Shown here one piece after another: positions 1-64,000 of a DNA stretch of 64,000 nt (position 1 is its first letter; each line of letters opens with the position of its first letter). This stretch comes from Streptomyces sp. NBC_00461 (GTDB taxonomy: Bacteria; Actinomycetota; Actinomycetes; Streptomycetales; Streptomycetaceae). The position numbers and the translations under genes are program-made. The stretch covers positions 6,171,001-6,235,000 of the forward strand of contig NZ_CP107902.1 in assembly GCF_036013935.1 (NCBI RefSeq). Direction: 5' to 3'. The notes under the pieces are model-generated. The model saw only the letters and a list, made by a program, of their open reading frames with translations, ran no database searches and was not told the origin of the DNA.

Positions 1-2
1 GG

Positions 3-1457
3 ACTCCGAAGCCGACCCCGAACCGGTCGTACGCCCTCTCGAAGGCTCCCCGCACCATTCCCGCCGTGCGCTCCCACACCGCGGCGCGCGGGCCGGGCTG
101 GCGTGCGGTGCGCGGTGAGCGCGTGGTCGTGAACGACGCCGATCTGGCCGACGAGGGCCGTCTGATCGCCGGTGAGCTGGGGCTGACGTACGCGGGCGAG
201 AAGGACGACGTGCGCGCCGGGGACGTACGGCTGACGCTGAACGACGACGAGGGTGCGGACCCGGAGTCGTACGCGATGACCGTGCGCGGTGGGCGTGTCG
301 TCATCAGCGGGCCCAGCGACGCGGGTGTCTTCTACGGCACGCGCACGCTCAAGCAGGAGGTGCACCGCGGCGGCACGGCGCCCGAGGGGGTCGTGAAGGA
401 CGAGCCCGCCAAGCCGGTGCGCGGGTTCATGCTGGACATCGCGCGCAAGCCCTTCACCGCGGCCTGGATCGAGGACCGGGTGCGGGAGCTCGGGGACCTG
501 AAGTTCAACGAGCTGGGACTGCACTTCTCCGACGACCAGGGGTTCCGGATCGCGTCCGACACGCATCCCGAGATCGTCTCGCAGCAGCATCTGACGAAGG
601 CCGAGGTCAAGAAGATCGTCGACCTCGCCGCGAGCCGGCACATCACCGTGGTGCCCGAGATCGACTCGCCCGGGCATCTGGGCGCGGTCATCGCCGCCCA
701 CCCCGATCTGCAGTTGCGCAACGCGCAGGGGGTGGCGGCGAAGGGTGCCGTCGACATCTCCAAGCCGGCCGCCGCCGACATCGTCGACGACCTGCTGAAC
801 GAGTACGCCGGTCTGTTCCCCGGCAGCAAGTGGAATCTCGGCGGGGACGAGTACCAGGCGCTGATGGTGTCCAGTCCGGAGGCCTCCTATCCGCAGCTGG
901 CCGCCGCCGCCAAGGACGCGTACGGGGCCGGGGGGACCGTCGCCGACCTCACCACCGCGTGGCTGAACGACCGCGCCGACACGATGCGGGCCCACGACCG
1001 GACGATGCGGGTGTGGAACGACGGCTTCTTCCGGGGGACGTCCGTGCAGCCCGCCAAGGACCTGCGGGTCGGGTACTGGACCGGCAAGGAGATCGGGGCG
1101 CGGCCGCCGGTGGAGTACCTGAGCGCCGGGCGCAAGCTGATCAACTACAACGACGAGTTCCTGTACTACGTCCTGGGCCAGCCGAACAATTTCGTCTACC
1201 CGACCGGGCAGCGGATCTACGAGCAGTGGACCCCGCTCGTCGTGCGCGGCACCCAGGCGGTGCCGGCGAGGTACGACGGGCAGATCCTCGGCGGGTCCTT
1301 CGCGGTCTGGTGCGACCTCGCGGGGTCGCAGACGCAGGACCAGGTCGCCGCCGGGATCCGGATGCCGCTGCGGGCGACGGTCCAGAAGCTGTGGGATCCA
1401 AGGCGGCCGGCGCTGTCGTGGGCGCAGTTCAAGGCCCTGGCCGACCAGCTGGGCTGA
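3..1457 (+). CDS. beta-N-acetylhexosaminidase, GH20 (5' end outside the window)
   Basis: This is a glycoside hydrolase of family 20, expected to release terminal GlcNAc or GalNAc from chitin-derived or glycan substrates. The reading frame is open to the left edge, so the true start and any signal peptide lie upstream; at least 484 residues are visible. The region after position 426 carries the GH20 barrel opening (FMLDIARKPFT), the HFSDDQGFR strand, VVPEIDSPGH and the catalytic Asp-Glu pair in NLGGDEY near 840-855. Substrate-assisted catalysis by this Asp-Glu pair is family knowledge. The family assignment is secure; the exact substrate is not visible. Confidence 0.9.
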   Translation, partial: TPKPTPNRSYALSKAPRTIPAVRSHTAARGPGWRAVRGERVVVNDADLADEGRLIAGELGLTYAGEKDDVRAGDVRLTLNDDEGADPESYAMTVRGGRVVISGPSDAGVFYGTRTLKQEVHRGGTAPEGVVKDEPAKPVRGFMLDIARKPFTAAWIEDRVRELGDLKFNELGLHFSDDQGFRIASDTHPEIVSQQHLTKAEVKKIVDLAASRHITVVPEIDSPGHLGAVIAAHPDLQLRNAQGVAAKGAVDISKPAAADIVDDLLNEYAGLFPGSKWNLGGDEYQALMVSSPEASYPQLAAAAKDAYGAGGTVADLTTAWLNDRADTMRAHDRTMRVWNDGFFRGTSVQPAKDLRVGYWTGKEIGARPPVEYLSAGRKLINYNDEFLYYVLGQPNNFVYPTGQRIYEQWTPLVVRGTQAVPARYDGQILGGSFAVWCDLAGSQTQDQVAAGIRMPLRATVQKLWDPRRPALSWAQFKALADQLG

Positions 1458-1488
1458 GCGCGACCGGGGTGCAGGGGCGCGGGGCGTC

Positions 1489-2109
1489 TTGGCGCATACG
1501 GCTGCGAACAGGCGTACGGCTGTGGTGTATTCGGCCGAGCCGGAGCCGACGGAGCTGTGGGGGCCAGGGATGGGCTACTGGGGGTATTGGGTCGTGGGCC
1601 GCAGTGAGCGGCCGCTCGCGGAACTCGACGCGCTGGCCGGGGCCACGGGCATGGAGCTGCGGGCCGAGGCGCCCGGCGGCTGGCAGGTGTGGGAGTACGC
1701 GAGCGGGGACGGCGAGGTCGGGAACATGAACGTCCTCGCCCGGGAGACCGGGGCGCCCGCGCTCTTCGGATACGTGATGGACAGCGCCTCGGTCGTCGTG
1801 GAGGCGGCGGCGCCCGAGAGCGGGGCGTGGACGACCTGCCTGGCGCGGGCCGCGATGGCCGGATACCTCGGCGCCGGGAACGAGGGGCTCACGATCGAGG
1901 ACTACTTCCTCCAGCCCGGTGACGCCGCCGGCCGGGCGGTCGCCTGGGCCGCCGAGGCGGGGCACGACGTCGACGTCGAGCCGCTGCTCGACGTGCTGAC
2001 CGCCGACGCCGATCCTCCCCCGCTCTCGAATTCGCTTGAGCAGGGGGACTCTCTGGCCGAAAACCTCTTCTTCCGCCTGCTGGACCGGCTGGGCGTGGTG
2101 CCGCTGTGA
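1489..2109 (+). CDS. conserved hypothetical protein
   Basis: A 206-residue soluble protein that I cannot assign to a family. It has no signal peptide or membrane segment, is rich in Trp/Tyr/Gly near the N-terminus (WGPGMGYWGYW) and acidic overall. The start is uncertain: TTG 1489, GTG 1522 and ATG 1570 are all in frame, and none has a strong ribosome binding site. Near the C-terminus the reading frame runs through a short interspersed palindrome (2013-2052) that encodes an odd Pro/Ser-rich stretch (DPPPLSNSLEQGDS). Coding is supported by codon bias and an uninterrupted frame; function is unknown. Confidence 0.6.
   Translation: MAHTAANRRTAVVYSAEPEPTELWGPGMGYWGYWVVGRSERPLAELDALAGATGMELRAEAPGGWQVWEYASGDGEVGNMNVLARETGAPALFGYVMDSASVVVEAAAPESGAWTTCLARAAMAGYLGAGNEGLTIEDYFLQPGDAAGRAVAWAAEAGHDVDVEPLLDVLTADADPPPLSNSLEQGDSLAENLFFRLLDRLGVVPL
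2013..2052. repeat. short palindromic element inside a coding sequence
   Basis: An imperfect inverted repeat: left arm TCCCCCGCTCTCGAA, right arm TTCGCTTGAGCAGGGGGA. It is a GC-rich hairpin of the kind scattered through Streptomyces chromosomes. Here it lies in frame inside the gene at 1489-2109, adding a low-complexity segment. A related element lies in the coding sequence at 22638-22662. Confidence 0.6.
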
Positions 2110-2205
2110 CACTCCCGGGCCGTCGCACGCAGTAAGGGGAAGTGCGGGCTCCGTAAGGGAAGAGCCCTGCTGGGCCTCGTAGAGGACCCGCAGAAGGAGG
2201 CGTGG

Positions 2206-2772
2206 ATGAGCCTGGTGGAACTGATCGCTCAGGCCGACGAGCGCGGACTGGCCGCCAGCGGGCTGGCTTGTTTGGATCGCTGCGTGCCCCTGCTGGGCGG
2301 CGACGACGAGATTCTGCGACCCCTCTGGGCCAGCCTCGCGGACGCCGACGACACCGGTGACACAGGCGGCTGGGGCGAGGGGCTGGAGCACGCGCGCGGG
2401 AAGCTCGGCGGGCCCGAGGAGCCCGGCGAGAGCGAGGCCGCGCTGCTGGCCCGCCGGATGCTGGCCGCCGCGCCCGCCGACCGGTCCGCCGCCCAGGTGC
2501 GGGTGTGGGCCGACGCCTGCTCCGTCGCCGCGCTGCAGATACACCGGCTGCTCGATCCGCTCGCCGACCGGGCGTCGTCGGTCGACTCCCGCCGGGAGGG
2601 GCGTACGGAGGGAATGTCGCCGCTCGTCGCCGCGGAGCTGCGGCGGCAGGTCACCGTGCTGGAGCTCCTCGCCGGCCACGGCGCGGCCGGAGTGCGCCGG
2701 GCGCTGGAGGTGTCGACCGAGGGGCGCCGGGTGCTGCGGGCGGTCGTCTCGCGTCGGGCCCGGCGGGCGTGA
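2206..2772 (+). CDS. conserved hypothetical protein (helical, Ala/Leu/Arg-rich)
   Basis: A 188-residue protein of unknown function. The start is well defined: AAGGAGG at 2194-2200 lies 5 nt before ATG 2206. The sequence looks all-helical and soluble, with acidic N-terminal and strongly basic C-terminal ends (VVSRRARRA). No catalytic motif or recognised domain was found. It lies 96 nt downstream of the preceding unknown gene in the same direction and may be cotranscribed with it. Confidence 0.65.
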   Translation: MSLVELIAQADERGLAASGLACLDRCVPLLGGDDEILRPLWASLADADDTGDTGGWGEGLEHARGKLGGPEEPGESEAALLARRMLAAAPADRSAAQVRVWADACSVAALQIHRLLDPLADRASSVDSRREGRTEGMSPLVAAELRRQVTVLELLAGHGAAGVRRALEVSTEGRRVLRAVVSRRARRA

Positions 2773-2836
2773 CACGGTGCCGTGCGGCTGCGGGGTCCCG
2801 GTGCCGTTGGTCAGTGCGGTGGTTCAGTGCCGTGGA

Positions 2837-3298
2837 TCAGTGCAGTAGGCACTTCACCACCGCGTCGCCGTACTCGGCCGTGCGCGTGTAGAAGGCCGTC
2901 ATGTCCCGGTGGGTCGCCGCGAACAGGGCGTGGAGTTGCGGCTCCGCGTCGGGGCCGCCGTAGGCGCGGAGAAGGGGCTCCCTGGCCGACTGCCACAGGG
3001 TCTCGAAGTCGGCCGCTTCGAGGAACGCCGCGACCCGGGCCGTCAGGGCCGCGGTCAGGATCAGGAACGGTGGCTCGTCCGGGTCGGGGTGGGGTACCGG
3101 GCGGCCGCCGAGGATCACGTCGGCGCCCGCGTAGAGGGTGTTCTGGTCGAGGTAGCTCCTGTCCAGCATCTCCTCCCGGTGCCGGTCGATTCGTCGGCGC
3201 ACGGTGTCCCAGTCGTCCTCGAACAGCCGCTGCAGCCAGTTCGCGCTGTTGCGCAGGGCCGAGGGCGGCACCGCGCGGAGATGGAAGTACTGGCTCAT
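2837..3298 (-). CDS. DUF1877-like protein
   Basis: A 153-residue cytoplasmic protein resembling the DUF1877 (YfbM-like) family, judged by the opening MSQYFHLRAVPPSAL, the central ILGGRP and the overall length. Family function is unknown. I chose the ATG at 3298 because MSQYF is the usual family N-terminus; a GTG at 3334 would add 12 residues. Neither has a convincing ribosome binding site. It is convergent with the gene at 2206-2772 and divergent from the one at 3466. Confidence 0.65.
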   Translation of the reverse strand: MSQYFHLRAVPPSALRNSANWLQRLFEDDWDTVRRRIDRHREEMLDRSYLDQNTLYAGADVILGGRPVPHPDPDEPPFLILTAALTARVAAFLEAADFETLWQSAREPLLRAYGGPDAEPQLHALFAATHRDMTAFYTRTAEYGDAVVKCLLH

Positions 3299-3465
3299 CA
3301 GTGAAAGGAGCGCACGGCAGAGGCGAAGCGTCACTCCCGGGCACGACGCGTACCTGAGGGAGTCCTGTGACAGTCCTGGGGTGGCCGTGGGGCGGTCCTG
3401 CGCCGGTCTGGGAAACCCCCCGGAAATCGCGTGACGAACGGCCCGCCGACCCCGCTCCTGGGTAG

Positions 3466-3858
3466 GTGACTACCTTCCACGAGACCAGGCCGAACGCGGC
3501 GACGAAGCCCGTTCGGTGGGCGGCGGACGCCGTCGCGGCGATGCGTGAGGGGGCGCGGCTGCGCCTCGACTACTCGGCACAGAGCCTGTGGCGCGTCGAC
3601 CGGATGATCGAGGGGATACGGCGCGAGGCGGCGCCGTACGCCGCCGTGGAGAGCGCGTTGCGCGGTTTCGGGGCCTACGCCGGTGAAGTGATCGTCCGTC
3701 AGACCGGTGCCGAGTGGTGGGCGACCGGTGGCGACCACTGGATCCGCACCCCGGACGGGCGGATGTGGGACCCCCTCGACGAGGCCCGGCGCTGCTTCGC
3801 CGGCGACGGGTCGCTGCGACTGCTGTGCCGGGACGCGACCGATGGCGTCCGAAGGTGA
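3466..3858 (+). CDS. conserved hypothetical protein
   Basis: A 130-residue soluble protein of unknown family. The middle (LRLDYSAQSLWRVDRMIEGIR) and the end (GDHWIRTPDGRMWDPLDEARRCF) look like a globular alpha/beta fold. The proposed GTG start sits in the loop of a small dyad, GGTAG-GTGA-CTACC (3461-3474), which may affect initiation. It ends 106 nt before the drug exporter. Function is not inferred. Confidence 0.55.
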   Translation: MTTFHETRPNAATKPVRWAADAVAAMREGARLRLDYSAQSLWRVDRMIEGIRREAAPYAAVESALRGFGAYAGEVIVRQTGAEWWATGGDHWIRTPDGRMWDPLDEARRCFAGDGSLRLLCRDATDGVRR

Positions 3859-3964
3859 CCGAGGCGGCAAAATCGCCGTAATAAGAGACGCTGGCGTTCC
3901 CAAACGGTGGTGCCCGGAGGGAGCATGGAGGCGACCTCGGGACGGTCCGACTCGGGAGGCCCCC

Positions 3965-5437
3965 ATGGCCGACAACCGCCGTTGGTGGACGCTGGTCGTC
4001 ATCGCGCTCGCCCAGCTGATGGTCGTCCTCGACATGACCATCGTGAACATCGCCCTGCCGTCCGCCCAGGCCGACCTGAACATGTCGGACGGGAACCGGC
4101 AGTGGGTCATCACCGCCTACACCCTCGCCTTCGGCGGGCTGTTGCTGCTCGGCGGCCGGGTCGCCGACCTCGTCGGCCGCCGGACGACCTTCATGATCGG
4201 GCTGCTCGGCTTCGCGGCCGCCTCCGCGCTCGGCGGGGCCGCTGCGGGACAGGGGATGCTCTTCGGGGCCCGGGCCCTGCAGGGCGTGTTCGCCGCACTG
4301 CTCGCGCCCTCCGCGCTGTCCCTGCTCACCACGACGTTCACCGATCCGAAGGACCGGGCGAAGGCCTTCGGCGTGTTCGGGGCGATCGTCGGAGCGGGCG
4401 CGGCGATCGGGCTGCTCGCGGGCGGCCTGCTCACCCAGTACCTGGACTGGCGCTGGTGCCTGTACGTGAACGTACCGGTCGCCCTGATCGCGTTCGCCGG
4501 CGCGTCGGCGCTGCTCACCCCCGGACAACGGCACCCCGACGCCCGTCTCGACGTGCCGGGCGCACTGCTCGGCTCGGCCGGGATGCTGTCGCTGGTGTAC
4601 GGCTTCTCCGAGGCGGCGTCGAGGGGCTGGGGCGACGGCCTGGTGGTGACCCTGCTGGTCGCCGGGGTCGTCCTGCTCGCCGCGTTCGCGCTGTGGCAGA
4701 CCCGGGCGCGGGTGCCGTTGCTGCCGATGTCCGTGATCAAGGAGCGGCAGCGCGTCGGCGCCTTCCTGACCACGCTGTTCGTCACCGTCGGGATGTTCGG
4801 CGTCTTCCTCTTCCTGACGTACTACCTGCAGGGCGTCCTCGGGTGGTCCCCGCTGAAGACCGGCCTCGCGTATCTGCCGATGACGGCCGCGATGATCGTC
4901 GGGTCGACGCAGATCGCGGCGCGGCTGCTGGGCAGGGTGCCGCCGCGGTTCCTGATCGTGCCGGGGCTGCTCGTGGCCGCGGGCGGTCTCGCGGTCATCG
5001 CGCAGGTCGGCGTGGAGCCGGCGTACGCCTCGCACGTGCTGCCCGGCATGCTGATGCTGGGTCTCGGCATGAGTACGGCGATGATGACCTCCATCTCGCT
5101 GGCCACCGGAAGTGTCGCGCCGCGTGACTCGGGCGCGGCCTCGGCGACCTTCAACACGGCCCAGCAGGTGGGCGGTTCGATCGGTACGGCCCTGCTGAAC
5201 ACGATCGCCGCGAGCGTCACGGCGACCTATCTGGCCGCGCACGCGGGGCCCGGCGTCGACCGGCGGCGGCTGGCGGCCGAGGCCACGGTGCACGGCTTCA
5301 ACGTGGCCACCTACTGGGCGCTGGGCGCGCTGCTGCTGGCCGCGCTGATCGCGGGCGTGGTCATCAACGCGGACCGGGTGCCCACTCCGCAGGCCACGCA
5401 GGAGCGGACGCCCGAACCGGTCGACACGGCCATGTGA
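3965..5437 (+). CDS. MFS drug exporter, DHA2 (EmrB/QacA) type
   Basis: A 490-residue inner-membrane proton antiporter of the 14-helix DHA2 family. The first segment carries the typical VVLDMTIVNIALP signature, followed by WVITAYTLAFGGLLLLGGRVADLVGRR (family motif A region) and the long TM12-14 half. ATG 3965 is preceded by GGGAGG at 5 nt spacing; the frame stays open further upstream, but that extension is not hydrophobic and is unlikely to be coding. No regulator is adjacent, so the substrate cannot be inferred. It is convergent with the amidase gene, with 18 nt between stop codons. Confidence 0.85.
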   Translation: MADNRRWWTLVVIALAQLMVVLDMTIVNIALPSAQADLNMSDGNRQWVITAYTLAFGGLLLLGGRVADLVGRRTTFMIGLLGFAAASALGGAAAGQGMLFGARALQGVFAALLAPSALSLLTTTFTDPKDRAKAFGVFGAIVGAGAAIGLLAGGLLTQYLDWRWCLYVNVPVALIAFAGASALLTPGQRHPDARLDVPGALLGSAGMLSLVYGFSEAASRGWGDGLVVTLLVAGVVLLAAFALWQTRARVPLLPMSVIKERQRVGAFLTTLFVTVGMFGVFLFLTYYLQGVLGWSPLKTGLAYLPMTAAMIVGSTQIAARLLGRVPPRFLIVPGLLVAAGGLAVIAQVGVEPAYASHVLPGMLMLGLGMSTAMMTSISLATGSVAPRDSGAASATFNTAQQVGGSIGTALLNTIAASVTATYLAAHAGPGVDRRRLAAEATVHGFNVATYWALGALLLAALIAGVVINADRVPTPQATQERTPEPVDTAM

Positions 5438-5455
5438 ACTGCCGGGTGATGTCGG

Positions 5456-7696
5456 CTACTTGAGGTAGACCAGGCCGTCCGTCGTGATCGTCGGGCGGCC
5501 GCTGGTGCCGACCACCACGATCTTCACCGTGTGCTTGGCGCTGGACGACCAGGTCTTCGTCCAGATCGCCTGGCGGTACAGGGTGGTCGAGGACTTCAGG
5601 TCGACGGTGCTGACCTTCACGCCGTCGACGTAGACGTACGCCTGACCGGAGGTGGACGCACGGCTGACCACCCAGGAGGCGGAGCGTCCGGTGAAGGTCC
5701 AGCTGAGGCTCGCGCCCTTCGAACCGCTGGAGTACGACTTGCCGCCGAGGTAGCTGGTGGAGGAACGGGCCGTCCAGCTGCCGGACTTGGTGGCCGAGGT
5801 CTCCTGGAGGATCACCGGGGTGAAGGACACGGACGACGTACGGGTGTTGCCCGCGTAGTCGTACGCCGTCATCGACCACGTGCTCGCGGTGCCGGATGCG
5901 GCGGTGCGGCTGGAACTGGTGGTGGTCGGGCCGAAGGTGGCCGTCGTCGGGGTCAGCAGGCTCACCGACTTCAGGGCGGCGTTGTCCGTCGCCTTCCAGC
6001 CGAGGGTGACCGGGACGGCGCTGGTGTTGACCGTGCCGGTGCGCAGGGAGAGCTTCGGCGCGGTGGTGAAGGTCGGTGCGGTCGTCTCCGCGACGACGTT
6101 CATCGCGTCGGTCGTCGTGGTCTTGCCGGACTGGTGCACGGCACGCACGGCGACGGTGTGGGTGCCCAGGGCGAGGGTCGCGCCGGCCGAGGTGGACGTA
6201 CCCGAGGCGGTGGCGGCGACCTTGCCGTCCACCAGCAGCTCGAACCTGGAGATCAGCGAGCCCGGCGTGGTCGTCGACCACTTCGCCGTGATGGCGCCCT
6301 TGGTGTAGTACGTCGAGCCGGACAGGCCCGCGCCGGACAGCGGGGTGACCTTCAGGCCCTGCACCGGGCCGGACGCCCAGGCGCGGATCGTCGGCAGCTG
6401 GGCGTGGAGCGAGCCGCCCGGGCACTGGGTGTTGTAGCCGTCCCGGTGGCCGGAGATCCGGTTGAACGTGTACGAGCTGCCCGCGGTGAAGCTGGTCCCG
6501 AAGTAGTTCGTCTGGGTCGCGCCTGCCTTGAGCTGCACGGTGGTGGCGGGGTCGGCGTCGTACTGGCCCAGCTTCCACGCCGCGATCCGGGCGATCGAGG
6601 TCAGGGCGGCGGTGGAGGCGCCGGTGGAGGTGTACTCGCCGAGCACCGCGATGCCGGCCGACTCGCGGTTCCAGCCGTAGGTGTGCGCGCCGAGCACCGG
6701 CAGGTCCACGCCGCCCTTGCGGCCCTCGAAGATCGTGCCGCACTTGTCGACCAGGAAGTTGTAGCCGACGTCGTTCCAGCCGTTGGTCTGCGTGTGGTAC
6801 GCGTAGATGCCCCGGACGATCGCTGCCGAGTCGGCGCACGAGTAGTCGTTCGTGCCGTCCGTGTGGTGCACGAAGACGGCCTTCACATCGGCGTTGTACT
6901 CCGACGGGTCGGGGCTGAGCGACTCGTCCGCGCCCCAGTCGGCCCGCGAGACGATCGGCGGCTCGGGCACGGTGGACGCCGGCGCGGTGGGCGTGGTCGC
7001 CGTCGGGCTCGCGGAGGCGCTCGCCGAAGGGGACGCGGACTCGCTCGGGGACGCGGTGTCGGTCGGCGATGCGGTGTCGGTCGGGGACGCGGTGTCGGTC
7101 GGGGACGCGGAGTCCGTGGGCGTCACATCCGCCACGTACGCGGCCGGCTCGGCCTTCTGCTCGGCGGCGGTCGCCACCCCCGGGTCGACCAGGTTGACCT
7201 CAAGCCCCTTGGGCAGCCCGGAGCTGGTGGAGCCGTCCTTGTGGACGACCTGGACCTGGACGCCGTCGGAGGGGCCGACCCACAGCGGCTCGGACGCGCC
7301 GCGCGCGTCGGCGCCCGCCTCCGGGTCCTGAAGCGGGTCGACGTTCGCCTCGAGGTCCTTCCAGGCGGTCCACTCGCCGGTCTCGCTGCTGCGGGTGCGC
7401 ACCTGGGCCGTGCCGGGCAGCCGCTTGGTGGCGCCCGTCCAGGAGACGCCGAGCAGGGAGAACTGCTTGGTCTCCGTGCGCGGCAGCTCCCGCTTGCCGC
7501 TCGCGGTGCCCTTCAACGCGAGGTCGTAGACCCTCACCGGCCGCTTGGCCTGTCCCTCGGTTCCGTGATCGGAGGACGGGCTGGCGACGGCGTACGTCAC
7601 GACACCCCCGCCACCCAGAACCACCGCACCGAGAGTGATCCACGCCCGCCTCTTCAGGCTCAGCGGTCTGTACGCACGCGTACCGCGAGGACTCAA
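5456..7696 (-). CDS. secreted peptidoglycan-recognition protein / N-acetylmuramoyl-L-alanine amidase
   Basis: A 746-residue exported cell-wall hydrolase. Visible order: basic N-terminus and signal anchor (about residues 14-38), an unassigned domain, a Ser/Thr/Pro/Asp linker with tandem SPTDTA repeats (about 195-235), a PGRP/amidase domain (about 245-410: RADWGAD, VFVHHT, GYNFLVDKCGTIFEGR, GHRDGYNTQCPGG) and C-terminal Ig-like Ser/Thr-rich domains. The His/His/Cys residues expected to bind zinc in amidase-type PGRPs are present, which favours an active enzyme that cuts the lactyl-peptide bond. The start is TTG 7696, behind an AAGGGGTGGGG stretch; no ATG or GTG gives the signal sequence. Confidence 0.88.
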   Translation of the reverse strand: MSPRGTRAYRPLSLKRRAWITLGAVVLGGGGVVTYAVASPSSDHGTEGQAKRPVRVYDLALKGTASGKRELPRTETKQFSLLGVSWTGATKRLPGTAQVRTRSSETGEWTAWKDLEANVDPLQDPEAGADARGASEPLWVGPSDGVQVQVVHKDGSTSSGLPKGLEVNLVDPGVATAAEQKAEPAAYVADVTPTDSASPTDTASPTDTASPTDTASPSESASPSASASASPTATTPTAPASTVPEPPIVSRADWGADESLSPDPSEYNADVKAVFVHHTDGTNDYSCADSAAIVRGIYAYHTQTNGWNDVGYNFLVDKCGTIFEGRKGGVDLPVLGAHTYGWNRESAGIAVLGEYTSTGASTAALTSIARIAAWKLGQYDADPATTVQLKAGATQTNYFGTSFTAGSSYTFNRISGHRDGYNTQCPGGSLHAQLPTIRAWASGPVQGLKVTPLSGAGLSGSTYYTKGAITAKWSTTTPGSLISRFELLVDGKVAATASGTSTSAGATLALGTHTVAVRAVHQSGKTTTTDAMNVVAETTAPTFTTAPKLSLRTGTVNTSAVPVTLGWKATDNAALKSVSLLTPTTATFGPTTTSSSRTAASGTASTWSMTAYDYAGNTRTSSVSFTPVILQETSATKSGSWTARSSTSYLGGKSYSSGSKGASLSWTFTGRSASWVVSRASTSGQAYVYVDGVKVSTVDLKSSTTLYRQAIWTKTWSSSAKHTVKIVVVGTSGRPTITTDGLVYLK
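7049..7120. repeat. 18-bp tandem repeat in the amidase linker
   Basis: Three near-identical 18-bp units (7049-7066, 7067-7084, 7085-7102) and a degenerate fourth. On the minus strand they encode repeated Ser-Pro-Thr-Asp-Thr-Ala in the linker between the N-terminal and PGRP domains. Such arrays vary in copy number and would change linker length in frame. Confidence 0.8.
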
Positions 7697-7950
7697 CTAC
7701 CCCACCCCTTGAAAAAGAACACGACTGCCACACCGGTCACTGCAGGTGGCACATACACGCAGCGCGCTGCTCCGGCCGAACGTCACTCGGAGGTCGTCGC
7801 CGCCGTCGCCCCCGACGAGCCCGCCTCTCCGGATATCAGGACGCGCGCAACCGGGGATTCAACTTGTCCCGGTGCCACTTCATCGGGAACAAGATCGGCT
7901 GCGACGGCGTTCGACGCCTGTTGTCGGTTCTCGGAAAGGACAGTGCATTC

Positions 7951-8640
7951 ATGGGCCTGACTCGTCGGCTTCTCACGCTGCTCTTCGCACCCCTGCTCGC
8001 CCTGATGGCGGCGCCCGCGCTGGGGACCGGTTCGGCATTCGCCGTGCCGCAAGCGAAGACCGTCTCGATTGCCCAGGCCCGCAGCCTGCCGGTCGGGACC
8101 GTGGTCACCGTGAAGGGCTCGGTGACGACTCCCTCCGGAGCCTTCGAATCCAGCTTCGGAGACAAGGGGTTCGGACTTCAGGACAAGACCGCCGGCATCT
8201 ACGTCAGCCTGCAGAGCGACGTGCATGCGTACCCGCGACAGCACGCACGCATCACCGGCACGCTCCGGGACAGCTCCGGGCTGCTGACCCTGGTGCCGGC
8301 CGAGCCTTCCGATGCCGAACTCGGTCCCAAGTGCCGGGCGGTGAAACCGGAGCGGGTCGGCACCGCCGCGGTCGGAGAGGCCACCGAGGGGCGGCTCGTC
8401 AAGGTCGTCGGAAGGATCGCACAAGGGCCGACGAGCGACCTCCCCTATGGGTACAAGCTGTCCGTCGACGACGGTTCGGGCCCCGTGCAGGTCTTCGTCA
8501 ACGTGCAGACAGGCGTCGACGTCTCCCGCCTGAAGCCGGGTCAGACGGTGCGAGTGGTCGGCTTCAGCAGCCAGTTCGGCACCCGCTACGAAATCGATCC
8601 GCGGTCGCCGCACGACCTCGCGGTCGTCGGGCCCGAGTAA
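7951..8640 (+). CDS. secreted OB-fold protein
   Basis: A 229-residue exported protein. ATG 7951 has AAAGGA upstream and begins a clear signal peptide (MGLTRRLLTLLFAPLLALMAAPALG, cleavage probably after AFA). The mature part looks like two OB-fold modules of the type in bacterial YhcR-like extracellular nucleases and tRNA_anti-like domains: VGTVVTVKGSVTTPSG...FGLQDKTAGIYV and GRLVKVVGRIAQG...DGSGPVQVFVN. No nuclease domain is attached, so a binding role is more likely than catalysis. A GTG at 7864 would extend it, but that extension is not signal-like. Confidence 0.7.
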   Translation: MGLTRRLLTLLFAPLLALMAAPALGTGSAFAVPQAKTVSIAQARSLPVGTVVTVKGSVTTPSGAFESSFGDKGFGLQDKTAGIYVSLQSDVHAYPRQHARITGTLRDSSGLLTLVPAEPSDAELGPKCRAVKPERVGTAAVGEATEGRLVKVVGRIAQGPTSDLPYGYKLSVDDGSGPVQVFVNVQTGVDVSRLKPGQTVRVVGFSSQFGTRYEIDPRSPHDLAVVGPE

Positions 8641-9085
8641 CCGGGCTCGGCGCGCACGTCGGTGGGGTGCTCGTGCGCCGTGCGGGGGCGGTGTGGGTGG
8701 ACCTCGACGCCGACCGGCGCGCCTACTTCGGCCGGCCGGTCGGCGTACGGATGCCGGACGGGTGGGACGCGCATGCCGTACACGGTGGTGAACCCCACCC
8801 GCCGGGACTTTCCCGCGCATCAACGGGCGGGGCGCGACGGCCGGTTGCGTGTCGGTGTCGCGCGCGGCGCCGGGTCGGATCATGGCCTGGCTCAGCCCCG
8901 GCGCCCGTCCGCGCATCGCGATCGGCTGAAGATGTGGCACACGCGGCCCACCCGTTGCTCCGGCGGCCTGTGACATTTCCGTGACGGCGGACGCTGAAGA
9001 TCGTGGGGGCGTGCACACGGCCGGACGTGTCGCGCAGTGCGGGTTCTGCAGAGCCCGCTTCGCATACGCACGAACGAGGACAGCG
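8641..9085. other. intergenic region without a confident gene
   Basis: 445 bases between the OB-fold gene and the first ECF sigma factor. One + frame from GTG 8667 to 8984 gives a protein-like first 45 residues (MLVRRAGAVWVDLDADRRAYFGRPVGV) and then degenerates into Arg/Pro-rich sequence, so it may be a remnant or chance. A CGFC-encoding stretch precedes the sigma gene at 9040-9052. Confidence 0.4.
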
Positions 9086-9706
9086 TTGGGCCAGGGACGG
9101 GAACCCCGCCGCCGTATGCAGGCGTACGACGGGGAGCTGGGGGCGGCCGTCGAGCGGGCCCAGGAGGGCGACGAGGCAGCTTTCGCGGTCGCGTACCGCA
9201 TCGTGCAGCCCGGCCTGCTCGGCTATCTCCGCGGGATCGTCGGCGACGACGCCGAGGACGTGGCGTCCGACGCCTGGCTGGAGATCGCCCGTGACCTCGG
9301 ACGCTTCCAGGGCGACGGGGCGGGCTTCCGCGGCTGGACCGCGACCATCGCCCGGCACCGCGCCCTGGACCACCTGCGTCGGCAGAAGGTACGCCCCCGG
9401 TCCTCGGCACTCGAACAGGACGTACTGGACCTGCCCGGCCCGCACAGCACCCACGACCAGGCCCTGGAGGCGCTCTCCACCGAGCGCGCCCTGGAACTGG
9501 TCCGCACCCTGCCGCGCGACCAGGCCGAGGCCGTGCTGCTGCGCGTCGTCGTCGGCCTCGACGGCCCCACTGCGGCCCGCGTCCTCGGCAAGCGCCCCGG
9601 CGCGGTGCGCACGGCCGCACACCGGGGGCTGAAGCGCCTCGCGGCCGGGCTCGGCGGCGCAGGTGTGACGAATGAGGGTCCCCGGACGCTGGGGGAGTCG
9701 AAATGA
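9086..9706 (+). CDS. ECF-type RNA polymerase sigma factor, copy 1
   Basis: A 206-residue extracytoplasmic-function sigma factor. Region 2 is visible as FAVAYRIVQPGLLGYLRGIVGDDAEDVASDAWLEIARDL, region 2.4 as FRGWTATIARHRALDHLRRQ, and region 4 as LPRDQAEAVLLRVVVGLDGPTAARVLGKRPGAVRTAAHRGLKRL. TTG 9086 with GAGGA at 5 nt spacing is the best start; GTG 8981 would add 35 residues of unlikely sequence. It is translationally coupled (ATGA) to a 27-codon ORF and then a membrane protein, and the whole module is duplicated at 10891-12623. Confidence 0.85.
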   Translation: MGQGREPRRRMQAYDGELGAAVERAQEGDEAAFAVAYRIVQPGLLGYLRGIVGDDAEDVASDAWLEIARDLGRFQGDGAGFRGWTATIARHRALDHLRRQKVRPRSSALEQDVLDLPGPHSTHDQALEALSTERALELVRTLPRDQAEAVLLRVVVGLDGPTAARVLGKRPGAVRTAAHRGLKRLAAGLGGAGVTNEGPRTLGESK

Positions 9707-9786
9707 ACGTCAACGACATGAACGTCAACGACGGCAGGAGCGACGACGGCCGACTGCCCGACACGGATGGATACGGACATGGGTGA
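9703..9786 (+). CDS. 27-codon ORF coupling sigma factor and membrane protein
   Basis: A very short frame starting at the ATGA overlap with the sigma-factor stop and ending at 9786, after the next gene has begun (9767). It contains a perfect 15-bp direct repeat, ATGAACGTCAACGAC, at 9703-9717 and 9718-9732, encoding MNVND twice. It may be a coupling peptide, or the original start of the downstream gene separated by a frameshift. Evidence is positional only. Confidence 0.35.
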   Translation: MNVNDMNVNDGRSDDGRLPDTDGYGHG

Positions 9787-10519
9787 CCGGCACAGTGACG
9801 GCACTGCCCCCGGCCGTCGGCACGTCCACCCGGGCGGGACTCTCCCGGCCTCCGGGGAGGCGCCGGTGGGCCCCGCACTGGAGAGCCTGCTCGCCGACGC
9901 GCTGCGCTCGGGTGTACTCGACGCCGACGCCGAGCAGCGGGCGGTGGCCGCGTTCCGGGCCGCCCGGGACGGCGGGGCGCACCGTGCGCGGACCCGCCGC
10001 CGGGACGACTGGCGCCCGCGCGAGCACGGCCGGGCCCGGCGCTCGCTGCGGGCCACCCTCACGCTGTCCCTGGCCGGACTGACCCTGGGCGGTGTGGCGT
10101 ACGCGGCGATCGGCACGGTCGGCGGCTCGTCGGGCGACGGGCACGCGGCGCGTCAGCGGGCGCACGCGCCGGTCGTCCCGTCCACGACCGTCCCCCGCGC
10201 CCCCGTCGCCCCGTCCACGCCGGACCGCCCGGACACGGCCAAGGACACCGAGGCCCACTGCCGCGCGTACGAGAAGGTCAAGGGGCACGGCAAGGCCATG
10301 GAGTCGACGGCCTGGCAGCGGCTGATCGCGGCCGCGGGCGGCGAGCGGAACGTCACCGCCTACTGCACCGAGCAGCTGGGACGGGCGAAGGCCGAAAACA
10401 CACCGGCAAAAGCGACGAAGCCGAAGAAGCCCGAAAAGGCAAAGAAGCCCGAGGAGCCGACGAAGCCCACGGAGCTGAAGAAGCCCGAGGAGCCGAAGAA
10501 GGCGGAGAAGGTCGGCTAG
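9767..10519 (+). CDS. single-pass membrane protein next to ECF sigma factor, copy 1
   Basis: A 250-residue protein with a basic cytosolic N-terminal part, one membrane segment (ATLTLSLAGLTLGGVAYAAIG, about residues 96-116) and an extracytoplasmic region. The latter has a conserved block with two Cys (AHCRAYEKVKG...NVTAYCTEQLG) and a Lys/Pro/Glu-rich tail (KKPEEPTKPTE). Its position directly after a sigma gene and its topology suggest an anti-sigma-like partner, but no zinc-finger anti-sigma motif is present. The start is uncertain (ATG 9767 or 9779). The matching partner is at 11553-12623. Confidence 0.65.
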   Translation: MDTDMGDRHSDGTAPGRRHVHPGGTLPASGEAPVGPALESLLADALRSGVLDADAEQRAVAAFRAARDGGAHRARTRRRDDWRPREHGRARRSLRATLTLSLAGLTLGGVAYAAIGTVGGSSGDGHAARQRAHAPVVPSTTVPRAPVAPSTPDRPDTAKDTEAHCRAYEKVKGHGKAMESTAWQRLIAAAGGERNVTAYCTEQLGRAKAENTPAKATKPKKPEKAKKPEEPTKPTELKKPEEPKKAEKVG

Positions 10520-10890
10520 GGGTCGACCAGGGGGACAAGCAGCCTTCCGCGTCCAGCTGTGCGCCGCCCTCGCGTACGCGGTCCTGGCGTGTGTCGCCCC
10601 ACCATGTGCCACCGAGGCAACGGCCGGAGCCGCCACCCCCCACAGGAGAGGCCCCGGCCGTCGCACGGCACGGGCCGCGCGGCGGCCCGTACTTTCTACA
10701 GCGCCATGAGTGCGGTTTCTGTCACACCCAGGTACATCGCTTCCCGTCACAAGGAGGTTGCAGGTTGTGCGGACATGGACGAGCAGCGGTTTCAGGTCGT
10801 AACGTGCCTTTCGCGCCGGGCGCCGAAGACGCTTGACCATCGCAACGATCGGCGGCCTCGACGCCGCGACCATCGAACGAGGAACCACGG
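10520..10890. other. leader region of the second ECF module
   Basis: 371 bases with no confident gene. It contains a perfect AAGGAGG (10751-10757) that belongs to no annotated gene; possible short frames after it are TTG 10765-10836 (23 codons) and ATG 10775-10915 (46 codons, overlapping the sigma start). The sequence AGTGCGGTTTCTG near 10709 resembles AGTGCGGGTTCTG near 9037 before the first sigma gene. Confidence 0.4.
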
Positions 10891-11553
10891 GTGCTGGGGG
10901 ACGACGCGGAGCTGACCGCCGCGGTGCTTGCCGCACAGGACGGGGACGAGACCGCGTTCCGGGCTGTGTACCGGGCGGTGCATCCCCGCCTGCTCGGATA
11001 TGTCCGGACTCTGGTCGGCGACCCGGACGCCGAGGACGTGGCGTCCGAGGCCTGGCTGCAGATCGCCCGTGACCTGGAGCGGTTCAGCGGCGACGCCGAC
11101 CGCTTCCGCGGCTGGGCCGCCCGGATAGCCCGTAACCGCGCGCTGGACCACATACGCATGCGCGGGCGCCGCCCCGCGATCGGCGGCGACGAGACGGAGC
11201 TGACCGGGAAGGCCGCCGAGTCCGACACCGCGGGCGAGGCCATCGAGTCCCTGGCCACGGACGACACGCTCTCCCTGATCGCCCGGCTGCCGCAGGACCA
11301 GGCCGAGGCCGTCGTGCTGAGGGTGGTCGTGGGCCTCGACGCCAAGACCGCCGCCGAGACGCTCGGCAAACGCCCCGGTGCCGTACGTACGGCCGCGCAC
11401 CGCGGTCTGAAGCGCCTGGCCGAACTGCTCGGCGAGGATCCGGAATCGACCGGTGGCCTGGACGGGCTGCCGCCCCAGAGAGACCCGCACGACCGCGCGG
11501 TGACGTCCGCGAGTGTGACGCATATGCGTCCGCGGACGCAGAAGGACATGTGA
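10891..11553 (+). CDS. ECF-type RNA polymerase sigma factor, copy 2
   Basis: A 220-residue paralogue of the sigma factor at 9086-9706. The same blocks recur: LLGYVRTLVGDPDAEDVASEAWLQIARDLERF, FRGWAARIARNRALDHIR, and LPQDQAEAVVLRVVVGLDAKTAAETLGKRPGAVRTAAHRGLKRL. GTG 10891 has GAGGA at 7 nt spacing. The C-terminal 30 residues diverge. Its stop overlaps the start of the next gene (TGATG), so the pair is cotranslated. The inducing signal and target promoters cannot be read from the sequence. Confidence 0.85.
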   Translation: MLGDDAELTAAVLAAQDGDETAFRAVYRAVHPRLLGYVRTLVGDPDAEDVASEAWLQIARDLERFSGDADRFRGWAARIARNRALDHIRMRGRRPAIGGDETELTGKAAESDTAGEAIESLATDDTLSLIARLPQDQAEAVVLRVVVGLDAKTAAETLGKRPGAVRTAAHRGLKRLAELLGEDPESTGGLDGLPPQRDPHDRAVTSASVTHMRPRTQKDM

Positions 11554-12623
11554 TGGCCGACGAGCAGTACAGGTGGCTGGACCGAGAAACAGCGGAGCTC
11601 TTGCTGCGCGGACAGTCACTGGAAGCAGTCGATGCCGCCGCCCGTGACCAGGCCGAACGCCTCGCCAAAACCCTCGATGGGCTGACCGTCGAACCCCCGC
11701 TGAGCAGCGCCGAACTCCCCGGCGAGGCCGCCGCGCTGGCCGCCTTCCGTGCCGCGCGGTCCGACGCGAGCGCCGAGCGGGCGGCGGCCCGTCACTCCGA
11801 CGGCACCCGGGACTCCGATGCCGGGCTCATCCGTATCGGTGGCCCCGCCGCGGGCGCCCGGCCCTCCCGCCGGGGCTGGTCCGCGCGCTTCGCGCTGACC
11901 GCCGTACTGGCGGCCGGCATGGTCGGCGGAGTCGCCTTCGCGGCGACAACCGGAGTGCTCCCGACGCCGTTCGGCCACGGCCGGCCCAGCCCGGGCGTCT
12001 CGGTCTCGGCCGGGGCGGGCGCGGACCGCCCGCTCCTGTCTCCCTCGCCGGACAGCGCCCTGGGCGAGCCGACCCCCGACGACTCCGCCGGCGGTTCCAC
12101 CGGCCCGGCGGCCCCGCGCGGCTCGGCCGGCGGCGGCACCTCCGCCGAGCCCGGCTCCGACGACCGCAGCGGACACGTCGGCGGCTGGTGGCTCGGAGTC
12201 CCGTCGGCCTGCCGTGACGTGCGCGACGGCAAGGAACTGAGCGGCGACCGCAGGCAGGCCCTTGAGGACGCGGCGGGCGGTACCAACCCCAGACGCGTGT
12301 GGAAGTACTGCAAGAACGTCCTCGGTGTCACCGAGGGCAAGGCCTTCCGGGGCAGGCACCAGGACCGGGACGGCAAGGGCAAGGGCGACATCGGCGGCCG
12401 GGGCGGACACGGCCACCGGAACGGCCAGGGTGATCAAGGTGATCAGGGGGATCGGGGCGGTGACGGCGACGGCCACCACATAGGCCCCGGCGTGAACGGT
12501 GCGAACGGCGGCACCGGCGTGCCGTCCGCCTCCCCTTCGCCCCTCGCGCCGAGGCAACTGGTGCCGAGGCAGCTCGCGCCGACGCGCGGCCCGTCTCCGA
12601 GCCCGACGTACAGCATGCTCTGA
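11553..12623 (+). CDS. single-pass membrane protein next to ECF sigma factor, copy 2
   Basis: A 356-residue counterpart of the protein at 9767-10519. It has an acidic N-terminal cytosolic part, one membrane segment (FALTAVLAAGMVGGVAFAAT, about residues 110-130), a Pro/Ser/Gly linker, the same extracytoplasmic block with two Cys (SACRDVRDGKEL...RRVWKYCKNVLG), then a long Gly/Asp/His/Gln low-complexity tail (DGKGKGDIGGRGG, QGDQGDQGDRGG). Conservation of the two-Cys block in both copies points to a real extracellular module, perhaps sensory. An anti-sigma role is inferred from gene order only. Confidence 0.65.
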   Translation: MADEQYRWLDRETAELLLRGQSLEAVDAAARDQAERLAKTLDGLTVEPPLSSAELPGEAAALAAFRAARSDASAERAAARHSDGTRDSDAGLIRIGGPAAGARPSRRGWSARFALTAVLAAGMVGGVAFAATTGVLPTPFGHGRPSPGVSVSAGAGADRPLLSPSPDSALGEPTPDDSAGGSTGPAAPRGSAGGGTSAEPGSDDRSGHVGGWWLGVPSACRDVRDGKELSGDRRQALEDAAGGTNPRRVWKYCKNVLGVTEGKAFRGRHQDRDGKGKGDIGGRGGHGHRNGQGDQGDQGDRGGDGDGHHIGPGVNGANGGTGVPSASPSPLAPRQLVPRQLAPTRGPSPSPTYSML

Positions 12624-12766
12624 CCTGCGGTTTTGTGGCGCGGGATGTTCTCTTCGCCTCGCCAGTAACGTTTTCGGCCGCGTCCGCGCAGTACTGAGTG
12701 AGCCGACTGGTCATCGGCCGTCGCACAGAGCCGGGGTTCCCCCCGTACCCACGGCTCGTGCACCTC

Positions 12767-12805
12767 GGCGCGGGCGGGACACGTTCCCCCGGTCCCGCCC
12801 GCGCC
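12767..12805. terminator. bidirectional terminator hairpin
   Basis: A perfect 14-bp stem, GGCGCGGGCGGGAC / GTCCCGCCCGCGCC (12767-12780 / 12792-12805), with an 11-nt loop. It lies between the convergent membrane-protein gene and the L,D-transpeptidase gene and could serve both. Confidence 0.75.
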
Positions 12806-12858
12806 CCATACCTCTCCCGGTCTTCCGGGCCGTCCCCGCCTCTCCCGCTTCCGGGCCG

Positions 12859-13674
12859 TCACCAGTACACGACGACCTTGTCGCCGTTCCTCACCTGCGC
12901 GTACAGATCGGCGACGGCCGCCTCGTCCCGGACGTTGACGCAGCCGTGCGAGGCGCCGGAGTATCCGCGGGCCGCGAAGTCGTAGGAGAAGTGCACGGCC
13001 TGGCCGCCGCTGAAGAACATCGCGTAGGGCATGGACGAGTCGTAGAGCGTCGACCAGTGGTGGCGGGACTTCCAGTACACGTGGAACACGCCGTCGCGGG
13101 TCGGCGTGCCCGTCGCGCCGAAGCGGACCGACATCGTCGACACCGTCCGCCCGTCGATCATCCAGCGCAGGGTCCGGGTCGTCTTGTCGATGCACAGCAC
13201 CCGCCCGGTCAGACACCGCGGGTCGGGTGCGCCGGCGGGTTGGCCGCCCATCAGATACCGCTCCCACTTGCCCGGTTCGTGTGTCATCTTCAGCAGTCGC
13301 TGCCAGGTGACGGTGTCCGTCTCCCCGGTCCTCGGCAGCCCGCGCTTGCCCTGGAACCCCTTGACGGCCTTCTCCGTGAGGTCGTCGTACGTCCCGGTCG
13401 GCCCGTCGAAGAGCCAGTCGGTCTGGCGCAGCCGGGCCTGGAGTTCGCGGACGTGGTCGCCGCTGTCGCCCGGGGACCACAGGACGGCGGGCCCGGCCTT
13501 CGAGGGAGACGAGCTCGGCTTGTCGTCGGCCTCGGTGCTGGGCGGTCTGCTGCTCGGCAGCTCGATGTGCACCGGCGAGTGGCCCTTGCCGTCCGCGCCC
13601 TGCACGGTGCAGCCGCACACGGCGGCCAGGGCCGCGAGTGCGGCGATCCATCTCCCCATGCCCGTCATACGCAC
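12859..13674 (-). CDS. L,D-transpeptidase lipoprotein with peptidoglycan-binding domain
   Basis: A 271-residue cell-wall enzyme that forms 3-3 cross-links or attaches proteins to peptidoglycan. Order: signal peptide with lipobox ending in VCGC (Cys about residue 22), a Ser/Pro linker, a PG_binding_1 domain (SPGDSGDHVRELQARLRQ...GTYDDLTEKAVKGFQ) and a YkuD catalytic domain ending in GYSGASHGCVNVRDEAAVADL, where the His and Cys of SHGC are catalytic. GTG 13674 is chosen because GAGGGGG lies 6 nt upstream; ATG 13668 is the alternative. The gene stands alone, with a terminator downstream. Confidence 0.88.
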   Translation of the reverse strand: MRMTGMGRWIAALAALAAVCGCTVQGADGKGHSPVHIELPSSRPPSTEADDKPSSSPSKAGPAVLWSPGDSGDHVRELQARLRQTDWLFDGPTGTYDDLTEKAVKGFQGKRGLPRTGETDTVTWQRLLKMTHEPGKWERYLMGGQPAGAPDPRCLTGRVLCIDKTTRTLRWMIDGRTVSTMSVRFGATGTPTRDGVFHVYWKSRHHWSTLYDSSMPYAMFFSGGQAVHFSYDFAARGYSGASHGCVNVRDEAAVADLYAQVRNGDKVVVYW

Positions 13675-13803
13675 CGAGACCCCCTCGTTCTCACCGGCGT
13701 ACCCGCGTGTCACCTGAGATGCTCCCCGCGGATGACTGGTTGCGAACGGCGGGGCATTGTTGTCAGCGTGCCCGAGTAGTCGGCCGGCGGGAGGCATCAC
13801 ACC

Positions 13804-15384
13804 ATGGCGCGTGAGACGGAGTCCGGACTGCCCATCGAGCCGGTCTACGGGCCCGGCGACCTGACCGGCTGGAATCCCGCCGAGAAGCTGGGTGAACCGG
13901 GCGAGTATCCCTACACCCGCGGTGTCTACCCGTCGATGTACACGGGCCGCCCGTGGACCATGCGGCAGTACGCCGGTTTCGGTACGGCGACGGAGTCGAA
14001 CGCCCGCTACCAGCAGCTGATCGCGCACGGCACGACGGGCCTGTCGGTCGCCTTCGACCTGCCCACCCAGATGGGCCACGACTCCGACGCCCCGATCGCG
14101 CACGGCGAGGTCGGCAAGGTGGGCGTGGCCATCGACTCGATCGACGACATGCGGGTCCTGTTCGGCGGGATCCCGCTGGACCAGGTGTCGACGTCGATGA
14201 CGATCAACGCCCCGGCCGCCCTGCTGCTGCTCCTGTACCAGCTGGTCGGCGAGGAGCAGGGCGTCCCGGCCGACCAGCTGACCGGCACGATCCAGAACGA
14301 TGTGCTGAAGGAGTACATCGCGCGGGGGACGTACATCTTCCCGCCGAAGCCGTCGCTGCGGCTGATCGCCGACATCTTCAAGTACTGCCGGACCGAGATC
14401 CCGAAATGGAACACGATCTCGATCTCCGGCTATCACATGGCGGAGGCGGGTGCGTCGCCCGCGCAGGAGATCGCCTTCACGCTGGCGGACGGCATCGAGT
14501 ACGTGCGTACGGCGGTCGCGGCGGGGATGGACGTGGACGACTTCGCGCCCCGGCTGTCCTTCTTCTTCGTGGCCCGTACGACGATCCTGGAGGAGGTCGC
14601 GAAGTTCCGGGCCGCCCGCCGGATCTGGGCGCGGGTCATGCGGGAGGAGTTCGGCGCGCGGAACCCCAAGTCGCTGATGCTGCGCTTCCACACGCAGACG
14701 GCCGGCGTCCAGCTGACGGCGCAGCAGCCGGAGGTGAACCTGGTCCGCGTCGCCGTGCAGGGCCTCGCGGCCGTCCTCGGCGGCACCCAGTCCCTCCACA
14801 CCAACTCCTTCGACGAGGCGATCGCGCTGCCCACGGACAAGAGCGCGCGGCTGGCCCTGCGGACCCAGCAGGTCCTCGCCCACGAGACGGACGTGACGGC
14901 GACGGTCGACCCGTTCGCGGGTTCGTACGTCGTGGAGAGGATGACGGACGACGTCGAGGCGGCCGCGCTGGAGCTGATGCGGAAGGTCGAGGACCTGGGC
15001 GGTGCGGTGGCCGCCATCGAGCACGGCTTCCAGAAGGCGGAGATCGAGCGCAGCGCGTACCGGATCGCGCAGGAGACCGACGAGGGCGAGCGGGTCGTGG
15101 TCGGCGTCAACCGCTTCCAGCTGGACGCGGAGGAACCCTACGAGCCGCTCCGCGTCGACCCGGCCATCGAGGCGCAGCAGGCGGAGCGCCTCGCCGGGCT
15201 GCGCGCCGAGCGCGACGGGTCGGCGGTGGACTCGGCTCTGGCGGCCCTGAAGAAGGCGGCCGCGGGCGAGGACAACGTCCTGTACCCGATGAAGGACGCC
15301 CTGCGGGCCCGGGCCACGGTGGGCGAGGTGTGCAACGCGCTGCGGGAGGTCTGGGGGACCTATGTACCGAGCGACGCGTTCTGA
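13804..15384 (+). CDS. acyl-CoA mutase large chain (methylmalonyl-CoA mutase family)
   Basis: A 526-residue B12-dependent mutase catalytic chain. The barrel is complete ([44 protein letters not shown] equivalent, [22 protein letters not shown]-like [11 protein letters not shown]), but there is no C-terminal cobalamin-binding domain, so a separate small subunit is required and none is in this window. Tyr46 and Arg186 occupy the positions that in methylmalonyl-CoA mutase contact the substrate carboxylate (isobutyryl-CoA mutase has Phe and Gln there). That favours a carboxylated acyl-CoA substrate; this is inference from remembered alignments. A GGGAGG precedes ATG 13804. Confidence 0.82.
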
Positions 15385-15407
15385 GCCGGGCGCGTACCCC
15401 CCCCGAA

Positions 15408-16847
15408 TCACCTCCCGAAGCGAGCGAGGTACTCCGGGAGTCCGGCCGCCGAGTCGCCCGCCCAGCCGACGTAACCGTCCGGCCGTACGAGGAACAGGCC
15501 CTTCCCGTACGGCTCCTGGGCAGGCCCGCGCACCACGCGCACCGACTCCACGCCCAGGCCGGGTGAGTCCGTGCCCAGCGCCACCAGTGTCCAGTGCGGT
15601 CCCCGCAGTGCGTCGAAGAGCCGTACGCCCTCGATCGTCGCGTCGGGTGCGCGGTCGCCCGCCCGTACCGTCCCCGCGTCCGCCCGTGTCTCCTCGGTGA
15701 GGGTCGACTCCCGGTATCCGAGCCCCAGTTGGACGGTTGCCGCGCCGCGCCGCACCTCGCCGCGGTGCACGCCGGTGGAGATGCCGAGCATCTGCGCGGC
15801 GATGGGGCGCCGCTCCTCCTCGTAGGAGTCCAGCAGGACCGCGTCCGCCCCGCCGCGCAGCACCGCGCCCAGCTTCCAGCCCAGGTTGTAGGCGTCCTGG
15901 ACGCTGGTGTTGAGGCCCTGGCCGCCGGCGGGGGAGTGCACGTGCGCCGCGTCCCCGGCGAGGAAGACCCGCCCGGCGCGGAAGCGGTCCGCGAGGGCTG
16001 CGCGGGGCCGGAAGTCCGAGGCCCACCGGACCTCGGTGATGTCCTCCGGTGCCAGGTGCGAGCGCGCGGCGGCGACCTTGCGGATGCCGTCGAGGGACAG
16101 GTCCACCGCGGTCCCCTCCGGGAACTGGGCGACCAGTTGGAAGTCGTCCGTGCCGGCCAGCGGGCAGATCGCCAGGTAGCCGTCGTCGCCCTCGCCGCTC
16201 GGCGGGAACACGTGCCAGTTGTCGCGGTCCAGGCCGGTGATCCGCACGTCCGAGACCAGAACCGGGTTCGGGTCCACGGTCTCGCCGGTCATGCCGACGC
16301 CGAGCGCGCGCCGGACGGCGGAGCGACCGCCGTCGGCGGCGACGACGTACCGGGCGCGCAGCTCGGGCCCGGACGTGAAGCGCACGCTCACGCCGACGTC
16401 GTCCTGGTCGAGCCCGACGACCTCACGCCCGAACTCCACCCTCCCGCCCAGCTCCTCCAGCCGGGCGAAGAGGATCTCCTGCGTCCGCCACTGCGGCACC
16501 ATCCACGGCACGGTGAACGCCGAGTCCGCGGTCGCCTCCTTCAGCTCGGCCGGGTCGAACATCCGGTGCTCGCCCACCCGCTTGCCGTCCTGCCAGATCA
16601 TCCCGACCGGGTAGGGCCCGCCGTGCGCGAGGACCGCGTCCAGGACGCCGAGGTCCTCCAGGACCTCCATGGTGCGCGGCTGGATGCCTTTGCCGCGCGA
16701 CCCCGGGAACAGTCCGTCCGCCTTCTCCACGACCAGCGCGTCCACACCCCGCCGGGCGAGGTCGACGCCGAGCGCCAGACCGGTCGGGCCCGCACCCACG
16801 ATCAGGACATCCGCCACGACTTCCGCGGCGACATGTGCAGTGCTCAT
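15408..16847 (-). CDS. FAD-dependent aromatic monooxygenase
   Basis: A 479-residue class A flavoprotein monooxygenase of the PheA/UbiH/MhpA-like group. The FAD-binding GxGxxG is VLIVGAGPTGLALGVDLARRG at the N-terminus, the DG motif is AADGGRSAVR (about 168), and the second FAD motif is GRVFLAGDAAHVHSPAGGQG (about 288). The C-terminal thioredoxin-like part is present. ATG 16847 has GGAGA at 7 nt spacing. It is divergent from a TetR gene, with two operators between them, so it is probably induced by its substrate or a related xenobiotic or antibiotic. Confidence 0.85.
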   Translation of the reverse strand: MSTAHVAAEVVADVLIVGAGPTGLALGVDLARRGVDALVVEKADGLFPGSRGKGIQPRTMEVLEDLGVLDAVLAHGGPYPVGMIWQDGKRVGEHRMFDPAELKEATADSAFTVPWMVPQWRTQEILFARLEELGGRVEFGREVVGLDQDDVGVSVRFTSGPELRARYVVAADGGRSAVRRALGVGMTGETVDPNPVLVSDVRITGLDRDNWHVFPPSGEGDDGYLAICPLAGTDDFQLVAQFPEGTAVDLSLDGIRKVAAARSHLAPEDITEVRWASDFRPRAALADRFRAGRVFLAGDAAHVHSPAGGQGLNTSVQDAYNLGWKLGAVLRGGADAVLLDSYEEERRPIAAQMLGISTGVHRGEVRRGAATVQLGLGYRESTLTEETRADAGTVRAGDRAPDATIEGVRLFDALRGPHWTLVALGTDSPGLGVESVRVVRGPAQEPYGKGLFLVRPDGYVGWAGDSAAGLPEYLARFGR

Positions 16848-16858
16848 GACCCACTCTC

Positions 16859-16909
16859 CTTAACAGCGTTAAGTGCCTCGCCTCAGAGAGTGCCCTTAAC
16901 GCTGTTAAG
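16859..16909. promoter_or_regulatory. pair of mirror-image TetR operators
   Basis: CTTAACAGCGTTAAG (16859-16873) and CTTAACGCTGTTAAG (16895-16909) are exact reverse complements of each other; each is a CTTAAC-N3-GTTAAG dyad, with centres 36 bp apart. The right copy overlaps the probable -10 of tetR (TAAGCT, 16906-16911, 7 nt before GTG 16919). A consensus -35 TTGACA for the minus-strand monooxygenase lies at 16911-16916. Binding by the adjacent TetR would repress both genes. Confidence 0.8.
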
Positions 16910-16918
16910 CTGTCAAGC

Positions 16919-17569
16919 GTGAGTACGGAGAAGCGCGCGCCCCTCGACCGCAAGCGGGTCGCGGACACCGCACTGAAGCTGCTGAACGAGGTCGGCCTGG
17001 ACGGCCTGAGCCTGCGGGCGATCGCCAAGGAGCTGGACGTCAAGGCACCCGCCCTGTACTGGCACTTCAAGGACAAACAGGCGCTGCTCGACGAGATGGC
17101 GACGGAGATGTACCGGCGGATGGTCGCCGGGGCCGCCCTCGACCCCGGCGACAGCTGGCAGGAGCGGCTGCTGAAGTCCAACCGCGGGCTGCGCGCTGCC
17201 CTGCTCGCCTACCGCGACGGTGCGAAGGTCTTCAGCGGCTCACGCTTCACCGGCATCGACCACGCACGGGAGATGGAGGAGAGCCTGCGCCTGTTCACGG
17301 CCGCCGGCTTCACCCTCGCCCAGACGGTCCGCGCGAGTTCCACCGCGTATGCGTACACCATCGGCTTCGTGACCGAGGAACAGGGCGTACGGCCCCTGCC
17401 CGGCGAACGCCGCGAGGGGTACGACGTCGGGGAACGAGCCCGCCTGCTGGCCGACTTCCCCCTCGCGGCCGCGGCCGGGGCGGAGATCTTCGAGGACTAT
17501 GACCGGCACTTCGAGGAAGGTCTGGCGCTGGTCGTCGCGGGGATCGAGGCGCGCTACGGCAGCTCCTGA
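16919..17569 (+). CDS. TetR-family repressor with TetR-type C-terminal domain
   Basis: A 216-residue transcription factor. The N-terminal helix-turn-helix is DTALKLLNEVGLDGLSLRAIAKELDVKAPALYWHFKDKQALLDEM, and the remainder resembles the tetracycline-repressor C-terminal ligand domain. GTG 16919 lies 7 nt after TAAGCT, so the transcript is probably leaderless. It very likely regulates itself and the divergent monooxygenase through the two CTTAAC-N3-GTTAAG sites. The ligand is unknown. Confidence 0.87.
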   Translation: MSTEKRAPLDRKRVADTALKLLNEVGLDGLSLRAIAKELDVKAPALYWHFKDKQALLDEMATEMYRRMVAGAALDPGDSWQERLLKSNRGLRAALLAYRDGAKVFSGSRFTGIDHAREMEESLRLFTAAGFTLAQTVRASSTAYAYTIGFVTEEQGVRPLPGERREGYDVGERARLLADFPLAAAAGAEIFEDYDRHFEEGLALVVAGIEARYGSS

Positions 17570-17614
17570 GCGTCGCGTCGGCGTCCGGTGATCCGGTGAT
17601 CCGGTGAACGGACC

Positions 17615-18739
17615 TCAGCGCTTCCCGGACAGTGCCGCCCGCAGCCTCGGGGTCAGCTGCTTCTCGACGTAGCGGTTCAGCAGCCAGGCCAGCAGCAGCA
17701 TCGACGCGACCGTCAGGGCGAAGGTCTCCGCCGACGGCAGGCCGAGGCTGATGTGCAGGGCGCGGATCACCACCCAGCCCAGGTGCTCGTGGACCAGGTA
17801 GAACGGGTACGTCAGCGCCCCGGCCACCGTCAGCCAGCGCCAGTTGGCCCAGTTCAGCCGGCCCAGGGCGATCGCGGCGACCGCGACGAAGCCGAAGGCG
17901 ACGATGAGGGTGATGCCGAGTGAGGAGCGGTGGGCGAAGGCGTTCGGGTCCGAGGCGTTCCACAGGCTGCGCACCGCGTAGTGCTGCCCGATCAGGAAGC
18001 TCACGGCCACGATGCCCCAGGCGTACACGTCACGCCGGTCGCGGTGGACGAGGTAGAGGCCGACGCCGCCGATGAAGAAGGGCGCGTACTCGGGCATCAG
18101 CACGATGTCGAGCAGGGGCATGTGCGCGCCCTGCGCGATCGCCGCCGCCAGTGTCCAGCCCGCACAGAAGAGGATCACGCGGCGACGGTTGGCCCCGGGC
18201 AGTACGACGCACAGCGCGAACAGCGCGTAGAAGCGGACCTCCGCCCACAGCGTCCAGCACACCCCCAGCACCCGGTCCACGCCCAGCGGCTGCTGAAGCA
18301 TGGTCAGGTTCACCAGCGTGTCACTCGGTGACAGGGCCTTGTAGGCGACCATCGGCAGCGCGAACACCGCCGACACGATGAGAATCGCCGCCCAGTAGGC
18401 CGGCAGCAGACGCGAGGCGCGGGAGGCGAAGAACGACTTCAGGGGACGCCCCCAGCCGCTCATGCAGATCACGAATCCGCTGATCACGAAAAAGACCTGG
18501 ACGCCGAGGCAGCCGTAGGAGAAATAGCTGTGCAGCGTGGGGAACTGGTCCTTGGCGGAACTTCCCCAGGCTCGGGTGACCTCGCCGCCGCGGCCGCCGT
18601 AGTGATACGCCGCCACCATCAGCGCGGCGATCAGCCGCAGGCCGTCCAGAGCGCGCAGCCGGGTCTCCCGGGGCCCCGTCCGTTCCGGGCGGCGGTGCAC
18701 CGGCGCGTCGGGCGCCGAACGGACGGTCGTGCTGGTCAC
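17615..18739 (-). CDS. acyltransferase family 3 membrane protein
   Basis: A 374-residue integral membrane O-acyltransferase (OafA/NodX type) with about ten hydrophobic segments. Typical features are RALDGLRLIAALMVAAYHY at the start, the GVQVFFVISGFVI block, and SFFASRASRLLPAYW with conserved Arg residues. Such enzymes acylate surface polysaccharides or secondary metabolites. GTG 18739 has GAGGAGA about 6 nt upstream. It sits beside the glycopolymer genes on the same strand, which suggests acylation of that polymer, but it is separated from them by a terminator and could act elsewhere. Confidence 0.82.
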   Translation of the reverse strand: MTSTTVRSAPDAPVHRRPERTGPRETRLRALDGLRLIAALMVAAYHYGGRGGEVTRAWGSSAKDQFPTLHSYFSYGCLGVQVFFVISGFVICMSGWGRPLKSFFASRASRLLPAYWAAILIVSAVFALPMVAYKALSPSDTLVNLTMLQQPLGVDRVLGVCWTLWAEVRFYALFALCVVLPGANRRRVILFCAGWTLAAAIAQGAHMPLLDIVLMPEYAPFFIGGVGLYLVHRDRRDVYAWGIVAVSFLIGQHYAVRSLWNASDPNAFAHRSSLGITLIVAFGFVAVAAIALGRLNWANWRWLTVAGALTYPFYLVHEHLGWVVIRALHISLGLPSAETFALTVASMLLLAWLLNRYVEKQLTPRLRAALSGKR

Positions 18740-18963
18740 TGAATTCTCCTCGGCGCGCTCACTCTCACGGGTGCGTCACAGCACGTTAGTCCGAATCTCA
18801 GTGTTGCCTTGGTCGGCAGGTCAACGATTTGGCGTGTGGTCCCGGTACGTTCACCTGGATGTCGTTTTGGCTTCCTGAGTCCGCCCGGAATCCCCCCACG
18901 CCCCGGTAAACCCGTGAGCACCGCGTTGACTGGGCGAAAACAAAAAGGGGCGCCCATGACGAG

Positions 18964-19003
18964 GGGGCGGCTTCCGGGACCTCAGGAGTCCGGAAGCCGC
19001 CTC
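18964..19003 (-). terminator. hairpin downstream of the glycosyltransferase pair
   Basis: A 14-bp stem with one mismatch, GGGGCGGCTTCCGG / CCGGAAGCCGCCTC, and a 12-nt loop. It lies 59 nt after the stop at 19062, reading minus. The rest of the 18740-19061 gap holds the acyltransferase promoter region and no gene. Confidence 0.6.
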
Positions 19004-19061
19004 AGCGTTGGAGCGCAGGAGTCGAGGTGGGGGCACGGGGCTTACTCGGGGCTTCGGTGGC

Positions 19062-20408
19062 TCAGCGCTTCACGGCCTTCTTGATCGCACGCGCGCGGCG
19101 GACCACCCTGCGTGCCGTGGAGCTGCGGGGCAGGAAGGCCAGCCGCTCCGGAATGCCGCCGGGCAGCCCGAGCGAGGTGAGCCGCTTGCGCTTGAAGTAA
19201 CGCCGGGTGCGGTCGGCGAAGTGCCGGGACAGGTACCGCTCCGCAGCCGGGCGCAGGCTCGGGTAGATCTGCGGCTGCATGCTGAAGCCGACCGCGTTGA
19301 CCAGGCCGTCCAGCGTGTCGGCGGGGACGGTGTCCTCGCCCTTCCCGCCCTCCAGGTCCGGGATCAGCGCGTCGGCCAGGACGGCCGGGACCCGGTTGCT
19401 GTTCTGGTACGGCGTGAGGCGGTCCAGCAGTGCCTCGGTGCCGATGCGGGCGACCGGAAGCCCGTAGAACGCGGAGGCGGTGAACAGGGCCGTGGAGAAG
19501 CAGCCGACGACCAGTCCGGGGGGTGACTTCTCGAACAGCACCTCGGCGAGGACGGGCACGTCGAGGACGACGAGGTCGATGCCGAGCTTCTCCGCCTCGG
19601 TCTCCAGGGCGCGGCTGTAGCGGGCCGGCGCGGTGGGGTGCGGCTTGAAGACGACCGACCGGTGGCCGCGCTCGACCGCTCCGCGCATCATCCGCACATG
19701 CAGGTCCTCCTCCTCGTCGGGGGAGAGGATGTTCAGCGCGGACAGGTACTGGCCGAGCAGCAGCGCCGCGTTGTCCGGCAGGAGCGGCAACTCCGGCAGG
19801 GAGGCCGTGAGTTCGCCCAGCACCTTCAGGAAGGCGGCCGTCGGCACCAGCTGCGCCGGCACGTCGAACTCGGTCAACAGCATCGGGGTGAGCCCCGGCA
19901 CCAGGTCCAGGTGGAGCAGCCGCCGCACGCGCGTGCCGACCAGCGGGTCCAGCTTGTTGCGGGTGGGGCCGTAGCTCATCAGGCCGTCGGCGTAGACGTC
20001 GACAGGGGCGTCGGTGAACAGCTGGGCCACGGACAGGGCAGGGGTGACCTGGATGGACTCCACGACCAGCTCCACCCGGTCGTCGCCCAGGTCCCACAGC
20101 AGCCGCAGATAGCGCTCGAAGAGCGGGATGTCGTCCGCGCGCGGGGTCCAGGAACCGGGGTGGAAGGGGCGGATGGCCTCGTTCCAGGACAGCACGGTGT
20201 CGAAGTGGCCGCGCAGCGGTTCGAAGCCCGGCATCTCGTCGACGGGCGGAGTGGTCTCCGGGGTCGCGGAGTTGTTGAACACCAGCAGCAGCCGGCGGGC
20301 CGGCTCCTCGCCGTCCCGCTCCTTGAAGCAGTCGGAGTCGAGGGCGGCGGCCAGGGTGGCGGCGCCGTACAGCGTCGAGACGCAGAAGATACGGGTGGTA
20401 CGGGGCAT
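19062..20408 (-). CDS. polysialyltransferase-like glycosyltransferase
   Basis: A 448-residue protein resembling the bacterial alpha-2,8-polysialyltransferase family. Supporting motifs are the His-Pro motif in VVFKPHPTAPARY, the Ser/Thr block GCFSTALFTASAFYGLP and a DG-type motif in VDVYADGLMSYGP. No membrane segment is present, and the basic C-terminus (RRVVRRARAIKKAVKR) may bind the membrane. ATG 20408 overlaps the stop of the upstream GT2 gene (ATGA), so the pair is coupled. With CMP-nonulosonate genes nearby, polymerisation or transfer of a nonulosonic acid is the likely role. Confidence 0.72.
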   Translation of the reverse strand: MPRTTRIFCVSTLYGAATLAAALDSDCFKERDGEEPARRLLLVFNNSATPETTPPVDEMPGFEPLRGHFDTVLSWNEAIRPFHPGSWTPRADDIPLFERYLRLLWDLGDDRVELVVESIQVTPALSVAQLFTDAPVDVYADGLMSYGPTRNKLDPLVGTRVRRLLHLDLVPGLTPMLLTEFDVPAQLVPTAAFLKVLGELTASLPELPLLPDNAALLLGQYLSALNILSPDEEEDLHVRMMRGAVERGHRSVVFKPHPTAPARYSRALETEAEKLGIDLVVLDVPVLAEVLFEKSPPGLVVGCFSTALFTASAFYGLPVARIGTEALLDRLTPYQNSNRVPAVLADALIPDLEGGKGEDTVPADTLDGLVNAVGFSMQPQIYPSLRPAAERYLSRHFADRTRRYFKRKRLTSLGLPGGIPERLAFLPRSSTARRVVRRARAIKKAVKR

Positions 20409-21394
20409 CAGGCAGCCGCCTTCGCTGTCGTGATCCGGCGCCGCAGCCGCCGCAGCTTGGAGGAACGGTGCATGTCCATCGTCTCGAGCACGTCGCCGAG
20501 CATGTCCTGCGGCATGCGCTGGATGGCGGCCGCGCTCATCGCCCGCAGCTGCCGGTGCACGGACGGCTCCCACTTCTCCTCGTCCGAGACGTGGTGGGCG
20601 ATGATCGCGCAGTAGGTGCGCACGGCCTTCGGGAGCAGCCGGTCGGCGTCCGGGTCCTGGGCCGTTTCCTCGATGACCTGGTCGAAGGCGCGGATGAAGT
20701 CGAGCTGGCGGACGTCGCCGATCTGCGTCAGGGAGGACGCCACACCGCGCCGGTAGAAGACGCCGAGCAGGCTCACCACGGCGAATGACTCCGCCTCCCG
20801 GTGCAGCTTCCAGATCCACGGCCGGTCCTCGGCCGTGCGCAGCCCGTCGGTGAAGTGCAGCAGACCCTTGTCGACCAGACGGCGGTGGTAGGCGCCGGCC
20901 CACGCGTACGCGTAGTCCACGGAGGTGCTGCGGTCCGCGGGCAGGATCGCGTCGCGCGGGTTGAACACCTCCCAGCGCCGCCCGATCGGCACCCGGTTCA
21001 CGGTGCGCGCGCGGGCCGTGGCCTGCACATGGTCGGTACGGACGAAGTCGCAGCCCAACTGCTCGATGGCGCCCACCAGTTCGGCGAAGTAGCCGGGGGC
21101 CACCCAGTCGTCACCGTCCAGGAACGTCAGGTACTCGCCCTGCGCGGCGTCCAGGCCGGTGTTGCGCGCGGTGGCGAGTCCCCCGTTCTTCTCATGGCGG
21201 ATATAACGCACCTGCGCGACATCGGAGAGTTCCTCGGCCGCGCGTTCGAGAATGGCCGGAGTTTCGTCCTTCGAATGGTCGTCGACCAGTACGAACTCGA
21301 AATCCCGTTGCGCGTTCAGTCGAAGGCTTCTGAGGGTGTCCGGGGCGTATTGCTGCACGTTGTAGAACGGCACGATCACGGAGAGCTTTGGCAC
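20408..21394 (-). CDS. family 2 glycosyltransferase
   Basis: A 328-residue GT-A enzyme. The N-terminus has LSVIVPFYNVQQYAPDTLRSL, the nucleotide-binding DDHSKDETP, the EYLTFLDGDDWV metal motif and a RTAEDRPWIWKL acceptor-loop region. GTG 21394 lies 7 nt after TAGGCT on the minus strand, so the mRNA is probably leaderless; the frame stays open upstream but the extension is not protein-like. It is first in a two-gene coupled unit with the polysialyltransferase-like gene and divergent from the rest of the cluster. Confidence 0.8.
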   Translation of the reverse strand: MPKLSVIVPFYNVQQYAPDTLRSLRLNAQRDFEFVLVDDHSKDETPAILERAAEELSDVAQVRYIRHEKNGGLATARNTGLDAAQGEYLTFLDGDDWVAPGYFAELVGAIEQLGCDFVRTDHVQATARARTVNRVPIGRRWEVFNPRDAILPADRSTSVDYAYAWAGAYHRRLVDKGLLHFTDGLRTAEDRPWIWKLHREAESFAVVSLLGVFYRRGVASSLTQIGDVRQLDFIRAFDQVIEETAQDPDADRLLPKAVRTYCAIIAHHVSDEEKWEPSVHRQLRAMSAAAIQRMPQDMLGDVLETMDMHRSSKLRRLRRRITTAKAAA

Positions 21395-21401
21395 AGCCGA
21401 A

Positions 21402-21407
21402 AGCCTA
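21402..21407 (-). promoter_or_regulatory. -10 box of the GT2 gene
   Basis: TAGGCT on the minus strand, separated by 7 nt from GTG 21394, implying transcription from or next to the start codon. No clear -35 is visible. Confidence 0.55.
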
Positions 21408-21579
21408 GGAGGATGCCCGGCTGCAGAACTTTCCGGTGTCCGTACTCCGGGTGAACTCCATGTGTCGGAACGGTGCATCGACTGCGCTTTCGGCGATTTG
21501 GCGAGCCAGTTCGGCTCGCGGCGAGGTGTTGTTAACTTTTTGTTGAGGTGCGGTTGGGCCGCTCCTCGGAATTGCTTCC

Positions 21580-21585
21580 TAGCGT
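21580..21585 (+). promoter_or_regulatory. -10 box of the divergent glycopolymer operon
   Basis: TAGCGT, 7 nt before GTG 21593. It mirrors the arrangement of the divergent GT2 promoter, so both units appear leaderless. Confidence 0.55.
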
Positions 21586-21592
21586 CTTCTAC

Positions 21593-22957
21593 GTGCCACC
21601 AAGTACCTCGAAGCCCACGCGAATCGCCGTACTCGCGGACTCCGACACCCGCTGGAAATGGGGTGCGTTGACCGCGGCTCGTATCGCCCCGGGCCCGTCC
21701 ATGGAAGCCGCATCCCACGAGGACGCGCAAGTCGGCTTCGAGCTGACCGGATTCCTGCTGCGCGGACGGGCGACACCGACCGCCCGCCAGCTGGCGGAGG
21801 TCGGTGTGCGCGCCGACTCACTCGAAGAGGTCACCTCGGTCGAGTTCCTGCGCGCCATGGCCGAGGAGTCGTACGACGTCGTCGTGCTCGCGCTCGTCGG
21901 CGGCGGCGTACAGGCGATGCTGCACGGCCTCAAGCGCGTGTGGGAGGGCCGCGCGAAGCGCCCCGTCGTCGTCACCGGCTACGTCGGTGTCGTCTACGAG
22001 AAGCTCGCCGACGGCCTCCTCCTGCGGCACGGCGCGGACCTCGTCCTCGCCAACTCGCGCCAGGACGCGGAGCGCTTCCGGGCCGTGTACGAGGGGGTGG
22101 GCGCCGACGCCTCGTCGGTGACCGAGGTGGCACTGCCGTTCCTCGGCGGAGCGGCCTACGAGGGCGAACACGACCCCTACACCGTGGTGTTCGCCGTGCA
22201 GCCGTCCGTCCCGGACAGCCGCAAGGACCGTATGTACCTGCTGAACCGGCTGGTCCAGCACGCCCGGCTGCACCCCGAGCGCGAGGTGCTGCTGAAGCTG
22301 CGCTCCAGGCCGGGCGAGCACACCACGCACATCGAGGAGCAGCCCTACCAGAAGCTGGTCCAGCGGCTCGATCCGCCGGCCAACTTCCGCCTGGTGTACG
22401 GGAACATGGGCGAGGTCCTCGACCGCACCGACCTGCTGGTCACCATCAGCTCGACGGCCGCGCTCGAGTCCCTGCACCGCCGCATCCCGACCGTCGTCCT
22501 CACCGACCTCGGCGTGCGCGAGGTGCTCGGCAACCACCACTTCGTCGGCTCCGGGTGCCTCGCCTCCTGGGACCAGCTGGACGAAGGACACCGGCCGGCG
22601 CCCGACGAGGAGTGGGTGGCCCGGCAGGGCGTCGTCGCTGGGGGTCCCCCCTCTGGGGGAGGTTCCTATGAGGCGGCCTTCGACGCCGCGCGCAAGCGCA
22701 TCACCAGGCTGCTCGACCGGCCCGGCGGCCCGGCGCCCCTGGCCCCGTACTACACGCCCGCGACGGCGCCCGGCTATCTGCCCGGCATCCTCGCCCGCCA
22801 CCACCTCGGCCCGGACGGCAGCGTCCTGCCGGGGGCACCCGCGGCCGACAAGGAGCCGGGGCCCGTCCGGCAGATAGTGCGCCGGGCCGCCCGGGGGGCT
22901 TACCGGCACGGGGTGCAGCGGGTGGCGCCTGTCATCCGGCGGATGGGCGAGCTGTGA
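21593..22957 (+). CDS. putative glycosyltransferase (DUF6716-like)
   Basis: A 454-residue protein resembling actinobacterial putative glycosyltransferases grouped as DUF6716. The N-terminal half is Rossmann-like (TRIAVLADSDTRWKWG, VVVLALVGGGVQAML). The C-terminal half has VLLKLRSRPGEH and the LLVTISSTAALESLHRRIPTVVL block seen in GT-B polymerases of CDP-glycerol or Kdo type. GTG 21593 is preferred because of the -10 box 7 nt upstream; ATG 21548 would overlap the promoter. A short palindromic element lies in frame near residue 350. It heads the + strand glycopolymer operon. Confidence 0.7.
   Translation: MPPSTSKPTRIAVLADSDTRWKWGALTAARIAPGPSMEAASHEDAQVGFELTGFLLRGRATPTARQLAEVGVRADSLEEVTSVEFLRAMAEESYDVVVLALVGGGVQAMLHGLKRVWEGRAKRPVVVTGYVGVVYEKLADGLLLRHGADLVLANSRQDAERFRAVYEGVGADASSVTEVALPFLGGAAYEGEHDPYTVVFAVQPSVPDSRKDRMYLLNRLVQHARLHPEREVLLKLRSRPGEHTTHIEEQPYQKLVQRLDPPANFRLVYGNMGEVLDRTDLLVTISSTAALESLHRRIPTVVLTDLGVREVLGNHHFVGSGCLASWDQLDEGHRPAPDEEWVARQGVVAGGPPSGGGSYEAAFDAARKRITRLLDRPGGPAPLAPYYTPATAPGYLPGILARHHLGPDGSVLPGAPAADKEPGPVRQIVRRAARGAYRHGVQRVAPVIRRMGEL
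22638..22662. repeat. short palindromic element inside a coding sequence
   Basis: CTGGGGGTCCCCC followed by CTCTGGGGGAGG, a GC-rich hairpin of the Streptomyces interspersed type, in frame in the gene at 21593. It encodes the low-complexity segment AGGPPSGGGS. Compare the element at 2013-2052. Confidence 0.65.
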
Positions 22958-22989
22958 GCCGCACGACCCCATTTCAAGGAGCTGAACCC

Positions 22990-24255
22990 ATGTCCAACCC
23001 GGAAGCGGGCCAAGGCGCTTCGGTCCGCCGAGTGCTCGCCGTCATCCCCGCGCGCGGCGGCTCCAAGGGCGTGCCCGCGAAGAACCTCGCCCCCGTCGGC
23101 GGTGTACCGCTGGTGTCGCGGGCCGTCCACGAGTGCCTGGCGACCCGCCTGGTGACCGACGTCGTGGTGTCCACCGACGACCAGGCGATCGCCGCCGCCG
23201 CCCGCGAGGCCGGCGCCGAGGTCGTGCTGCGCCCCGCCGCCATCGCCGGCGACACCGCCACCTCCGAGGCCGCCGTCCTGCACGCCATGGACGCGCACGA
23301 GGCCCTGCACGGCGCGGCCGTCGACGTGGTGCTGCTCGTGCAGTGCACCAGCCCGTTCATCATCCGCGAGGACATCGACGGGGTGGCCGGCGCGGTCGCC
23401 GAGAACGGCGCCGACACGGCGTTGACCGTGGCGCCCTTCCACGGCTTCGTCTGGCGGGACGCGGACGACGAGGTCGCCGGCGGCACGGTCGCCGAGGCCG
23501 ACGCGGCCACCGGCGGCGGCTACGGCGTCAACCACGACAAGTCCTACCGCCCCCGCCGCCAGGACCGCCCCCAGGAGCTCCTGGAGACCGGCGCCGCCTA
23601 CGCGATGGCCGCGACGGGCTTCCGCAAGCACCAGCACCGCTTCTTCGGCCGCACCGAGCTGGTCCGCACGGACCCCGCCCGCGTGCTGGAGATCGACGAC
23701 CCGCACGACCTGGCCCGCGCCCGCGCGCTGGCCCCCCTCTTCGACGCGGACCGCCCCGGTTCGCTGCCGACCGCCGACGACATCGACGCGGTCGTACTGG
23801 ACTTCGACGGCACCCAGACGGACGACCGGGTGCTGATCGACGCCGATGGAAAGGAGTTCGTCTCCGTGCACCGCGGAGACGGCCTTGGCATCGCGGCGCT
23901 GCGCAACAGCGCGCTGAAGATGCTGATCCTCTCCACGGAGCAGAACCCGGTCGTCGCCGCCCGGGCCCGGAAGCTCAGGATCCCGGTCCTGCACGGCATC
24001 GACCGGAAGGACCTCGCACTGAAGCAGTGGTGCGAGGAGCAGGGCATCGCGCCCGAGCGCGTGCTCTACGTCGGCAACGACGTCAACGACCTCCCGTGCT
24101 TCGCCCTCGTGGGCTGGCCCGTGGCGGTCGCGAGCGCCCACGACGTGGTACGCGGCGCCGCCCGTGCGGTCACCACCGTCCCCGGTGGCGACGGCGCGAT
24201 CCGAGAGATCGCCAGCTGGATCCTCGGCCCCTCTCTCGACTCCCTCGACAAGTAA
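22990..24255 (+). CDS. CMP-nonulosonate synthetase fused to a HAD phosphatase domain
   Basis: A 421-residue two-domain enzyme. Residues 12-240 form a NeuA-type cytidylyltransferase (VLAVIPARGGSKGVPAKN, STDDQAIAAAA, LLVQCTSPFI). Residues about 264-415 form a HAD domain of the KdsC/NeuA C-terminal kind, with nucleophile Asp271 in LDFDGTQTDD and YVGNDVNDLPCF near the end. Such fusions can dephosphorylate the 9-phosphate and then activate the sugar with CTP. ATG 22990 has AAGGAG at 7 nt. It is cotranscribed with a NeuB-type synthase, so the product is probably CMP-Kdn or a related nonulosonate. Confidence 0.87.
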   Translation: MSNPEAGQGASVRRVLAVIPARGGSKGVPAKNLAPVGGVPLVSRAVHECLATRLVTDVVVSTDDQAIAAAAREAGAEVVLRPAAIAGDTATSEAAVLHAMDAHEALHGAAVDVVLLVQCTSPFIIREDIDGVAGAVAENGADTALTVAPFHGFVWRDADDEVAGGTVAEADAATGGGYGVNHDKSYRPRRQDRPQELLETGAAYAMAATGFRKHQHRFFGRTELVRTDPARVLEIDDPHDLARARALAPLFDADRPGSLPTADDIDAVVLDFDGTQTDDRVLIDADGKEFVSVHRGDGLGIAALRNSALKMLILSTEQNPVVAARARKLRIPVLHGIDRKDLALKQWCEEQGIAPERVLYVGNDVNDLPCFALVGWPVAVASAHDVVRGAARAVTTVPGGDGAIREIASWILGPSLDSLDK

Positions 24256-24269
24256 GGAACGTTCCTGTC

Positions 24270-25205
24270 ATGAGCAACTCCCGTCTGCGCACCTTCGGTT
24301 CGAAGACCGCCGGCCCGGGCCGGCCCGTCTACGTCGTCGGCGAGATCGGCATCAACCACAACGGCGAGCTGGAGAACGCGTTCAAGCTCATCGACGCCGC
24401 CGCCGAGGCCGGCTGCGACGCCGTCAAGTTCCAGAAGCGCACCCCGGAGATCTGCACCCCGCGCGACCAGTGGGACATCGAGCGCGACACCCCCTGGGGC
24501 CGGATGACCTACATCGACTACCGCCACCGCGTGGAGTTCGGCGAGGACGAGTACCGCCAGATCGACGAGTACGCCAAGAGCAAGAACATCGACTGGTTCG
24601 CCTCCCCGTGGGACACCGAGGCCGTCGCCTTCCTGGAGAAGTTCGACGTCCCCGCCCACAAGGTCGCCTCCGCGTCCCTCACGGACGACGAGCTGCTGCG
24701 CGCCCTGCGCGCGACGGGCCGCACGGTCATCCTGTCCTCCGGCATGTCGACCCCGAAGCAGATCCGCCACGCCGTCGAGGTCCTGGGCAGCGACAACATC
24801 CTGCTCTGCCACGCCACTTCGACGTACCCCGCGAAGGCCGAGGAGCTCAACCTCCGCGTCATCAACACCCTGCAGGAGGAGTACCCGAACGTCCCGATCG
24901 GCTACTCCGGCCACGAGACGGGCCTGCAGACCACCCTCGCCGCGGTCGCCCTCGGTGCCGCCTTCGTCGAGCGCCACATCACCCTGGACCGCGCGATGTG
25001 GGGCTCCGACCAGGCCGCCTCCGTCGAGCCCCAGGGCCTCACCCGCCTGGTCCGCGACATCCGCACCATCGAGGCCTCCCTCGGCGACGGCGTCAAGAAG
25101 GTCTACGACTCCGAGCTCGGCCCGATGAAGAAGCTGCGCCGCGTCACGGGCGTCATCGCCGAGGCGGAGATCGCCGCGGCCGCGGGCGAGCCGGTCTCGG
25201 TCTGA
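24270..25205 (+). CDS. NeuB-family nonulosonate (Kdn/sialic-type) synthase without SAF domain
   Basis: A 311-residue TIM-barrel enzyme condensing phosphoenolpyruvate with a hexose derivative. Conserved parts are VGEIGINHNGELENA, KFQKRTPEI, FASPWDTEAVAFLE, LLCHATSTYPA, GYSGHETG and ERHITLDRAMWGSDQ. The chain stops just after the barrel (VIAEAEIAAAAGEPVSV), so the C-terminal SAF domain usual in NeuB is missing. Kdn-type products would fit the known Kdn polymers of Streptomyces walls, but Neu5Ac or another acid cannot be excluded. AAGGA lies upstream of ATG 24270; the gap to the synthetase gene is 14 nt. Confidence 0.86.
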   Translation: MSNSRLRTFGSKTAGPGRPVYVVGEIGINHNGELENAFKLIDAAAEAGCDAVKFQKRTPEICTPRDQWDIERDTPWGRMTYIDYRHRVEFGEDEYRQIDEYAKSKNIDWFASPWDTEAVAFLEKFDVPAHKVASASLTDDELLRALRATGRTVILSSGMSTPKQIRHAVEVLGSDNILLCHATSTYPAKAEELNLRVINTLQEEYPNVPIGYSGHETGLQTTLAAVALGAAFVERHITLDRAMWGSDQAASVEPQGLTRLVRDIRTIEASLGDGVKKVYDSELGPMKKLRRVTGVIAEAEIAAAAGEPVSV

Positions 25206-25254
25206 ACCGAACTCACCACCCAGTAACGCTCTACGACGGGACGGTCGTACGTAG

Positions 25255-26337
25255 ATGAGCCCCCGCGCCGGGTCAGCCGGCCCCCACACTCTCGCCTTCG
25301 TCGAGAGCCCGGTACAGCTTCTGAATGTGCTGGAGTGGGCGCACCTCCATGCCCTCGGGACCGAGGCACCCGACGGGGGGCTCACCGTCGTCGTCCTGTC
25401 ACCGACCGACCCCATGACCCGCGGCCAGCTGCGCCGCATGGCCGAGCTGGCCAGGGACGAGGGGTACCAGGTCCGCTGGGAGGAGGCGCGCGGCGGTCCG
25501 GGCGCCCCCTTCCAGACCATCGGCGGTCTGGCCCCGCTGCTGCGCCGGGCCCGCCGGGTCGTGATGGGCGACCCGTTCTCCCGTTACGTACAGCTTCTGC
25601 TGACGATCACGAAGGCCCGTGACCTCGTGGTCGTCGACGACGGAACGGCGACCATGGAGTTCGTCGCCCAACTCGCCCGCGGTGAACGCCTGGTGCGCTG
25701 GCACCGCAAGGGCGGCCGCCCGGGCCCACGGGACCTGATCTTCGCGCCGGTGTCGTCCTCGGCCCGGCGCCGGCTCACCCCGAGCGGGAAGCGGCAGGTG
25801 GAGATCTTCTCCTCCATGCCGATGGAGGAGAAGCCCGCGGGCGTGACCCTCACCGCCAACGCCTTCGCCTGGACCCGGGCCCGCTTCGGCCCGCCCCGCA
25901 TCACCAAGGGCGCCGACATGGTGGGCACCTCCCTGGTGGAGACCGGCGTCGTGGACGGCGACCGCTACCTGGAGGCCGTCCGCACCCTGGCCAAGGCCCA
26001 CGGCGCCACCCGCTACTTCGCCCACCGCCGCGAGAGCACCGACAAGCTCCACCGGCTGGCCGCGGAGACGGGCCTGGAGATCGTCCGCCCCGACCTCCCG
26101 CTGGAGCTGATCGCCCGCCGGGGCCCGGTCGGCCGCACGATCCTCAGCTTCCCCTCCACGGTCGTCCACACCCTTCCCCTCGCCCTCGTCGGCACCGAGG
26201 TCCGCGTCGCCGTCTGCGACATCGACCCGGGCTGGCTGACCGAGAACGCCTCCCCGCGCGCCCAGGGCTTCCTGTCGGGCGTCACGGGGACGGCCCGCGA
26301 CGTCCACCGGTTGTCGGCGGTCATCACCGCGGCGTGA
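25255..26337 (+). CDS. putative sialyl/polysialyltransferase-like glycosyltransferase
   Basis: A 360-residue cytosolic protein and the last gene of the + strand glycopolymer unit. It has FVESPVQLLNVLEWAH at the start (typical of GT52/polysialyltransferase-like proteins), a DDG motif in DLVVVDDGTATMEFV, YFAHRRESTDKLHRL, and a Ser-rich ILSFPSTVVHTLP block. These fit a nonulosonate transferase using CMP-activated donor. ATG 25255 lacks a clear ribosome binding site, and an inverted repeat (25229-25254) precedes it. Function is inferred from motifs and neighbours. Confidence 0.68.
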   Translation: MSPRAGSAGPHTLAFVESPVQLLNVLEWAHLHALGTEAPDGGLTVVVLSPTDPMTRGQLRRMAELARDEGYQVRWEEARGGPGAPFQTIGGLAPLLRRARRVVMGDPFSRYVQLLLTITKARDLVVVDDGTATMEFVAQLARGERLVRWHRKGGRPGPRDLIFAPVSSSARRRLTPSGKRQVEIFSSMPMEEKPAGVTLTANAFAWTRARFGPPRITKGADMVGTSLVETGVVDGDRYLEAVRTLAKAHGATRYFAHRRESTDKLHRLAAETGLEIVRPDLPLELIARRGPVGRTILSFPSTVVHTLPLALVGTEVRVAVCDIDPGWLTENASPRAQGFLSGVTGTARDVHRLSAVITAA

Positions 26338-26383
26338 CGTCGGCTCCGGAATCCAGCGGTGCTGCAAGGGAGTTGAAAATCGA

Positions 26384-26423
26384 GGCGAGAGGGGCCACGT
26401 CCCGGCGAGAGGGGCCACGTCCC
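26384..26423. repeat. two tandem 20-bp repeats
   Basis: GGCGAGAGGGGCCACGTCCC occurs twice, perfectly and head to tail, at 26384-26403 and 26404-26423. It lies in the 301-bp gap (26338-26638) between the glycopolymer cluster and the sortase-anchored protein gene; nothing else is recognised in that gap. Role unknown (operator pair or slippage). Confidence 0.8.
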
Positions 26424-26638
26424 GGTCCGTCTCCGAGGTGACGGAATTCGGTGACCTGCGGAAACGCGGCCTCCGGCCTGTGCGGGTCCCGCGCTGGTCT
26501 GTGCGGATTCCCGGTGAACTCCGGGCCGTCGGCTGTCGCCGGTTCGGGTGCTCTGGAGAGGTTCCCGGAGCGGAACCCGTCTGTCAGCTGACGGACCCTC
26601 GGGCGCAACCTTCCGGTGTTCTGGCGTGTCCACGTTCT

Positions 26639-28213
26639 GTGCTGACGATACGTAGAACATGGCGAACAGCGGCTGCCGCCGCTTTCGCGGCCGCCGTCAT
26701 GGCGGTCGCGACCCCGGCCGCGCACGCCGCCGGAACGACGCTCGTCCTGGACGCCCAGGAGAACTACTACCTCCCCACCGAGGGCGAGGGCCCGAACCTG
26801 GACCTCGGCATCACCGCCTCGGGCGGGGACGCCCATGACGTCTCGGTCGCCATCGACGCGTCGTCCCTCACCGGGAAGGCGACGATGGTGGTCACGGGGG
26901 ACTGCGTGAGCACCGGCACCCTGAAGCTGAGGTGCGACGTGGGCCCCCTGTCGGGCAGGGAGTCGATCGACCCGTTCCTCCTGAAGCCCACCGCGGCCGC
27001 CAAGGCGGGCGACACCGGCGCCATCACCTACACCGCCACCGCCTCCGACGCGGCCACCGTGACGGGGAAGACGGACGTCCTGGTCGGCGGGCCGAAGCTC
27101 GTCCCCCGGCCCTACCCGGCGCTGAAGGGCATCGCGCCCGGCGCCGTCTTCGAGCGCACCCCGGCCTTCGCCGACACCGGCACAGCCCCTGCCGGCAAGG
27201 GCGTCATGCTGCTGGTGCAGGACTCGGAAGGCGTCTCTCTCGCCCGTGACCACTCCAACTGCCACTACTCGGAATCGCCCGACGTCGGCGCCTGGTGCCG
27301 GTTCGACACCCCGGTCGCGCCCGGCGCGGCCTACGAGACGGACGCGCCGCTGCGCTACACCGTCGCCAAGGACACGATGTACGGCTTCAACACCTACGTC
27401 GTGTGGCCGGTCGGCGGCACGACGCCCGGCTCCTTCGACCCGTCCGACTTCCCCGAGACCGGCACCGGCGCGCCGCTCGGCCTGAAGTCCGTCGCCTCCG
27501 GCCCCGGATTCACCGGCTCCGGGTACGGCACGTTTGCCACCACTCAGCACGCCGACTACCAGGCGCTCGGTGACACGGTCGAGGGCAAGGTCGGCGACAC
27601 GGTGAGCATCACCGTGGGCGTGCGGAACAACGGGCCGGGCCGGATGGGCTTCCGGTGGACGGACGCCGACAACTCCGGCACGTTCGTGGTGACCCCGCCC
27701 GCCGGCACCACCATCACCGGCGCCCCCGGCCCCGGCGAGCAGGGCGACCCCGGGCCGCTGTGGAACTGCACACCGGGCAAGGCCGGCGCGAAGAGCTACA
27801 CCTGCGAGATCGGCAGCACGGACTTCCGGCCCGGCGACTCCGTGACCCAGGAGTTCACGGTGCGGATCGACCGGGTCGTCCCCGGCGCGCGGGGCAGCGT
27901 GCGGGCGGTGGAGAACCCCGAGTACCCCAATCGTGACGACGACGCGGTGAACGACACCGCGGCGATCGCGGTGAAGGCCACCGGCTCGGCGACGTCCAGC
28001 CCGTCGCCCAGCGCCTCCGCGTCCCCATCGGCCACGGCCACCGCGAACCCGTCCGGCTCCGGGGCGGGAACCACGAGCGGGACGACGACCGGCGGCGGGC
28101 TCGCCGCCACGGGCGCGGACGGAGTCCTGCTGCGGGCGGGCACCGCCGTCCTGCTGGTGGCGGGCGGCGTGCTGGTGTTCCTGGCGGCGCGGAGGTCGCG
28201 GCCCCAGGGATGA
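26639..28213 (+). CDS. cell-wall anchored surface protein with LAxTG (class E sortase) signal
   Basis: A 524-residue secreted protein. GTG 26639 gives a proper signal peptide (VLTIRRTWRTAAAAAFAAAV, then ending at AHAA). The body is beta-rich, with a DUF11/CARDB-like module near residues 315-440 (DTVSITVGVRNNGPGRMG). A Ser/Pro/Thr linker leads to LAATG at about residue 488, a hydrophobic segment and a basic tail (ARRSRPQG): a class E sortase sorting signal. It is expected to be covalently linked to peptidoglycan on the hyphal surface. No sortase gene is in the window. Ligand or role unknown. Confidence 0.82.
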   Translation: MLTIRRTWRTAAAAAFAAAVMAVATPAAHAAGTTLVLDAQENYYLPTEGEGPNLDLGITASGGDAHDVSVAIDASSLTGKATMVVTGDCVSTGTLKLRCDVGPLSGRESIDPFLLKPTAAAKAGDTGAITYTATASDAATVTGKTDVLVGGPKLVPRPYPALKGIAPGAVFERTPAFADTGTAPAGKGVMLLVQDSEGVSLARDHSNCHYSESPDVGAWCRFDTPVAPGAAYETDAPLRYTVAKDTMYGFNTYVVWPVGGTTPGSFDPSDFPETGTGAPLGLKSVASGPGFTGSGYGTFATTQHADYQALGDTVEGKVGDTVSITVGVRNNGPGRMGFRWTDADNSGTFVVTPPAGTTITGAPGPGEQGDPGPLWNCTPGKAGAKSYTCEIGSTDFRPGDSVTQEFTVRIDRVVPGARGSVRAVENPEYPNRDDDAVNDTAAIAVKATGSATSSPSPSASASPSATATANPSGSGAGTTSGTTTGGGLAATGADGVLLRAGTAVLLVAGGVLVFLAARRSRPQG

Positions 28214-28216
28214 CGC

Positions 28217-28634
28217 ATGCCCGAAACCTGGGACTGCACGATCTCCATCCCCAACGACCGCAGAGGGTCACGGTGTGCCGCCGCACCTTGCGTCTGATCC
28301 TGACCTGCACGGGTTGATCGGCCTGGTGGACACCGCCGAACTCCTGGCCGCGGAGCTGGTGTCGAACGCCGTACGGCATACCAAGGGGCCGGCCGGGCCG
28401 GCCGCGCTGAGGGTCCGCCGTACCTCGGAGGGCATGGTGTGGATCGGGGCGTGGGACACCGACCCGGCGCCTCCGGATCCGCCGCCCCCGCCGTGGCGGG
28501 TGGCGGACCTGGAGGACGGGCGGGGGCTGGGGCTTGGGCTGGTGAAGGCCTGCGCCGAGCAGTGGGGCCGGCAGCCGTCCGCCAGGTTCGGGAGTCGGGG
28601 CAAGTGCGTGCGGTGCCGGCCGGCATCTGCGTGA
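28217..28634 (+). pseudogene. ATP-binding (HATPase_c, anti-sigma-factor-like) protein broken by two frameshifts
   Basis: Three frames must be joined to recover a typical Streptomyces HATPase protein: MPETWDCTISIPNDRR from 28217, then VTVCRRTLRLILT from 28267 in the next frame, then LHGLIGLVDTAELLAAELVSNAVRHT from about 28305 in the third. The shifts lie near 28262-28267 and 28300-28305, each equal to one missing base. The downstream part has the N-box (ELVSNAVRHT) and a GRGLGLGLVKACAEQWG ATP-lid region. Either it is a recent pseudogene or the assembly has two one-base errors. If intact it would be an RsbW/SpoIIAB-like kinase. Confidence 0.68.
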
Positions 28635-28640
28635 TGACCG

Positions 28641-29297
28641 TCAGGCCTTCCGCGCCAGCAGAAACGCGCGCGGCCGCCGCTCCTCGCCGTCCGCCTCGCG
28701 CAGGACGCGGGCGTGCGGCCGTAGACCCGCCTTGACCAGCTGCTCGGCGACGGCGTCCGGCGTACGCCAGTAGTAGTCGAGCGAGATCTCCTGCCCGAAG
28801 CGCTCCGCCAGATGCATACGGCCCTCCTCCTCTCCGCTCTGGAAGCCGAGCAGGACATGGCCGCCCGGGACCAGGACGCGGTGGAACTCGGCGAACACCG
28901 CCGGCAGGTGATCGTCCGGGACGTGGATGATCGAGTAGAGGGCGAGGACGCCGCCGAGCGTCTCGTCCGGCAGGTCCAGCGCGGTCATCGAGCCCACGTG
29001 GAAACGGAGCCCGGGGTGTGCCTGCCGGGCCAGCGCCACCATCCCCGGCGACACGTCCACCCCGAACACCGGCACGCCGAGCGCGTCCAGCCGCGCGGTG
29101 ACATGACCCGGGCCGCTGCCCACGTCGGCGACGGGCGCCGGGTCGTTCGCCCGGACCAGTTCCGCGAACCCGGTGATCAGGGCCCGGTCCAGGGGTCTGT
29201 CGCCGAGGTGGTCGGCGAACTGCTCCGAGTACGGACGCGCGATCGCGTCGTACGAGGTCCGGGTGGTGTGCAGGAAATCCGGGGCTTCGTGGCTCAC
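28641..29297 (-). CDS. class I SAM-dependent methyltransferase
   Basis: A 218-residue soluble methyltransferase. Motif I is VADVGSGPGHVTARL (about residue 58), the acidic residue after strand 2 is in VFGVDVSPGMVALA, and FHRVLVPGGHVLLGF marks motif III. It resembles small-molecule methyltransferases of the UbiE/Methyltransf_25 type; the substrate is unknown. GTG 29297 lies 8 nt after a minus-strand TAGGGT (29306-29311), suggesting a leaderless transcript. It is convergent with the broken ATPase gene. Confidence 0.82.
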   Translation of the reverse strand: MSHEAPDFLHTTRTSYDAIARPYSEQFADHLGDRPLDRALITGFAELVRANDPAPVADVGSGPGHVTARLDALGVPVFGVDVSPGMVALARQAHPGLRFHVGSMTALDLPDETLGGVLALYSIIHVPDDHLPAVFAEFHRVLVPGGHVLLGFQSGEEEGRMHLAERFGQEISLDYYWRTPDAVAEQLVKAGLRPHARVLREADGEERRPRAFLLARKA

Positions 29298-29623
29298 GTG
29301 GCCGGACCCTAGTCCGGGTGGCGGGCGGATGTCCGGCGGTTCACCGGGGCTGCATCAGGAGTTCGCGGACCCGGGCGGCCGGGCACGCCGGGTGACCGGA
29401 ACGTCGCGCGGTGGTGACGGTTCCGGTGTCCGGGCCCGTTTCTCCCAACCGTGTGATCCCGACAGATGAACAGAACCGACAGGGTGGTGCGAGGCGTGGT
29501 ATCCGTAGAGAAAAGACAGGTTTACCCACCTCACCTCACAGCCATGCGTCGAGCGGCCAGATTTTCTTCCCCTAAGGGGTTGAACTTTTGTTGATCGAGG
29601 GTCAGTTGGCCACTTCGGCGTCC
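29298..29623. other. intergenic region between two divergent leaderless genes
   Basis: No gene was found. It holds the methyltransferase promoter (TAGGGT, 29306-29311, minus), a lower-GC stretch around 29500-29600 and a CCCCTAAGGGG dyad at 29570-29580 that could be an operator for the M20 gene. Confidence 0.45.
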
Positions 29624-29629
29624 TACCCT
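29624..29629 (+). promoter_or_regulatory. -10 box of the M20 amidohydrolase gene
   Basis: TACCCT, exactly 7 nt before GTG 29637, giving a probable leaderless mRNA. Confidence 0.55.
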
Positions 29630-29636
29630 TCAGAGG

Positions 29637-30872
29637 GTGAAGCAACCGATGCCCCCAGAGACCGAGGCCGACCATCCCGGGGAAGCCGTGCTTCCGGGCA
29701 CGCTGCCCGAGGCGCTGCGCGCCGAGCTCGTAGCCTTCCGGCGCGATCTGCACATGCACCCCGAGCTCGGCAACCAGGAGTTCCGTACGACGGCTGCGAT
29801 CAAGGAGCGGCTTGAGCGGGCCGGTCTGCGGCCGCGCGTGCTCGCGACGGGTACGGGGCTCGTCTGTGACATCGGTGAGTGGGACGGCGCGCGCCCCATG
29901 CTCGGGCTGCGCGCCGACATCGACGGTCTGCCCATCCCGGACACGAAGAGCGAGTGCGCGTACCGCTCCACCGTGCCCGACCGGGCGCACGCGTGCGGAC
30001 ACGACGTGCACACCACCGTGGTGCTGGGCGCAGGCCTGGTGCTGGCCGAGCTGCACCGGCAGGGGCGACTGCCGCGGCCCGTGCGGCTGGTCTTCCAGCC
30101 GGCCGAGGAGGTCCTGCCCGGGGGCGCCGCCGACGCGATCGCGTGCGGGGTGCTCGAAGGGGTGGGGCGGATGATCGCCGTGCACTGCGACCCCAGGGTG
30201 GACGCCGGACGGATCGGGCTGCGGGAGGGCGCCATCACCTCCGCCTGCGACCGCCTTGAGGTCTCCCTCGACGGGCCCGGCGGGCACACCGCCCGTCCCC
30301 ACCTGACCACCGACCTGGTCACCGCCGCCGCCCGGGTCGCCATCGACGTGCCCGCCCTCGTCGGCCGGCGCGTGGACACCCGCAGCGGTCTCGCCATCAC
30401 CTGGGGCCGGATCGAGTCCGGGCACGCTCCGAATGTCATCCCGCAGCACGCCGAACTCTCCGGGACCGTCCGCTGCCTCGACATCGACGCCTGGCGGCAG
30501 TCGCCGGACATCGTCGTCGCGGCGATCGACGAGGTCGCCAACCTGCACGGCGCCAAGTCGGAGATCAACTACGTACGCGGAGTCCCGCCCGTGGTCAACG
30601 ACCCGGACGTGACCGACCTGCTGCGCGACGCCATGACCGCGCGGCGCGGCGCGCAGTCCGTCGAGGGCACCGAGCAGAGCCTCGGTGGCGAGGATTTCTC
30701 CTGGTACCTGGAGCACGTCCCCGGCGCCATGGCCCGCCTCGGCGTCCGCACCCCCGGCGAGCGCACCGTGCGCGACCTGCACCAGGGCGACTTCGACGCC
30801 GACGAGTCCGCGATCACCGTGGGCGTGGAACTCTTCACGGCGGCGGCGCTGCTGGACGCGGCCGAGGGCTGA
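29637..30872 (+). CDS. M20 family amidohydrolase
   Basis: A 411-residue zinc-dependent amidohydrolase/carboxypeptidase of the hippurate hydrolase/IAA-amino-acid hydrolase (M20D) type. The sequence has RRDLHMHPELGNQE, MLGLRADIDGLPI, ACGHDVHTTVVLGAG (metal ligands), VFQPAEEVLPGG (catalytic Glu) and GGEDFSWYLEHVPG. It hydrolyses N-acyl amino acids or related amides; the natural substrate is not visible. GTG 29637 follows a -10 box by 7 nt, with no ribosome binding site. A hairpin closes the unit before the nucleoside transporter. Confidence 0.86.
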   Translation: MKQPMPPETEADHPGEAVLPGTLPEALRAELVAFRRDLHMHPELGNQEFRTTAAIKERLERAGLRPRVLATGTGLVCDIGEWDGARPMLGLRADIDGLPIPDTKSECAYRSTVPDRAHACGHDVHTTVVLGAGLVLAELHRQGRLPRPVRLVFQPAEEVLPGGAADAIACGVLEGVGRMIAVHCDPRVDAGRIGLREGAITSACDRLEVSLDGPGGHTARPHLTTDLVTAAARVAIDVPALVGRRVDTRSGLAITWGRIESGHAPNVIPQHAELSGTVRCLDIDAWRQSPDIVVAAIDEVANLHGAKSEINYVRGVPPVVNDPDVTDLLRDAMTARRGAQSVEGTEQSLGGEDFSWYLEHVPGAMARLGVRTPGERTVRDLHQGDFDADESAITVGVELFTAAALLDAAEG

Positions 30873-30899
30873 CCGGATCCGGGTGAACGACTGGTCGGG

Positions 30900-30915
30900 C
30901 GGCCCCTCGGGGCCG
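30900..30915 (+). terminator. short GC hairpin after the M20 gene
   Basis: CGGCCC-CTCG-GGGCCG, 28 nt after the stop codon. The remaining gap to 31169 contains only the promoter/operator of the nucleoside transporter. Confidence 0.5.
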
Positions 30916-31051
30916 TTCCGCCGTCCGGCGCAACACGGTTGTAAGCCATTCGTTCACGCATCGAAATGATCCTCTCGATCCCACAAGGTCCCGAGTTCAG
31001 ACGGTGTTTGCCTCGAATCGATAACGGCTTCCCGAGAGGTGTTTTTCTGAC

Positions 31052-31069
31052 ATCTACGCGCGTTACGAT
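31052..31069 (+). promoter_or_regulatory. CTACGCGCGTAG-type operator and promoter of the nucleoside transport operon
   Basis: ATCTACGCGCGTTACGAT: the palindrome core CTACGCGCGT is intact and the right end has TTAC instead of TAG. Its right edge contains TACGAT (31064-31069), a plausible -10. Bound protein would therefore block the promoter. The leader to GTG 31170 would be about 95 nt and carries the AAGGAG ribosome binding site. Confidence 0.65.
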
Positions 31070-31169
31070 GCCGCGAAGCCGACGCCGCAGGGGCGTGCAG
31101 GCCCGGGCACTGGCATGGTGCTCACATTAAGCGCCGACAAGGCGCTCAGGTCAGGTGAAGGAGCCTCCC

Positions 31170-32228
31170 GTGCGCCGGGTAGCCAAGCTTTCCGCTGCGT
31201 GTATCGCCACCGCAGCTCTTGCACTGACTGCCACAGCCTGTGGCAGCACCTCCTCCGACAATGGCAGCTCCTCGTCCTCCTCCTCCGGAGGCGGCAAGGG
31301 CGTCAAGATCGGTCTCGCCTTCGATGTCGGCGGCCGTGGTGACCGATCCTTCAACGACTCCGCCGCGCGTGGCGCCGACAAGGCCAAGTCCGAGTTCGGC
31401 GGCTCGATCAAGGAGCTGACCGCCAAGACCTCCGACACCGAGGCCGACCGCGAGCAGCGCCTGACCGACCTGGCGGACGCCGGGTACAACCCGATCGTCG
31501 GCGTCGGCTTCTCGTACGCCACCTCGATGGCCAAGGTCGCCGCGAAGTACCCGAAGGTCCACTTCGGCATCGTCGACTCGGTCGTGGACGCCCCGAACGT
31601 CGACAGCATCACCTTCACCGAGGAGCAGGGCTCGTACCTGGCCGGTGTCGCGGCGGCGCTGAAGACGAAGAAGGACCAGGTCGGCTTCATCGGTGGCGTC
31701 GACACCCCGCTGATCAAGAAGTTCGAGGCGGGCTACGTCCAGGGCGTCAAGGACACCAACGCCAAGGTCAAGGTCGACGTGCAGTACCTGACGCACGGCT
31801 CGGACCTCTCCGGCTTCTCCAGCCCCGACAAGGGCAAGGAGGCCGCGCAGGGCATGCTCGACAAGGGCGCCGACGTGATCTACACCGCGGCCGGCTCCTC
31901 CGGTAACGGCGCGATCGAGGCGGTCAACGGCGTCAAGGGCGCCTGGGCCATCGGCGTGGACTCCGACCAGTACAACATCCCGGGTCTGGCCAAGTACAAG
32001 GCCTCGATCCTGACCTCGATGGTCAAGAACGTCGACGTCGGTGTCTACGACTTCATCAAGTCCGTGCACGACGGCAAGCCGCTGACCGGCAACCAGATCT
32101 ACTCGCTCTCCAAGGGCGGCGTGAAGCTGGCGACCAGCGGTGGCTTCATCAACGACATCCAGCCCAAGCTGGACGCTGCGAAGAAGAAGATCGTCGACGG
32201 CGACATCAAGGTCAAGACCGCTCCGTGA
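31170..32228 (+). CDS. BMP-family nucleoside-binding lipoprotein of an ABC importer
   Basis: A 352-residue extracytoplasmic solute-binding protein of the BMP/PnrA/Med family, which binds purine or pyrimidine nucleosides. The lipobox ends in LTATACGS (Cys about residue 24). The mature domain shows IGLAFDVGGRGDRSFNDSAARGADKA, GYNPIVGVGFSYA and SITFTEEQGSYLAGVAAAL. GTG 31170 is chosen because AAGGAG lies 6 nt upstream. It is followed by a hairpin and then the ATPase and permease genes, so it is probably made in excess over them. A nucleoside operator lies upstream. Confidence 0.9.
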   Translation: MRRVAKLSAACIATAALALTATACGSTSSDNGSSSSSSSGGGKGVKIGLAFDVGGRGDRSFNDSAARGADKAKSEFGGSIKELTAKTSDTEADREQRLTDLADAGYNPIVGVGFSYATSMAKVAAKYPKVHFGIVDSVVDAPNVDSITFTEEQGSYLAGVAAALKTKKDQVGFIGGVDTPLIKKFEAGYVQGVKDTNAKVKVDVQYLTHGSDLSGFSSPDKGKEAAQGMLDKGADVIYTAAGSSGNGAIEAVNGVKGAWAIGVDSDQYNIPGLAKYKASILTSMVKNVDVGVYDFIKSVHDGKPLTGNQIYSLSKGGVKLATSGGFINDIQPKLDAAKKKIVDGDIKVKTAP

Positions 32229-32251
32229 CCTGACGGTTCCCGCCGGACCTC

Positions 32252-32291
32252 GGCTCGGCGAAGGGGCTCTCGACAAGCCCCTCGCCGAGCC
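32252..32291 (+). terminator. intra-operon hairpin after the lipoprotein gene
   Basis: GGCTCGGCGAAGGGGCT / AGCCCCTCGCCGAGCC, a stem of about 16 bp with one bulge and a 7-nt loop. It probably attenuates readthrough or protects the lipoprotein mRNA. Confidence 0.65.
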
Positions 32292-32308
32292 ATAACAATG
32301 TGTCAACT

Positions 32309-32320
32309 CTACGCGTGTAG
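32309..32320 (+). promoter_or_regulatory. CTACGCGCGTAG-type operator before the transporter ATPase
   Basis: CTACGCGTGTAG, one mismatch from the palindrome. A possible -10, TAGCGT, lies at 32337-32342, so the site would cover the -35 region of an internal promoter for the ATPase/permease/salvage genes. Confidence 0.6.
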
Positions 32321-32394
32321 CACGGAGTTGCCGCGCTAGCGTCGCCGACGCCTGCCCTCCCCTACGCAGCCCCTTTCCCCCAGGAGAGTGCGCC

Positions 32395-33978
32395 ATCAAC
32401 GCGTCCAGCCCTCCCGCTGCCGTCGAACTGCGCGGCATCACCAAACGCTTCCCCGGCGTCGTCGCCAACCGCGACATCGACATCACCGTCGCCGCGGGCA
32501 CCGTCCACGCCCTCTGCGGTGAGAACGGTGCCGGCAAGTCCACCCTGATGAAGATCCTCTACGGCATGCAGCAGCCGGACGAGGGCACGATCACGGTGGC
32601 CGGCGAGCGAGTGACCTTCAACAACCCCGCCGACGCCATCGCGCTCGGCATCGGCATGGTGCACCAGCACTTCATGCTCGCCGACAACCTCACCGTCCTG
32701 GAGAACGTCGTCCTCGGCGCGGAGAAGCTGTACGGCATCGGTGCCAAGGCGCGCACGAAGATCAAGGAGATCTCCGACGCGTACGGGCTGAACGTACGGC
32801 CCGACGTCCTCCTGGAGGAGCTCGGTGTCGCGGACCGCCAGCGCGTGGAGATCCTCAAGGTCCTCTACCGCGGCGCCAAGACCCTCATCCTCGACGAGCC
32901 CACCGCCGTCCTCGTGCCGCAGGAGGTCGACGCCCTCTTCGACAACCTGCGCGAGCTGAAGGCCGAGGGACTCACCGTCATCTTCATCTCCCACAAGCTG
33001 GGCGAAGTCCTGTCCGTGGCCGACGAGATCACCGTCATCCGGCGCGGCACCACGGTCGGCACGGTCGAGCCCCGGTCCACCACCGCCAAGCAGCTCGCCG
33101 AGCTGATGGTCGGCAGCCAGCTGCCCACGCCGGAGACCGAGGAGTCCACCGTCACGGACGTGGCGATGCTGACGGTGGACGGGCTGCACCTGAGCCAGAC
33201 GGACCTCGACGGCGTCGAGCGCGTCATCCTCGACGCCATCTCGCTCACCATCCACAAGGGCGAGGTCCTCGGCATCGCCGGTGTGGAGGGCAACGGCCAG
33301 TCCGAGCTGGTCGAGGCGATCGTCGGTATCCGCGCCCCCGACGCCGGCGCCGTCACGCTCGACGGCACCGACATCTCCCACGCCCCCACGCGTCGCCGCC
33401 GCGAGGCCGGCGTCGGCTACATCCCCGAGGACCGCCACCGCCACGGCCTGCTCCTCGAAGCACCGCTGTGGGAGAACCGCATCCTCGGCCATGTCACCGA
33501 GCGCCCCAACTCGCGCGGCCAGCTCCTCGACATCAAGGGCGCCCGCGGCGACACCGAGCGCATCATCCAGGCGTACGACGTCCGCACGCCCGGCATCGAC
33601 GTGACCGCGGCATCGCTGTCCGGCGGCAACCAGCAGAAGCTGATCGTCGGCCGCGAGATGAGCCACGCGCCCAAGCTGCTCATCGCGGCCCACCCCACCC
33701 GCGGCGTGGACGTCGGCGCGCAGGCCGCGATCTGGGACCACATCCGCGAGGCCCGCCGCGAGGGTCTGGCCGTGCTGCTGATCTCCGCCGACCTGGACGA
33801 GCTCATCGGGCTCTCCGACACCCTGCGGGTGATGTACCGCGGCCGCCTGGTCGCCGACGCCGACCCTGCCACGATCACCCCCGAGGAGCTGGGCTCCGCC
33901 ATGACGGGCGCGGCCACCGGCCACCTGGAGCACGCAGAGGCCACCGGCCAGGAGCACACAGAGGACGACGCCCGATGA
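32395..33978 (+). CDS. nucleoside ABC importer ATPase (two NBDs), apparent ATC start
   Basis: A 527-residue tandem-NBD ATPase of the RbsA/MglA-like nucleoside importer class. NBD1 has Walker A in CGENGAGKSTLMK and Walker B in LILDEPTAVL; NBD2 has a degenerate P-loop (GVEGNGQSEL) and LSGGNQQKLIVGRE. Starting at the first ATG in frame (32548) would remove Walker A. Upstream the frame is open back to a stop at 32293, and it contains no ATG, GTG or TTG. The coding sequence evidently begins at ATC 32395 (I-N-A-S-S-P-P), 7 nt after AGGAGA. The stop overlaps the first permease start (ATGA). Confidence 0.85.
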   Translation: MNASSPPAAVELRGITKRFPGVVANRDIDITVAAGTVHALCGENGAGKSTLMKILYGMQQPDEGTITVAGERVTFNNPADAIALGIGMVHQHFMLADNLTVLENVVLGAEKLYGIGAKARTKIKEISDAYGLNVRPDVLLEELGVADRQRVEILKVLYRGAKTLILDEPTAVLVPQEVDALFDNLRELKAEGLTVIFISHKLGEVLSVADEITVIRRGTTVGTVEPRSTTAKQLAELMVGSQLPTPETEESTVTDVAMLTVDGLHLSQTDLDGVERVILDAISLTIHKGEVLGIAGVEGNGQSELVEAIVGIRAPDAGAVTLDGTDISHAPTRRRREAGVGYIPEDRHRHGLLLEAPLWENRILGHVTERPNSRGQLLDIKGARGDTERIIQAYDVRTPGIDVTAASLSGGNQQKLIVGREMSHAPKLLIAAHPTRGVDVGAQAAIWDHIREARREGLAVLLISADLDELIGLSDTLRVMYRGRLVADADPATITPEELGSAMTGAATGHLEHAEATGQEHTEDDAR

Positions 33979-35102
33979 AGAAGCTGACCCAACGCATCGA
34001 CAAGGAGCGGCTGCTCCTCGGTATCGCGGCGCCGCTGCTGGCGATCGTCGCCGCGCTCGTCGTCACCGCCCTGGTCATCCTCGCCACCGGCAAGAACCCG
34101 GGCGCCGCCTTCAGCGACATGGCGACCTACGGCTCCGCGAGCGACAGCCAGGTCTACATCCTGAACAAGGCGACGACGTACTACCTGGCGGGCGTCTCGG
34201 TGGCCATCGGCTTCCGGATGAACCTGTTCAACATCGGCGTCGACGGCCAGTACCGCATCGCCGCGTTCTTCGCGGCGGTGCTCGGCGGCGCGCTGACCCT
34301 GCCGGGCTTCGTCTCCGTCCCGCTGATGATCCTCTGCGCGATGGCCGTGGGCGCCCTGTGGGCGGGCATCGCGGGCATCCTCAAGGTGACCCGGGGCGTC
34401 AGCGAGGTCATCTCGACCATCATGCTGAACTCCATCGCCACCGCGATCATCGCCTACCTGCTGCAGCCGGGGAAGCTCGCCGAACTGCAGAGCGGCGGCA
34501 CCGTGGTGTCGACCAAACCGCTGCCGAACGAGTCGTGGTTCTTCTCGTTCAACACGGGCGCGGCGGGCGAGGTCTGGGGCTTCATCGTGATCGCCGTGAT
34601 CGTCGGCGTCGCGTACTGGTTCGTGCTCGGCCGCACCCGCTTCGGCTTCGACCTGCGCACCGTCGGCCAGTCCGAGAGCGCCGCCGCCGCGAGCGGTGTC
34701 TCCGTCAAGAAGATGATCGCCACCAGCATGCTCATCTCGGGCGCGGTGGCCGGTCTGATCGGCATGCCGACCCTCCTCAACGACAGCCACCAGTTCAGCA
34801 ACGACTTCCCGTCGGGCATCGGCTTCACCGGTATCGCCATCGCGCTGCTGGGCCGCAACAGCCCCGTCGGTATCGCCCTCGGCGCCCTCCTGTGGGGCTT
34901 CCTGGAGCGCACCACCAACCACCTCGAGTTCGAGGGTTACGACAAGGAGATCCTCGGCGTCATCCAGGGCGTCATCGTCCTGTGCGTCGTGATCGCCTAC
35001 GAACTCGTACGCCGCTACGGCCTCAAGCGCCAGCAGCAGCGGGTCGGCGCCGAGCTCGCCGCCCAGGCCGCCGCCCCGACCGCGAAGCAGGAGGTGGCGT
35101 GA
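33975..35102 (+). CDS. nucleoside ABC importer permease 1
   Basis: A 375-residue membrane permease of the BPD_transp_2 family (RbsC/NupP-like), with about nine hydrophobic segments. It includes GFRMNLFNIGVDGQYRIAAFFAAVL and the cytosolic coupling region VTRGVSEVISTIMLNSIA. ATG 33975 overlaps the ATPase stop (ATGA), and its own stop overlaps the next gene (TGATG), so the transporter genes are translationally coupled. It forms the translocation channel with permease 2. Confidence 0.88.
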   Translation: MKKLTQRIDKERLLLGIAAPLLAIVAALVVTALVILATGKNPGAAFSDMATYGSASDSQVYILNKATTYYLAGVSVAIGFRMNLFNIGVDGQYRIAAFFAAVLGGALTLPGFVSVPLMILCAMAVGALWAGIAGILKVTRGVSEVISTIMLNSIATAIIAYLLQPGKLAELQSGGTVVSTKPLPNESWFFSFNTGAAGEVWGFIVIAVIVGVAYWFVLGRTRFGFDLRTVGQSESAAAASGVSVKKMIATSMLISGAVAGLIGMPTLLNDSHQFSNDFPSGIGFTGIAIALLGRNSPVGIALGALLWGFLERTTNHLEFEGYDKEILGVIQGVIVLCVVIAYELVRRYGLKRQQQRVGAELAAQAAAPTAKQEVA

Positions 35103-36388
35103 TGACTGCCACGATGACCGACACGCCGCCCCCCGCGGCACCCAAGGCGGACAGCGGCCGTTCCCGCTCGGGCCGGTCCGTCGGCCGGATCCTCACCATC
35201 CTGACCGGCGGCCTGATCCTGGTGGCCCTGGTCCGCGTTATCACCGGCGCCGACCAGCTCACCTCCGAGGGCCAGGTCTCCGCGGCCCTCGGCCTCGCCG
35301 TGCCGATCGGCCTCGCCGGTCTCGCGGGCCTGTGGTCCGAGCGGTCCGGTGTGGTCAACATCGGCCTCGAAGGCATGATGATCCTCGGCACCTTCGGCGC
35401 CGGCTGGATCGGCTGGCAGACCAACCCCTGGCTCGGCCTGCTCTGCGGCATCGGCTTCGGCGTCCTCGGCGGGCTGGTGCACGCCGTTGCGACCGTTACC
35501 TTCGGAGTCGACCACATCGTCTCCGGTGTCGCGGTCAACCTGCTCGCCCTGGGCACCACCCAGTACCTCGCCAAGCTCTTCTTCTCGGAGGGCAAGGCGG
35601 CGGACGCGGGCGGCAACCCCAAGCAGTCCCCGCCCGTGGACTCGCTGCCCACCTTCGACTTCCCCGGCCTCTCGGACGCCCTCAAGTCCGTCGAGAACCA
35701 CCACTGGTTCGTGATCTCCGACCTGGCGGGCATCCTCGGCGGCCTGGTCACCGACCTGTCCGTGGTGACGATCCTCGCCGTGGTCCTGTTCGTCGCCAGC
35801 GGGTGGCTGCTGTGGCGTACCCCCTTCGGCCTGCGGCTGCGCTCCTGCGGTGAGAACCCGATCGCCGCGGAGTCGCTCGGTGTCAACGTCTACCGGTACA
35901 AGTACATGGCCGTGGCGATCTCCGGCGGCCTCGCCGGACTCGGCGGCGCCTTCCTCGCACTGGTCACCTCGCACACCTACCTGGAGAACCAGACCGGCGG
36001 GCGCGGCTACATCGGCCTCGCGGCCATGATCTTCGGCAACTGGCGCCCCGGCGGCCTCGCCATGGGCGCGGGCCTGTTCGGCTACTCCGACGCGCTGCAG
36101 CTGCGCAACGGCGGCCAGACCGTCCACGCGCTGCTGCTCCTGCTGGTCGTGCTGCTCGCGGGGCTGGCCGGCTGGAAGCTGTACAAGAAGGCGCACTGGC
36201 AGGCCGGGATCAGCCTCATCGTGACCGCGCTCGTCCTGCTCTGGTACCTGTTCACCGACGAGGTCCCGAGCGACTTCGTGGGCGCCACCCCGTACGTCGT
36301 CACGCTGCTCGTGCTGTCGCTGTCCGCGCAGCGCCTGCGGATGCCCAAGGCAGACGGCATGCGCTACCGCAAGGGCCAGGGCAAGTGA
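35102..36388 (+). CDS. nucleoside ABC importer permease 2
   Basis: A 428-residue BPD_transp_2 permease (NupQ-like). Family segments include GLWSERSGVVNIGLEGMMILGTFGAGWIG, FGVDHIVSGVAVNLLALGTTQYL and GRGYIGLAAMIFGNWRPGG. It is longer than usual because of two extra hydrophobic segments near the C-terminus. ATG 35102 overlaps the previous stop. The C-terminus overlaps the cytidine deaminase start (GTGA at 36385), physically linking uptake to salvage. Confidence 0.88.
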   Translation: MTATMTDTPPPAAPKADSGRSRSGRSVGRILTILTGGLILVALVRVITGADQLTSEGQVSAALGLAVPIGLAGLAGLWSERSGVVNIGLEGMMILGTFGAGWIGWQTNPWLGLLCGIGFGVLGGLVHAVATVTFGVDHIVSGVAVNLLALGTTQYLAKLFFSEGKAADAGGNPKQSPPVDSLPTFDFPGLSDALKSVENHHWFVISDLAGILGGLVTDLSVVTILAVVLFVASGWLLWRTPFGLRLRSCGENPIAAESLGVNVYRYKYMAVAISGGLAGLGGAFLALVTSHTYLENQTGGRGYIGLAAMIFGNWRPGGLAMGAGLFGYSDALQLRNGGQTVHALLLLLVVLLAGLAGWKLYKKAHWQAGISLIVTALVLLWYLFTDEVPSDFVGATPYVVTLLVLSLSAQRLRMPKADGMRYRKGQGK

Positions 36389-36786
36389 CCGCGCCCGCCG
36401 AGGTCGACTGGGAGGCGCTGCGCGAGGTGGCCCGCGAGGCCATGTCCCACGCGTACGCCCCCTACTCGGGCTACCCGGTGGGGGTCGCCGCCCTGGTCGA
36501 CGACGGCCGTACGGTCTCCGGCTGCAACGTCGAGAACGCCTCCTACGGTCTCGGCCTGTGCGCCGAGTGCGGGCTGGTCTCGCAGCTGCAGCGGACCGGC
36601 GGTGGCAGGCTGACGCACTTCACCTGCGTCGACGGACACGGCGAGATCCTGGTCCCGTGCGGCCGCTGCCGCCAGCTGCTGTACGAGTTCGGGGGTCCGG
36701 ATCTCCTCCTGGAGACCCCGGAGGGAATCCTCCCCCTCTCGGCGATGCTGCCCCAGGCCTTCGGCCCGGGCCATCTCACCAAGTAA
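36385..36786 (+). CDS. cdd: cytidine deaminase
   Basis: A 133-residue homotetrameric-type cytidine deaminase converting (deoxy)cytidine to (deoxy)uridine. Zinc and catalytic residues are visible in NVENASYGLGLCAECG (Cys and catalytic Glu) and PCGRCRQLLYEF (two Cys). The start of the domain has AYAPYSGYPVGVAAL. GTG 36385 overlaps the permease stop. It is the first enzyme acting on imported cytidine, followed by thymidine phosphorylase. Confidence 0.93.
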   Translation: MTAPAEVDWEALREVAREAMSHAYAPYSGYPVGVAALVDDGRTVSGCNVENASYGLGLCAECGLVSQLQRTGGGRLTHFTCVDGHGEILVPCGRCRQLLYEFGGPDLLLETPEGILPLSAMLPQAFGPGHLTK

Positions 36787-36792
36787 CTCCCC

Positions 36793-36825
36793 TGCGGCCC
36801 CTCTGACCTGTGCGGAGGGGCCGCA
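36793..36825 (+). terminator. hairpin between cdd and deoA
   Basis: TGCGGCCCCTC / GAGGGGCCGCA, a perfect 11-bp stem with an 11-nt loop, inside the 71-nt cdd-deoA gap. It is a partial terminator or mRNA-stabilising structure; deoA has its own GGAAGGA ribosome binding site. Confidence 0.6.
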
Positions 36826-36857
36826 CACTTCCATGAACCTCGGAAGGAACACACGCC

Positions 36858-38141
36858 ATGGCCATGGACGCCATCTCCGTCATCCGCACCAAGCGGGACC
36901 GCGGCGAACTCAGCGACGAGCAGATCGACTGGGTCATCGACGCGTACACCCGCGGGGAGGTCGCCGACGAGCAGATGTCCGCGCTCGCGATGGCCATCCT
37001 GCTCAACGGCATGAACCGCCGCGAGATCGCCCGCTGGACCGCCGCGATGATCAACTCCGGTGAGCGCATGGACTTCTCGTCCCTGTCCCGCCCGACGGCC
37101 GACAAGCACTCCACGGGCGGCGTCGGCGACAAGATCACCCTCCCGCTCGCCCCGCTGGTCGCGGCGTGCGGCGCGGCCGTCCCGCAGCTGTCGGGCCGGG
37201 GCCTCGGCCACACCGGCGGCACGCTCGACAAGCTGGAGTCGATCCCCGGCTGGCGTGCCCTGCTCTCCAACGAGGAGATGCTCTCCGTACTCGACGGCAC
37301 CGGCGCGGTGATCTGCGCGGCGGGCGACGGCCTGGCCCCGGCGGACAAGAAGCTGTACGCGCTCCGCGACGTCACCGGCACGGTCGAGGCGATCCCGCTG
37401 ATCGCCTCCTCGATCATGTCGAAGAAGATCGCCGAGGGCACCGGCTCCCTGGTCCTGGACGTGAAGGTGGGCACGGGCGCCTTCATGAAGACGATCGAGG
37501 ACGCGCGGGAACTCGCCTCGACGATGGTGGGCCTGGGCACCGACCACGGCGTGAAGACGGTCGCCCTGCTCACGGACATGGCCACCCCCCTCGGCCGCAC
37601 CGCCGGCAACGCCCTTGAGGTCCGCGAGTCGGTGGAGGTCCTGGCGGGCGGCGGCCCGTCGGACGTCGTGGAACTCACCCTCGCCCTGGCCCGCGAAATG
37701 CTGGACGCGGCCGGTGTGAAGGACGCCGACCCGGCGAAGGCCCTGGCCGGCGGCTCGGCGATGGACGTCTGGCGCCGCATGATCGCGGCCCAGGGCGGCG
37801 ACCCGGACGCGCCCCTGCCCACCTCCCGCGAACAGCACGTCATCACGGCCCCCTCCTCGGGCGTCCTGACCCGCCTCGACGCTTACGGCATCGGCGTCGC
37901 CGCCTGGCGCCTGGGCGCGGGGCGTGCCCGCAAGGAGGACCCGGTGCAGGCCGGCGCGGGCGTGGAGATGCACGCCAAGCCGGGCGACACGGTGACGGCC
38001 GGCCAGCCCCTGCTCACCCTCCACACCGACACCCCCGACCGCTTCGAATACGCGCTGCAGGCGGTGCAGGGTTCGTACGACATCGGCGCCGCGGGCGCGG
38101 AGTTCACGGCCTCGCCGGTGGTGCTGGAGCGGATCGCCTGA
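36858..38141 (+). CDS. deoA: thymidine phosphorylase
   Basis: A 427-residue pyrimidine nucleoside phosphorylase cleaving thymidine/deoxyuridine (and possibly uridine) with phosphate to base and (deoxy)ribose-1-phosphate. The family signature SGRGLGHTGGTLDKLESIPG is present, with KHSTGGVGDKITLPLAPLVAACG (phosphate site) before it and a C-terminal PYNP domain (ARKEDPVQAGAGVEMHAKPGD). GGAAGGA lies 9 nt before ATG 36858. It is the last gene of the nucleoside operon and ends at a strong bidirectional terminator. Confidence 0.94.
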   Translation: MAMDAISVIRTKRDRGELSDEQIDWVIDAYTRGEVADEQMSALAMAILLNGMNRREIARWTAAMINSGERMDFSSLSRPTADKHSTGGVGDKITLPLAPLVAACGAAVPQLSGRGLGHTGGTLDKLESIPGWRALLSNEEMLSVLDGTGAVICAAGDGLAPADKKLYALRDVTGTVEAIPLIASSIMSKKIAEGTGSLVLDVKVGTGAFMKTIEDARELASTMVGLGTDHGVKTVALLTDMATPLGRTAGNALEVRESVEVLAGGGPSDVVELTLALAREMLDAAGVKDADPAKALAGGSAMDVWRRMIAAQGGDPDAPLPTSREQHVITAPSSGVLTRLDAYGIGVAAWRLGAGRARKEDPVQAGAGVEMHAKPGDTVTAGQPLLTLHTDTPDRFEYALQAVQGSYDIGAAGAEFTASPVVLERIA

Positions 38142-38154
38142 CCCTGCCCGGCAT

Positions 38155-38192
38155 GCCGCGGGGGCCGGTCCTTCGGGACCGGCCCCCGCGGC
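38155..38192. terminator. strong bidirectional terminator
   Basis: A perfect 17-bp stem, GCCGCGGGGGCCGGTCC, with a TTCG tetraloop. It lies between the convergent deoA and AEC transporter genes. Confidence 0.9.
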
Positions 38193-38202
38193 TCTTGCGC
38201 TC

Positions 38203-39123
38203 TCAGCCGAGCAGGGCGGCGGCCACCACCAGGACCGGAACCGACAGCACCGTCGACACCAGGATCGAGTCCCGCGCCAGCCCCTCCGCCACCCGGTAGC
38301 GACTCGCGTACGTGTACAGGTTCTGCGCGGCCGGCAGCGCCGACGTGACCACCACGTCCAGGAGTTGGGCGCCGCGAAGCCCGAACATCCCCACCGCCAG
38401 AGCCCAGGCCACCACCGGCTGGCCCACCGACTTCAGAGCGACGGACAGGAACACGGGCCCCCTTTCGGTGCCCCGGCCCGGCATCGTGCTGCCGCACAGC
38501 GAGATGCCGAACGCCAGCAGCACCGCCGGCACCGACATGTTGCCGATCAGGGTCAGAGGGTCCATGACCGGATGAGGGACCCGGACACCGGCCGCGGCGA
38601 CGGCGACGCCGGCCAGCGAGCCGACGGCGATCGGGTTGCGCAGCGGCGTGAGCAGCCGCAGCCACAGCGGGCCCTTCTCGCCCTTGCCGGAGAGGTCGAG
38701 GACCGTCAGGGCGATCGGTGTGACCGCGATGATCTGGAACAGCAGCACCGGCGCCACCAGCGAGGCGTCGCCCAGCACATACACGGCGATCGGGATGCCG
38801 AGGTTGCCCGAGTTGACGTAACTGGAGCACAGGGCGCCGATCGTGGTGCGCCCCACACCCCACTCCCGTACGACACCGACTGCGACGAAGGCTCCGGCCG
38901 CCGCGGCCGTGCTCATCGCCGTGACCAGGAGGCGGCTGGAGAAGATCACCGACAGGTCCGCGCGGGCGAGGGTCGTGAAGAGCAGGGCGGGGGAGGCGAC
39001 ATGGAAGGCCAGCTTGGTCAGCACCTCCCGCCCGTGCTCGCCGAGATGGCCCTGCCGGCCGATCACATAGCCCACACCGATGACGACCGCGATGACCGCG
39101 AAGCCCGTCAGCACCCCCTGCAC
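38203..39123 (-). CDS. AEC family transporter
   Basis: A 306-residue inner-membrane carrier of the auxin efflux carrier/malonate-type family, with ten predicted helices. Typical blocks are FAVIAVVIGVGYVIGRQG at the start, SSYVNSGNLGIPIAVYVLGD with the crossover Asn-Pro-like region, and ALPAAQNLYTYASRY. The transported compound is unknown. GTG 39123 has AGGAGG at 4-5 nt. It is convergent with the nucleoside operon and unlikely to be part of it. Confidence 0.82.
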   Translation of the reverse strand: MQGVLTGFAVIAVVIGVGYVIGRQGHLGEHGREVLTKLAFHVASPALLFTTLARADLSVIFSSRLLVTAMSTAAAAGAFVAVGVVREWGVGRTTIGALCSSYVNSGNLGIPIAVYVLGDASLVAPVLLFQIIAVTPIALTVLDLSGKGEKGPLWLRLLTPLRNPIAVGSLAGVAVAAAGVRVPHPVMDPLTLIGNMSVPAVLLAFGISLCGSTMPGRGTERGPVFLSVALKSVGQPVVAWALAVGMFGLRGAQLLDVVVTSALPAAQNLYTYASRYRVAEGLARDSILVSTVLSVPVLVVAAALLG

Positions 39124-39244
39124 GGCACCTCCTGCGCGGTGGGAGAACCGTGAGGTATCGCAGGAGGAACTGATTCATGGGGCATGCACCCAACCCTCCG
39201 GGGAAGGCAGGACGCAGGTCAATGTGATCCTGTGCGGGCCCGCG

Positions 39245-39631
39245 ATGAGTTCCGCCAGCATTCCCGGTCTACCGCACGTGGACGCCATGACACCCGCCGT
39301 ACTCGTGCTGACCGGCCCCGTCACCCGTGACGAGGTGGCGGGGCTGTGCGACGAGGTGCGCGCGCTGCTGGAGGCCACGGAAGCCGGGGCCGTGGTGGTC
39401 GACGTCGCCGGGATCGGGCCGCCCGGGCTGGGCGCCGTGGACCTGCTGGCCCGGCTGGAGCTGGCCGCGCGGCGGGCCGGGGGCCGGATCCGGCTGCGGG
39501 ACCCCGCGCCCTCCCTACACGCCCTCCTCGGCCTCGTCGGACTCCGCTTCGAGGTGGAGGGGCAGGCCGAACAGCGGGAACCAGCGCTTGGTGTCCAGGA
39601 AGAAGTGGAACCCGGTGAGCCGGCCGTCTGA
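39245..39631 (+). CDS. STAS domain protein (anti-sigma-antagonist-like)
   Basis: A 128-residue protein whose core (AVLVLTGPVTRDEVAGLCDEVRALLEAT...AVVVDVAGIGPPGLGAVDLLARLELAARRAGGRIRL) matches the STAS fold of SpoIIAA-like anti-anti-sigma factors. The usual phosphorylatable Ser is not obvious: the loop reads GIGPPGLGAVD. ATG 39245 is chosen; GTG 39224 and ATG 39287 are alternatives. Its last 117 nt overlap, in antisense, the end of the ECF sigma gene on the other strand; both readings look coding there. Confidence 0.62.
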   Translation: MSSASIPGLPHVDAMTPAVLVLTGPVTRDEVAGLCDEVRALLEATEAGAVVVDVAGIGPPGLGAVDLLARLELAARRAGGRIRLRDPAPSLHALLGLVGLRFEVEGQAEQREPALGVQEEVEPGEPAV

Positions 39632-40534
39632 GATCTCCAGCACCTGCACCGCCCACGGGGCGTAGCCGCCCTCGTCCGGGTCCGGCTTGTACTGGGCGAA
39701 GCCCGGCAGGCCGTTGACCTGGACCGGCACCAGGCGGGAGCCCTCGCAGGCCGAGCCCAGCGTGGTCATGAAGCCCGCGATGTCGTCGTGGCCCGTCAGC
39801 CAGAGGTCGAACGGCGGCATCGTCATGACCGCGTCCTCGTGCAGCAGGGCCGTCAGCGCCGTCATGTCGTACCCCTCGAAGGCCGCCACATAGCGGTCCA
39901 GGAGTTTCTGCTGCTCCGCGTCCAGCGGGTCGGAGACGGCCGCGCCCGTCGCCCTGTCCTCCCGCTCGGCGAGTGTCGCCCTGGCCCGCTGCAGGGCGCT
40001 GTTGACCGAGGCGACCGAGGTGTCGAGCAGCTCGGCGACCTCGCTCGCCCTCCAGGCGAGGACCTCGCGCAGGATCAGCACCGCGCGCTGCTTGGCCGGC
40101 AGCTGCTGCAGGGCTGCCATGAAGGCGAGCCGCACGGACTCCTTGGCGACGGCCGCCTCCGCCGGGTCGTCCGTCGTGGGCAGCACGCGGGCGTCCGGCA
40201 TGGGTTCCAGCCAGGTGTTGTCGGGGCGGGGGGAGAGCGCGGCCTGGGCCAGCGGAGTCGACTCGCTCAGATCCATCGGGCGGGCGCGCTTGTTGCCGGC
40301 GGTCAGCATGTCCAGGCAGACGTTCGTCGCGATGCGGTACAGCCACGAACGGAGGCTGGAGCGGCCCTCGAACTTCTCGTAACTGCGCCAGGCGCGGACC
40401 ATCGTGTCCTGCACCGCGTCCTCGGCCTCGAAGGAGGAACCGAGCATGCGGTAGCAGTAGCCGGTCAGCTCGACGCGGTGTTTCTCCAGCCTGACGTCGA
40501 GGTCTGTCGTCGTGGTCGCCGTACCGTCGCTCAT
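39515..40534 (-). CDS. ECF sigma factor with C-terminal SnoaL-like domain
   Basis: A 339-residue sigma factor of the SigG/SigJ-like kind. Region 2 (YCYRMLGSSFEAEDAVQDTMVRAW) and region 4 (LPAKQRAVLILREVLAWRASEVAELLDTSVASVNSALQRAR) are followed by a SnoaL/NTF2-like domain (residues about 210-330: LLDRYVAAFEGYDMTALTALLHEDAVMTMPPF) ending FFLDTKRWFPLFGLPLHLE. In such ECF groups the C-terminal domain replaces a separate anti-sigma factor in control. ATG 40534 is the start. It overlaps the convergent STAS gene by 117 nt. Confidence 0.86.
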   Translation of the reverse strand: MSDGTATTTTDLDVRLEKHRVELTGYCYRMLGSSFEAEDAVQDTMVRAWRSYEKFEGRSSLRSWLYRIATNVCLDMLTAGNKRARPMDLSESTPLAQAALSPRPDNTWLEPMPDARVLPTTDDPAEAAVAKESVRLAFMAALQQLPAKQRAVLILREVLAWRASEVAELLDTSVASVNSALQRARATLAEREDRATGAAVSDPLDAEQQKLLDRYVAAFEGYDMTALTALLHEDAVMTMPPFDLWLTGHDDIAGFMTTLGSACEGSRLVPVQVNGLPGFAQYKPDPDEGGYAPWAVQVLEISDGRLTGFHFFLDTKRWFPLFGLPLHLEAESDEAEEGV

Positions 40535-40656
40535 CGTCCACCCACCCCTGTGGCATTACCTGTCACGCGCCATCGCGCCCAGCACGTTCGAAGCTAGCGC
40601 AGGGGACTGACAATGGCGTGGCGAGCGGGGAAAGGTGCAGGTGGGTGAGGGTGCCG

Positions 40657-40825
40657 TCCCCAGGGGGCTCCGCCCCCTGGACCCCGATCGGCCTGAACGG
40701 CCTCGTCCTCAAACGCCGGACGGGCTGGATTCGGCCGAGGTGAATTCGGCCGAGCTGAATTCAGCCCCTCCGTGTTTGAGGAGCGGGGGTCCGGGGGCCC
40801 GCCCCCCGGGGCGGGGCGGGCAGGG
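40657..40825. repeat. composite Streptomyces-type intergenic repeat
   Basis: In the 311-bp gap before the sigma gene: a hairpin CCAGGGGGC-TCC-GCCCCCTGG (40660-40680), then a long imperfect inverted repeat (CCTCGTCCTCAAACGCCGGA near 40701 against CCTCCGTGTTTGAGGAGCGG near 40767) enclosing repeats of GAATTCGGCCGAG, then a G/C-run stretch. The CGTCCTCAAACGCCGGACGGGCT core is a common interspersed sequence in Streptomyces, as I recall. It may terminate the MFS gene read on the minus strand. Confidence 0.65.
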
Positions 40826-40845
40826 GCGGCGCGGGCGAAGAACCG

Positions 40846-42159
40846 TCAGTGCGCCGGCAGCGGACCGCGCCGCGCAGCGACCCGCGCCGCGCGCGTCCCG
40901 AGCACCGTGATCGTGACGACACCCAGCACCGCCAGCAGGCCGACCCCCACTGTCCCGGCCCAGCCCGAGGCGTGGAAGGCCAGCGCCCCGACCGTGCTGC
41001 CCGCGCTCGACCCGACGTAGTACGACGACTGGTACAGCGCGGACGCCTGGGCACGCCCCGTCGTCGCCGTCTTGCTCACCGCCGACGACGCGACCGCGTG
41101 CCCCGCGAAGAACCCGGCGGTGATCAGCACCAGACCCAGCAGGACCGGCACCACAGACCCCGCGAGGGACAGGACCAGGCCCGACGCCGTCGTGCCGCCC
41201 GCCAGGTACAGCGCCCCACGGCGACCAAGACGGCCGACCAGCCGCCCCGCCGTCGACGCCGACACCGTGCCGACCAGATAGATCAGGAAGACCGAGCCGA
41301 TGATGCCCTGCGGGAGCGAGAACGGCGCCTCGGTCAGGCGGTAGCCGATCACCGTGTAGACGCCGCCGAACACCGTCATGAACAGTGCGCCGATCGCGTA
41401 CAGCCGACGCAGCAGCGGGTTGGAGAGGTGGTCGCGGACCGTCCGGGCCAGGACGCGCGGCCTCAGCGAGCCGGCGACGAAGTGCTTCGGCGCCGGCAGC
41501 AGCAGCCGGAACGCCACCGCGCATCCGACCGCGATCGCGCCGATCACGCCCACCGCGACCCGCCAGCCCCACTCCTGCGCGACCCACCCGGTGATGACGC
41601 GGCCGCTCATCCCGCCGACGCTGTTGCCCGCCACGAACAGACCGATCGCCGTGACCAGCGCCTTGGGCCGGACCTCCTCCGCCAGATACGCGGTCGCCGA
41701 CGCCGGAAGACCGGCCAGCGCCGCCCCCTGGACCGCCCGCAGCACGACCAGCGAGGTCAGCGAGGGAGCGAAGGGGACGAGGAGCCCCACGGTCACCGCG
41801 ACCGCCAGGGAGGCCGTCATCACCGTACGGCGGCCGAACCGTTCCGAGAGCGCGCTCATCGGCAGGACGAACACCGCCAGACCACCGGTCGCCGCCGCCA
41901 CCGTCCAGCTCGCCTCACTCGCCGCCACCCCGAACTCGCCCGAGATCAGCGGCAGCAGGGCCTGGGTGGAGTAGAGCAGCGCGAAGGTCGCGACCCCCGC
42001 GAGGAAGAGGGCGAAACTCATCCGGCGGTAGCCGGGGCCGCCCGGGGCCATACGGGAGTCGGAAGCGGACTCGGAGGCCGGGACGGCGGCGGGGACGGAA
42101 GCGGAGACGGACGAGACGGCGCCCACGAGGGTGGACGCCCCGGTACTGGCGGGAGACAT
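40846..42159 (-). CDS. MFS transporter
   Basis: A 437-residue 12-helix major facilitator, similar to the YnfM/arabinose-efflux group. A Ser/Ala-rich N-terminal tail of about 45 residues precedes FALFLAGVATFALLYSTQALLPLI; motif A is MSALSERFGRRTVM. ATG 42159 lies 6 nt after a possible -10 (TAACTT, 42166-42171, minus). It is divergent from a LysR regulator, which probably controls it. The substrate is unknown. Confidence 0.83.
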   Translation of the reverse strand: MSPASTGASTLVGAVSSVSASVPAAVPASESASDSRMAPGGPGYRRMSFALFLAGVATFALLYSTQALLPLISGEFGVAASEASWTVAAATGGLAVFVLPMSALSERFGRRTVMTASLAVAVTVGLLVPFAPSLTSLVVLRAVQGAALAGLPASATAYLAEEVRPKALVTAIGLFVAGNSVGGMSGRVITGWVAQEWGWRVAVGVIGAIAVGCAVAFRLLLPAPKHFVAGSLRPRVLARTVRDHLSNPLLRRLYAIGALFMTVFGGVYTVIGYRLTEAPFSLPQGIIGSVFLIYLVGTVSASTAGRLVGRLGRRGALYLAGGTTASGLVLSLAGSVVPVLLGLVLITAGFFAGHAVASSAVSKTATTGRAQASALYQSSYYVGSSAGSTVGALAFHASGWAGTVGVGLLAVLGVVTITVLGTRAARVAARRGPLPAH

Positions 42160-42209
42160 GCCTCGAAGTTATGTACGGTCCCGCTCATCCGTCCAATGCA
42201 TGGAATCGT

Positions 42210-42215
42210 CATAAT
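42210..42215 (+). promoter_or_regulatory. possible -10 box of the lysR gene
   Basis: CATAAT, 7 nt before ATG 42223. The 63-bp lysR-MFS gap also contains TCCAATGCATGGA (42192-42204), a dyad around ATGCAT that could be the LysR site. Confidence 0.45.
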
Positions 42216-42222
42216 CGTTCCC

Positions 42223-43185
42223 ATGGTGCATCAGCAGAGGTCAGAAGCTCGCCTGTCACCGTCCAGTGACACAAAAGACACCGACGACATCGTCACGCTG
42301 CTCGCCCCGCGGCTCGCCCACTTCGCCGGCGTCGCCCGCACCGAGCACGTCACGCGAGCCGCCCAGGAGATGCAGGTCCCGCAGTCCACCCTCTCCCGGG
42401 GCATGGCCCGGCTCGAAGAGGACCTGGGCGTCGACCTGTTCGCCCGCCACGGCCGCACCGTCTCCCTCACCCCCGCCGGCCGCACCTTCCTCGGCTCCGT
42501 CGAACGGGCCCTCGCCGAGATCGGGCGGGCCGCCGAGGCGGTCCGTGCCGACGCCGACCCGGCCACCGGCAAGGTCGCCTTCGGCTTCCTGCACACCATG
42601 GGCGCGGAAACCGTCCCGGGCCTGCTCCAGGCCTTCCGCGTCGACCACCCCCGCATCCGCTTCAGCCTGGTCCAGACCTACGGCGAGGCGATGCTGGAGA
42701 AGCTGCACGCGGGGGAGCTGGACCTGTGCCTGACGTCCCCCGTCCCGGACGCCCCGGGCCTGGTCGCCCGCCGCCTCGACGAGCAGAAACTCCGCCTGGT
42801 CGTCCCCGCCGACCATCCCCTCGCGGCCCGCCGGCGCATCCGCCTCGCCGAAGCGGCCGACGAGACGTTCGTGACCCTGGAACCCGGCTACGGCCTGCGC
42901 CGCATCACCGACGACCTCTGCAAGGAGGCAGGCTTCCGCCCGAGGGTCGCCTTCGAGGGCGAGGAGGCGGAGACCCTGCGGGGCCTGGTGGCGGCAGGCC
43001 TCGGAGTCGCCCTTCTGCCCCCACCGACCGTGCCCCGCCCGGGAGTTGTGGAGCTGACGATCACCGGCCAGCGGGCACTCCGCGAAATCGGCGTCGCCTG
43101 GCGTGAGGGCACCTCGGATACCCCTCCGGTGGCCGCGTTCAAGAAGTTCCTACTGTCGAGGAGGGGCAACCTCCTGCCGACCTAG
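42223..43185 (+). CDS. LysR-family transcription regulator
   Basis: A 320-residue LysR-type regulator. The helix-turn-helix is HFAGVARTEHVTRAAQEMQVPQSTLSRGMARLEEDLGVDLFARHGR, and the remainder is a periplasmic-binding-like effector domain (GKVAFGFLHTMGAETVPGLLQAF). ATG 42223 or GTG 42226 starts the protein, with no ribosome binding site and a possible -10 at 42210. By gene order it regulates the divergent MFS exporter; the effector is unknown. Confidence 0.86.
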   Translation: MVHQQRSEARLSPSSDTKDTDDIVTLLAPRLAHFAGVARTEHVTRAAQEMQVPQSTLSRGMARLEEDLGVDLFARHGRTVSLTPAGRTFLGSVERALAEIGRAAEAVRADADPATGKVAFGFLHTMGAETVPGLLQAFRVDHPRIRFSLVQTYGEAMLEKLHAGELDLCLTSPVPDAPGLVARRLDEQKLRLVVPADHPLAARRRIRLAEAADETFVTLEPGYGLRRITDDLCKEAGFRPRVAFEGEEAETLRGLVAAGLGVALLPPPTVPRPGVVELTITGQRALREIGVAWREGTSDTPPVAAFKKFLLSRRGNLLPT

Positions 43186-43189
43186 GGTC

Positions 43190-43252
43190 TTCAGGGGCGC
43201 GGGGAACCGCGCGATCAGCCACAACGAACCCGCACCCCGCAGACGAGCCGCA
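43190..43252. repeat. Streptomyces interspersed intergenic sequence
   Basis: TTCAGGGGCGCGGGGAACCG, then CGCGATCAGCCACAACG and a CCGCAG-rich tail. From memory this resembles a family frequently found between Streptomyces genes. It fills the 78-bp gap between the convergent lysR and hydrolase genes and includes GGGGCGCGGGGAACCGCGCG, a potential hairpin. Confidence 0.6.
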
Positions 43253-43263
43253 GCCCCGAGCCC

Positions 43264-44025
43264 TTACCGGCGCAACGACTTCCCGAACCCTGCGGCCAAG
43301 GGCATCCGCAGTCCCAAGGGAGGCGGAGCCGCCAACGCATCCTCCACGGGCCGCGAGAAAGCCCGCCCGAACAGTGTCCCCATCACGAAGTCCTCGGCCA
43401 GCGCGTGCACTTCGCTCCGGTACTGATGCAACCCGTGGCCGTCGGAGTGCACTTCGAACCTGCACACGTCCCGGTTCGCCTTCTTCGCCCGCGCCGCCAG
43501 CCGGAAGGACAGCTCGGGGTCGGAGACGCCGTCGTTCGTGCCGTGCACGATCAGCACCCGCCGCCCCGCGAGCTGCCTCACCGGTTCCGGCGAGGCGGCG
43601 ACGTCCTCCTCCGGCAGCCAAGGGGCGATCGCCAGCACGGAGTTGACGGCCTCGTGACCGCCCGCGCGCAGTGCCGCCCGGCCGCCCATGTCGAGACCGG
43701 CGAGGCAGACGGGAACGTCCCCGTAGCGCCGTACGGCCTCGTCGGCGGCCCAGGAGGCGTCGCGGGCCAGATGCGCCTCGTTGCCGTTCCAGCCGCGGTA
43801 GCGGTAGTGCACGACATGGGTGGCCAGCCCCTCGTCGCGCCCCGCGCGGGCCAGGCGGCGGCCCAACGCGCGTACGGATGCGGTCGCCAGCATGGGGGAG
43901 GGTCTGCGGGCCGACTCCTCGTCACCGCCGGGGAGCAGCAGGACCACTGCGCTCACCGCCGCCGGTTCCGGGCCGAGTGCCCTTCCCAGCCGGGCCCGTC
44001 GAACCGGCGTCGCTTGGTGTGCCAT
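43264..44025 (-). CDS. alpha/beta-hydrolase-like protein with Asp at the nucleophile elbow
   Basis: A 253-residue alpha/beta hydrolase. The strand before the nucleophile elbow reads VPVCLAGLDMGGRAALRAG, so the expected GxSxGG serine is Asp (GLDMGG). The acid (VLIVHGTNDGVSDPE) and His (HSDGHGLHQY) positions are present. An Asp nucleophile is known in dehalogenase and epoxide-hydrolase branches, but this protein lacks their cap-domain signature; it may instead be catalytically altered. ATG 44025 lies 6 nt after CACTGT on the minus strand. It is divergent from add. Confidence 0.75.
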   Translation of the reverse strand: MAHQATPVRRARLGRALGPEPAAVSAVVLLLPGGDEESARRPSPMLATASVRALGRRLARAGRDEGLATHVVHYRYRGWNGNEAHLARDASWAADEAVRRYGDVPVCLAGLDMGGRAALRAGGHEAVNSVLAIAPWLPEEDVAASPEPVRQLAGRRVLIVHGTNDGVSDPELSFRLAARAKKANRDVCRFEVHSDGHGLHQYRSEVHALAEDFVMGTLFGRAFSRPVEDALAAPPPLGLRMPLAAGFGKSLRR

Positions 44026-44110
44026 GACAGAACAGTGTCAGAAGCGTGGGTGTACATGACCCGTCCTTGGGATCACCGTTACGTATCGACGGAGATGTGC
44101 ACCGCGCGAT

Positions 44111-44132
44111 CTACGCGCGTAGGAGTTAGAGT
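44111..44132 (+). promoter_or_regulatory. operator and promoter of add
   Basis: A perfect palindrome, CTACGCGCGTAG (44111-44122), is followed 4 nt later by the -10 box TAGAGT (44127-44132), 6 nt before ATG 44139. The operator occupies the promoter spacer, and the transcript is probably leaderless. Confidence 0.75.
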
Positions 44133-44138
44133 GCGGAA

Positions 44139-45305
44139 ATGACGAGCCAGACCATCTCGAACACCCCGACGCCGGATCAGATCCGCCGGGCGCCGAAGGT
44201 TCTGCTGCACGACCACCTCGACGGCGGCCTCCGCCCGGGGACGATCGTCGAACTCGCCCGTGACGCGGGCTACTCACGCCTCCCCGAGACCGACCCCGGC
44301 AAGCTCGGCGTCTGGTTCCGGGAGGCCGCCGACTCCGGTTCGCTGGAGCGGTACCTGGAGACCTTCTCCCACACCGTCGGCGTCATGCAGACCCGGGACG
44401 CGCTCGTCCGGGTCGCCCGCGAGTGCGCCGAGGACCTCGCCGAGGACGGCGTCGTGTACGCCGAGGTGCGCTACGCCCCCGAGCAGCACCTGGAGGGCGG
44501 GCTCGGCCTGGAAGAGGTCGTCGAGGCCGTCAACGAGGGCTTCCGCGAAGGGGAGCGGCTGGCCCGGGCGAACGGTCACCGGATCCGCGTCGGCGCCCTG
44601 CTCACCGCCATGCGGCACGCCGCCCGCGCCCTGGAGATCGCCGAACTCGCCAACCGGTACCGGGACCTGGGCGGCGGTGGAGTCGTCGGATTCGACATCG
44701 CGGGCGCGGAGGCCGGTTACCCGCCCACCCGGCACCTCGACGCCTTCGAGTACCTCAAGCGCGAGAACAACCACTTCACCATCCATGCCGGCGAAGCCTT
44801 CGGGCTGCCGTCCATCTGGCAGGCCCTGCAGTGGTGCGGCGCAGACCGGCTGGGGCACGGCGTGCGCATCATCGACGACATCCAGGTGCGGGCCGACGGC
44901 TCGGTGAAGCTCGGCCGGCTCGCCTCGTACGTACGGGACAAGCGCATCCCGCTCGAACTGTGCCCGAGCTCCAACCTCCAGACCGGAGCGGCGACGTCCT
45001 ACACCGAGCATCCGATCGGTTTGCTGCGCAGGCTGCACTTCCGAGCTACCGTGAATACGGACAATCGGCTCATGTCCGGCACGAGTATGAGTCAGGAATT
45101 CGAGCATCTTGTCGACGCATTCGGTTACTCGCTCGATGACATGCAGTGGTTCTCCGTCAATGCGATGAAATCAGCGTTCATTCCTTTCGATGAACGACTG
45201 GCGATGATCAATGACGTCATCAAGCCCGGATATGCCGAGCTGAAGTCCGAATGGCTGTTCCAGCAAACTGCCTCCACCAGCGGTTCTGCGCCCACGGAGG
45301 AGTGA
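44139..45305 (+). CDS. add: adenosine deaminase
   Basis: A 388-residue zinc enzyme converting (deoxy)adenosine to (deoxy)inosine. Metal and catalytic motifs are [16 protein letters not shown] (two His), [13 protein letters not shown] (His, Glu), [10 protein letters not shown] (His) and [17 protein letters not shown] (Asp). It stands alone behind a nucleoside operator and ends at a perfect 13-bp hairpin. Its inosine product feeds the purine nucleoside phosphorylase at 59944-60768. Confidence 0.95.
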
Positions 45306-45327
45306 GTCGGGGTATCGGGGTGTGTGG

Positions 45328-45360
45328 AATGCGGACGGGTATTCACAACCCGTCCGCATT
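45328..45360 (+). terminator. add terminator
   Basis: AATGCGGACGGGT / ACCCGTCCGCATT, a perfect 13-bp stem with a 7-nt loop, 22 nt after the stop codon. Confidence 0.85.
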
Positions 45361-45446
45361 TCGATGTTTGCGGCGGGCGGGTTCGCGTGTTTACGGTCGT
45401 GCACACCGCTCACATTCCCCCAACCCCATTTCGAGGACGCGTTTTC

Positions 45447-45791
45447 ATGAAGCAGTCTGCTGCCAAGACCCTCGGTGTCGCCGCTCTCGGTGCCGCCTTC
45501 GCCGCCGCCGGCGCGGGCGCCGCGAACGCGGCCCCGGCGGTTCCGGACGCGACCGGGACGCTGGACACCGTCACCAGCACCCTCCCGGCGCAGAACGTCT
45601 CCCAGGCGCTGCCGGGTGCCGGGGCGGCGGTGACCCAGGGCAAGCCCGCCCTTGAGCGCGGTCTGGCCGCCGTGCAGCCGTCCGCCTCGCGCGCGCTCGC
45701 CGACGGCCCGGCCACGCCGGTCGCCGGACTGCTCGGCGGCCTGCCGGTGCAGGGCGGCGTTCCCGTGAAGGGCCTTCCGCTCGGCGGCTGA
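45447..45791 (+). CDS. small secreted Ala/Gly/Pro-rich protein
   Basis: A 114-residue exported protein. ATG 45447 has GAGGA about 9 nt upstream and starts a signal peptide (MKQSAAKTLGVAALGAAFAAAGAGAANAAP). The mature part has no Cys and ends in GGLPVQGGVPVKGLPLGG. Small secreted proteins of this style are common near Streptomyces regulatory loci, but I know no function. The protein at 51588-51947 has a similar build. Confidence 0.7.
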   Translation: MKQSAAKTLGVAALGAAFAAAGAGAANAAPAVPDATGTLDTVTSTLPAQNVSQALPGAGAAVTQGKPALERGLAAVQPSASRALADGPATPVAGLLGGLPVQGGVPVKGLPLGG

Positions 45792-45806
45792 CCCACCCGC
45801 TGAACG

Positions 45807-45852
45807 CGCCGATGGGGCGCACCCCTTGGACACGGGGTGCGCCCCATCGGCG
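45807..45852. terminator. bidirectional terminator
   Basis: A perfect 19-bp stem (CGCCGATGGGGCGCACCCC and its complement) with an 8-nt loop, between the convergent secreted-protein and PspC genes. Confidence 0.9.
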
Positions 45853-45864
45853 TATCCACGAAGG

Positions 45865-46068
45865 TCACCAGGCGGTACGGGCCGCCTTGTCCTCCGAGGG
45901 CAGCAGGATCCACAGCGCTATGTAGAGCAGGAACTGCGGGCCCGGCAGCAGGCAGGAGAGCAGGAAGATCACGCGCATCGTCGTCGCGGAGGTGCCGAAG
46001 CGCCGGGCCAGCGCGGCGCACACTCCGCCGATCATGCGGCCGTTCGTGGGGCGGGCAAGGGCGGACAT
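45865..46068 (-). CDS. PspC-domain membrane protein
   Basis: A 67-residue protein that is essentially one PspC domain: RMIGGVCAALARRFGTSATTMRVIFLLSCLLPGPQFLLYIALWILLP, with two membrane segments. PspC proteins take part in phage-shock/envelope stress sensing in other bacteria. ATG 46068 has GAAGGAG at 7 nt spacing; the upstream extension is not used. It lies downstream of the VanZ gene on the same strand. Confidence 0.82.
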   Translation of the reverse strand: MSALARPTNGRMIGGVCAALARRFGTSATTMRVIFLLSCLLPGPQFLLYIALWILLPSEDKAARTAW

Positions 46069-46163
46069 GTGCGGCTCCTTCGTGAGCGTCGGTCCAAGGC
46101 GGCCTTCGGTGACTGCCTCATCTGCCATCTACGCTACGGAGACGAAGGGGGCAAAGCGTCGCT

Positions 46164-46715
46164 CTACGGTGCGATCCCGACCCTGGGAAACGTCGGGGTC
46201 CGACCCTGAGCCACGTCCTCCTGGCGGACGGCCGCACCGTCCCCGCCCTCGGACCTGCGGCGGAGCCAGGAGCGGGCCGCCGGGACGACCGCGAGGTGGG
46301 CGAGCGCCACGCCCACGGTGTTCAGCAGCAGCGAGTCGACGTCCGGGACCCGGCCCGGCACCCCGGTCTGCAGCAGCAGGATGCCCAGCGAGACCAGCGC
46401 GCCCGCGGCGACGGTACGGAGGAACGAGGCGAACGGGAAGGCCCAGAGCCTGCCGTGCGCCATCGGCAGGAGCACGCCGAGCGGCGCGAGGAGGGCGACG
46501 CCCTCGCCGATGCTGCGGGCCGCCTGGGGCCAGCCCAGGGCGAGGTCGGCCCGGATGCCGGCGAACGGACGCACGTTGGGGGGCATCACCCACAGCACGT
46601 CCAGCGGACGCAGCGTGAGCCAGGCGACGAACGCGAGGTGTGCGACGAGGAGGACACTCCCTGTCACACGGATGCGGATCGCGGCGCTGCCGCCGATGGA
46701 GCCTTGACGCTGCAC
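46164..46715 (-). CDS. VanZ-like membrane protein
   Basis: A 183-residue membrane protein with four or five helices and the VanZ-type pattern: HLAFVAWLTLRPLD near the N-terminus, EGVALLAPLGVLLPM and PDVDSLLLNTVGVALAHLA. VanZ homologues are linked to glycopeptide tolerance or envelope functions; no resistance genes surround this one. GTG 46715 is the start. It lies between afsQ3 and the PspC gene. Confidence 0.78.
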   Translation of the reverse strand: MQRQGSIGGSAAIRIRVTGSVLLVAHLAFVAWLTLRPLDVLWVMPPNVRPFAGIRADLALGWPQAARSIGEGVALLAPLGVLLPMAHGRLWAFPFASFLRTVAAGALVSLGILLLQTGVPGRVPDVDSLLLNTVGVALAHLAVVPAARSWLRRRSEGGDGAAVRQEDVAQGRTPTFPRVGIAP

Positions 46716-46797
46716 GCCCCTCTAGACGCGGCCTTCGGCACGATCGGTTCCGCCTGCTCCCCGCGCACCTCGATGAGGCTTGCGCCACACCAGCACG

Positions 46798-47409
46798 TCA
46801 GCCGCCCGTCACCTCGCCGGACGGCGGCTTCTCGGTGCCGGGCCGGGAGCGGACCTCGTCCGTGCACTCGTAGCGGTGCAGGGGGTCCTGCCCGGGCCCG
46901 CCCAGGATGACCGAGCCGTCGCCCTCGGCCGCCGCCGAGTCGGAGAACGTGCACACGACCTGGGCCAGGGCGAAGGACGTGAGGCCGCCGGGCGGGCTGC
47001 TCAGGCGGAGCGTGTCCTCGGGGTCGCCGGGGCGCGGCCCGCTCACGTTCATCCCGCCGCGTACGTCGGTCGTGTACCCGGCCTCCTTCTCGGCGGCCGA
47101 CGGCGTCGCCGCGAGCTGGTCGAGCAGCCCCTGCGCCACCAGCAGCCGCCGCCGCGAGTCCGGGGTGCCGTCCGGAACCCGTACCGTCCGGTCGACGGCG
47201 ACCAGCGACGAGCCGCACAGCAGGAACACCTGCACCGGCAGCCCGCGCGAGGCCTGCGTCGAGACGTCAGGGCCGGCCAGCGAGCACTGCACCCGCGAGG
47301 GCGCCGCCCCGAAGTCCGTCGGCACCTCGGTGGAACGGATGCCGCACCCGGTGATCAGCACGGCCATGGCCGCGAAAACGGGGAGCGCCAGCAGGCGTCG
47401 TACGGTCAT
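46798..47409 (-). CDS. afsQ3: AfsQ3-like lipoprotein (GerMN-like domain)
   Basis: A 203-residue lipoprotein third in the afsQ1-afsQ2 operon. The lipobox is LITGC (Cys about residue 22); the mature part has a GerMN-like segment (VFLLCGSSLVAVDRTVRVPDGTPDSRRRLLVAQGLLDQLA). ATG 47409 overlaps the AfsQ2 stop (ATGA), so the two are coupled. By analogy with other sensor-linked lipoproteins it may modulate kinase activity outside the membrane. Confidence 0.8.
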   Translation of the reverse strand: MTVRRLLALPVFAAMAVLITGCGIRSTEVPTDFGAAPSRVQCSLAGPDVSTQASRGLPVQVFLLCGSSLVAVDRTVRVPDGTPDSRRRLLVAQGLLDQLAATPSAAEKEAGYTTDVRGGMNVSGPRPGDPEDTLRLSSPPGGLTSFALAQVVCTFSDSAAAEGDGSVILGGPGQDPLHRYECTDEVRSRPGTEKPPSGEVTGG

Positions 47410-48989
47410 GAGGCGTTCGCGTCCTTCCCCGGGTCCTTCTCGGACTCCTCCGTCAGCGCCGAGGCGTCCCGTGGCAGCCACAGCGTGAACACCGCGCCCC
47501 CGGCGGGGGAGTTCGCGGCGGTGATCTCGCCGCCGTGGATGTGGGCGTTCTCCATGGCGATGGACAGGCCCAGGCCGCTGCCCTCGGAGCGCGGCCGGGA
47601 CGCGCTCGCCTTGTAGAAGCGGTCGAAGACGTGCGGCAGGACGTCTTCGGGGATGCCGGGTCCGTGGTCCCGTACCTCGATGACGACCTGCGCGTCCTTT
47701 CCGCCCTGCGCTTCCGACTCCCGCACCACGACGCGGACGGGCGAGCCGCCGTGCTTGAGCGCGTTGCCGATGAGGTTCGCCAGGATCACGTCCAGGCGGC
47801 GCGGGTCGAGCCGGGCGTGGATGCCGCGCTCGGCGTCCAGGTCCACCGCGTCCAGCCAGGCCCGCGCGTCGATGCACGCCGTGATCTGGTCGGCCACGTC
47901 GACGTCGTCCAGGACCAGGCGCGCGGTGCCCGCGTCGAAGCGGGTGACCTCCATCAGGTTCTCTACGAGGTCGTTGAGGCGCCGGGTCTCGCTGACGACG
48001 AGCCGGACGGCGGGCTCGATCATCGGGTCCACGCTCCCGGACTCCGCCTCCAGCTCCTCCTCCAGGATGTCCGTGACGGCGGTGATCGCGGTGAGCGGGG
48101 TACGCAGTTCATGGCTCATGTCCGCGACGAACCGCCTCGACGCCTCGTCCCTCGACGCCATGTCCTCGACCCTTTTCTCCAGCGCCTCTGCCGCGTAGTT
48201 GAACGTCCGTGACAGGTCCGCGAGTTCGTCGGTGCCGGACACCCTGAGCCGGGTGTCCAGCTTGCCCTCGCCGAGTCGGCGGGCGGCGGTTCCCAGGCGC
48301 TGCACGGGCTTCAGCACGGTCGAGGCGGCGGCCTGCGCGAGCAGCGCCGAGCCGACCAGTGCGAGAGCGGTGGCGATCCCCAGCGACCAGGCAAGGGAGT
48401 TGAGGTCCTTGGCCTCCGGCTCCAGCGACTTGAGCATGTAGCCGGTCGCCCCGCCGTCGATCACCCTCGTGCCGGCCACCAGGTACGGCGTGCCGTTCTC
48501 GCTGATCCGCTGCCAGTACAGGTGGTACGCGTACTTGTTGCCCGAGTCGACCGGCTGCTTCTTGGCCACGGCCGCGCGCAGCGACTCGGGCACGTCCTGC
48601 AGCGAGAAGCCGTCGAGTCCGCCCGAACTGCCGTACACGGTCTTGCCGTCGGGGTCCTGGGCGACGAGCAGCACGCTGAAGCGCTGGCTGCTGAGGGTCA
48701 TCTGCCCGGCGGTGTGCTGCAGTTCGTCCTGTGTGGGGTGCGGGCGCAGCGTGCCTGCCCGCGTCTGCATGGCCTGCCGGAAGTCGCCGAGCACCGCGTC
48801 CTGGGTGCGGGTGAGCACGGCCTCGCGGTTGAGCCAGTACGCGATCCCGGACGCGGAGACGGCCGCGGTGAGGGCCACGAGCCCGAACACGACGACGAGA
48901 CGCAGCCGGAGGCTGGTGAAACGCAGCCGTGAGAGATGTCCCTTGCGCGTCGCGGCCCAGCCGCGAACCCCCCCTGGTGCTTCGGTCAC
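47406..48989 (-). CDS. afsQ2: AfsQ2 sensor histidine kinase
   Basis: A 527-residue membrane kinase. Two membrane segments (LVVVFGLVALTAAVSASGIAYWL near residue 30-52, and WSLGIATALALVGSALLA near 195-215) flank an extracytoplasmic sensor domain. Then come a HAMP linker, the phosphoacceptor His in VADMSHELRTPLTAITAV, and an ATPase domain with NLIGNALKHG, VRDHGPGIPED and GSGLGLSIA. GTG 48989 overlaps the AfsQ1 stop (GTGA). The AfsQ pair is known from S. coelicolor to control antibiotic production and development under particular nitrogen conditions. Confidence 0.92.
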   Translation of the reverse strand: MTEAPGGVRGWAATRKGHLSRLRFTSLRLRLVVVFGLVALTAAVSASGIAYWLNREAVLTRTQDAVLGDFRQAMQTRAGTLRPHPTQDELQHTAGQMTLSSQRFSVLLVAQDPDGKTVYGSSGGLDGFSLQDVPESLRAAVAKKQPVDSGNKYAYHLYWQRISENGTPYLVAGTRVIDGGATGYMLKSLEPEAKDLNSLAWSLGIATALALVGSALLAQAAASTVLKPVQRLGTAARRLGEGKLDTRLRVSGTDELADLSRTFNYAAEALEKRVEDMASRDEASRRFVADMSHELRTPLTAITAVTDILEEELEAESGSVDPMIEPAVRLVVSETRRLNDLVENLMEVTRFDAGTARLVLDDVDVADQITACIDARAWLDAVDLDAERGIHARLDPRRLDVILANLIGNALKHGGSPVRVVVRESEAQGGKDAQVVIEVRDHGPGIPEDVLPHVFDRFYKASASRPRSEGSGLGLSIAMENAHIHGGEITAANSPAGGAVFTLWLPRDASALTEESEKDPGKDANAS

Positions 48990-49663
48990 TGAGGCGTGTC
49001 CAGCCGGTAGCCCACGCCGCGCACGGTACGGATCAGCGTCGGGGACGACGGCACGTCCTCGACCTTGGCGCGCAGCCGCTGGACACACGCGTCCACCAGC
49101 CGGGAGTCACCGAGGTAGTCGTGCTCCCACACCAGGCGCAGCAGCTGCTGCCGGGACAGCGCCTGCCCCGGCCGCCTGCTCAGCTCCAGCAGCAGCCTCA
49201 GCTCTGTCGGGGTGAGCTGCAGGTCCTCGCCGTTCTTCGTCACGGTCATCGCCGCGCGGTCGATGACCAGGCTGCCGAAGCTCGCCGCGTCGGTCGACTC
49301 CCGCTCGCCGCGCCGCAGCACGGCCCGGATCCGGGCGTCCAGCACCCGCCCCTGGATCGGCTTGACCACATAGTCGTCCGCGCCGGACTCCAGCCCGACG
49401 ACGATGTCGATGTCGTCGCTGCGCGCGGTCAGCAGGATGATCGGCAGCTGGTCCGTGCGCCGGATGCGCCGGCACACCTCGAACCCGTCGATGCCGGGCA
49501 GCATCACGTCCAGCACGATCAGGTCCGGCCGCTGCTCGCGCAGGAGCTTCAGACCGTCCTCTCCGGTGGCAGCGGTGGCAACCCGGTGTCCCTGGCGCGT
49601 AAGAGACAGCTCCAGGGCCGTACGGATGGCGTCGTCGTCTTCGATCAGCAACAGGGAAGGCAC
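48986..49663 (-). CDS. afsQ1: AfsQ1 response regulator
   Basis: A 225-residue OmpR/PhoB-type regulator. The receiver domain has LLIEDDDAIR, phospho-acceptor Asp in LIVLDVMLPGIDG (about residue 52), the TAR loop and KPIQGRVLDARI; the C-terminal winged helix ends LIRTVRGVGYRLD. GTG 49663 is chosen: it yields MPSLLLIEDD and lies 7 nt after CAGAAT (49671-49676, minus), a leaderless arrangement. The sequence is nearly identical to the S. coelicolor AfsQ1 that I recall. It is divergent from sigQ. Confidence 0.94.
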   Translation of the reverse strand: MPSLLLIEDDDAIRTALELSLTRQGHRVATAATGEDGLKLLREQRPDLIVLDVMLPGIDGFEVCRRIRRTDQLPIILLTARSDDIDIVVGLESGADDYVVKPIQGRVLDARIRAVLRRGERESTDAASFGSLVIDRAAMTVTKNGEDLQLTPTELRLLLELSRRPGQALSRQQLLRLVWEHDYLGDSRLVDACVQRLRAKVEDVPSSPTLIRTVRGVGYRLDTPQ

Positions 49664-49670
49664 GGGGCTC

Positions 49671-49676
49671 ATTCTG
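49671..49676 (-). promoter_or_regulatory. -10 box of the afsQ operon
   Basis: CAGAAT on the minus strand, 7 nt before GTG 49663. The same box and spacing occur before the PH-domain gene at 55510. Confidence 0.5.
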
Positions 49677-49747
49677 GCCCATGGTGGGGTGGGGTTTCGA
49701 CTCCTGCTACGGACCAGTACGTCTACGTGCGCATACCGCTCTTCTCT

Positions 49748-49798
49748 GTGACCGCGCTGTGCCCCGCATACGGGCGACCCCTGTGACAGGTCTGTGAC
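49748..49798. promoter_or_regulatory. AfsQ1 binding boxes in the afsQ1-sigQ gap
   Basis: GTGAC-AGGTCT-GTGAC (49783-49798) matches the published AfsQ1 consensus GTnAC-n6-GTnAC exactly. A second copy, GTGAC-CGCGCT-GTGCC (49748-49763), matches with one change. Their starts are 35 bp apart. They lie upstream of both afsQ1 and sigQ, as expected for autoregulation and sigQ activation. Confidence 0.8.
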
Positions 49799-49905
49799 AG
49801 TCGGCGGACACGGCCATGAAGGTGCGTTGGCAAGCTTCTCGGCACAGGCAAGGAAGCACCGCCTGAGCAAGCCGAACACCGGAAGTCCACGACGGGGGGC
49901 GCGAG

Positions 49906-50658
49906 ATGAACACGCTGCACGGCATCACCACCAGCGCAGTGATCACGCGTCTTCACGACGTGAACGGGGGCCGGGGTTCCGAGAAGTCCGGTGCCGTGAG
50001 CGGGCGGGGGTGCGCTCGCGGCACCGGGCGTCAGCACACGGCGTACATGTCGGTTGTTGACATCACGGGGGAACACGGGGGAAGCGCGTACAGGGAGGAC
50101 ACGGGGGAGCGTCGCTCGCTGTCGGAGACTGTGGATGCCGAAGCGGCGTTTACCGCCTACGTCCAGGAGCGCCGCGCCTCCCTGTACGCAACCGCCTACC
50201 ACCTGACCGGTGACCGCTTCGAGGCCGAGGACCTGCTGCAGAGCGCGCTGTTCTCGACGTACAAGGCGTGGGACCGGATCAGCGACAAGGCCGCGGTCGG
50301 CGGATATCTCCGCCGGACCATGACCAATCTGCACATCAGCGCGTGGCGCCGCCGCAAGCTGAACGAGTACCCGACCGAGGAACTGCCGGAGACGCCCGGC
50401 GACACGGACGCGATGCGCGGCACCGAACTGCGCGCCGTCCTGTGGCAGGCGCTCGCCCGCCTCCCCGAACTCCAGCGCACCATGCTGGTCCTGCGCTACT
50501 ACGAGGGCCGCACGGACCCGGAGATCGCGGAGATCCTCGACATCAGCGTCGGCACGGTGAAGTCCAGCATCTGGCGGTCGCTCCGCCGGCTGCGCGAGGA
50601 CGAGGTCCTCAGCTTCGGCCGTGACGAGGAGGACGCCTTCGGGGAGCTCGTCGCCTGA
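49906..50658 (+). CDS. sigQ: SigQ, ECF sigma factor of the SigE-like actinobacterial group
   Basis: A 250-residue sigma factor divergent from afsQ1, the position of sigQ in S. coelicolor. A poorly conserved N-terminal extension of about 80 residues precedes region 2 (YATAYHLTGDRFEAEDLLQSALFSTYKAWDRI) and region 4 (LPELQRTMLVLRYYEGRTDPEIAEILDISVGTVKSSIWRSLRRLRE). ATG 49906 follows a GGGGGG-type ribosome binding site. In S. coelicolor sigQ works with the AfsQ system in controlling antibiotic production. It ends at a G-rich tract and a terminator. Confidence 0.9.
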   Translation: MNTLHGITTSAVITRLHDVNGGRGSEKSGAVSGRGCARGTGRQHTAYMSVVDITGEHGGSAYREDTGERRSLSETVDAEAAFTAYVQERRASLYATAYHLTGDRFEAEDLLQSALFSTYKAWDRISDKAAVGGYLRRTMTNLHISAWRRRKLNEYPTEELPETPGDTDAMRGTELRAVLWQALARLPELQRTMLVLRYYEGRTDPEIAEILDISVGTVKSSIWRSLRRLREDEVLSFGRDEEDAFGELVA

Positions 50659-50659
50659 G

Positions 50660-50773
50660 GGTTGGGGGGGGAAGCAGGTAACGGGGGAAGCACGGGGAGC
50701 GGTAACCGGGGGGCCGACGGGGGAACGGGGGCCCGACGGGATCTGGGGGAAGCACCACGGGGGGAACGGGGGA
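50660..50773 (+). repeat. G-run array downstream of sigQ
   Basis: About 110 nt containing many runs of four or more G on the + (mRNA) strand, often in the form CGGGGGAA. It could form G-quadruplexes in the sigQ 3' UTR. No gene is present. Confidence 0.6.
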
Positions 50774-50810
50774 GCGGGACTGGAGGGCCGGGGGGTCCGT
50801 CCAGTCCCGC
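50774..50810. terminator. sigQ / kinase bidirectional terminator
   Basis: GCGGGACTGGA / TCCAGTCCCGC, a perfect 11-bp stem with a G-rich loop, followed on + by TTTCT. Confidence 0.8.
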
Positions 50811-50824
50811 TTTCTCGTGTGCGC

Positions 50825-51460
50825 TCAGCCGGCCGGCGTCGCCGCCGGACGCCGGCCCACCGCGGCCGCGGCCAGCCGGCCCAGCGCCTCGTCACGGTCG
50901 CAGGCGTACGCGCCGAGGGCGGTCTGGCGGGCGATGATCGAGCGTTCCTGGCGCATCAGGCGCCAGCCGCGGCGGAGCAGGAACGGGACCGACTTGCGGC
51001 CCTCCTTGAGGTCGCGCAGGAAGCGACGGCGGAAGGTGCGGACCGGGCCGCGGTTCAGGCACAGCGCGTCGGCCAGCAGCCCCAACTCCCGGCAGCGCTC
51101 GACTATCTCGGCCGCGAAGATGCCCTCCGCGATGAACAGCGGGGTGCGCCCGATGTCGACGCTCTCCTCGCCGGTGCGGGCGCTGAGCGAGATGTCGTAC
51201 ACGGGGATGTTGGTACGGCCCGTGCGGCACAGCCGGGCGATCGCGGTGACGGCCGTTTCGGTGTCCCAGGAGTCCGGGTGGTCCCAGTCGATGTCGGAGC
51301 TTCCCGCCACCAGCGGCAGCGTCGGGTCCTCGGCCTCCTTGTAGAAGTCGTCGAGGCGCAGCACGGGGAGGCCGGAGCGGGCGGCGACCAGGGACTTGCC
51401 CGAGCCCGAGGGGCCGCAGAGCAGCACGACGCGGGCGGGGGAGGGGAGATGGATGCTCAC
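50825..51460 (-). CDS. uridine kinase-like P-loop protein
   Basis: A 211-residue nucleoside-kinase-like NTPase. The Walker A motif is VVLLCGPSGSGKSLVAARSG near the N-terminus; LRLDDFYKEAEDP and DWDHPDSWD match the uridine kinase/phosphoribulokinase fold, and FIAEGIFAAEIVERC is the Walker B-like region. GTG 51460 starts the protein. It would fit nucleoside salvage by phosphorylation, but no CTACGCGCGTAG site lies upstream. Substrate not proven. Confidence 0.78.
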   Translation of the reverse strand: MSIHLPSPARVVLLCGPSGSGKSLVAARSGLPVLRLDDFYKEAEDPTLPLVAGSSDIDWDHPDSWDTETAVTAIARLCRTGRTNIPVYDISLSARTGEESVDIGRTPLFIAEGIFAAEIVERCRELGLLADALCLNRGPVRTFRRRFLRDLKEGRKSVPFLLRRGWRLMRQERSIIARQTALGAYACDRDEALGRLAAAAVGRRPAATPAG

Positions 51461-51587
51461 GGGACACCAGTTTGACGTATTCCGTACGCCCTGCCGACCC
51501 CGCGGGTCGTCTTTGGAGCGCGCGTCACACCTCAACTACCCTTCGTGTCGAACTGATTACTCTGTGAACTCGAAGGTGGCTTCAGCA

Positions 51588-51947
51588 ATGGCACGACACA
51601 CCTCCCCCCTCAACTCCACGGCCACGCGCGCCCTGATCGCCCTCGCGACCGCCTCCGCGGCGCTGGGTGCGGGTGCGGCGACGGCGTCCGCGGACTCCGC
51701 CGCGGCCCTGAAGGTGCCCGTGTCGCCGGCCGCGATCAACAAGATCGCCGCCGCCCCGCAGGCCGCCCCGGTGAAGGACATCGGGGGTGACCTCGCGATC
51801 CTCAGGGGCGCCGGTGACCCGCACAACAAGGGCGTCGACATCCCGCTGTCCGGGATCACCGGCCCGATCACCCAGACCGGTCCGATCGGCGCCGTCCCGG
51901 CGCTGGAGGGGTTCGCGGGGATGCTGGGCGGCGGAGGCCTTTCCTGA
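51588..51947 (+). CDS. small secreted protein
   Basis: A 119-residue exported protein. ATG 51588 opens a signal peptide with Ala-rich core (NSTATRALIALATASAALGAGAATASADS). The mature part is Ala/Gly/Pro/Ile-rich without Cys (VDIPLSGITGPITQTGPIGAVPALEGFAGMLGGGG). GAAGG lies upstream, and TACTCT (51558-51563) is a likely -10. Function unknown; similar in style to the protein at 45447. Confidence 0.7.
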   Translation: MARHTSPLNSTATRALIALATASAALGAGAATASADSAAALKVPVSPAAINKIAAAPQAAPVKDIGGDLAILRGAGDPHNKGVDIPLSGITGPITQTGPIGAVPALEGFAGMLGGGGLS

Positions 51948-51964
51948 GGCCGAGGCGCACGCAA

Positions 51965-52006
51965 GAGAGCCGCGTCTTCCCCGGACGGTGGGAGGACGCG
52001 ACTCTC
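51965..52006. terminator. hairpin between convergent genes
   Basis: GAGAGCCGCGTCTTCC / GGAGGACGCGACTCTC, a 16-bp stem with two G-U/A-C mismatches, between the secreted-protein gene and the ALDH-like gene. Confidence 0.7.
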
Positions 52007-52024
52007 GGTCTGCGGGGGCTGTCG

Positions 52025-52954
52025 TCAGTACGACGAGCCGGACGCGCCCAGCGAACCCGTCGGGTGCCAGACGGTCTTCGTCTCCAGGAACGCCGTCATG
52101 CGGTCGATGCCGGGAGTCGCCGTCCAGTCGTCCACAGGCTGTGGACGAAGAACGCGCTTCAGGTTGTCCGCCGCCGCGATCTCCAGTTCCTTCGCCAGGC
52201 CGTCGTCGGTGTCGGCGCCCGCCAGGTCGATCGCGTTGACGTCCTGGTGCGCGGCGAGCGGCGCGGCGATCTCCGCCGTACGGCCCGACAGCACGTTGAC
52301 CACACCGCCGGGCAGGTCGGACGTGGCGAGCACCTCGCCCAGCGACAGCGCCGGGAGCGGGGACCTCTCGCTCGCGATCACGATCGCCGTGTTACCGGTG
52401 GCGATCACCGGGGCGAGGACCGAGACCAGGCCCAGGAAGGACGACTTCTGGGGTGCGAGGACGGCGACGACGCCCGTCGGCTCCGGGGAGGAGAGGTTGA
52501 AGAACGGGCCCGCCACCGGGTTCCCGCCGCCGACCACCTGGGCGATCTTGTCGGTCCAGCCCGCGTACCAGACCCAGCGGTCGATCGCGGCGTCGACGAG
52601 CGCGGCCGCCTTCGCCGTGTTCGACTTCGCCTTCGCGGGCGACAGGCCCTCGGCGTCGGCGACCTCCCGGACGAACTGCTCCCTACGGCCCTCCAGCATC
52701 TCGGCGATGCGGTAGAGGATCTGTCCGCGGTTGTACGCCGTCGCGCCCGACCACGCCCCGAACGCCTTGCGGGCGGCGACCACCGCGTCACGGGCGTCCT
52801 TGCGGGACGAAAGGGGCACGTTCGCCAGCCAGTTGTCCTTCGAGTCCGTCACCTCGTACACCCGGCCGCTCTCGGAACGCGGGAACTTCCCGCCGACGTA
52901 CAGCTTGTAGGTCTTGAAGACGCTCAGACGCTGCTGCTCGGACTTCTCAGACAT
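52025..52954 (-). CDS. truncated, non-catalytic aldehyde dehydrogenase-like protein
   Basis: A 309-residue ALDH-fold protein. It retains the N-terminal NAD-binding part (YVGGKFPRSESGRVYEV, EPTGVVAVLAPQKSSFLGLVSVLAPVIATGNTAIV), but it lacks the catalytic Glu motif (LELGGK), the catalytic Cys motif and the C-terminal oligomerisation part. Its ATG (52954) overlaps the stop of the full-length ALDH gene by 8 nt. The pair resembles a split version of ALDH16, in which a catalytic ALDH is followed by an inactive ALDH-like domain. It is probably a structural or regulatory subunit. Confidence 0.82.
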   Translation of the reverse strand: MSEKSEQQRLSVFKTYKLYVGGKFPRSESGRVYEVTDSKDNWLANVPLSSRKDARDAVVAARKAFGAWSGATAYNRGQILYRIAEMLEGRREQFVREVADAEGLSPAKAKSNTAKAAALVDAAIDRWVWYAGWTDKIAQVVGGGNPVAGPFFNLSSPEPTGVVAVLAPQKSSFLGLVSVLAPVIATGNTAIVIASERSPLPALSLGEVLATSDLPGGVVNVLSGRTAEIAAPLAAHQDVNAIDLAGADTDDGLAKELEIAAADNLKRVLRPQPVDDWTATPGIDRMTAFLETKTVWHPTGSLGASGSSY

Positions 52955-54383
52955 CGAGGTACGCCTCCAGACCGTGACGGCCGCCCTCGCGGCCGAAGCC
53001 CGACTCCTTGTAGCCGCCGAACGGCGACGTCGGGTCGAACTTGTTGAACGTGTTGGACCAGATGACCCCGGCCCGGAGCTTGCCCGCGACCGCCAGGATG
53101 CGCGAGCCCTTCTCCGTCCAGATGCCCGCCGACAGGCCGTACGGCGTGTTGTTGGCCTTCGCCACGGCCTCGTCCGGGGTGCGGAAGCTGAGGACGGACA
53201 GCACGGGGCCGAAGATCTCGTCGCGGGCGACGGTGTGCGCCTGGGTGACGTTCGTGAAGAGCGTCGGGGCGAACCAGTAGCCGGACGAGGGGAGTTCACA
53301 GGCCGGTGACCAGCGCTCGGCGCCCTCCGCCTCGCCCCGCTCGACGAGCGAGGTGATGCGGGAGAGCTGCTCCTCGGAGTTGATCGCGCCGATGTCCGTG
53401 TTCTTGTCCAGCGGGTCGCCGAGGCGGAGGGTGGAGAGCCTGCGCTTCAGGGACTCCAGCAGCTCGTCCTGGATCGACTCCTGGACGAGGAGACGGCTGC
53501 CCGCGCAGCACACCTGGCCCTGGTTGAAGAAGATGCCGCTGACGATCCCCTCCACCGCCTGGTCGATCGGGGCGTCGTCGAAGACGATGTTGGCGCCCTT
53601 GCCGCCCAGTTCGAGCGTGAGCTTCTTGCGGGTCCCCGCGACCGTCTTCGCGATCTCCTTGCCTACGGCCGTGGAGCCGGTGAAGGCGACCTTGTTCACG
53701 TCCGGATGCGCCACGAGCGCGGCGCCCGCGTCGCCGTATCCCGGAAGGATGTTGACGACACCCTTGGGCAGGCCGGCCTGGCGGCAGATGTCCGCGAAGA
53801 ACAGCGCGGAGAGCGGGGTCGTCTCGGCGGGCTTCAGCACCACCGTGTTGCCGGTCGCCAGGGCCGGGGCGATCTTCCACGCCAGCATCAGCAGCGGGAA
53901 GTTCCAGGGGATGACCTGCCCGGCGACGCCGAGGGGGCGGGGGTGCCCGCCGAAGCCGGCATGGTCGAGCTTGTCGGCCCAGCCCGCGTAGTAGAAGAAG
54001 TGCGCGGCGACCAGGGGGAGGTCGGCGTCGCGCGTCTCCTTGATGGGCTTGCCGTTGTCCAGCGTCTCCAGGACGGCCAGTTCGCGGCTGCGCTCCTGGA
54101 TGATCCGGGCGATGCGGAACAGGTACTTGGCGCGCTCGGCGCCCGGCAGCGCGGACCACTCCCCGAAGGCCTTGCGGGCGGCCCTCACGGCGCGGTCGAC
54201 GTCCGCCTCGCCCGCCTGGGCGATCTCGGAGAGGACCTCCTCGGTCGACGGCGAGACCGTCTTGAAGACCTTGCCGTCGGCCGCCTCCGTGAACTCGCCG
54301 TCGATGAACAGGCCGTAGGAGGGGGCGATGTCGACGATCGAGCGGGACTCGGGCGCCGGTGCGTAATCGAATGCGGATGCCAT
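52947..54383 (-). CDS. aldehyde dehydrogenase
   Basis: A 478-residue NAD(P)-dependent aldehyde dehydrogenase with all catalytic elements: VIPWNFPLLMLAWKIAPALATGN, KLTLELGGKGANIVF (general base Glu), FFNQGQVCCAGSRL (nucleophile Cys) and the C-terminal NTFNKFDPTSPFGGYKESGFGREGG. It lies 5 nt after deoC, so acetaldehyde released by DeoC is the obvious substrate (giving acetate). It is coupled to the truncated ALDH-like gene downstream. Confidence 0.92.
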   Translation of the reverse strand: MASAFDYAPAPESRSIVDIAPSYGLFIDGEFTEAADGKVFKTVSPSTEEVLSEIAQAGEADVDRAVRAARKAFGEWSALPGAERAKYLFRIARIIQERSRELAVLETLDNGKPIKETRDADLPLVAAHFFYYAGWADKLDHAGFGGHPRPLGVAGQVIPWNFPLLMLAWKIAPALATGNTVVLKPAETTPLSALFFADICRQAGLPKGVVNILPGYGDAGAALVAHPDVNKVAFTGSTAVGKEIAKTVAGTRKKLTLELGGKGANIVFDDAPIDQAVEGIVSGIFFNQGQVCCAGSRLLVQESIQDELLESLKRRLSTLRLGDPLDKNTDIGAINSEEQLSRITSLVERGEAEGAERWSPACELPSSGYWFAPTLFTNVTQAHTVARDEIFGPVLSVLSFRTPDEAVAKANNTPYGLSAGIWTEKGSRILAVAGKLRAGVIWSNTFNKFDPTSPFGGYKESGFGREGGRHGLEAYLDV

Positions 54384-54388
54384 GGTGA

Positions 54389-55354
54389 TCAGTCCACCGT
54401 CACGTAGTCGGGTCCGGAGTAGCGGCCGGTGGCCAGCTTCTGACGCTGCATCAGCAGGTCGTTCAGGAGCGAGGAGGCGCCGAAGCGGAACCAGTGGTTG
54501 TCCAGCCAGTCCTCGCCCGCCGTCTCGTTGACGATGACCAGGAACTTCACGGCGTCCTTGGAGGTACGGATACCGCCCGCGGGCTTTACGCCGACCTGGA
54601 TGCCGGTCTGGGCGCGGAAGTCACGGACCGCCTCCAGCATCAACAGCGTGTTCGCGGGGGTGGCGTTGACGGCGACCTTGCCGGTGGACGTCTTGATGAA
54701 GTCCGCGCCCGCCAGCATGCCGAGCCAGCTCGCGCGCCGGATGTTGTCGTACGTCGACAGCTCACCGGTCTCGAAGATGACCTTCAGGCGGGCGGCGCCC
54801 GAGGCCTCCTTCACGGCGACGATCTCGTCGTACACCTTCAGGTAGTTGCCCGCGAGGAACGCCCCGCGGTCGATGACCATGTCGATCTCGTCGGCGCCCG
54901 CGGCGACCGCGTCGCGCACGTCGGCCAGCTTCACGTCGAGCGCGGCGCGGCCCGCCGGGAAGGCGGTGGCGACCGAGGCGACCTTCACGGTCGAGCCGGC
55001 GACGGCCTCCTTGGCGGCGGGCACCATGTCCGGGTAGACGCAGACGGCCGCGGTCGAGGGGGTCGTACGGTCGGTGGGGTCGGGGCGGACCGCCTTGGCG
55101 CCGAGCGCCCGGACCTTGCCCGGGGTGTCCGCGCCTTCCAGCGTCGTCAGGTCGACCATCGAGATGGCGAGGTCGATGGCGTACGCCTTCGCGGTCGTCT
55201 TGATGGAACGGGTGCCGAGGGACGCGGCCCGCCCCTCCAGGCCGACCGCGTCGACGCCGGGCAGCCCGTGGAGGAAGCGGCGCAGCGTGCTGTCGGACGC
55301 GGCGACGTCCGAGAGTGTGTGAGCTGCTGTGGGTGCATTGGTGGGCATGGTCAC
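54389..55354 (-). CDS. deoC: deoxyribose-phosphate aldolase
   Basis: A 321-residue class I aldolase splitting 2-deoxyribose-5-phosphate into acetaldehyde and glyceraldehyde-3-phosphate. Key segments are AGADEIDMVIDRGAFLAG, the Schiff-base Lys in GADFIKTSTGKVAVNAT and the second Lys in IQVGVKPAGGIRTSKDAVKF. GTG 55354 lies 6 nt after TATGCT, and a perfect nucleoside operator adjoins that box. It heads the deoC-ALDH-ALDH-like operon, completing deoxynucleoside catabolism. Confidence 0.94.
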   Translation of the reverse strand: MTMPTNAPTAAHTLSDVAASDSTLRRFLHGLPGVDAVGLEGRAASLGTRSIKTTAKAYAIDLAISMVDLTTLEGADTPGKVRALGAKAVRPDPTDRTTPSTAAVCVYPDMVPAAKEAVAGSTVKVASVATAFPAGRAALDVKLADVRDAVAAGADEIDMVIDRGAFLAGNYLKVYDEIVAVKEASGAARLKVIFETGELSTYDNIRRASWLGMLAGADFIKTSTGKVAVNATPANTLLMLEAVRDFRAQTGIQVGVKPAGGIRTSKDAVKFLVIVNETAGEDWLDNHWFRFGASSLLNDLLMQRQKLATGRYSGPDYVTVD

Positions 55355-55360
55355 CAGACG

Positions 55361-55379
55361 AGCATATCTACGCGCGTAG
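55361..55379 (-). promoter_or_regulatory. operator and promoter of deoC
   Basis: Minus-strand -10 TATGCT (55361-55366), 6 nt before GTG 55354; a perfect CTACGCGCGTAG (55368-55379) is separated from it by one base. Confidence 0.75.
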
Positions 55380-55496
55380 CGGCTGTACAGCCCCGGTTAC
55401 TCGTCCAGCTGTTCGTCCGGCTGCGCCTTCGGCTGTTCGTCCGGCTGCTCGTCCGGTGTGGCCACACCGCGTACGAGCATCGCCCCGGCCGTCGGG

Positions 55497-55502
55497 CAGA
55501 AT
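55497..55502 (+). promoter_or_regulatory. -10 box of the PH-domain gene
   Basis: CAGAAT, 7 nt before ATG 55510, a likely leaderless arrangement. Confidence 0.45.
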
Positions 55503-55509
55503 CGGGACC

Positions 55510-56241
55510 ATGACGACCCCGGACCACGAGTCACCAGCGCCGCAGCCCCCGGCCTCCGAGTTCAAGGACCGGATCTACCGGTCGTCCTCGGGCATCGCCG
55601 GCGGTGTCCTGCTGCTGGCCATCGCGGCCTGGCTCGGCATCGACGCGATCATCTCCGGGCACGGTCGCACGCCCTGGCTGGCGCTCGCCGCGATGATCCT
55701 GATCGTCCCGCTGATCGTCGCCTTCACACTCCGCCCGGCCGTGTACGCCAACAACGAGCGGCTGCGCATCCGCAACCCGTTCCGCGTGGTCGTGGTGCCG
55801 TGGGGCCAGGTCGCCACCCTGCGGTCCGGCTACTCGAACGAGGTCGTCACCAACTCCGGCGGGAAGTACCAGCTGTGGTCCGTCCCCGTCTCGCTGCGGG
55901 CCCGCAAGAAGGCGGCCCGGCGCGAGGCCAGGTCGACGGCGGAGCGGGCCGCGGAGGCGAACGGCCGAGGCGGGCGCGGCGGCCTCGGCGGGCGGGGCCG
56001 CATGGGCGCTCTGGGCGGTTCCTTCGGGCCCGGTGGGTTCTCGGGCGGCGCCGCAGCCGGCCGCGAGGGTGCCACGCGCGCCCAGTCCGACCAGGTCATG
56101 GACGACCTGCGCGAACTCCTGGAGACCCATGAGCGGGCGGAGACGGCGCAGGGCGAGGTGACCGTACGCTGGGCCTACGAGATCGCGGGCCCGGTGCTGG
56201 CCGGGATCGTGCTGCTCGCGGTCCTGGTGGCCACGGGCTGA
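55510..56241 (+). CDS. PH-domain membrane protein
   Basis: A 243-residue membrane protein. Two N-terminal helices (GGVLLLAIAAWLGIDAII, TPWLALAAMILIVPLIVAF) are followed by a bacterial PH-like domain (YANNERLRIRNPFRVVVVPWGQVATLRSGYSNEVV), a Gly/Arg-rich disordered segment (GRGGRGGLGGRGRMGALGG) and a C-terminal helix. Such small PH proteins have unknown roles. ATG 55510 is supported by a -10 box 7 nt upstream. It is divergent from deoC. Confidence 0.78.
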   Translation: MTTPDHESPAPQPPASEFKDRIYRSSSGIAGGVLLLAIAAWLGIDAIISGHGRTPWLALAAMILIVPLIVAFTLRPAVYANNERLRIRNPFRVVVVPWGQVATLRSGYSNEVVTNSGGKYQLWSVPVSLRARKKAARREARSTAERAAEANGRGGRGGLGGRGRMGALGGSFGPGGFSGGAAAGREGATRAQSDQVMDDLRELLETHERAETAQGEVTVRWAYEIAGPVLAGIVLLAVLVATG

Positions 56242-56275
56242 GCCGGCCAGGGGCCGGGCCGCCGGATCCCGGCCT

Positions 56276-56336
56276 TGCCGTACCTGCTCTGCTTTGTGCC
56301 GTACCTGCTCTGCTTTGCCGTTCCTGCTCTGCCTCC
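56276..56336. repeat. 21-bp tandem repeat
   Basis: Two perfect 21-bp copies (56276-56296 and 56297-56317, core CCGTACCTGCTCTGCTTTG) and a third degenerate copy to 56336, in the gap between two membrane-protein genes. No gene or known regulatory role. Confidence 0.75.
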
Positions 56337-56420
56337 ACACCTCGGCCACGACGGCCACCCCCCACCCGGGCGGAACCGAGGACCTCTGCCACCTCGGTGG
56401 TCCTGAACGTCCGGGAAACA

Positions 56421-58031
56421 ATGAGTACGACTGCCCGGCAGCCCTTGCGGCTGCCCGCCTCCGCGATACCCGACGGTTGCCCGGCCTGGGACAGCGCCCA
56501 GGCCCGCCGCTGGACGCGGGAGCTGCCGCCGCGCTGGGTTCCGATGCGGGTGCGCCGGCGCAACCTCGTCGCGGTGATCTGCTTCGCTCCGCTGGGCGGC
56601 GGCGCGCTGGCCGCCGCCGGGGTGCCCGCCCTCGTCGCAGCGCTCCTCGGGCTCCAGGTGGTGTGGCTGCTCGTGCGGCCCGAGGCCGTGCGGGTCACGG
56701 CGGCGCTGCAGGCCGTTGTCGTGGTCTGGCTGTCTCCTGGGCCGTCGTGGGTCGTGGAACCCGGTGCCCTCGTTATGGCGGTGGCCTTCGCATGCGCGGC
56801 CCATCTGCGTCTGCGGGCCCGTCTGCGGCAACGGGCGGCGGCGCCGGCGGCCACCGGTGGTGTCACAGCCGTGCTCCCGGATGCGGGCCGGCCGCTCCAG
56901 CGCGGGAAGGTCGCCGTCCGGCTCGGTCCGGTGGCGCTCGCGGCGGGTGCCGCACTCGTCGCCCTCGCTCCCCGCTTCGACGCGGTCGACGACCGCAGCG
57001 CGGGCGTGGCCGCGGGCCTCTCCCTCGCCGGACTCGGCCTCACCGCGTTGCTGTCCGGGGCCCTCGTGCGCCGCAGGGCGGCCGCTCTGCGGCGGGAGCC
57101 GGCTGCCGTCCTGCGGGTGCTGGTGCGCGAGGGCGCGTACGGGGTCACCGAGGTCTTCGCCACCGATGATGTGGGGGCGCTGCGGCCCCTGTTCACGGTC
57201 ACGGTGACGGATTGGGACGGCGGGGGCGACTGGGAGGGTGAGGACGGCGAGCCCGGTCCGATGCGGGATGCCGTTTTGTACGGAGCCCCGTACGACGGGG
57301 CCGAAGTGCTGATTGTCAGTGCGGCCCAGGAGCCGGGCGGGGCGCCCGTGGCCGGGCGGCCGGTGGGGCCCGTGCGGCCTCTGACGGACGGCTACGTGCG
57401 GCGCGGGCTGGCCGAGGAGAAGTACGAGGCCAAGCGCGACGCCCTGTACGAGGAGCGCGGCCGGGTGGCCGCCGAGGTCGTCGCCGGCGATCCGTACGCC
57501 ATCGCAGGCAAGGGCGTACGGCGGTGGCGCGCGGGGTGGCCCGACTGGCTCAGCGCCGCCGGGGCCGTGGTGTGGGCCGGGCACTTCTTCTGGGGCGAGA
57601 GCCCGTTCTGGCGGTACGGCTGCGGCGGCGCCGTGGGGATCGTTGTCGCTCTGTTGCTTCCGCGCTGGGTGGCCTGGCGCATCACCGCCGACAGCGAGGG
57701 ACTGTGGTTCAACGGGCTGCGCCGGGCCGGGCACATCGCATGGGACGACCTGCGCGTCGTCGAGTGCAAGGGCATCGAGCTGAAGGTCGACAGTCGCCGG
57801 ATCCCCTTCGACGAGTGGTCGGTGCTCGGCTTCCGGTGGCCCTGGCTGGAGCGGAAGACCGGGCTCGTCCACCCCTATGAAAGAACGGCCGCCGAGATCG
57901 CCGCGATGTGGCGGGAGCCCGGGTACCGGCCGCTCGTCGAGGCGGGCGAACGGGAGCGGGGGCGGCTGCTGTGGCCGCTGGGCGTGGTGGCGGCGGTCGC
58001 CTGGGCGGCGGGCTTGATCCTGTTGCCGTAG
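56421..58031 (+). CDS. multi-pass membrane protein of unknown function
   Basis: A 536-residue protein with several membrane segments: a pair near residues 48-75, further helices around 88-125 and 170-215, another pair around 385-415, and a last C-terminal helix. A PH-like stretch sits near the end (ADSEGLWFNGLRRAGHIAWDDLRVVECKGIELKV). ATG 56421 has GGGA 5 nt upstream. It follows the other PH-domain membrane gene in the same direction, so they may be related in function. Not recognised further. Confidence 0.68.
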   Translation: MSTTARQPLRLPASAIPDGCPAWDSAQARRWTRELPPRWVPMRVRRRNLVAVICFAPLGGGALAAAGVPALVAALLGLQVVWLLVRPEAVRVTAALQAVVVVWLSPGPSWVVEPGALVMAVAFACAAHLRLRARLRQRAAAPAATGGVTAVLPDAGRPLQRGKVAVRLGPVALAAGAALVALAPRFDAVDDRSAGVAAGLSLAGLGLTALLSGALVRRRAAALRREPAAVLRVLVREGAYGVTEVFATDDVGALRPLFTVTVTDWDGGGDWEGEDGEPGPMRDAVLYGAPYDGAEVLIVSAAQEPGGAPVAGRPVGPVRPLTDGYVRRGLAEEKYEAKRDALYEERGRVAAEVVAGDPYAIAGKGVRRWRAGWPDWLSAAGAVVWAGHFFWGESPFWRYGCGGAVGIVVALLLPRWVAWRITADSEGLWFNGLRRAGHIAWDDLRVVECKGIELKVDSRRIPFDEWSVLGFRWPWLERKTGLVHPYERTAAEIAAMWREPGYRPLVEAGERERGRLLWPLGVVAAVAWAAGLILLP

Positions 58032-58049
58032 GGCCGGTTCAGCGTGAAC

Positions 58050-58073
58050 GGGGGTGCCCTTGCGGGCACCCCC
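58050..58073. terminator. bidirectional terminator
   Basis: GGGGGTGCCC-TTGC-GGGCACCCCC, a perfect 10-bp stem, between the membrane-protein gene and the mutase gene (convergent). Confidence 0.85.
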
Positions 58074-58077
58074 TCGG

Positions 58078-59709
58078 TCAGATGCCTGCGGCGGCCGACA
58101 GGTCCCGCTTGATCGCCGTGAGCAGCTCGTTCGCGGTGGTGTGGGCCGTGGGGAGGTCGGCGTGGGTCGCGACGGGGACCACGACCTCCAGGTAGCACTT
58201 CAGCTTGGGCTCCGTGCCGCTCGGGCGGACGATCACGCGGGCGCCGTCGAGCGTGTAGCGCAGGCCGTCGGTGGGCGGGAGCCTGTCGGTGCCCTGGTTG
58301 AGATCCTCGGCCCGGGTGATGGCGATGCCCGCGAGCTCGGTCGGGGGCTGCTCACGGAGCTGCTCCATGGCGCGGGCGATGACGGAGAGATCCTCAACCC
58401 GGACCGAGAGCTGGTCGGTGGCGTGCAGCCCGTGCTCCACGGAGAGGTCGTCGAGGAAGTCGAGGAGGGTGCGGCCCTCCTCCTTGAGCTGCGAGGCGAG
58501 CTCCGTGATCAGGAGGGCGGCCGTGATCCCGTCCTTGTCGCGTACGCCGTCGGGGTCGACGCAGTAGCCGAGGGCCTCCTCGTAGCCGAAGCGCAGGCCC
58601 TCGACGCGGGCGATCCACTTGAAGCCGGTGAGCGTTTCCTCGTACGGCAGACCCGCCTTTTCGGCGATCCGCCCGAGGAGGGAGGACGACACGATCGACT
58701 CGGCGAACGTGCCCTGTGCGCCGCGCCGGACGAGATGCGCGGCGAGCAGCGCGCCGACCTCGTCGCCGCGCAGCATCCGCCACTCCCCGTCGTCCTTGAC
58801 GGCGACGGCGCAGCGGTCGGCGTCGGGGTCGTTGGCGATGATCAGGTCCGGGTCGGTCTCGCGGGCCTTCGCGAAGGCCAGGTCCATGGCGCCCGGCTCT
58901 TCCGGGTTGGGGAAGGCGACGGTGGGGAAGTCCGGGTCGGGCTCGGCCTGTTCGGCGACGATGGTGGGTTGGGGGAAACCGGCGCGGGCGAAGGCGGCGA
59001 GGAGGGTGTCCTTGCCCACGCCGTGCAACGCTGTGTAGACGGTGCGGGCGGTGCGGGGGGAGTCGGCGGCGAGTACGGCGTCCGTGCGGGCCAGGTAGGC
59101 GTTGAGGACGCTGTCGTCGAGGGTTTCCCAGCCGGTGTCCGGGCGCGGGATGTCGTGGAGCGATGTGATCGCCTGGATTTCGGCTGCGATCTCCGTGTCC
59201 GCGGGCGGCACGATCTGGGAGCCGTCGCCGAGGTAGACCTTGTAGCCGTTGTCGCGGGGCGGGTTGTGGCTGGCGGTGACCTCCACGCCGGCGACCGCGC
59301 CCAGGTGCCTTATGGCGTAGGCGAGGACGGGGGTGGGGAGGGGGCGGGGGAGTACGGCGGCGCGGAAGCCGGCGCCGGTCATCACGGCGGCCGTGTCGCG
59401 GGCGAAGTCGGCTGACTTGTGGCGGGCGTCGTAGCCGATGACCACCAGGCCGCCCTGCCGGCCCTTGGCGTTGAGGTACGCGGCGAGACCTGCGGCGGCT
59501 CGGACCACGACCGAACGGTTCATGCGCATGGGGCCGGCGCCGAGTTCGCCGCGCAGGCCCGCGGTGCCGAACTGGAGGGTGCCGCTGAAGCGGGCGGTGA
59601 GTTCGGTGACGTCTCGCGCCTCGATGAGCTTGGCGAGCTCGTCACGGGTGTCCGGGTCGGGGTCCTCGGCCAGCCAGGTCTTGGCCCGGGCGATGAGATC
59701 GTCTTGCAC
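58078..59709 (-). CDS. phosphohexomutase superfamily enzyme, likely phosphopentomutase (PGM2-like)
   Basis: A 543-residue alpha-D-phosphohexomutase. It has FGTAGLRGELGAGPMRMN, the phosphoserine loop TASHNPPRDNGYKVY, the metal loop DPDADRCAVAV, the sugar loop GYEEALGY and the phosphate loop VIVRPSGTEPKLK. Length and order fit the PGM2/YhxB-like branch, which includes phosphopentomutases. It follows purine nucleoside phosphorylase, and no deoB gene is nearby. The likely reaction is therefore (deoxy)ribose-1-phosphate to 5-phosphate, though such genes are often annotated phosphomannomutase. GTG 59709 is the start. The 234-nt gap upstream holds no gene. Confidence 0.83.
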   Translation of the reverse strand: MQDDLIARAKTWLAEDPDPDTRDELAKLIEARDVTELTARFSGTLQFGTAGLRGELGAGPMRMNRSVVVRAAAGLAAYLNAKGRQGGLVVIGYDARHKSADFARDTAAVMTGAGFRAAVLPRPLPTPVLAYAIRHLGAVAGVEVTASHNPPRDNGYKVYLGDGSQIVPPADTEIAAEIQAITSLHDIPRPDTGWETLDDSVLNAYLARTDAVLAADSPRTARTVYTALHGVGKDTLLAAFARAGFPQPTIVAEQAEPDPDFPTVAFPNPEEPGAMDLAFAKARETDPDLIIANDPDADRCAVAVKDDGEWRMLRGDEVGALLAAHLVRRGAQGTFAESIVSSSLLGRIAEKAGLPYEETLTGFKWIARVEGLRFGYEEALGYCVDPDGVRDKDGITAALLITELASQLKEEGRTLLDFLDDLSVEHGLHATDQLSVRVEDLSVIARAMEQLREQPPTELAGIAITRAEDLNQGTDRLPPTDGLRYTLDGARVIVRPSGTEPKLKCYLEVVVPVATHADLPTAHTTANELLTAIKRDLSAAAGI

Positions 59710-59943
59710 GGTCGGTCCAGCCTCTCGTGTGGGTCGTGATGCCTGCGGCGCCTGTGCGGCTTCGGTGGGGGTGTGCGTCGCGCCTCGGGTCGGTGGGCGG
59801 GTCGGGGCCGCGGTGGGGGTGTCCGTCCTCGGTCCGGCGGTGCTGTTTGCTGAGTTGTGCCCGGTGACGGACGCCGGCCGCTGCGGGCGGACACCCCCAC
59901 CCCGTCCCCTGCTCGCCGTGCGCGGCTGACGGCCCAGGTGCGC

Positions 59944-60768
59944 TCAGATACGGCCCAGGACCTGCGCCAGCAGCGAGCCCATCCGTGTCGCCGAGTCGCG
60001 GCCCGCCTGGAGGACCTCTTCGTGGTTCAGGGGCTCGCCCGTCATGCCGGCCGCGAGGTTGGTCACCAGGGAGATGCCCAGTACCTCGGCGCCCGCCTCG
60101 CGTGCGGCGATCGCTTCGAGGACCGTCGACATGCCCACCAGGTCCGCGCCGATCACCCGGGCCATGCGGATCTCGGCCGGCGTCTCGTAGTGCGGGCCGG
60201 GGAACTGCGCGTAGACGCCCTCCTCCAGGGTGGCGTCGATCTCCTTGCACAGGGCGCGCAGGCGGGGGGAGTAGAGGTCGGTGAGGTCGACGAAGTTCGC
60301 GCCGATGATCGGGGACGTCGCCGTCAGGTTGATGTGATCGCTGATCAGGACCGGCTGGCCGGGGCGCATGCCCTCGCGCAGGCCGCCGCAGCCGTTGGTG
60401 AGGACGATCGTCTTGCTGCCGGCGGCGACGGCCGTGCGGACGCCGTGTGCCACGGCGGCGACGCCTCGGCCCTCGTAGTAGTGGGTGCGGCCCAGGAAGA
60501 CCAGGACGCGCTTGGCGCCGATGCGGTATGAGCGGATCTTGCCGCCGTGGCCCTCCACCGCCGGCGGCGGGAAACCGGGCAGCTCGGTGACCTGGAACTC
60601 GGCATCGGGTGCGCCGAGGGCGTCCACGGCCGGTGCCCAGCCAGAGCCCATCACGAGGGCGACGTCGTGGGTCTCGGCGCCGGTCAGGTCGCGCAGGCGT
60701 GCGGCGGCGTCGGCGGCGGCGCCGTGGGGGTCGCCCTGGATGTCGTCCGGAAGAAGAGATGCGTTCAC
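59944..60768 (-). CDS. punA: purine nucleoside phosphorylase, trimeric type
   Basis: A 274-residue phosphorylase cleaving (deoxy)inosine and (deoxy)guanosine to base and pentose-1-phosphate. It has [11 protein letters not shown] (phosphate site), [53 protein letters not shown] and [14 protein letters not shown], the family II (trimeric) pattern. GTG 60768 is chosen because TACTCT lies 7 nt upstream and the domain starts soon after; a start at 60819 would overlap the operator and promoter. Upstream is a perfect CTACGCGCGTAG; downstream is the mutase. Confidence 0.93.
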
Positions 60769-60775
60769 GCGGTCG

Positions 60776-60805
60776 AGAGTAGCCGGTCGGGGCCTACGCG
60801 CGTAG
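60776..60805 (-). promoter_or_regulatory. operator and promoter of the purine nucleoside phosphorylase gene
   Basis: Minus-strand -10 TACTCT (60776-60781), 7 nt before GTG 60768; a perfect CTACGCGCGTAG (60794-60805) covers the -35 region. Confidence 0.75.
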
Positions 60806-60846
60806 ATGACAGAGCTCACGGGTTTGCGATCGTTGTCTTGTCGTTT

Positions 60847-60950
60847 CCAACGAAGGGTGGGGGCGGGTGAGTGGGGGCGGGCGAAGGGGGGAGTGAGGGG
60901 GGCGAGTGGGGGTGAGTGGGGGTGGAGGGGCCTGTGGGGTGGCTGTGGGT
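60847..60950 (+). repeat. G-tract array
   Basis: About 100 nt of nearly uninterrupted G runs (GGGTGGGGGCGGGTGAG type) on the + strand, between the phosphorylase promoter and the GGCT gene, read as C runs in the minus transcript. It has strong G-quadruplex potential and no coding. Confidence 0.7.
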
Positions 60951-60958
60951 CGCTGTGC

Positions 60959-61396
60959 TCAGCAGGGGCGCTTGCGGAGTTCCATCACGTAGTCGTGCGG
61001 GGCTCCCGCAGACTCGGCGGCGTCGGCTACCTCGCCCAGGTAGCGTGCCGACGGGAGGCCGCCCTCGTAGCCGTCGAGGACGTAGGTCCACGCCGACTCC
61101 TCGCCCTCCAGGGTGTGCACGCGCACCCGCATCCGGCGGTAGACGCCCAGGCCGACGCCCTCCCAGCGGTCCATCGACTCCTCGTCGAGCGGCGCGATGT
61201 CGTACAACGCGACGAAGACCTGGGAGAGCGGGTCCTCGACGATCGTCGCCAGCGCGCCCTCCCAGCCCATGTGCTCGCCCCCGAAGGTCAGCCGCCACCC
61301 GTTCAGCCAGCCGGTGGCGCGCATCGGCGAGTGCGGGGCGCGGCGGGTCATCAGCCGCGCGTCGAGGTTGCCGGCGTACGCGGCGTAGAGCGACAT
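60959..61396 (-). CDS. gamma-glutamylcyclotransferase-like protein
   Basis: A 145-residue GGCT/AIG2-fold protein: [12 protein letters not shown] in place of the usual YGSNL loop, [45 protein letters not shown] with the acidic catalytic region, and [16 protein letters not shown]. It may cleave gamma-glutamyl amines or peptides. ATG 61396 lies 7 nt after minus-strand TACCCT (61404-61409), a probable leaderless start. Confidence 0.8.
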
Positions 61397-61403
61397 GGGG
61401 TCG

Positions 61404-61409
61404 AGGGTA
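61404..61409 (-). promoter_or_regulatory. -10 box of the GGCT-like gene
   Basis: TACCCT on the minus strand, 7 nt before ATG 61396; identical in box and spacing to the M20 gene promoter at 29624. Confidence 0.55.
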
Positions 61410-61499
61410 CGGCAGTCGGCACAGGGGTCTCGTGGGGATCAGCGGCCCCTTGCCAACCCATTGCCCCGCCCCGGGGCGGTAGCACCTTGAACGGTGCGG

Positions 61500-61505
61500 G
61501 ACAAT
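61500..61505 (+). promoter_or_regulatory. -10 box of the LpdA-type gene
   Basis: GACAAT, 7 nt before GTG 61513. It overlaps the alternative start ATG 61504, which argues for the GTG. Confidence 0.45.
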
Positions 61506-61512
61506 GGGGTAC

Positions 61513-62952
61513 GTGACTCGGATCGTGATCATCGGTGGCGGACCCGGCGGATACGAGGCGGCCCTGGTGGCCGCCCAGCTCGGCGCGGAGGTGACCGTCG
61601 TCGACTGCGACGGTCTGGGCGGGGCGTCGGTGCTGACCGACTGCGTGCCGTCGAAGACTCTTATTGCTACGGCCGAGGTGATGACCACCTTCGATTCGTC
61701 GTACGAGGAGCTGGGGATCATCGTCGCCGACGACACCCCGCCGCTGGAGCAGGCCGCCCGGGTGGTGGGGGTCGACCTGGGGAAGGTCAACCGGCGTGTG
61801 AAGCGGCTCGCGCTGGCCCAGTCGCACGACATCACGGCGTCCGTGACGCGTGCCGGGGCCCGGGTCATGCGGGGGCGCGGGCGGCTGGAGGGCATGCAGG
61901 CCCTCGACGGTTCGCGGAAGGTGATCGTCTCCACCGCCGACGGCAGCGAGGAGACCCTCACCGCCGATGCCGTGCTCATCGCGACCGGCGGTCATCCGCG
62001 CGAGGTGCCCGACGCCCAGCCCGACGGCGAGCGCATCCTCAACTGGACCCAGGTGTACGACCTCAACGAGCTTCCCGACGAGCTCATCGTGGTGGGGTCG
62101 GGTGTGACCGGTGCCGAGTTCGCCGGTGCCTATCAGGCGCTCGGGTCCAAGGTGACGCTGGTGTCGTCGCGCGACCGTGTGCTGCCGGGCGAGGACCCGG
62201 ATGCCGCCGCAGTCCTTGAGGACGTCTTCCGGCGGCGTGGCATGAACGTCATGGCGCGGTCGCGGGCCGCCGCCGCCAAGCGGGTCGGCGACCGGGTCGA
62301 GGTCACGCTGTCCGACGGGCGTGTCATCAGCGGTTCGCACTGTCTGATGGCGGTCGGTGCCATTCCGAACAGTGCGGGGCTGGGGCTGGAGAAGGCCGGC
62401 GTCAAGGTGCGCGAGTCCGGGCACATCTGGACCGACAAGGTCTCCCGGACGACGGCTCCCGGTGTGTACGCCGCCGGTGACGTGACCGGCGTCTTCGCCC
62501 TCGCCTCCGTGGCCGCCATGCAGGGCCGTATCGCCATGTACCACTTCCTCGGCGACGCGGTGGCCCCGCTCAATCTGAAGACCGTCTCGTCGAACGTCTT
62601 CACCGATCCCGAGATCGCGACCGTCGGCTACACGCAGGCGGACGTGGATGGCGGAAAGATCGACGCCCGGGTCGTGAAGCTGCCGTTGCTGCGTAATCCG
62701 CGGGCCAAGATGCAGGGCATCAGGGACGGCTTCGTGAAGCTGTTCTGCCGGCCGGGCACGGGCATCGTGGTCGGCGGTGTGGTCGTCTCGCCGCGCGCTT
62801 CGGAACTGATCCATCCCATCTCGATCGCCGTCGACAACAATCTGACGGTCGAACAGATCGCGAACGCGTTCACCGTGTATCCCTCCCTTTCAGGGTCGAT
62901 CGCGGAGGTCGCGCGCCAGCTCCACACGCGTAAGTCCGGCGGCGAGATCTGA
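61513..62952 (+). CDS. lpdA: NAD(P)H-quinone dehydrogenase, LpdA type
   Basis: A 479-residue flavoprotein disulfide reductase-family protein. FAD and NAD sites are IVIIGGGPGGYEAALVAAQLG and LIVVGSGVTGAEFAGAYQALG; YAAGDVTGVFALASVAAMQGR is the second FAD motif. The usual redox disulfide is lost: GGASVLTDCVPSK has only one Cys where lipoamide dehydrogenases have Cys-x4-Cys. The C-terminal His-Glu pair is replaced (ELIHPISIAV). That matches LpdA of actinobacteria (quinone reductase) rather than a dihydrolipoamide dehydrogenase. GTG 61513 is preferred over ATG 61504, which overlaps the -10 box. Confidence 0.85.
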   Translation: MTRIVIIGGGPGGYEAALVAAQLGAEVTVVDCDGLGGASVLTDCVPSKTLIATAEVMTTFDSSYEELGIIVADDTPPLEQAARVVGVDLGKVNRRVKRLALAQSHDITASVTRAGARVMRGRGRLEGMQALDGSRKVIVSTADGSEETLTADAVLIATGGHPREVPDAQPDGERILNWTQVYDLNELPDELIVVGSGVTGAEFAGAYQALGSKVTLVSSRDRVLPGEDPDAAAVLEDVFRRRGMNVMARSRAAAAKRVGDRVEVTLSDGRVISGSHCLMAVGAIPNSAGLGLEKAGVKVRESGHIWTDKVSRTTAPGVYAAGDVTGVFALASVAAMQGRIAMYHFLGDAVAPLNLKTVSSNVFTDPEIATVGYTQADVDGGKIDARVVKLPLLRNPRAKMQGIRDGFVKLFCRPGTGIVVGGVVVSPRASELIHPISIAVDNNLTVEQIANAFTVYPSLSGSIAEVARQLHTRKSGGEI

Positions 62953-63013
62953 CGGCCGAAACCGACTCCTCGCTGGTCACAGGGAGTTGTCGAGCATGCG
63001 TACGGCATAGGCG

Positions 63014-63044
63014 GGACGGGTAGGTCCTATACCACTTCCCGTCC
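63014..63044. terminator. imperfect hairpin between lpdA and the DeoR-family gene
   Basis: GGACGGG (63014-63020) pairs with CCCGTCC (63038-63044) around GTAGGTCCTATACC. It may terminate lpdA, or the inner GGTAGGTCCTATACC dyad may be an operator for the downstream regulator. Confidence 0.45.
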
Positions 63045-63105
63045 TTGTGTGCGAACAACTTCTGCTATTCGGCGCAAACTGCTGAAAGCAGACGGTCGTT
63101 GGGGT

Positions 63106-63111
63106 TACTGT
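63106..63111 (+). promoter_or_regulatory. -10 box of the DeoR-family gene
   Basis: TACTGT, 7 nt before GTG 63119. No CTACGCGCGTAG is present here. Confidence 0.55.
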
Positions 63112-63118
63112 CAGTTTC

Positions 63119-64000
63119 GTGTTCGCTGCAGAACGTCGCCAATTGATCCTCGAAATGGTGCGAGCGAATGGGGCTGTGTCGCTCCGTGAGCTCGCCCGCG
63201 TCGTCCAGACCTCCGAAGTGACCGTACGGCGGGACGTGCGCGCACTGGAGGCAGAAGGACTCCTCGACCGCCGGCACGGCGGTGCGGTATTGCCGGGCGG
63301 GTTCACGCGGGAGTCCGGCTTTCCGCAGAAATCACATCTCGCAACCGCCGAGAAGACGGCCATCGCCGACCTTGCCGCGGGCTTCGTGGAAGAGGGCGAA
63401 GCGATCGTGGTCGGGGCGGGTACGACGACACAGGAGTTGGCCCGCCGGCTCGCTCGCGTGCCCGGGCTGACCGTCGTCACCAACTCCCTTTTGGTGGCCC
63501 AGGCGTTGGCCCATGCCAACCGCGTGGAGGTCGTGATGACCGGCGGCACCCTGCGCGGCTCCAACTATGCGCTTGTGGGCAGCGGCGCCGAGCAGTCCCT
63601 GCAGGGGCTGCGGGTGTCTCGGGCCTTCCTCTCCGGGAGCGGGCTCACCGCCGAGCGCGGCCTGTCCACGTCCAACATGCTGTCGGCGTCCGTCGACCGG
63701 GCGCTCGTGCAGGCCGCCGCCGAGGTCGTCGTGCTGGCCGATCACACCAAGCTCGGCACGGACACCATGTTCCAGACCGTGCCGACGGATGTGATCACGC
63801 GGCTGGTGACGGACGAACCGCCACCGCACGACGACCGTGCGGCCACGGAGCTTCAGGCCCTCGCCGATCAAGGGGTGCAGATCGCTGTCGCCGGGGCGTC
63901 AGGGAGTTCGGCCGGTGATCCGGCCCCCCCGCGCCAAGCGCGCCGGGACGTCGCCCTGCCGGGGCCGCGGCGCGGACAGGTCTCCGGGCCGGGGGCGTCC
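63119..64000 (+). CDS. DeoR-family transcription regulator (3' end outside the window)
   Basis: At least 294 residues, open at the right edge. The N-terminal winged helix is FAAERRQLILEMVRANGAVSLRELARVVQTSEVTVRRDVRALEAEGLLDRRHGGAVLPG. The effector domain is of the DeoR C-terminal sensor (phosphosugar isomerase-like) type: AIVVGAGTTTQELARRL, TVVTNSLLVAQAL, VVMTGGTLRGSNYALVG and VVVLADHTKLG. The last 45 visible residues are Pro/Arg/Gly-rich and unusual for the family. Phosphosugar-responding DeoR proteins often control sugar or nucleoside catabolism, so it is a candidate regulator of the nearby nucleoside genes, unproven. Confidence 0.88.
   Translation, partial: MFAAERRQLILEMVRANGAVSLRELARVVQTSEVTVRRDVRALEAEGLLDRRHGGAVLPGGFTRESGFPQKSHLATAEKTAIADLAAGFVEEGEAIVVGAGTTTQELARRLARVPGLTVVTNSLLVAQALAHANRVEVVMTGGTLRGSNYALVGSGAEQSLQGLRVSRAFLSGSGLTAERGLSTSNMLSASVDRALVQAAAEVVVLADHTKLGTDTMFQTVPTDVITRLVTDEPPPHDDRAATELQALADQGVQIAVAGASGSSAGDPAPPRQARRDVALPGPRRGQVSGPGAS

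Follow-up and report, generated by a model that had tools for sequence, protein, structure and literature searches.

The 12 bp palindrome CTACGCGCGTAG, which lies before nucleoside uptake and breakdown genes of Streptomyces sp. NBC_00461, is on comparative grounds near certain to be a real operator, and one that is ancient within the Streptomycetaceae. It is very likely, judging from its association with one class of LacI genes, to be the operator of a 340 amino acid LacI-family repressor (G000:C1:4624601-4625620), which is encoded 1.6 Mb from the window, next to a gene that we take to be glnR-like from the neighbourhood inspected in this genome alone. From its context the repressor gene would correspond to S. 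coelicolor SCO4158. The preliminary description of this DNA had proposed one repressor for all of the units concerned; a common regulator is well supported by the comparisons, and it is probably this distant LacI-family protein. A presumed function is thus offered for a widespread Streptomyces regulator so far called ccpA, nucleoside nutrition in antibiotic producers can be put to a direct test as a regulon, and a collection of helix-operator pairs becomes available for LacI specificity.

Occurrence and conservation of the palindrome

In the window, meaning the whole 64 kb stretch of DNA that was analysed, perfect copies precede add, deoC and punA, and copies with one and two mismatches precede the transporter ATPase and the BMP lipoprotein genes, all five where the preliminary description had put them (Table 1). 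It saw no copy elsewhere in the window, which is correct for perfect copies but overlooked a two-mismatch match at 43864-43875, inside a minus-strand ORF (43264-44025) and probably due to chance. Also present in the window are a response regulator (48986-49879) and a kinase (47406-49088), presumably AfsQ1 and AfsQ2.

Table 1. Predicted operators and associated genes in the 64 kb window
Feature	Position	Strand	Remarks
Variant predicted operator CTACGCGCGTTA before BMP gene	31054..31065	+	Two mismatches; same variant in 30/30 orthologue loci
BMP/PnrA-like nucleoside-binding lipoprotein	31155..32228	+	PF02608
Predicted operator CTACGCGTGTAG before transporter ATPase	32309..32320	+	One mismatch; perfect in relatives (18 copies)
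ABC ATPase	32395..33978	+	PF00005 (ORF from 32548); apparent ATC start
First permease	33468..35102	+	PF02653; ORF as listed, true start later
Second permease	34358..36388	+	PF02653; ORF as listed, true start later
Cytidine deaminase	36385..36786	+	PF00383; NF004064 over cut-off
Thymidine/pyrimidine-nucleoside phosphorylase	36858..38141	+	NF004490 over cut-off
Perfect predicted operator of add	44111..44122	+	Centre about 23 bp before add start
Adenosine deaminase (add)	44139..45305	+	PF00962; NF006847 over cut-off
Aldehyde dehydrogenase, downstream of deoC	52947..54383	-	PF00171
Deoxyribose-phosphate aldolase (deoC)	54389..55354	-	TIGR00126 over cut-off
Perfect predicted operator of deoC	55368..55379	-	Centre about 22 bp before deoC start; 29/30 orthologues perfect
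Phosphohexomutase-family enzyme, downstream of punA	58078..59709	-	NCBIfam matches below cut-off; pentomutase role inferred
Purine nucleoside phosphorylase (punA)	59944..60768	-	TIGR01698 over cut-off
Perfect predicted operator of punA	60794..60805	-	Approximately -35 region
DeoR-family regulator beside lpd and punA	63119 to beyond window end		PF08220, PF00455

Imperfect copies, when simply counted, behave as would be expected if the palindrome had arisen in G+C-rich DNA by chance or as part of coding sequence. Allowing up to three mismatches, the shuffled sequences contain more matches than the window; at up to two, the window has six against a shuffle mean of 4.5; and in the whole genome (10,374,860 bases) there are 27 copies with up to one mismatch against 41 for the reversed motif, which is no excess. 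Near-matches alone therefore carry no weight, and the BMP copy needs other support. This is provided by its orthologues, since the identical variant precedes every one of the 30 that were read, and the BMP copy is therefore taken to be real. Perfect copies behave differently: the window has three, 100 dinucleotide shuffles yielded none, and the sites have been retained while their flanks have diverged. A chance or coding origin is refuted by this conservation and retains a negligible probability.

The genome has five perfect copies, three of them in the window. The fourth, at 9,702,824, falls among the initial codons of a further adenosine deaminase gene (add2; PF00962; the start is our own reading), and the fifth, at 9,673,297, has a one-mismatch partner 23 bp off and precedes a gene for a presumably secreted protein. 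Among the 22 one-mismatch copies, 20 were inspected; of these, five are in front of or beside plausible genes (purS, a 5′-nucleotidase-type gene, a nuclease-like gene, a permease and a carbon-nitrogen hydrolase) and 15 do not.

The palindrome is likewise rare throughout the genus Streptomyces, with two to six perfect copies in each of the 121 genus genomes (121/121), where the reversed motif occurs zero to three times per genome. In the Streptomycetaceae all but one of 61 genomes contain a perfect copy, as do 16 of 17 genera. The sole family genome without one (G129) possesses the LacI gene; its deoC is preceded by a site with one mismatch and its punA by a site with two. Outside the genus, 9 of the 177 genomes in the class sample contain a perfect copy. 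Retention before orthologous genes, as a regulon of the kind first described would entail, was seen in loci that were found without use of the motif: deoC has a perfect site in 29 of 30 and a single mismatch in the other, the BMP variant is invariant, and the 30 purS loci have one perfect site, 22 with one mismatch, four with two and three with five. At these loci the reversed control always had three or more mismatches. Each set comprises the 30 best-scoring loci (matches were found in 61, 46 and 60 of 61 genomes for deoC, BMP and purS, respectively), and the sets therefore cover the nearer half of the family only. Comparison thus establishes the conservation of the site, together with partly kept flanks within the family (T in 67 % and A in 25 % of 72 oriented sites).

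The predicted operator is an even palindrome with a central CG (half sites CTACGC and GCGTAG), with T and A as flanks in the 14-mer used for scanning. Operators of the LacI family typically have this form. At add, deoC and punA the site adjoins a promoter box, in agreement with the preliminary description, the boxes having been read by eye: at add it is immediately 5′ of a TAGAGT box that is followed by the ATG, at punA it is 5′ of a TACTCT-type box, and at deoC it continues into TAGATATGCT. These positions are repressor-like.

For the ABC ATPase, a stop at 32293 is followed by no in-frame ATG, GTG or TTG until the ATG at 32548, which is already past the Walker A motif; an in-frame ATC is preceded by a GGAG box. 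The reading GEC[AV]I at this codon is shared by all 18 relatives compared, many of which have an in-frame GTG or other start elsewhere, and its retention suggests a conserved ATC start codon.

Target genes and proposed mechanism

Scattering before unrelated genes, which would speak against a regulon, is not what was found. Comparison identifies a coherent target set, as 95 of 101 perfect family copies (mostly one locus per genome from listings, with 20 picked by hand, the present genome included and duplicates possible) lie at a nucleoside, purine, transporter or one secreted-protein gene, within 400 bp before to 60 bp after the predicted start. They are distributed over punA (30), add (18), the transporter ATPase (18), add2 (8, the site being just inside the assumed start), the secreted-protein gene (7), purN (7), deoC (6) and purS (1). 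The remaining six could be assigned to no target, one of them (L046) being beside the punA neighbour gene at a contig end. The purS site is degenerate, with two or fewer mismatches in 27 of 30 loci. Purine biosynthesis (purS and purN) and a presumably secreted protein also belong to the proposed regulon. The purN gene, named from its sequence, has a perfect copy in front of it in genera g14 and g15 (L095, L096, L477, L480, L481, L482 and L484).

The gene for the presumably secreted protein is preceded by tandem copies 23 bp apart (L005:9275-9309), and the site is kept in relatives of other genera. Its product has a weak, below-cut-off MAM-like match; a search with it gave matches for 7602 of 8000 scored candidates, and the 120 listed are mostly named 'hydrolase', with a few immune inhibitor A or hypothetical proteins and many unnamed. 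One-mismatch copies were also seen before a 5′-nucleotidase-type phosphoesterase (L139:1509-1520), before a carbon-nitrogen hydrolase (L144:1522), divergent to a xanthine/uracil-type permease (L132:1466) and, with a two-mismatch partner, before a nuclease-like gene (L128:1452 and 1495). The product of the last has no Pfam match and, in our judgement, resembles extracellular nucleases.

We infer LacI binding, repression, the operon extents and a ligand as follows. A LacI dimer would bind between the -35 and -10 of promoters that mostly look leaderless, and would there block transcription of the transporter-cdd-deoA unit, add, deoC-aldehyde dehydrogenase, punA-mutase, add2 and the presumably secreted protein gene; purSQL would also be repressed, more weakly. 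A ribose- or nucleoside-derived ligand would presumably release the protein, so that products of nucleic acid breakdown would induce their own uptake and degradation. The inclusion of purSQL, which serves synthesis, together with catabolic genes is physiologically odd. A wider proposal is that SCO4158/'ccpA' runs family-wide nucleic acid scavenging (secreted hydrolases, import, phosphorolysis, purSQL/purN) by sensing a ribose-derived metabolite, with a helix-operator pair common to Actinobacteria and Gammaproteobacteria; as a whole it is put forward tentatively, at slightly short of an even chance.

Candidate readers of the site

The DeoR-family regulator encoded beside lpd and punA was the first candidate, and was dropped on the evidence of loci outside the family and of the LacI association in other bacteria. 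In E. coli, DeoR controls deoCABD. That this protein reads the palindrome would fit its position next to punA, the presence of an orthologue in 61 of 61 family genomes and a helix that does not vary among four family loci compared. Outside the family, however, the motif is absent at up to one mismatch from all 17 orthologue loci, and neither punA, deoC nor add has a match there within 12-18 kb; several of these loci have ABC ATPase genes; a search for palindromes around these outside-family deoR genes did not return the motif, and no site precedes deoR in four family loci read. The protein scores 71 against a cut-off of 244 for the NCBIfam DeoR model, and in a further phylum the palindrome is likewise found with LacI genes. 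The DeoR reading is accordingly very improbable. The promoter of the DeoR gene (L017:2000-2130, L123-L125) has a similar segment in four loci, CTGAAA/CTGATA..GGTCG or GGTC..GTTAC, a possible operator for DeoR itself.

The LacI-family candidate matches PF00356 (52 bits) and PF13377 (107 bits), both over cut-off, and its PDB matches are CcpA, PurR and LacI. A contig scan for the exact 14-mer TCTACGCGCGTAGA returned at least 119 stretches, and 40 of the 119 listed encode a LacI with the helix xAVV[ST]Y. Named hosts among these 40 include Pantoea, Serratia, Erwinia, Providencia, Pseudomonas and others of the Gammaproteobacteria, and Bifidobacterium, Rothia, Arthrobacter, Kibdelosporangium and a Microbacteriaceae MAG of the Actinobacteria. 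In the loci read closely, the site precedes LacI, ribokinase-like-LacI or MFS-LacI units (MFS by Pfam in one, the other names from sequence); in L187 a porin-like gene intervenes. In the remaining 79, no LacI of this kind was found within at most 8 kb of the site, and many are probably chance copies. In a MAG labelled Klebsiella pneumoniae, possibly mislabelled, the 14-mer is present on three contigs, twice on one of them (L167, L174 and L191); none of its contigs is among the 40 LacI matches.

LacI matches to the Kibdelosporangium protein occur in 61 of 61 family genomes, mostly several in each. With the paralogue at 7.31 Mb (L278) left out, the candidate and its counterparts have the helix TSTAVVSYV[IV]NNGPRPV in all 19 family loci read, from 14 genera, as well as in each of 19 genus loci. 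In the present genome the candidate alone among 42 LacI helices has AVVSY, the nearest others being EALVSY and TAAVSY; there could be cross-talk with the 7.31 Mb paralogue (TSEALVSY).

Among the nine non-genus class genomes that have a perfect copy, only G244 belongs to those with a close LacI match, and no other of the nine has three copies. Its LacI gene has the same helix, TSTAVVSYVVNGGPRPV, and lies 14.7 kb from one copy and 16.1 kb from another; neither of these directly precedes a gene that is obviously for nucleosides, and the third copy has the look of a chance match in a simple repeat. The LacI gene and one site (L417, L418) are near queE-like, IMP dehydrogenase-like and PfkB-like genes, named from sequence, which we take to be a possible deazapurine nucleoside cluster.

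The pairing of helix and operator was compared in outgroup genomes that were not chosen by site, according to the residue at position 17 of the helix, which we take to be LacI numbering. This comparison demonstrates covariation, as altered helices go with altered palindromes in most relatives read. Where position 17 is V or T, LacI is preceded by one or more CTAC half sites, in the form TCTACACGTGTTGA (L408 and L410, where the sites are beside genes resembling nucleoside hydrolases) or TCTACTCGAATAGA (L411, L414 and L415). With P or E the half site is CAAC, in CAACACGAGTTG, CAACTCGTGTTG or GCAACACGTGTTGC (L407, L409, L413, L416 and L278 of this genome). No palindrome was seen before LacI in L412 (T, G175) or L406 (T, G244). 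The STAVVSY helix is not sufficient alone: G299, G317 and G335 (..TND) have TCTACTCGAATAGA instead, and these three, like G175, are all without a perfect CTACGCGCGTAG. Since the first three are T-type, residues beyond position 17 must matter. Most of the xAVVSY loci compared have no palindrome immediately before LacI, the site lying further upstream or elsewhere.

If another repressor read the site, the LacI association would be coincidental. Such a reading would account for the many stretches that lack this LacI and for the candidate's own promoter, which has no clear auto-operator but a degenerate half site only, CCGCGTAG. It leaves unaccounted for the recurrence of one LacI class beside the 14-mer and the covariation of helix and operator, and little probability is therefore assigned to it. 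The LacI-family protein is the preferred reader.

Relation to known regulators

The S. coelicolor counterpart SCO4158 is, by the title of a 2012 paper, said to be connected with an antibiotic pigment. A proteomics study notes, in the section available, that this LacI gene is downstream of glnR and might regulate it (PMC9739823). Elsewhere the gene is named ccpA and its promoter is used as constitutive, the available part of that paper stating no nucleoside role for it (PMC4365011). SCO4920, by name the S. coelicolor DeoR gene, is reported to be at the centre of a predicted network that includes bldN (PMC3224704). The deoxyribose-phosphate aldolase SCO4914 is reported to be reduced in a mutant of argR (PMC3293853) and is listed among WblC-repressed promoters (PMC7157823). 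The SCO4920-bldN network and the decrease of SCO4914 in the argR mutant count against a simple picture. Literature searches found no description of a Streptomyces nucleoside regulon among the matches listed, and the matches for the palindrome string were judged unrelated by title or the start of the abstract.

The candidate fails the CcpA model TIGR01481 (173.8 against a cut-off of 442.35), and is below the NCBIfam cut-offs for PurR (177/501), RbsR (185/382), CytR (174/436) and UriR (124/550). In the E. coli DeoR regulon, deoC, nucleoside phosphorylase and nucleoside uptake are under one repressor. The gene set is the same here, but the reader is probably of the LacI family and not of the DeoR family. 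E. coli PurR is also a LacI-family protein with purine genes among its targets, as purS and purN are here; unlike those of PurR, the targets here are mainly catabolic. In Bifidobacterium, RbsR2 and RbsR3 are LacI regulators with a proposed shift from ribose to ribonucleoside genes, according to the portion of text available, and their consensus operator, TGATAAAACGTTTTATCA, is unlike the present site (PMC4746261). The survey of Ravcheev et al. (2014; PMC4052901) describes AdeR, HpxR and UriR as LacI nucleoside groups and, as far as its accessible text goes, included Streptomycetaceae. For AdeR and HpxR that text gives neither a motif nor members, and the Streptomyces regulon may already have been predicted in silico, among those groups (AdeR/HpxR) or in RegPrecise. 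In the same partial text AdeR, HpxR, UriR and CytR are LacI-family regulators of nucleoside utilisation (PMC4052901), and in this they are like the candidate proposed here.
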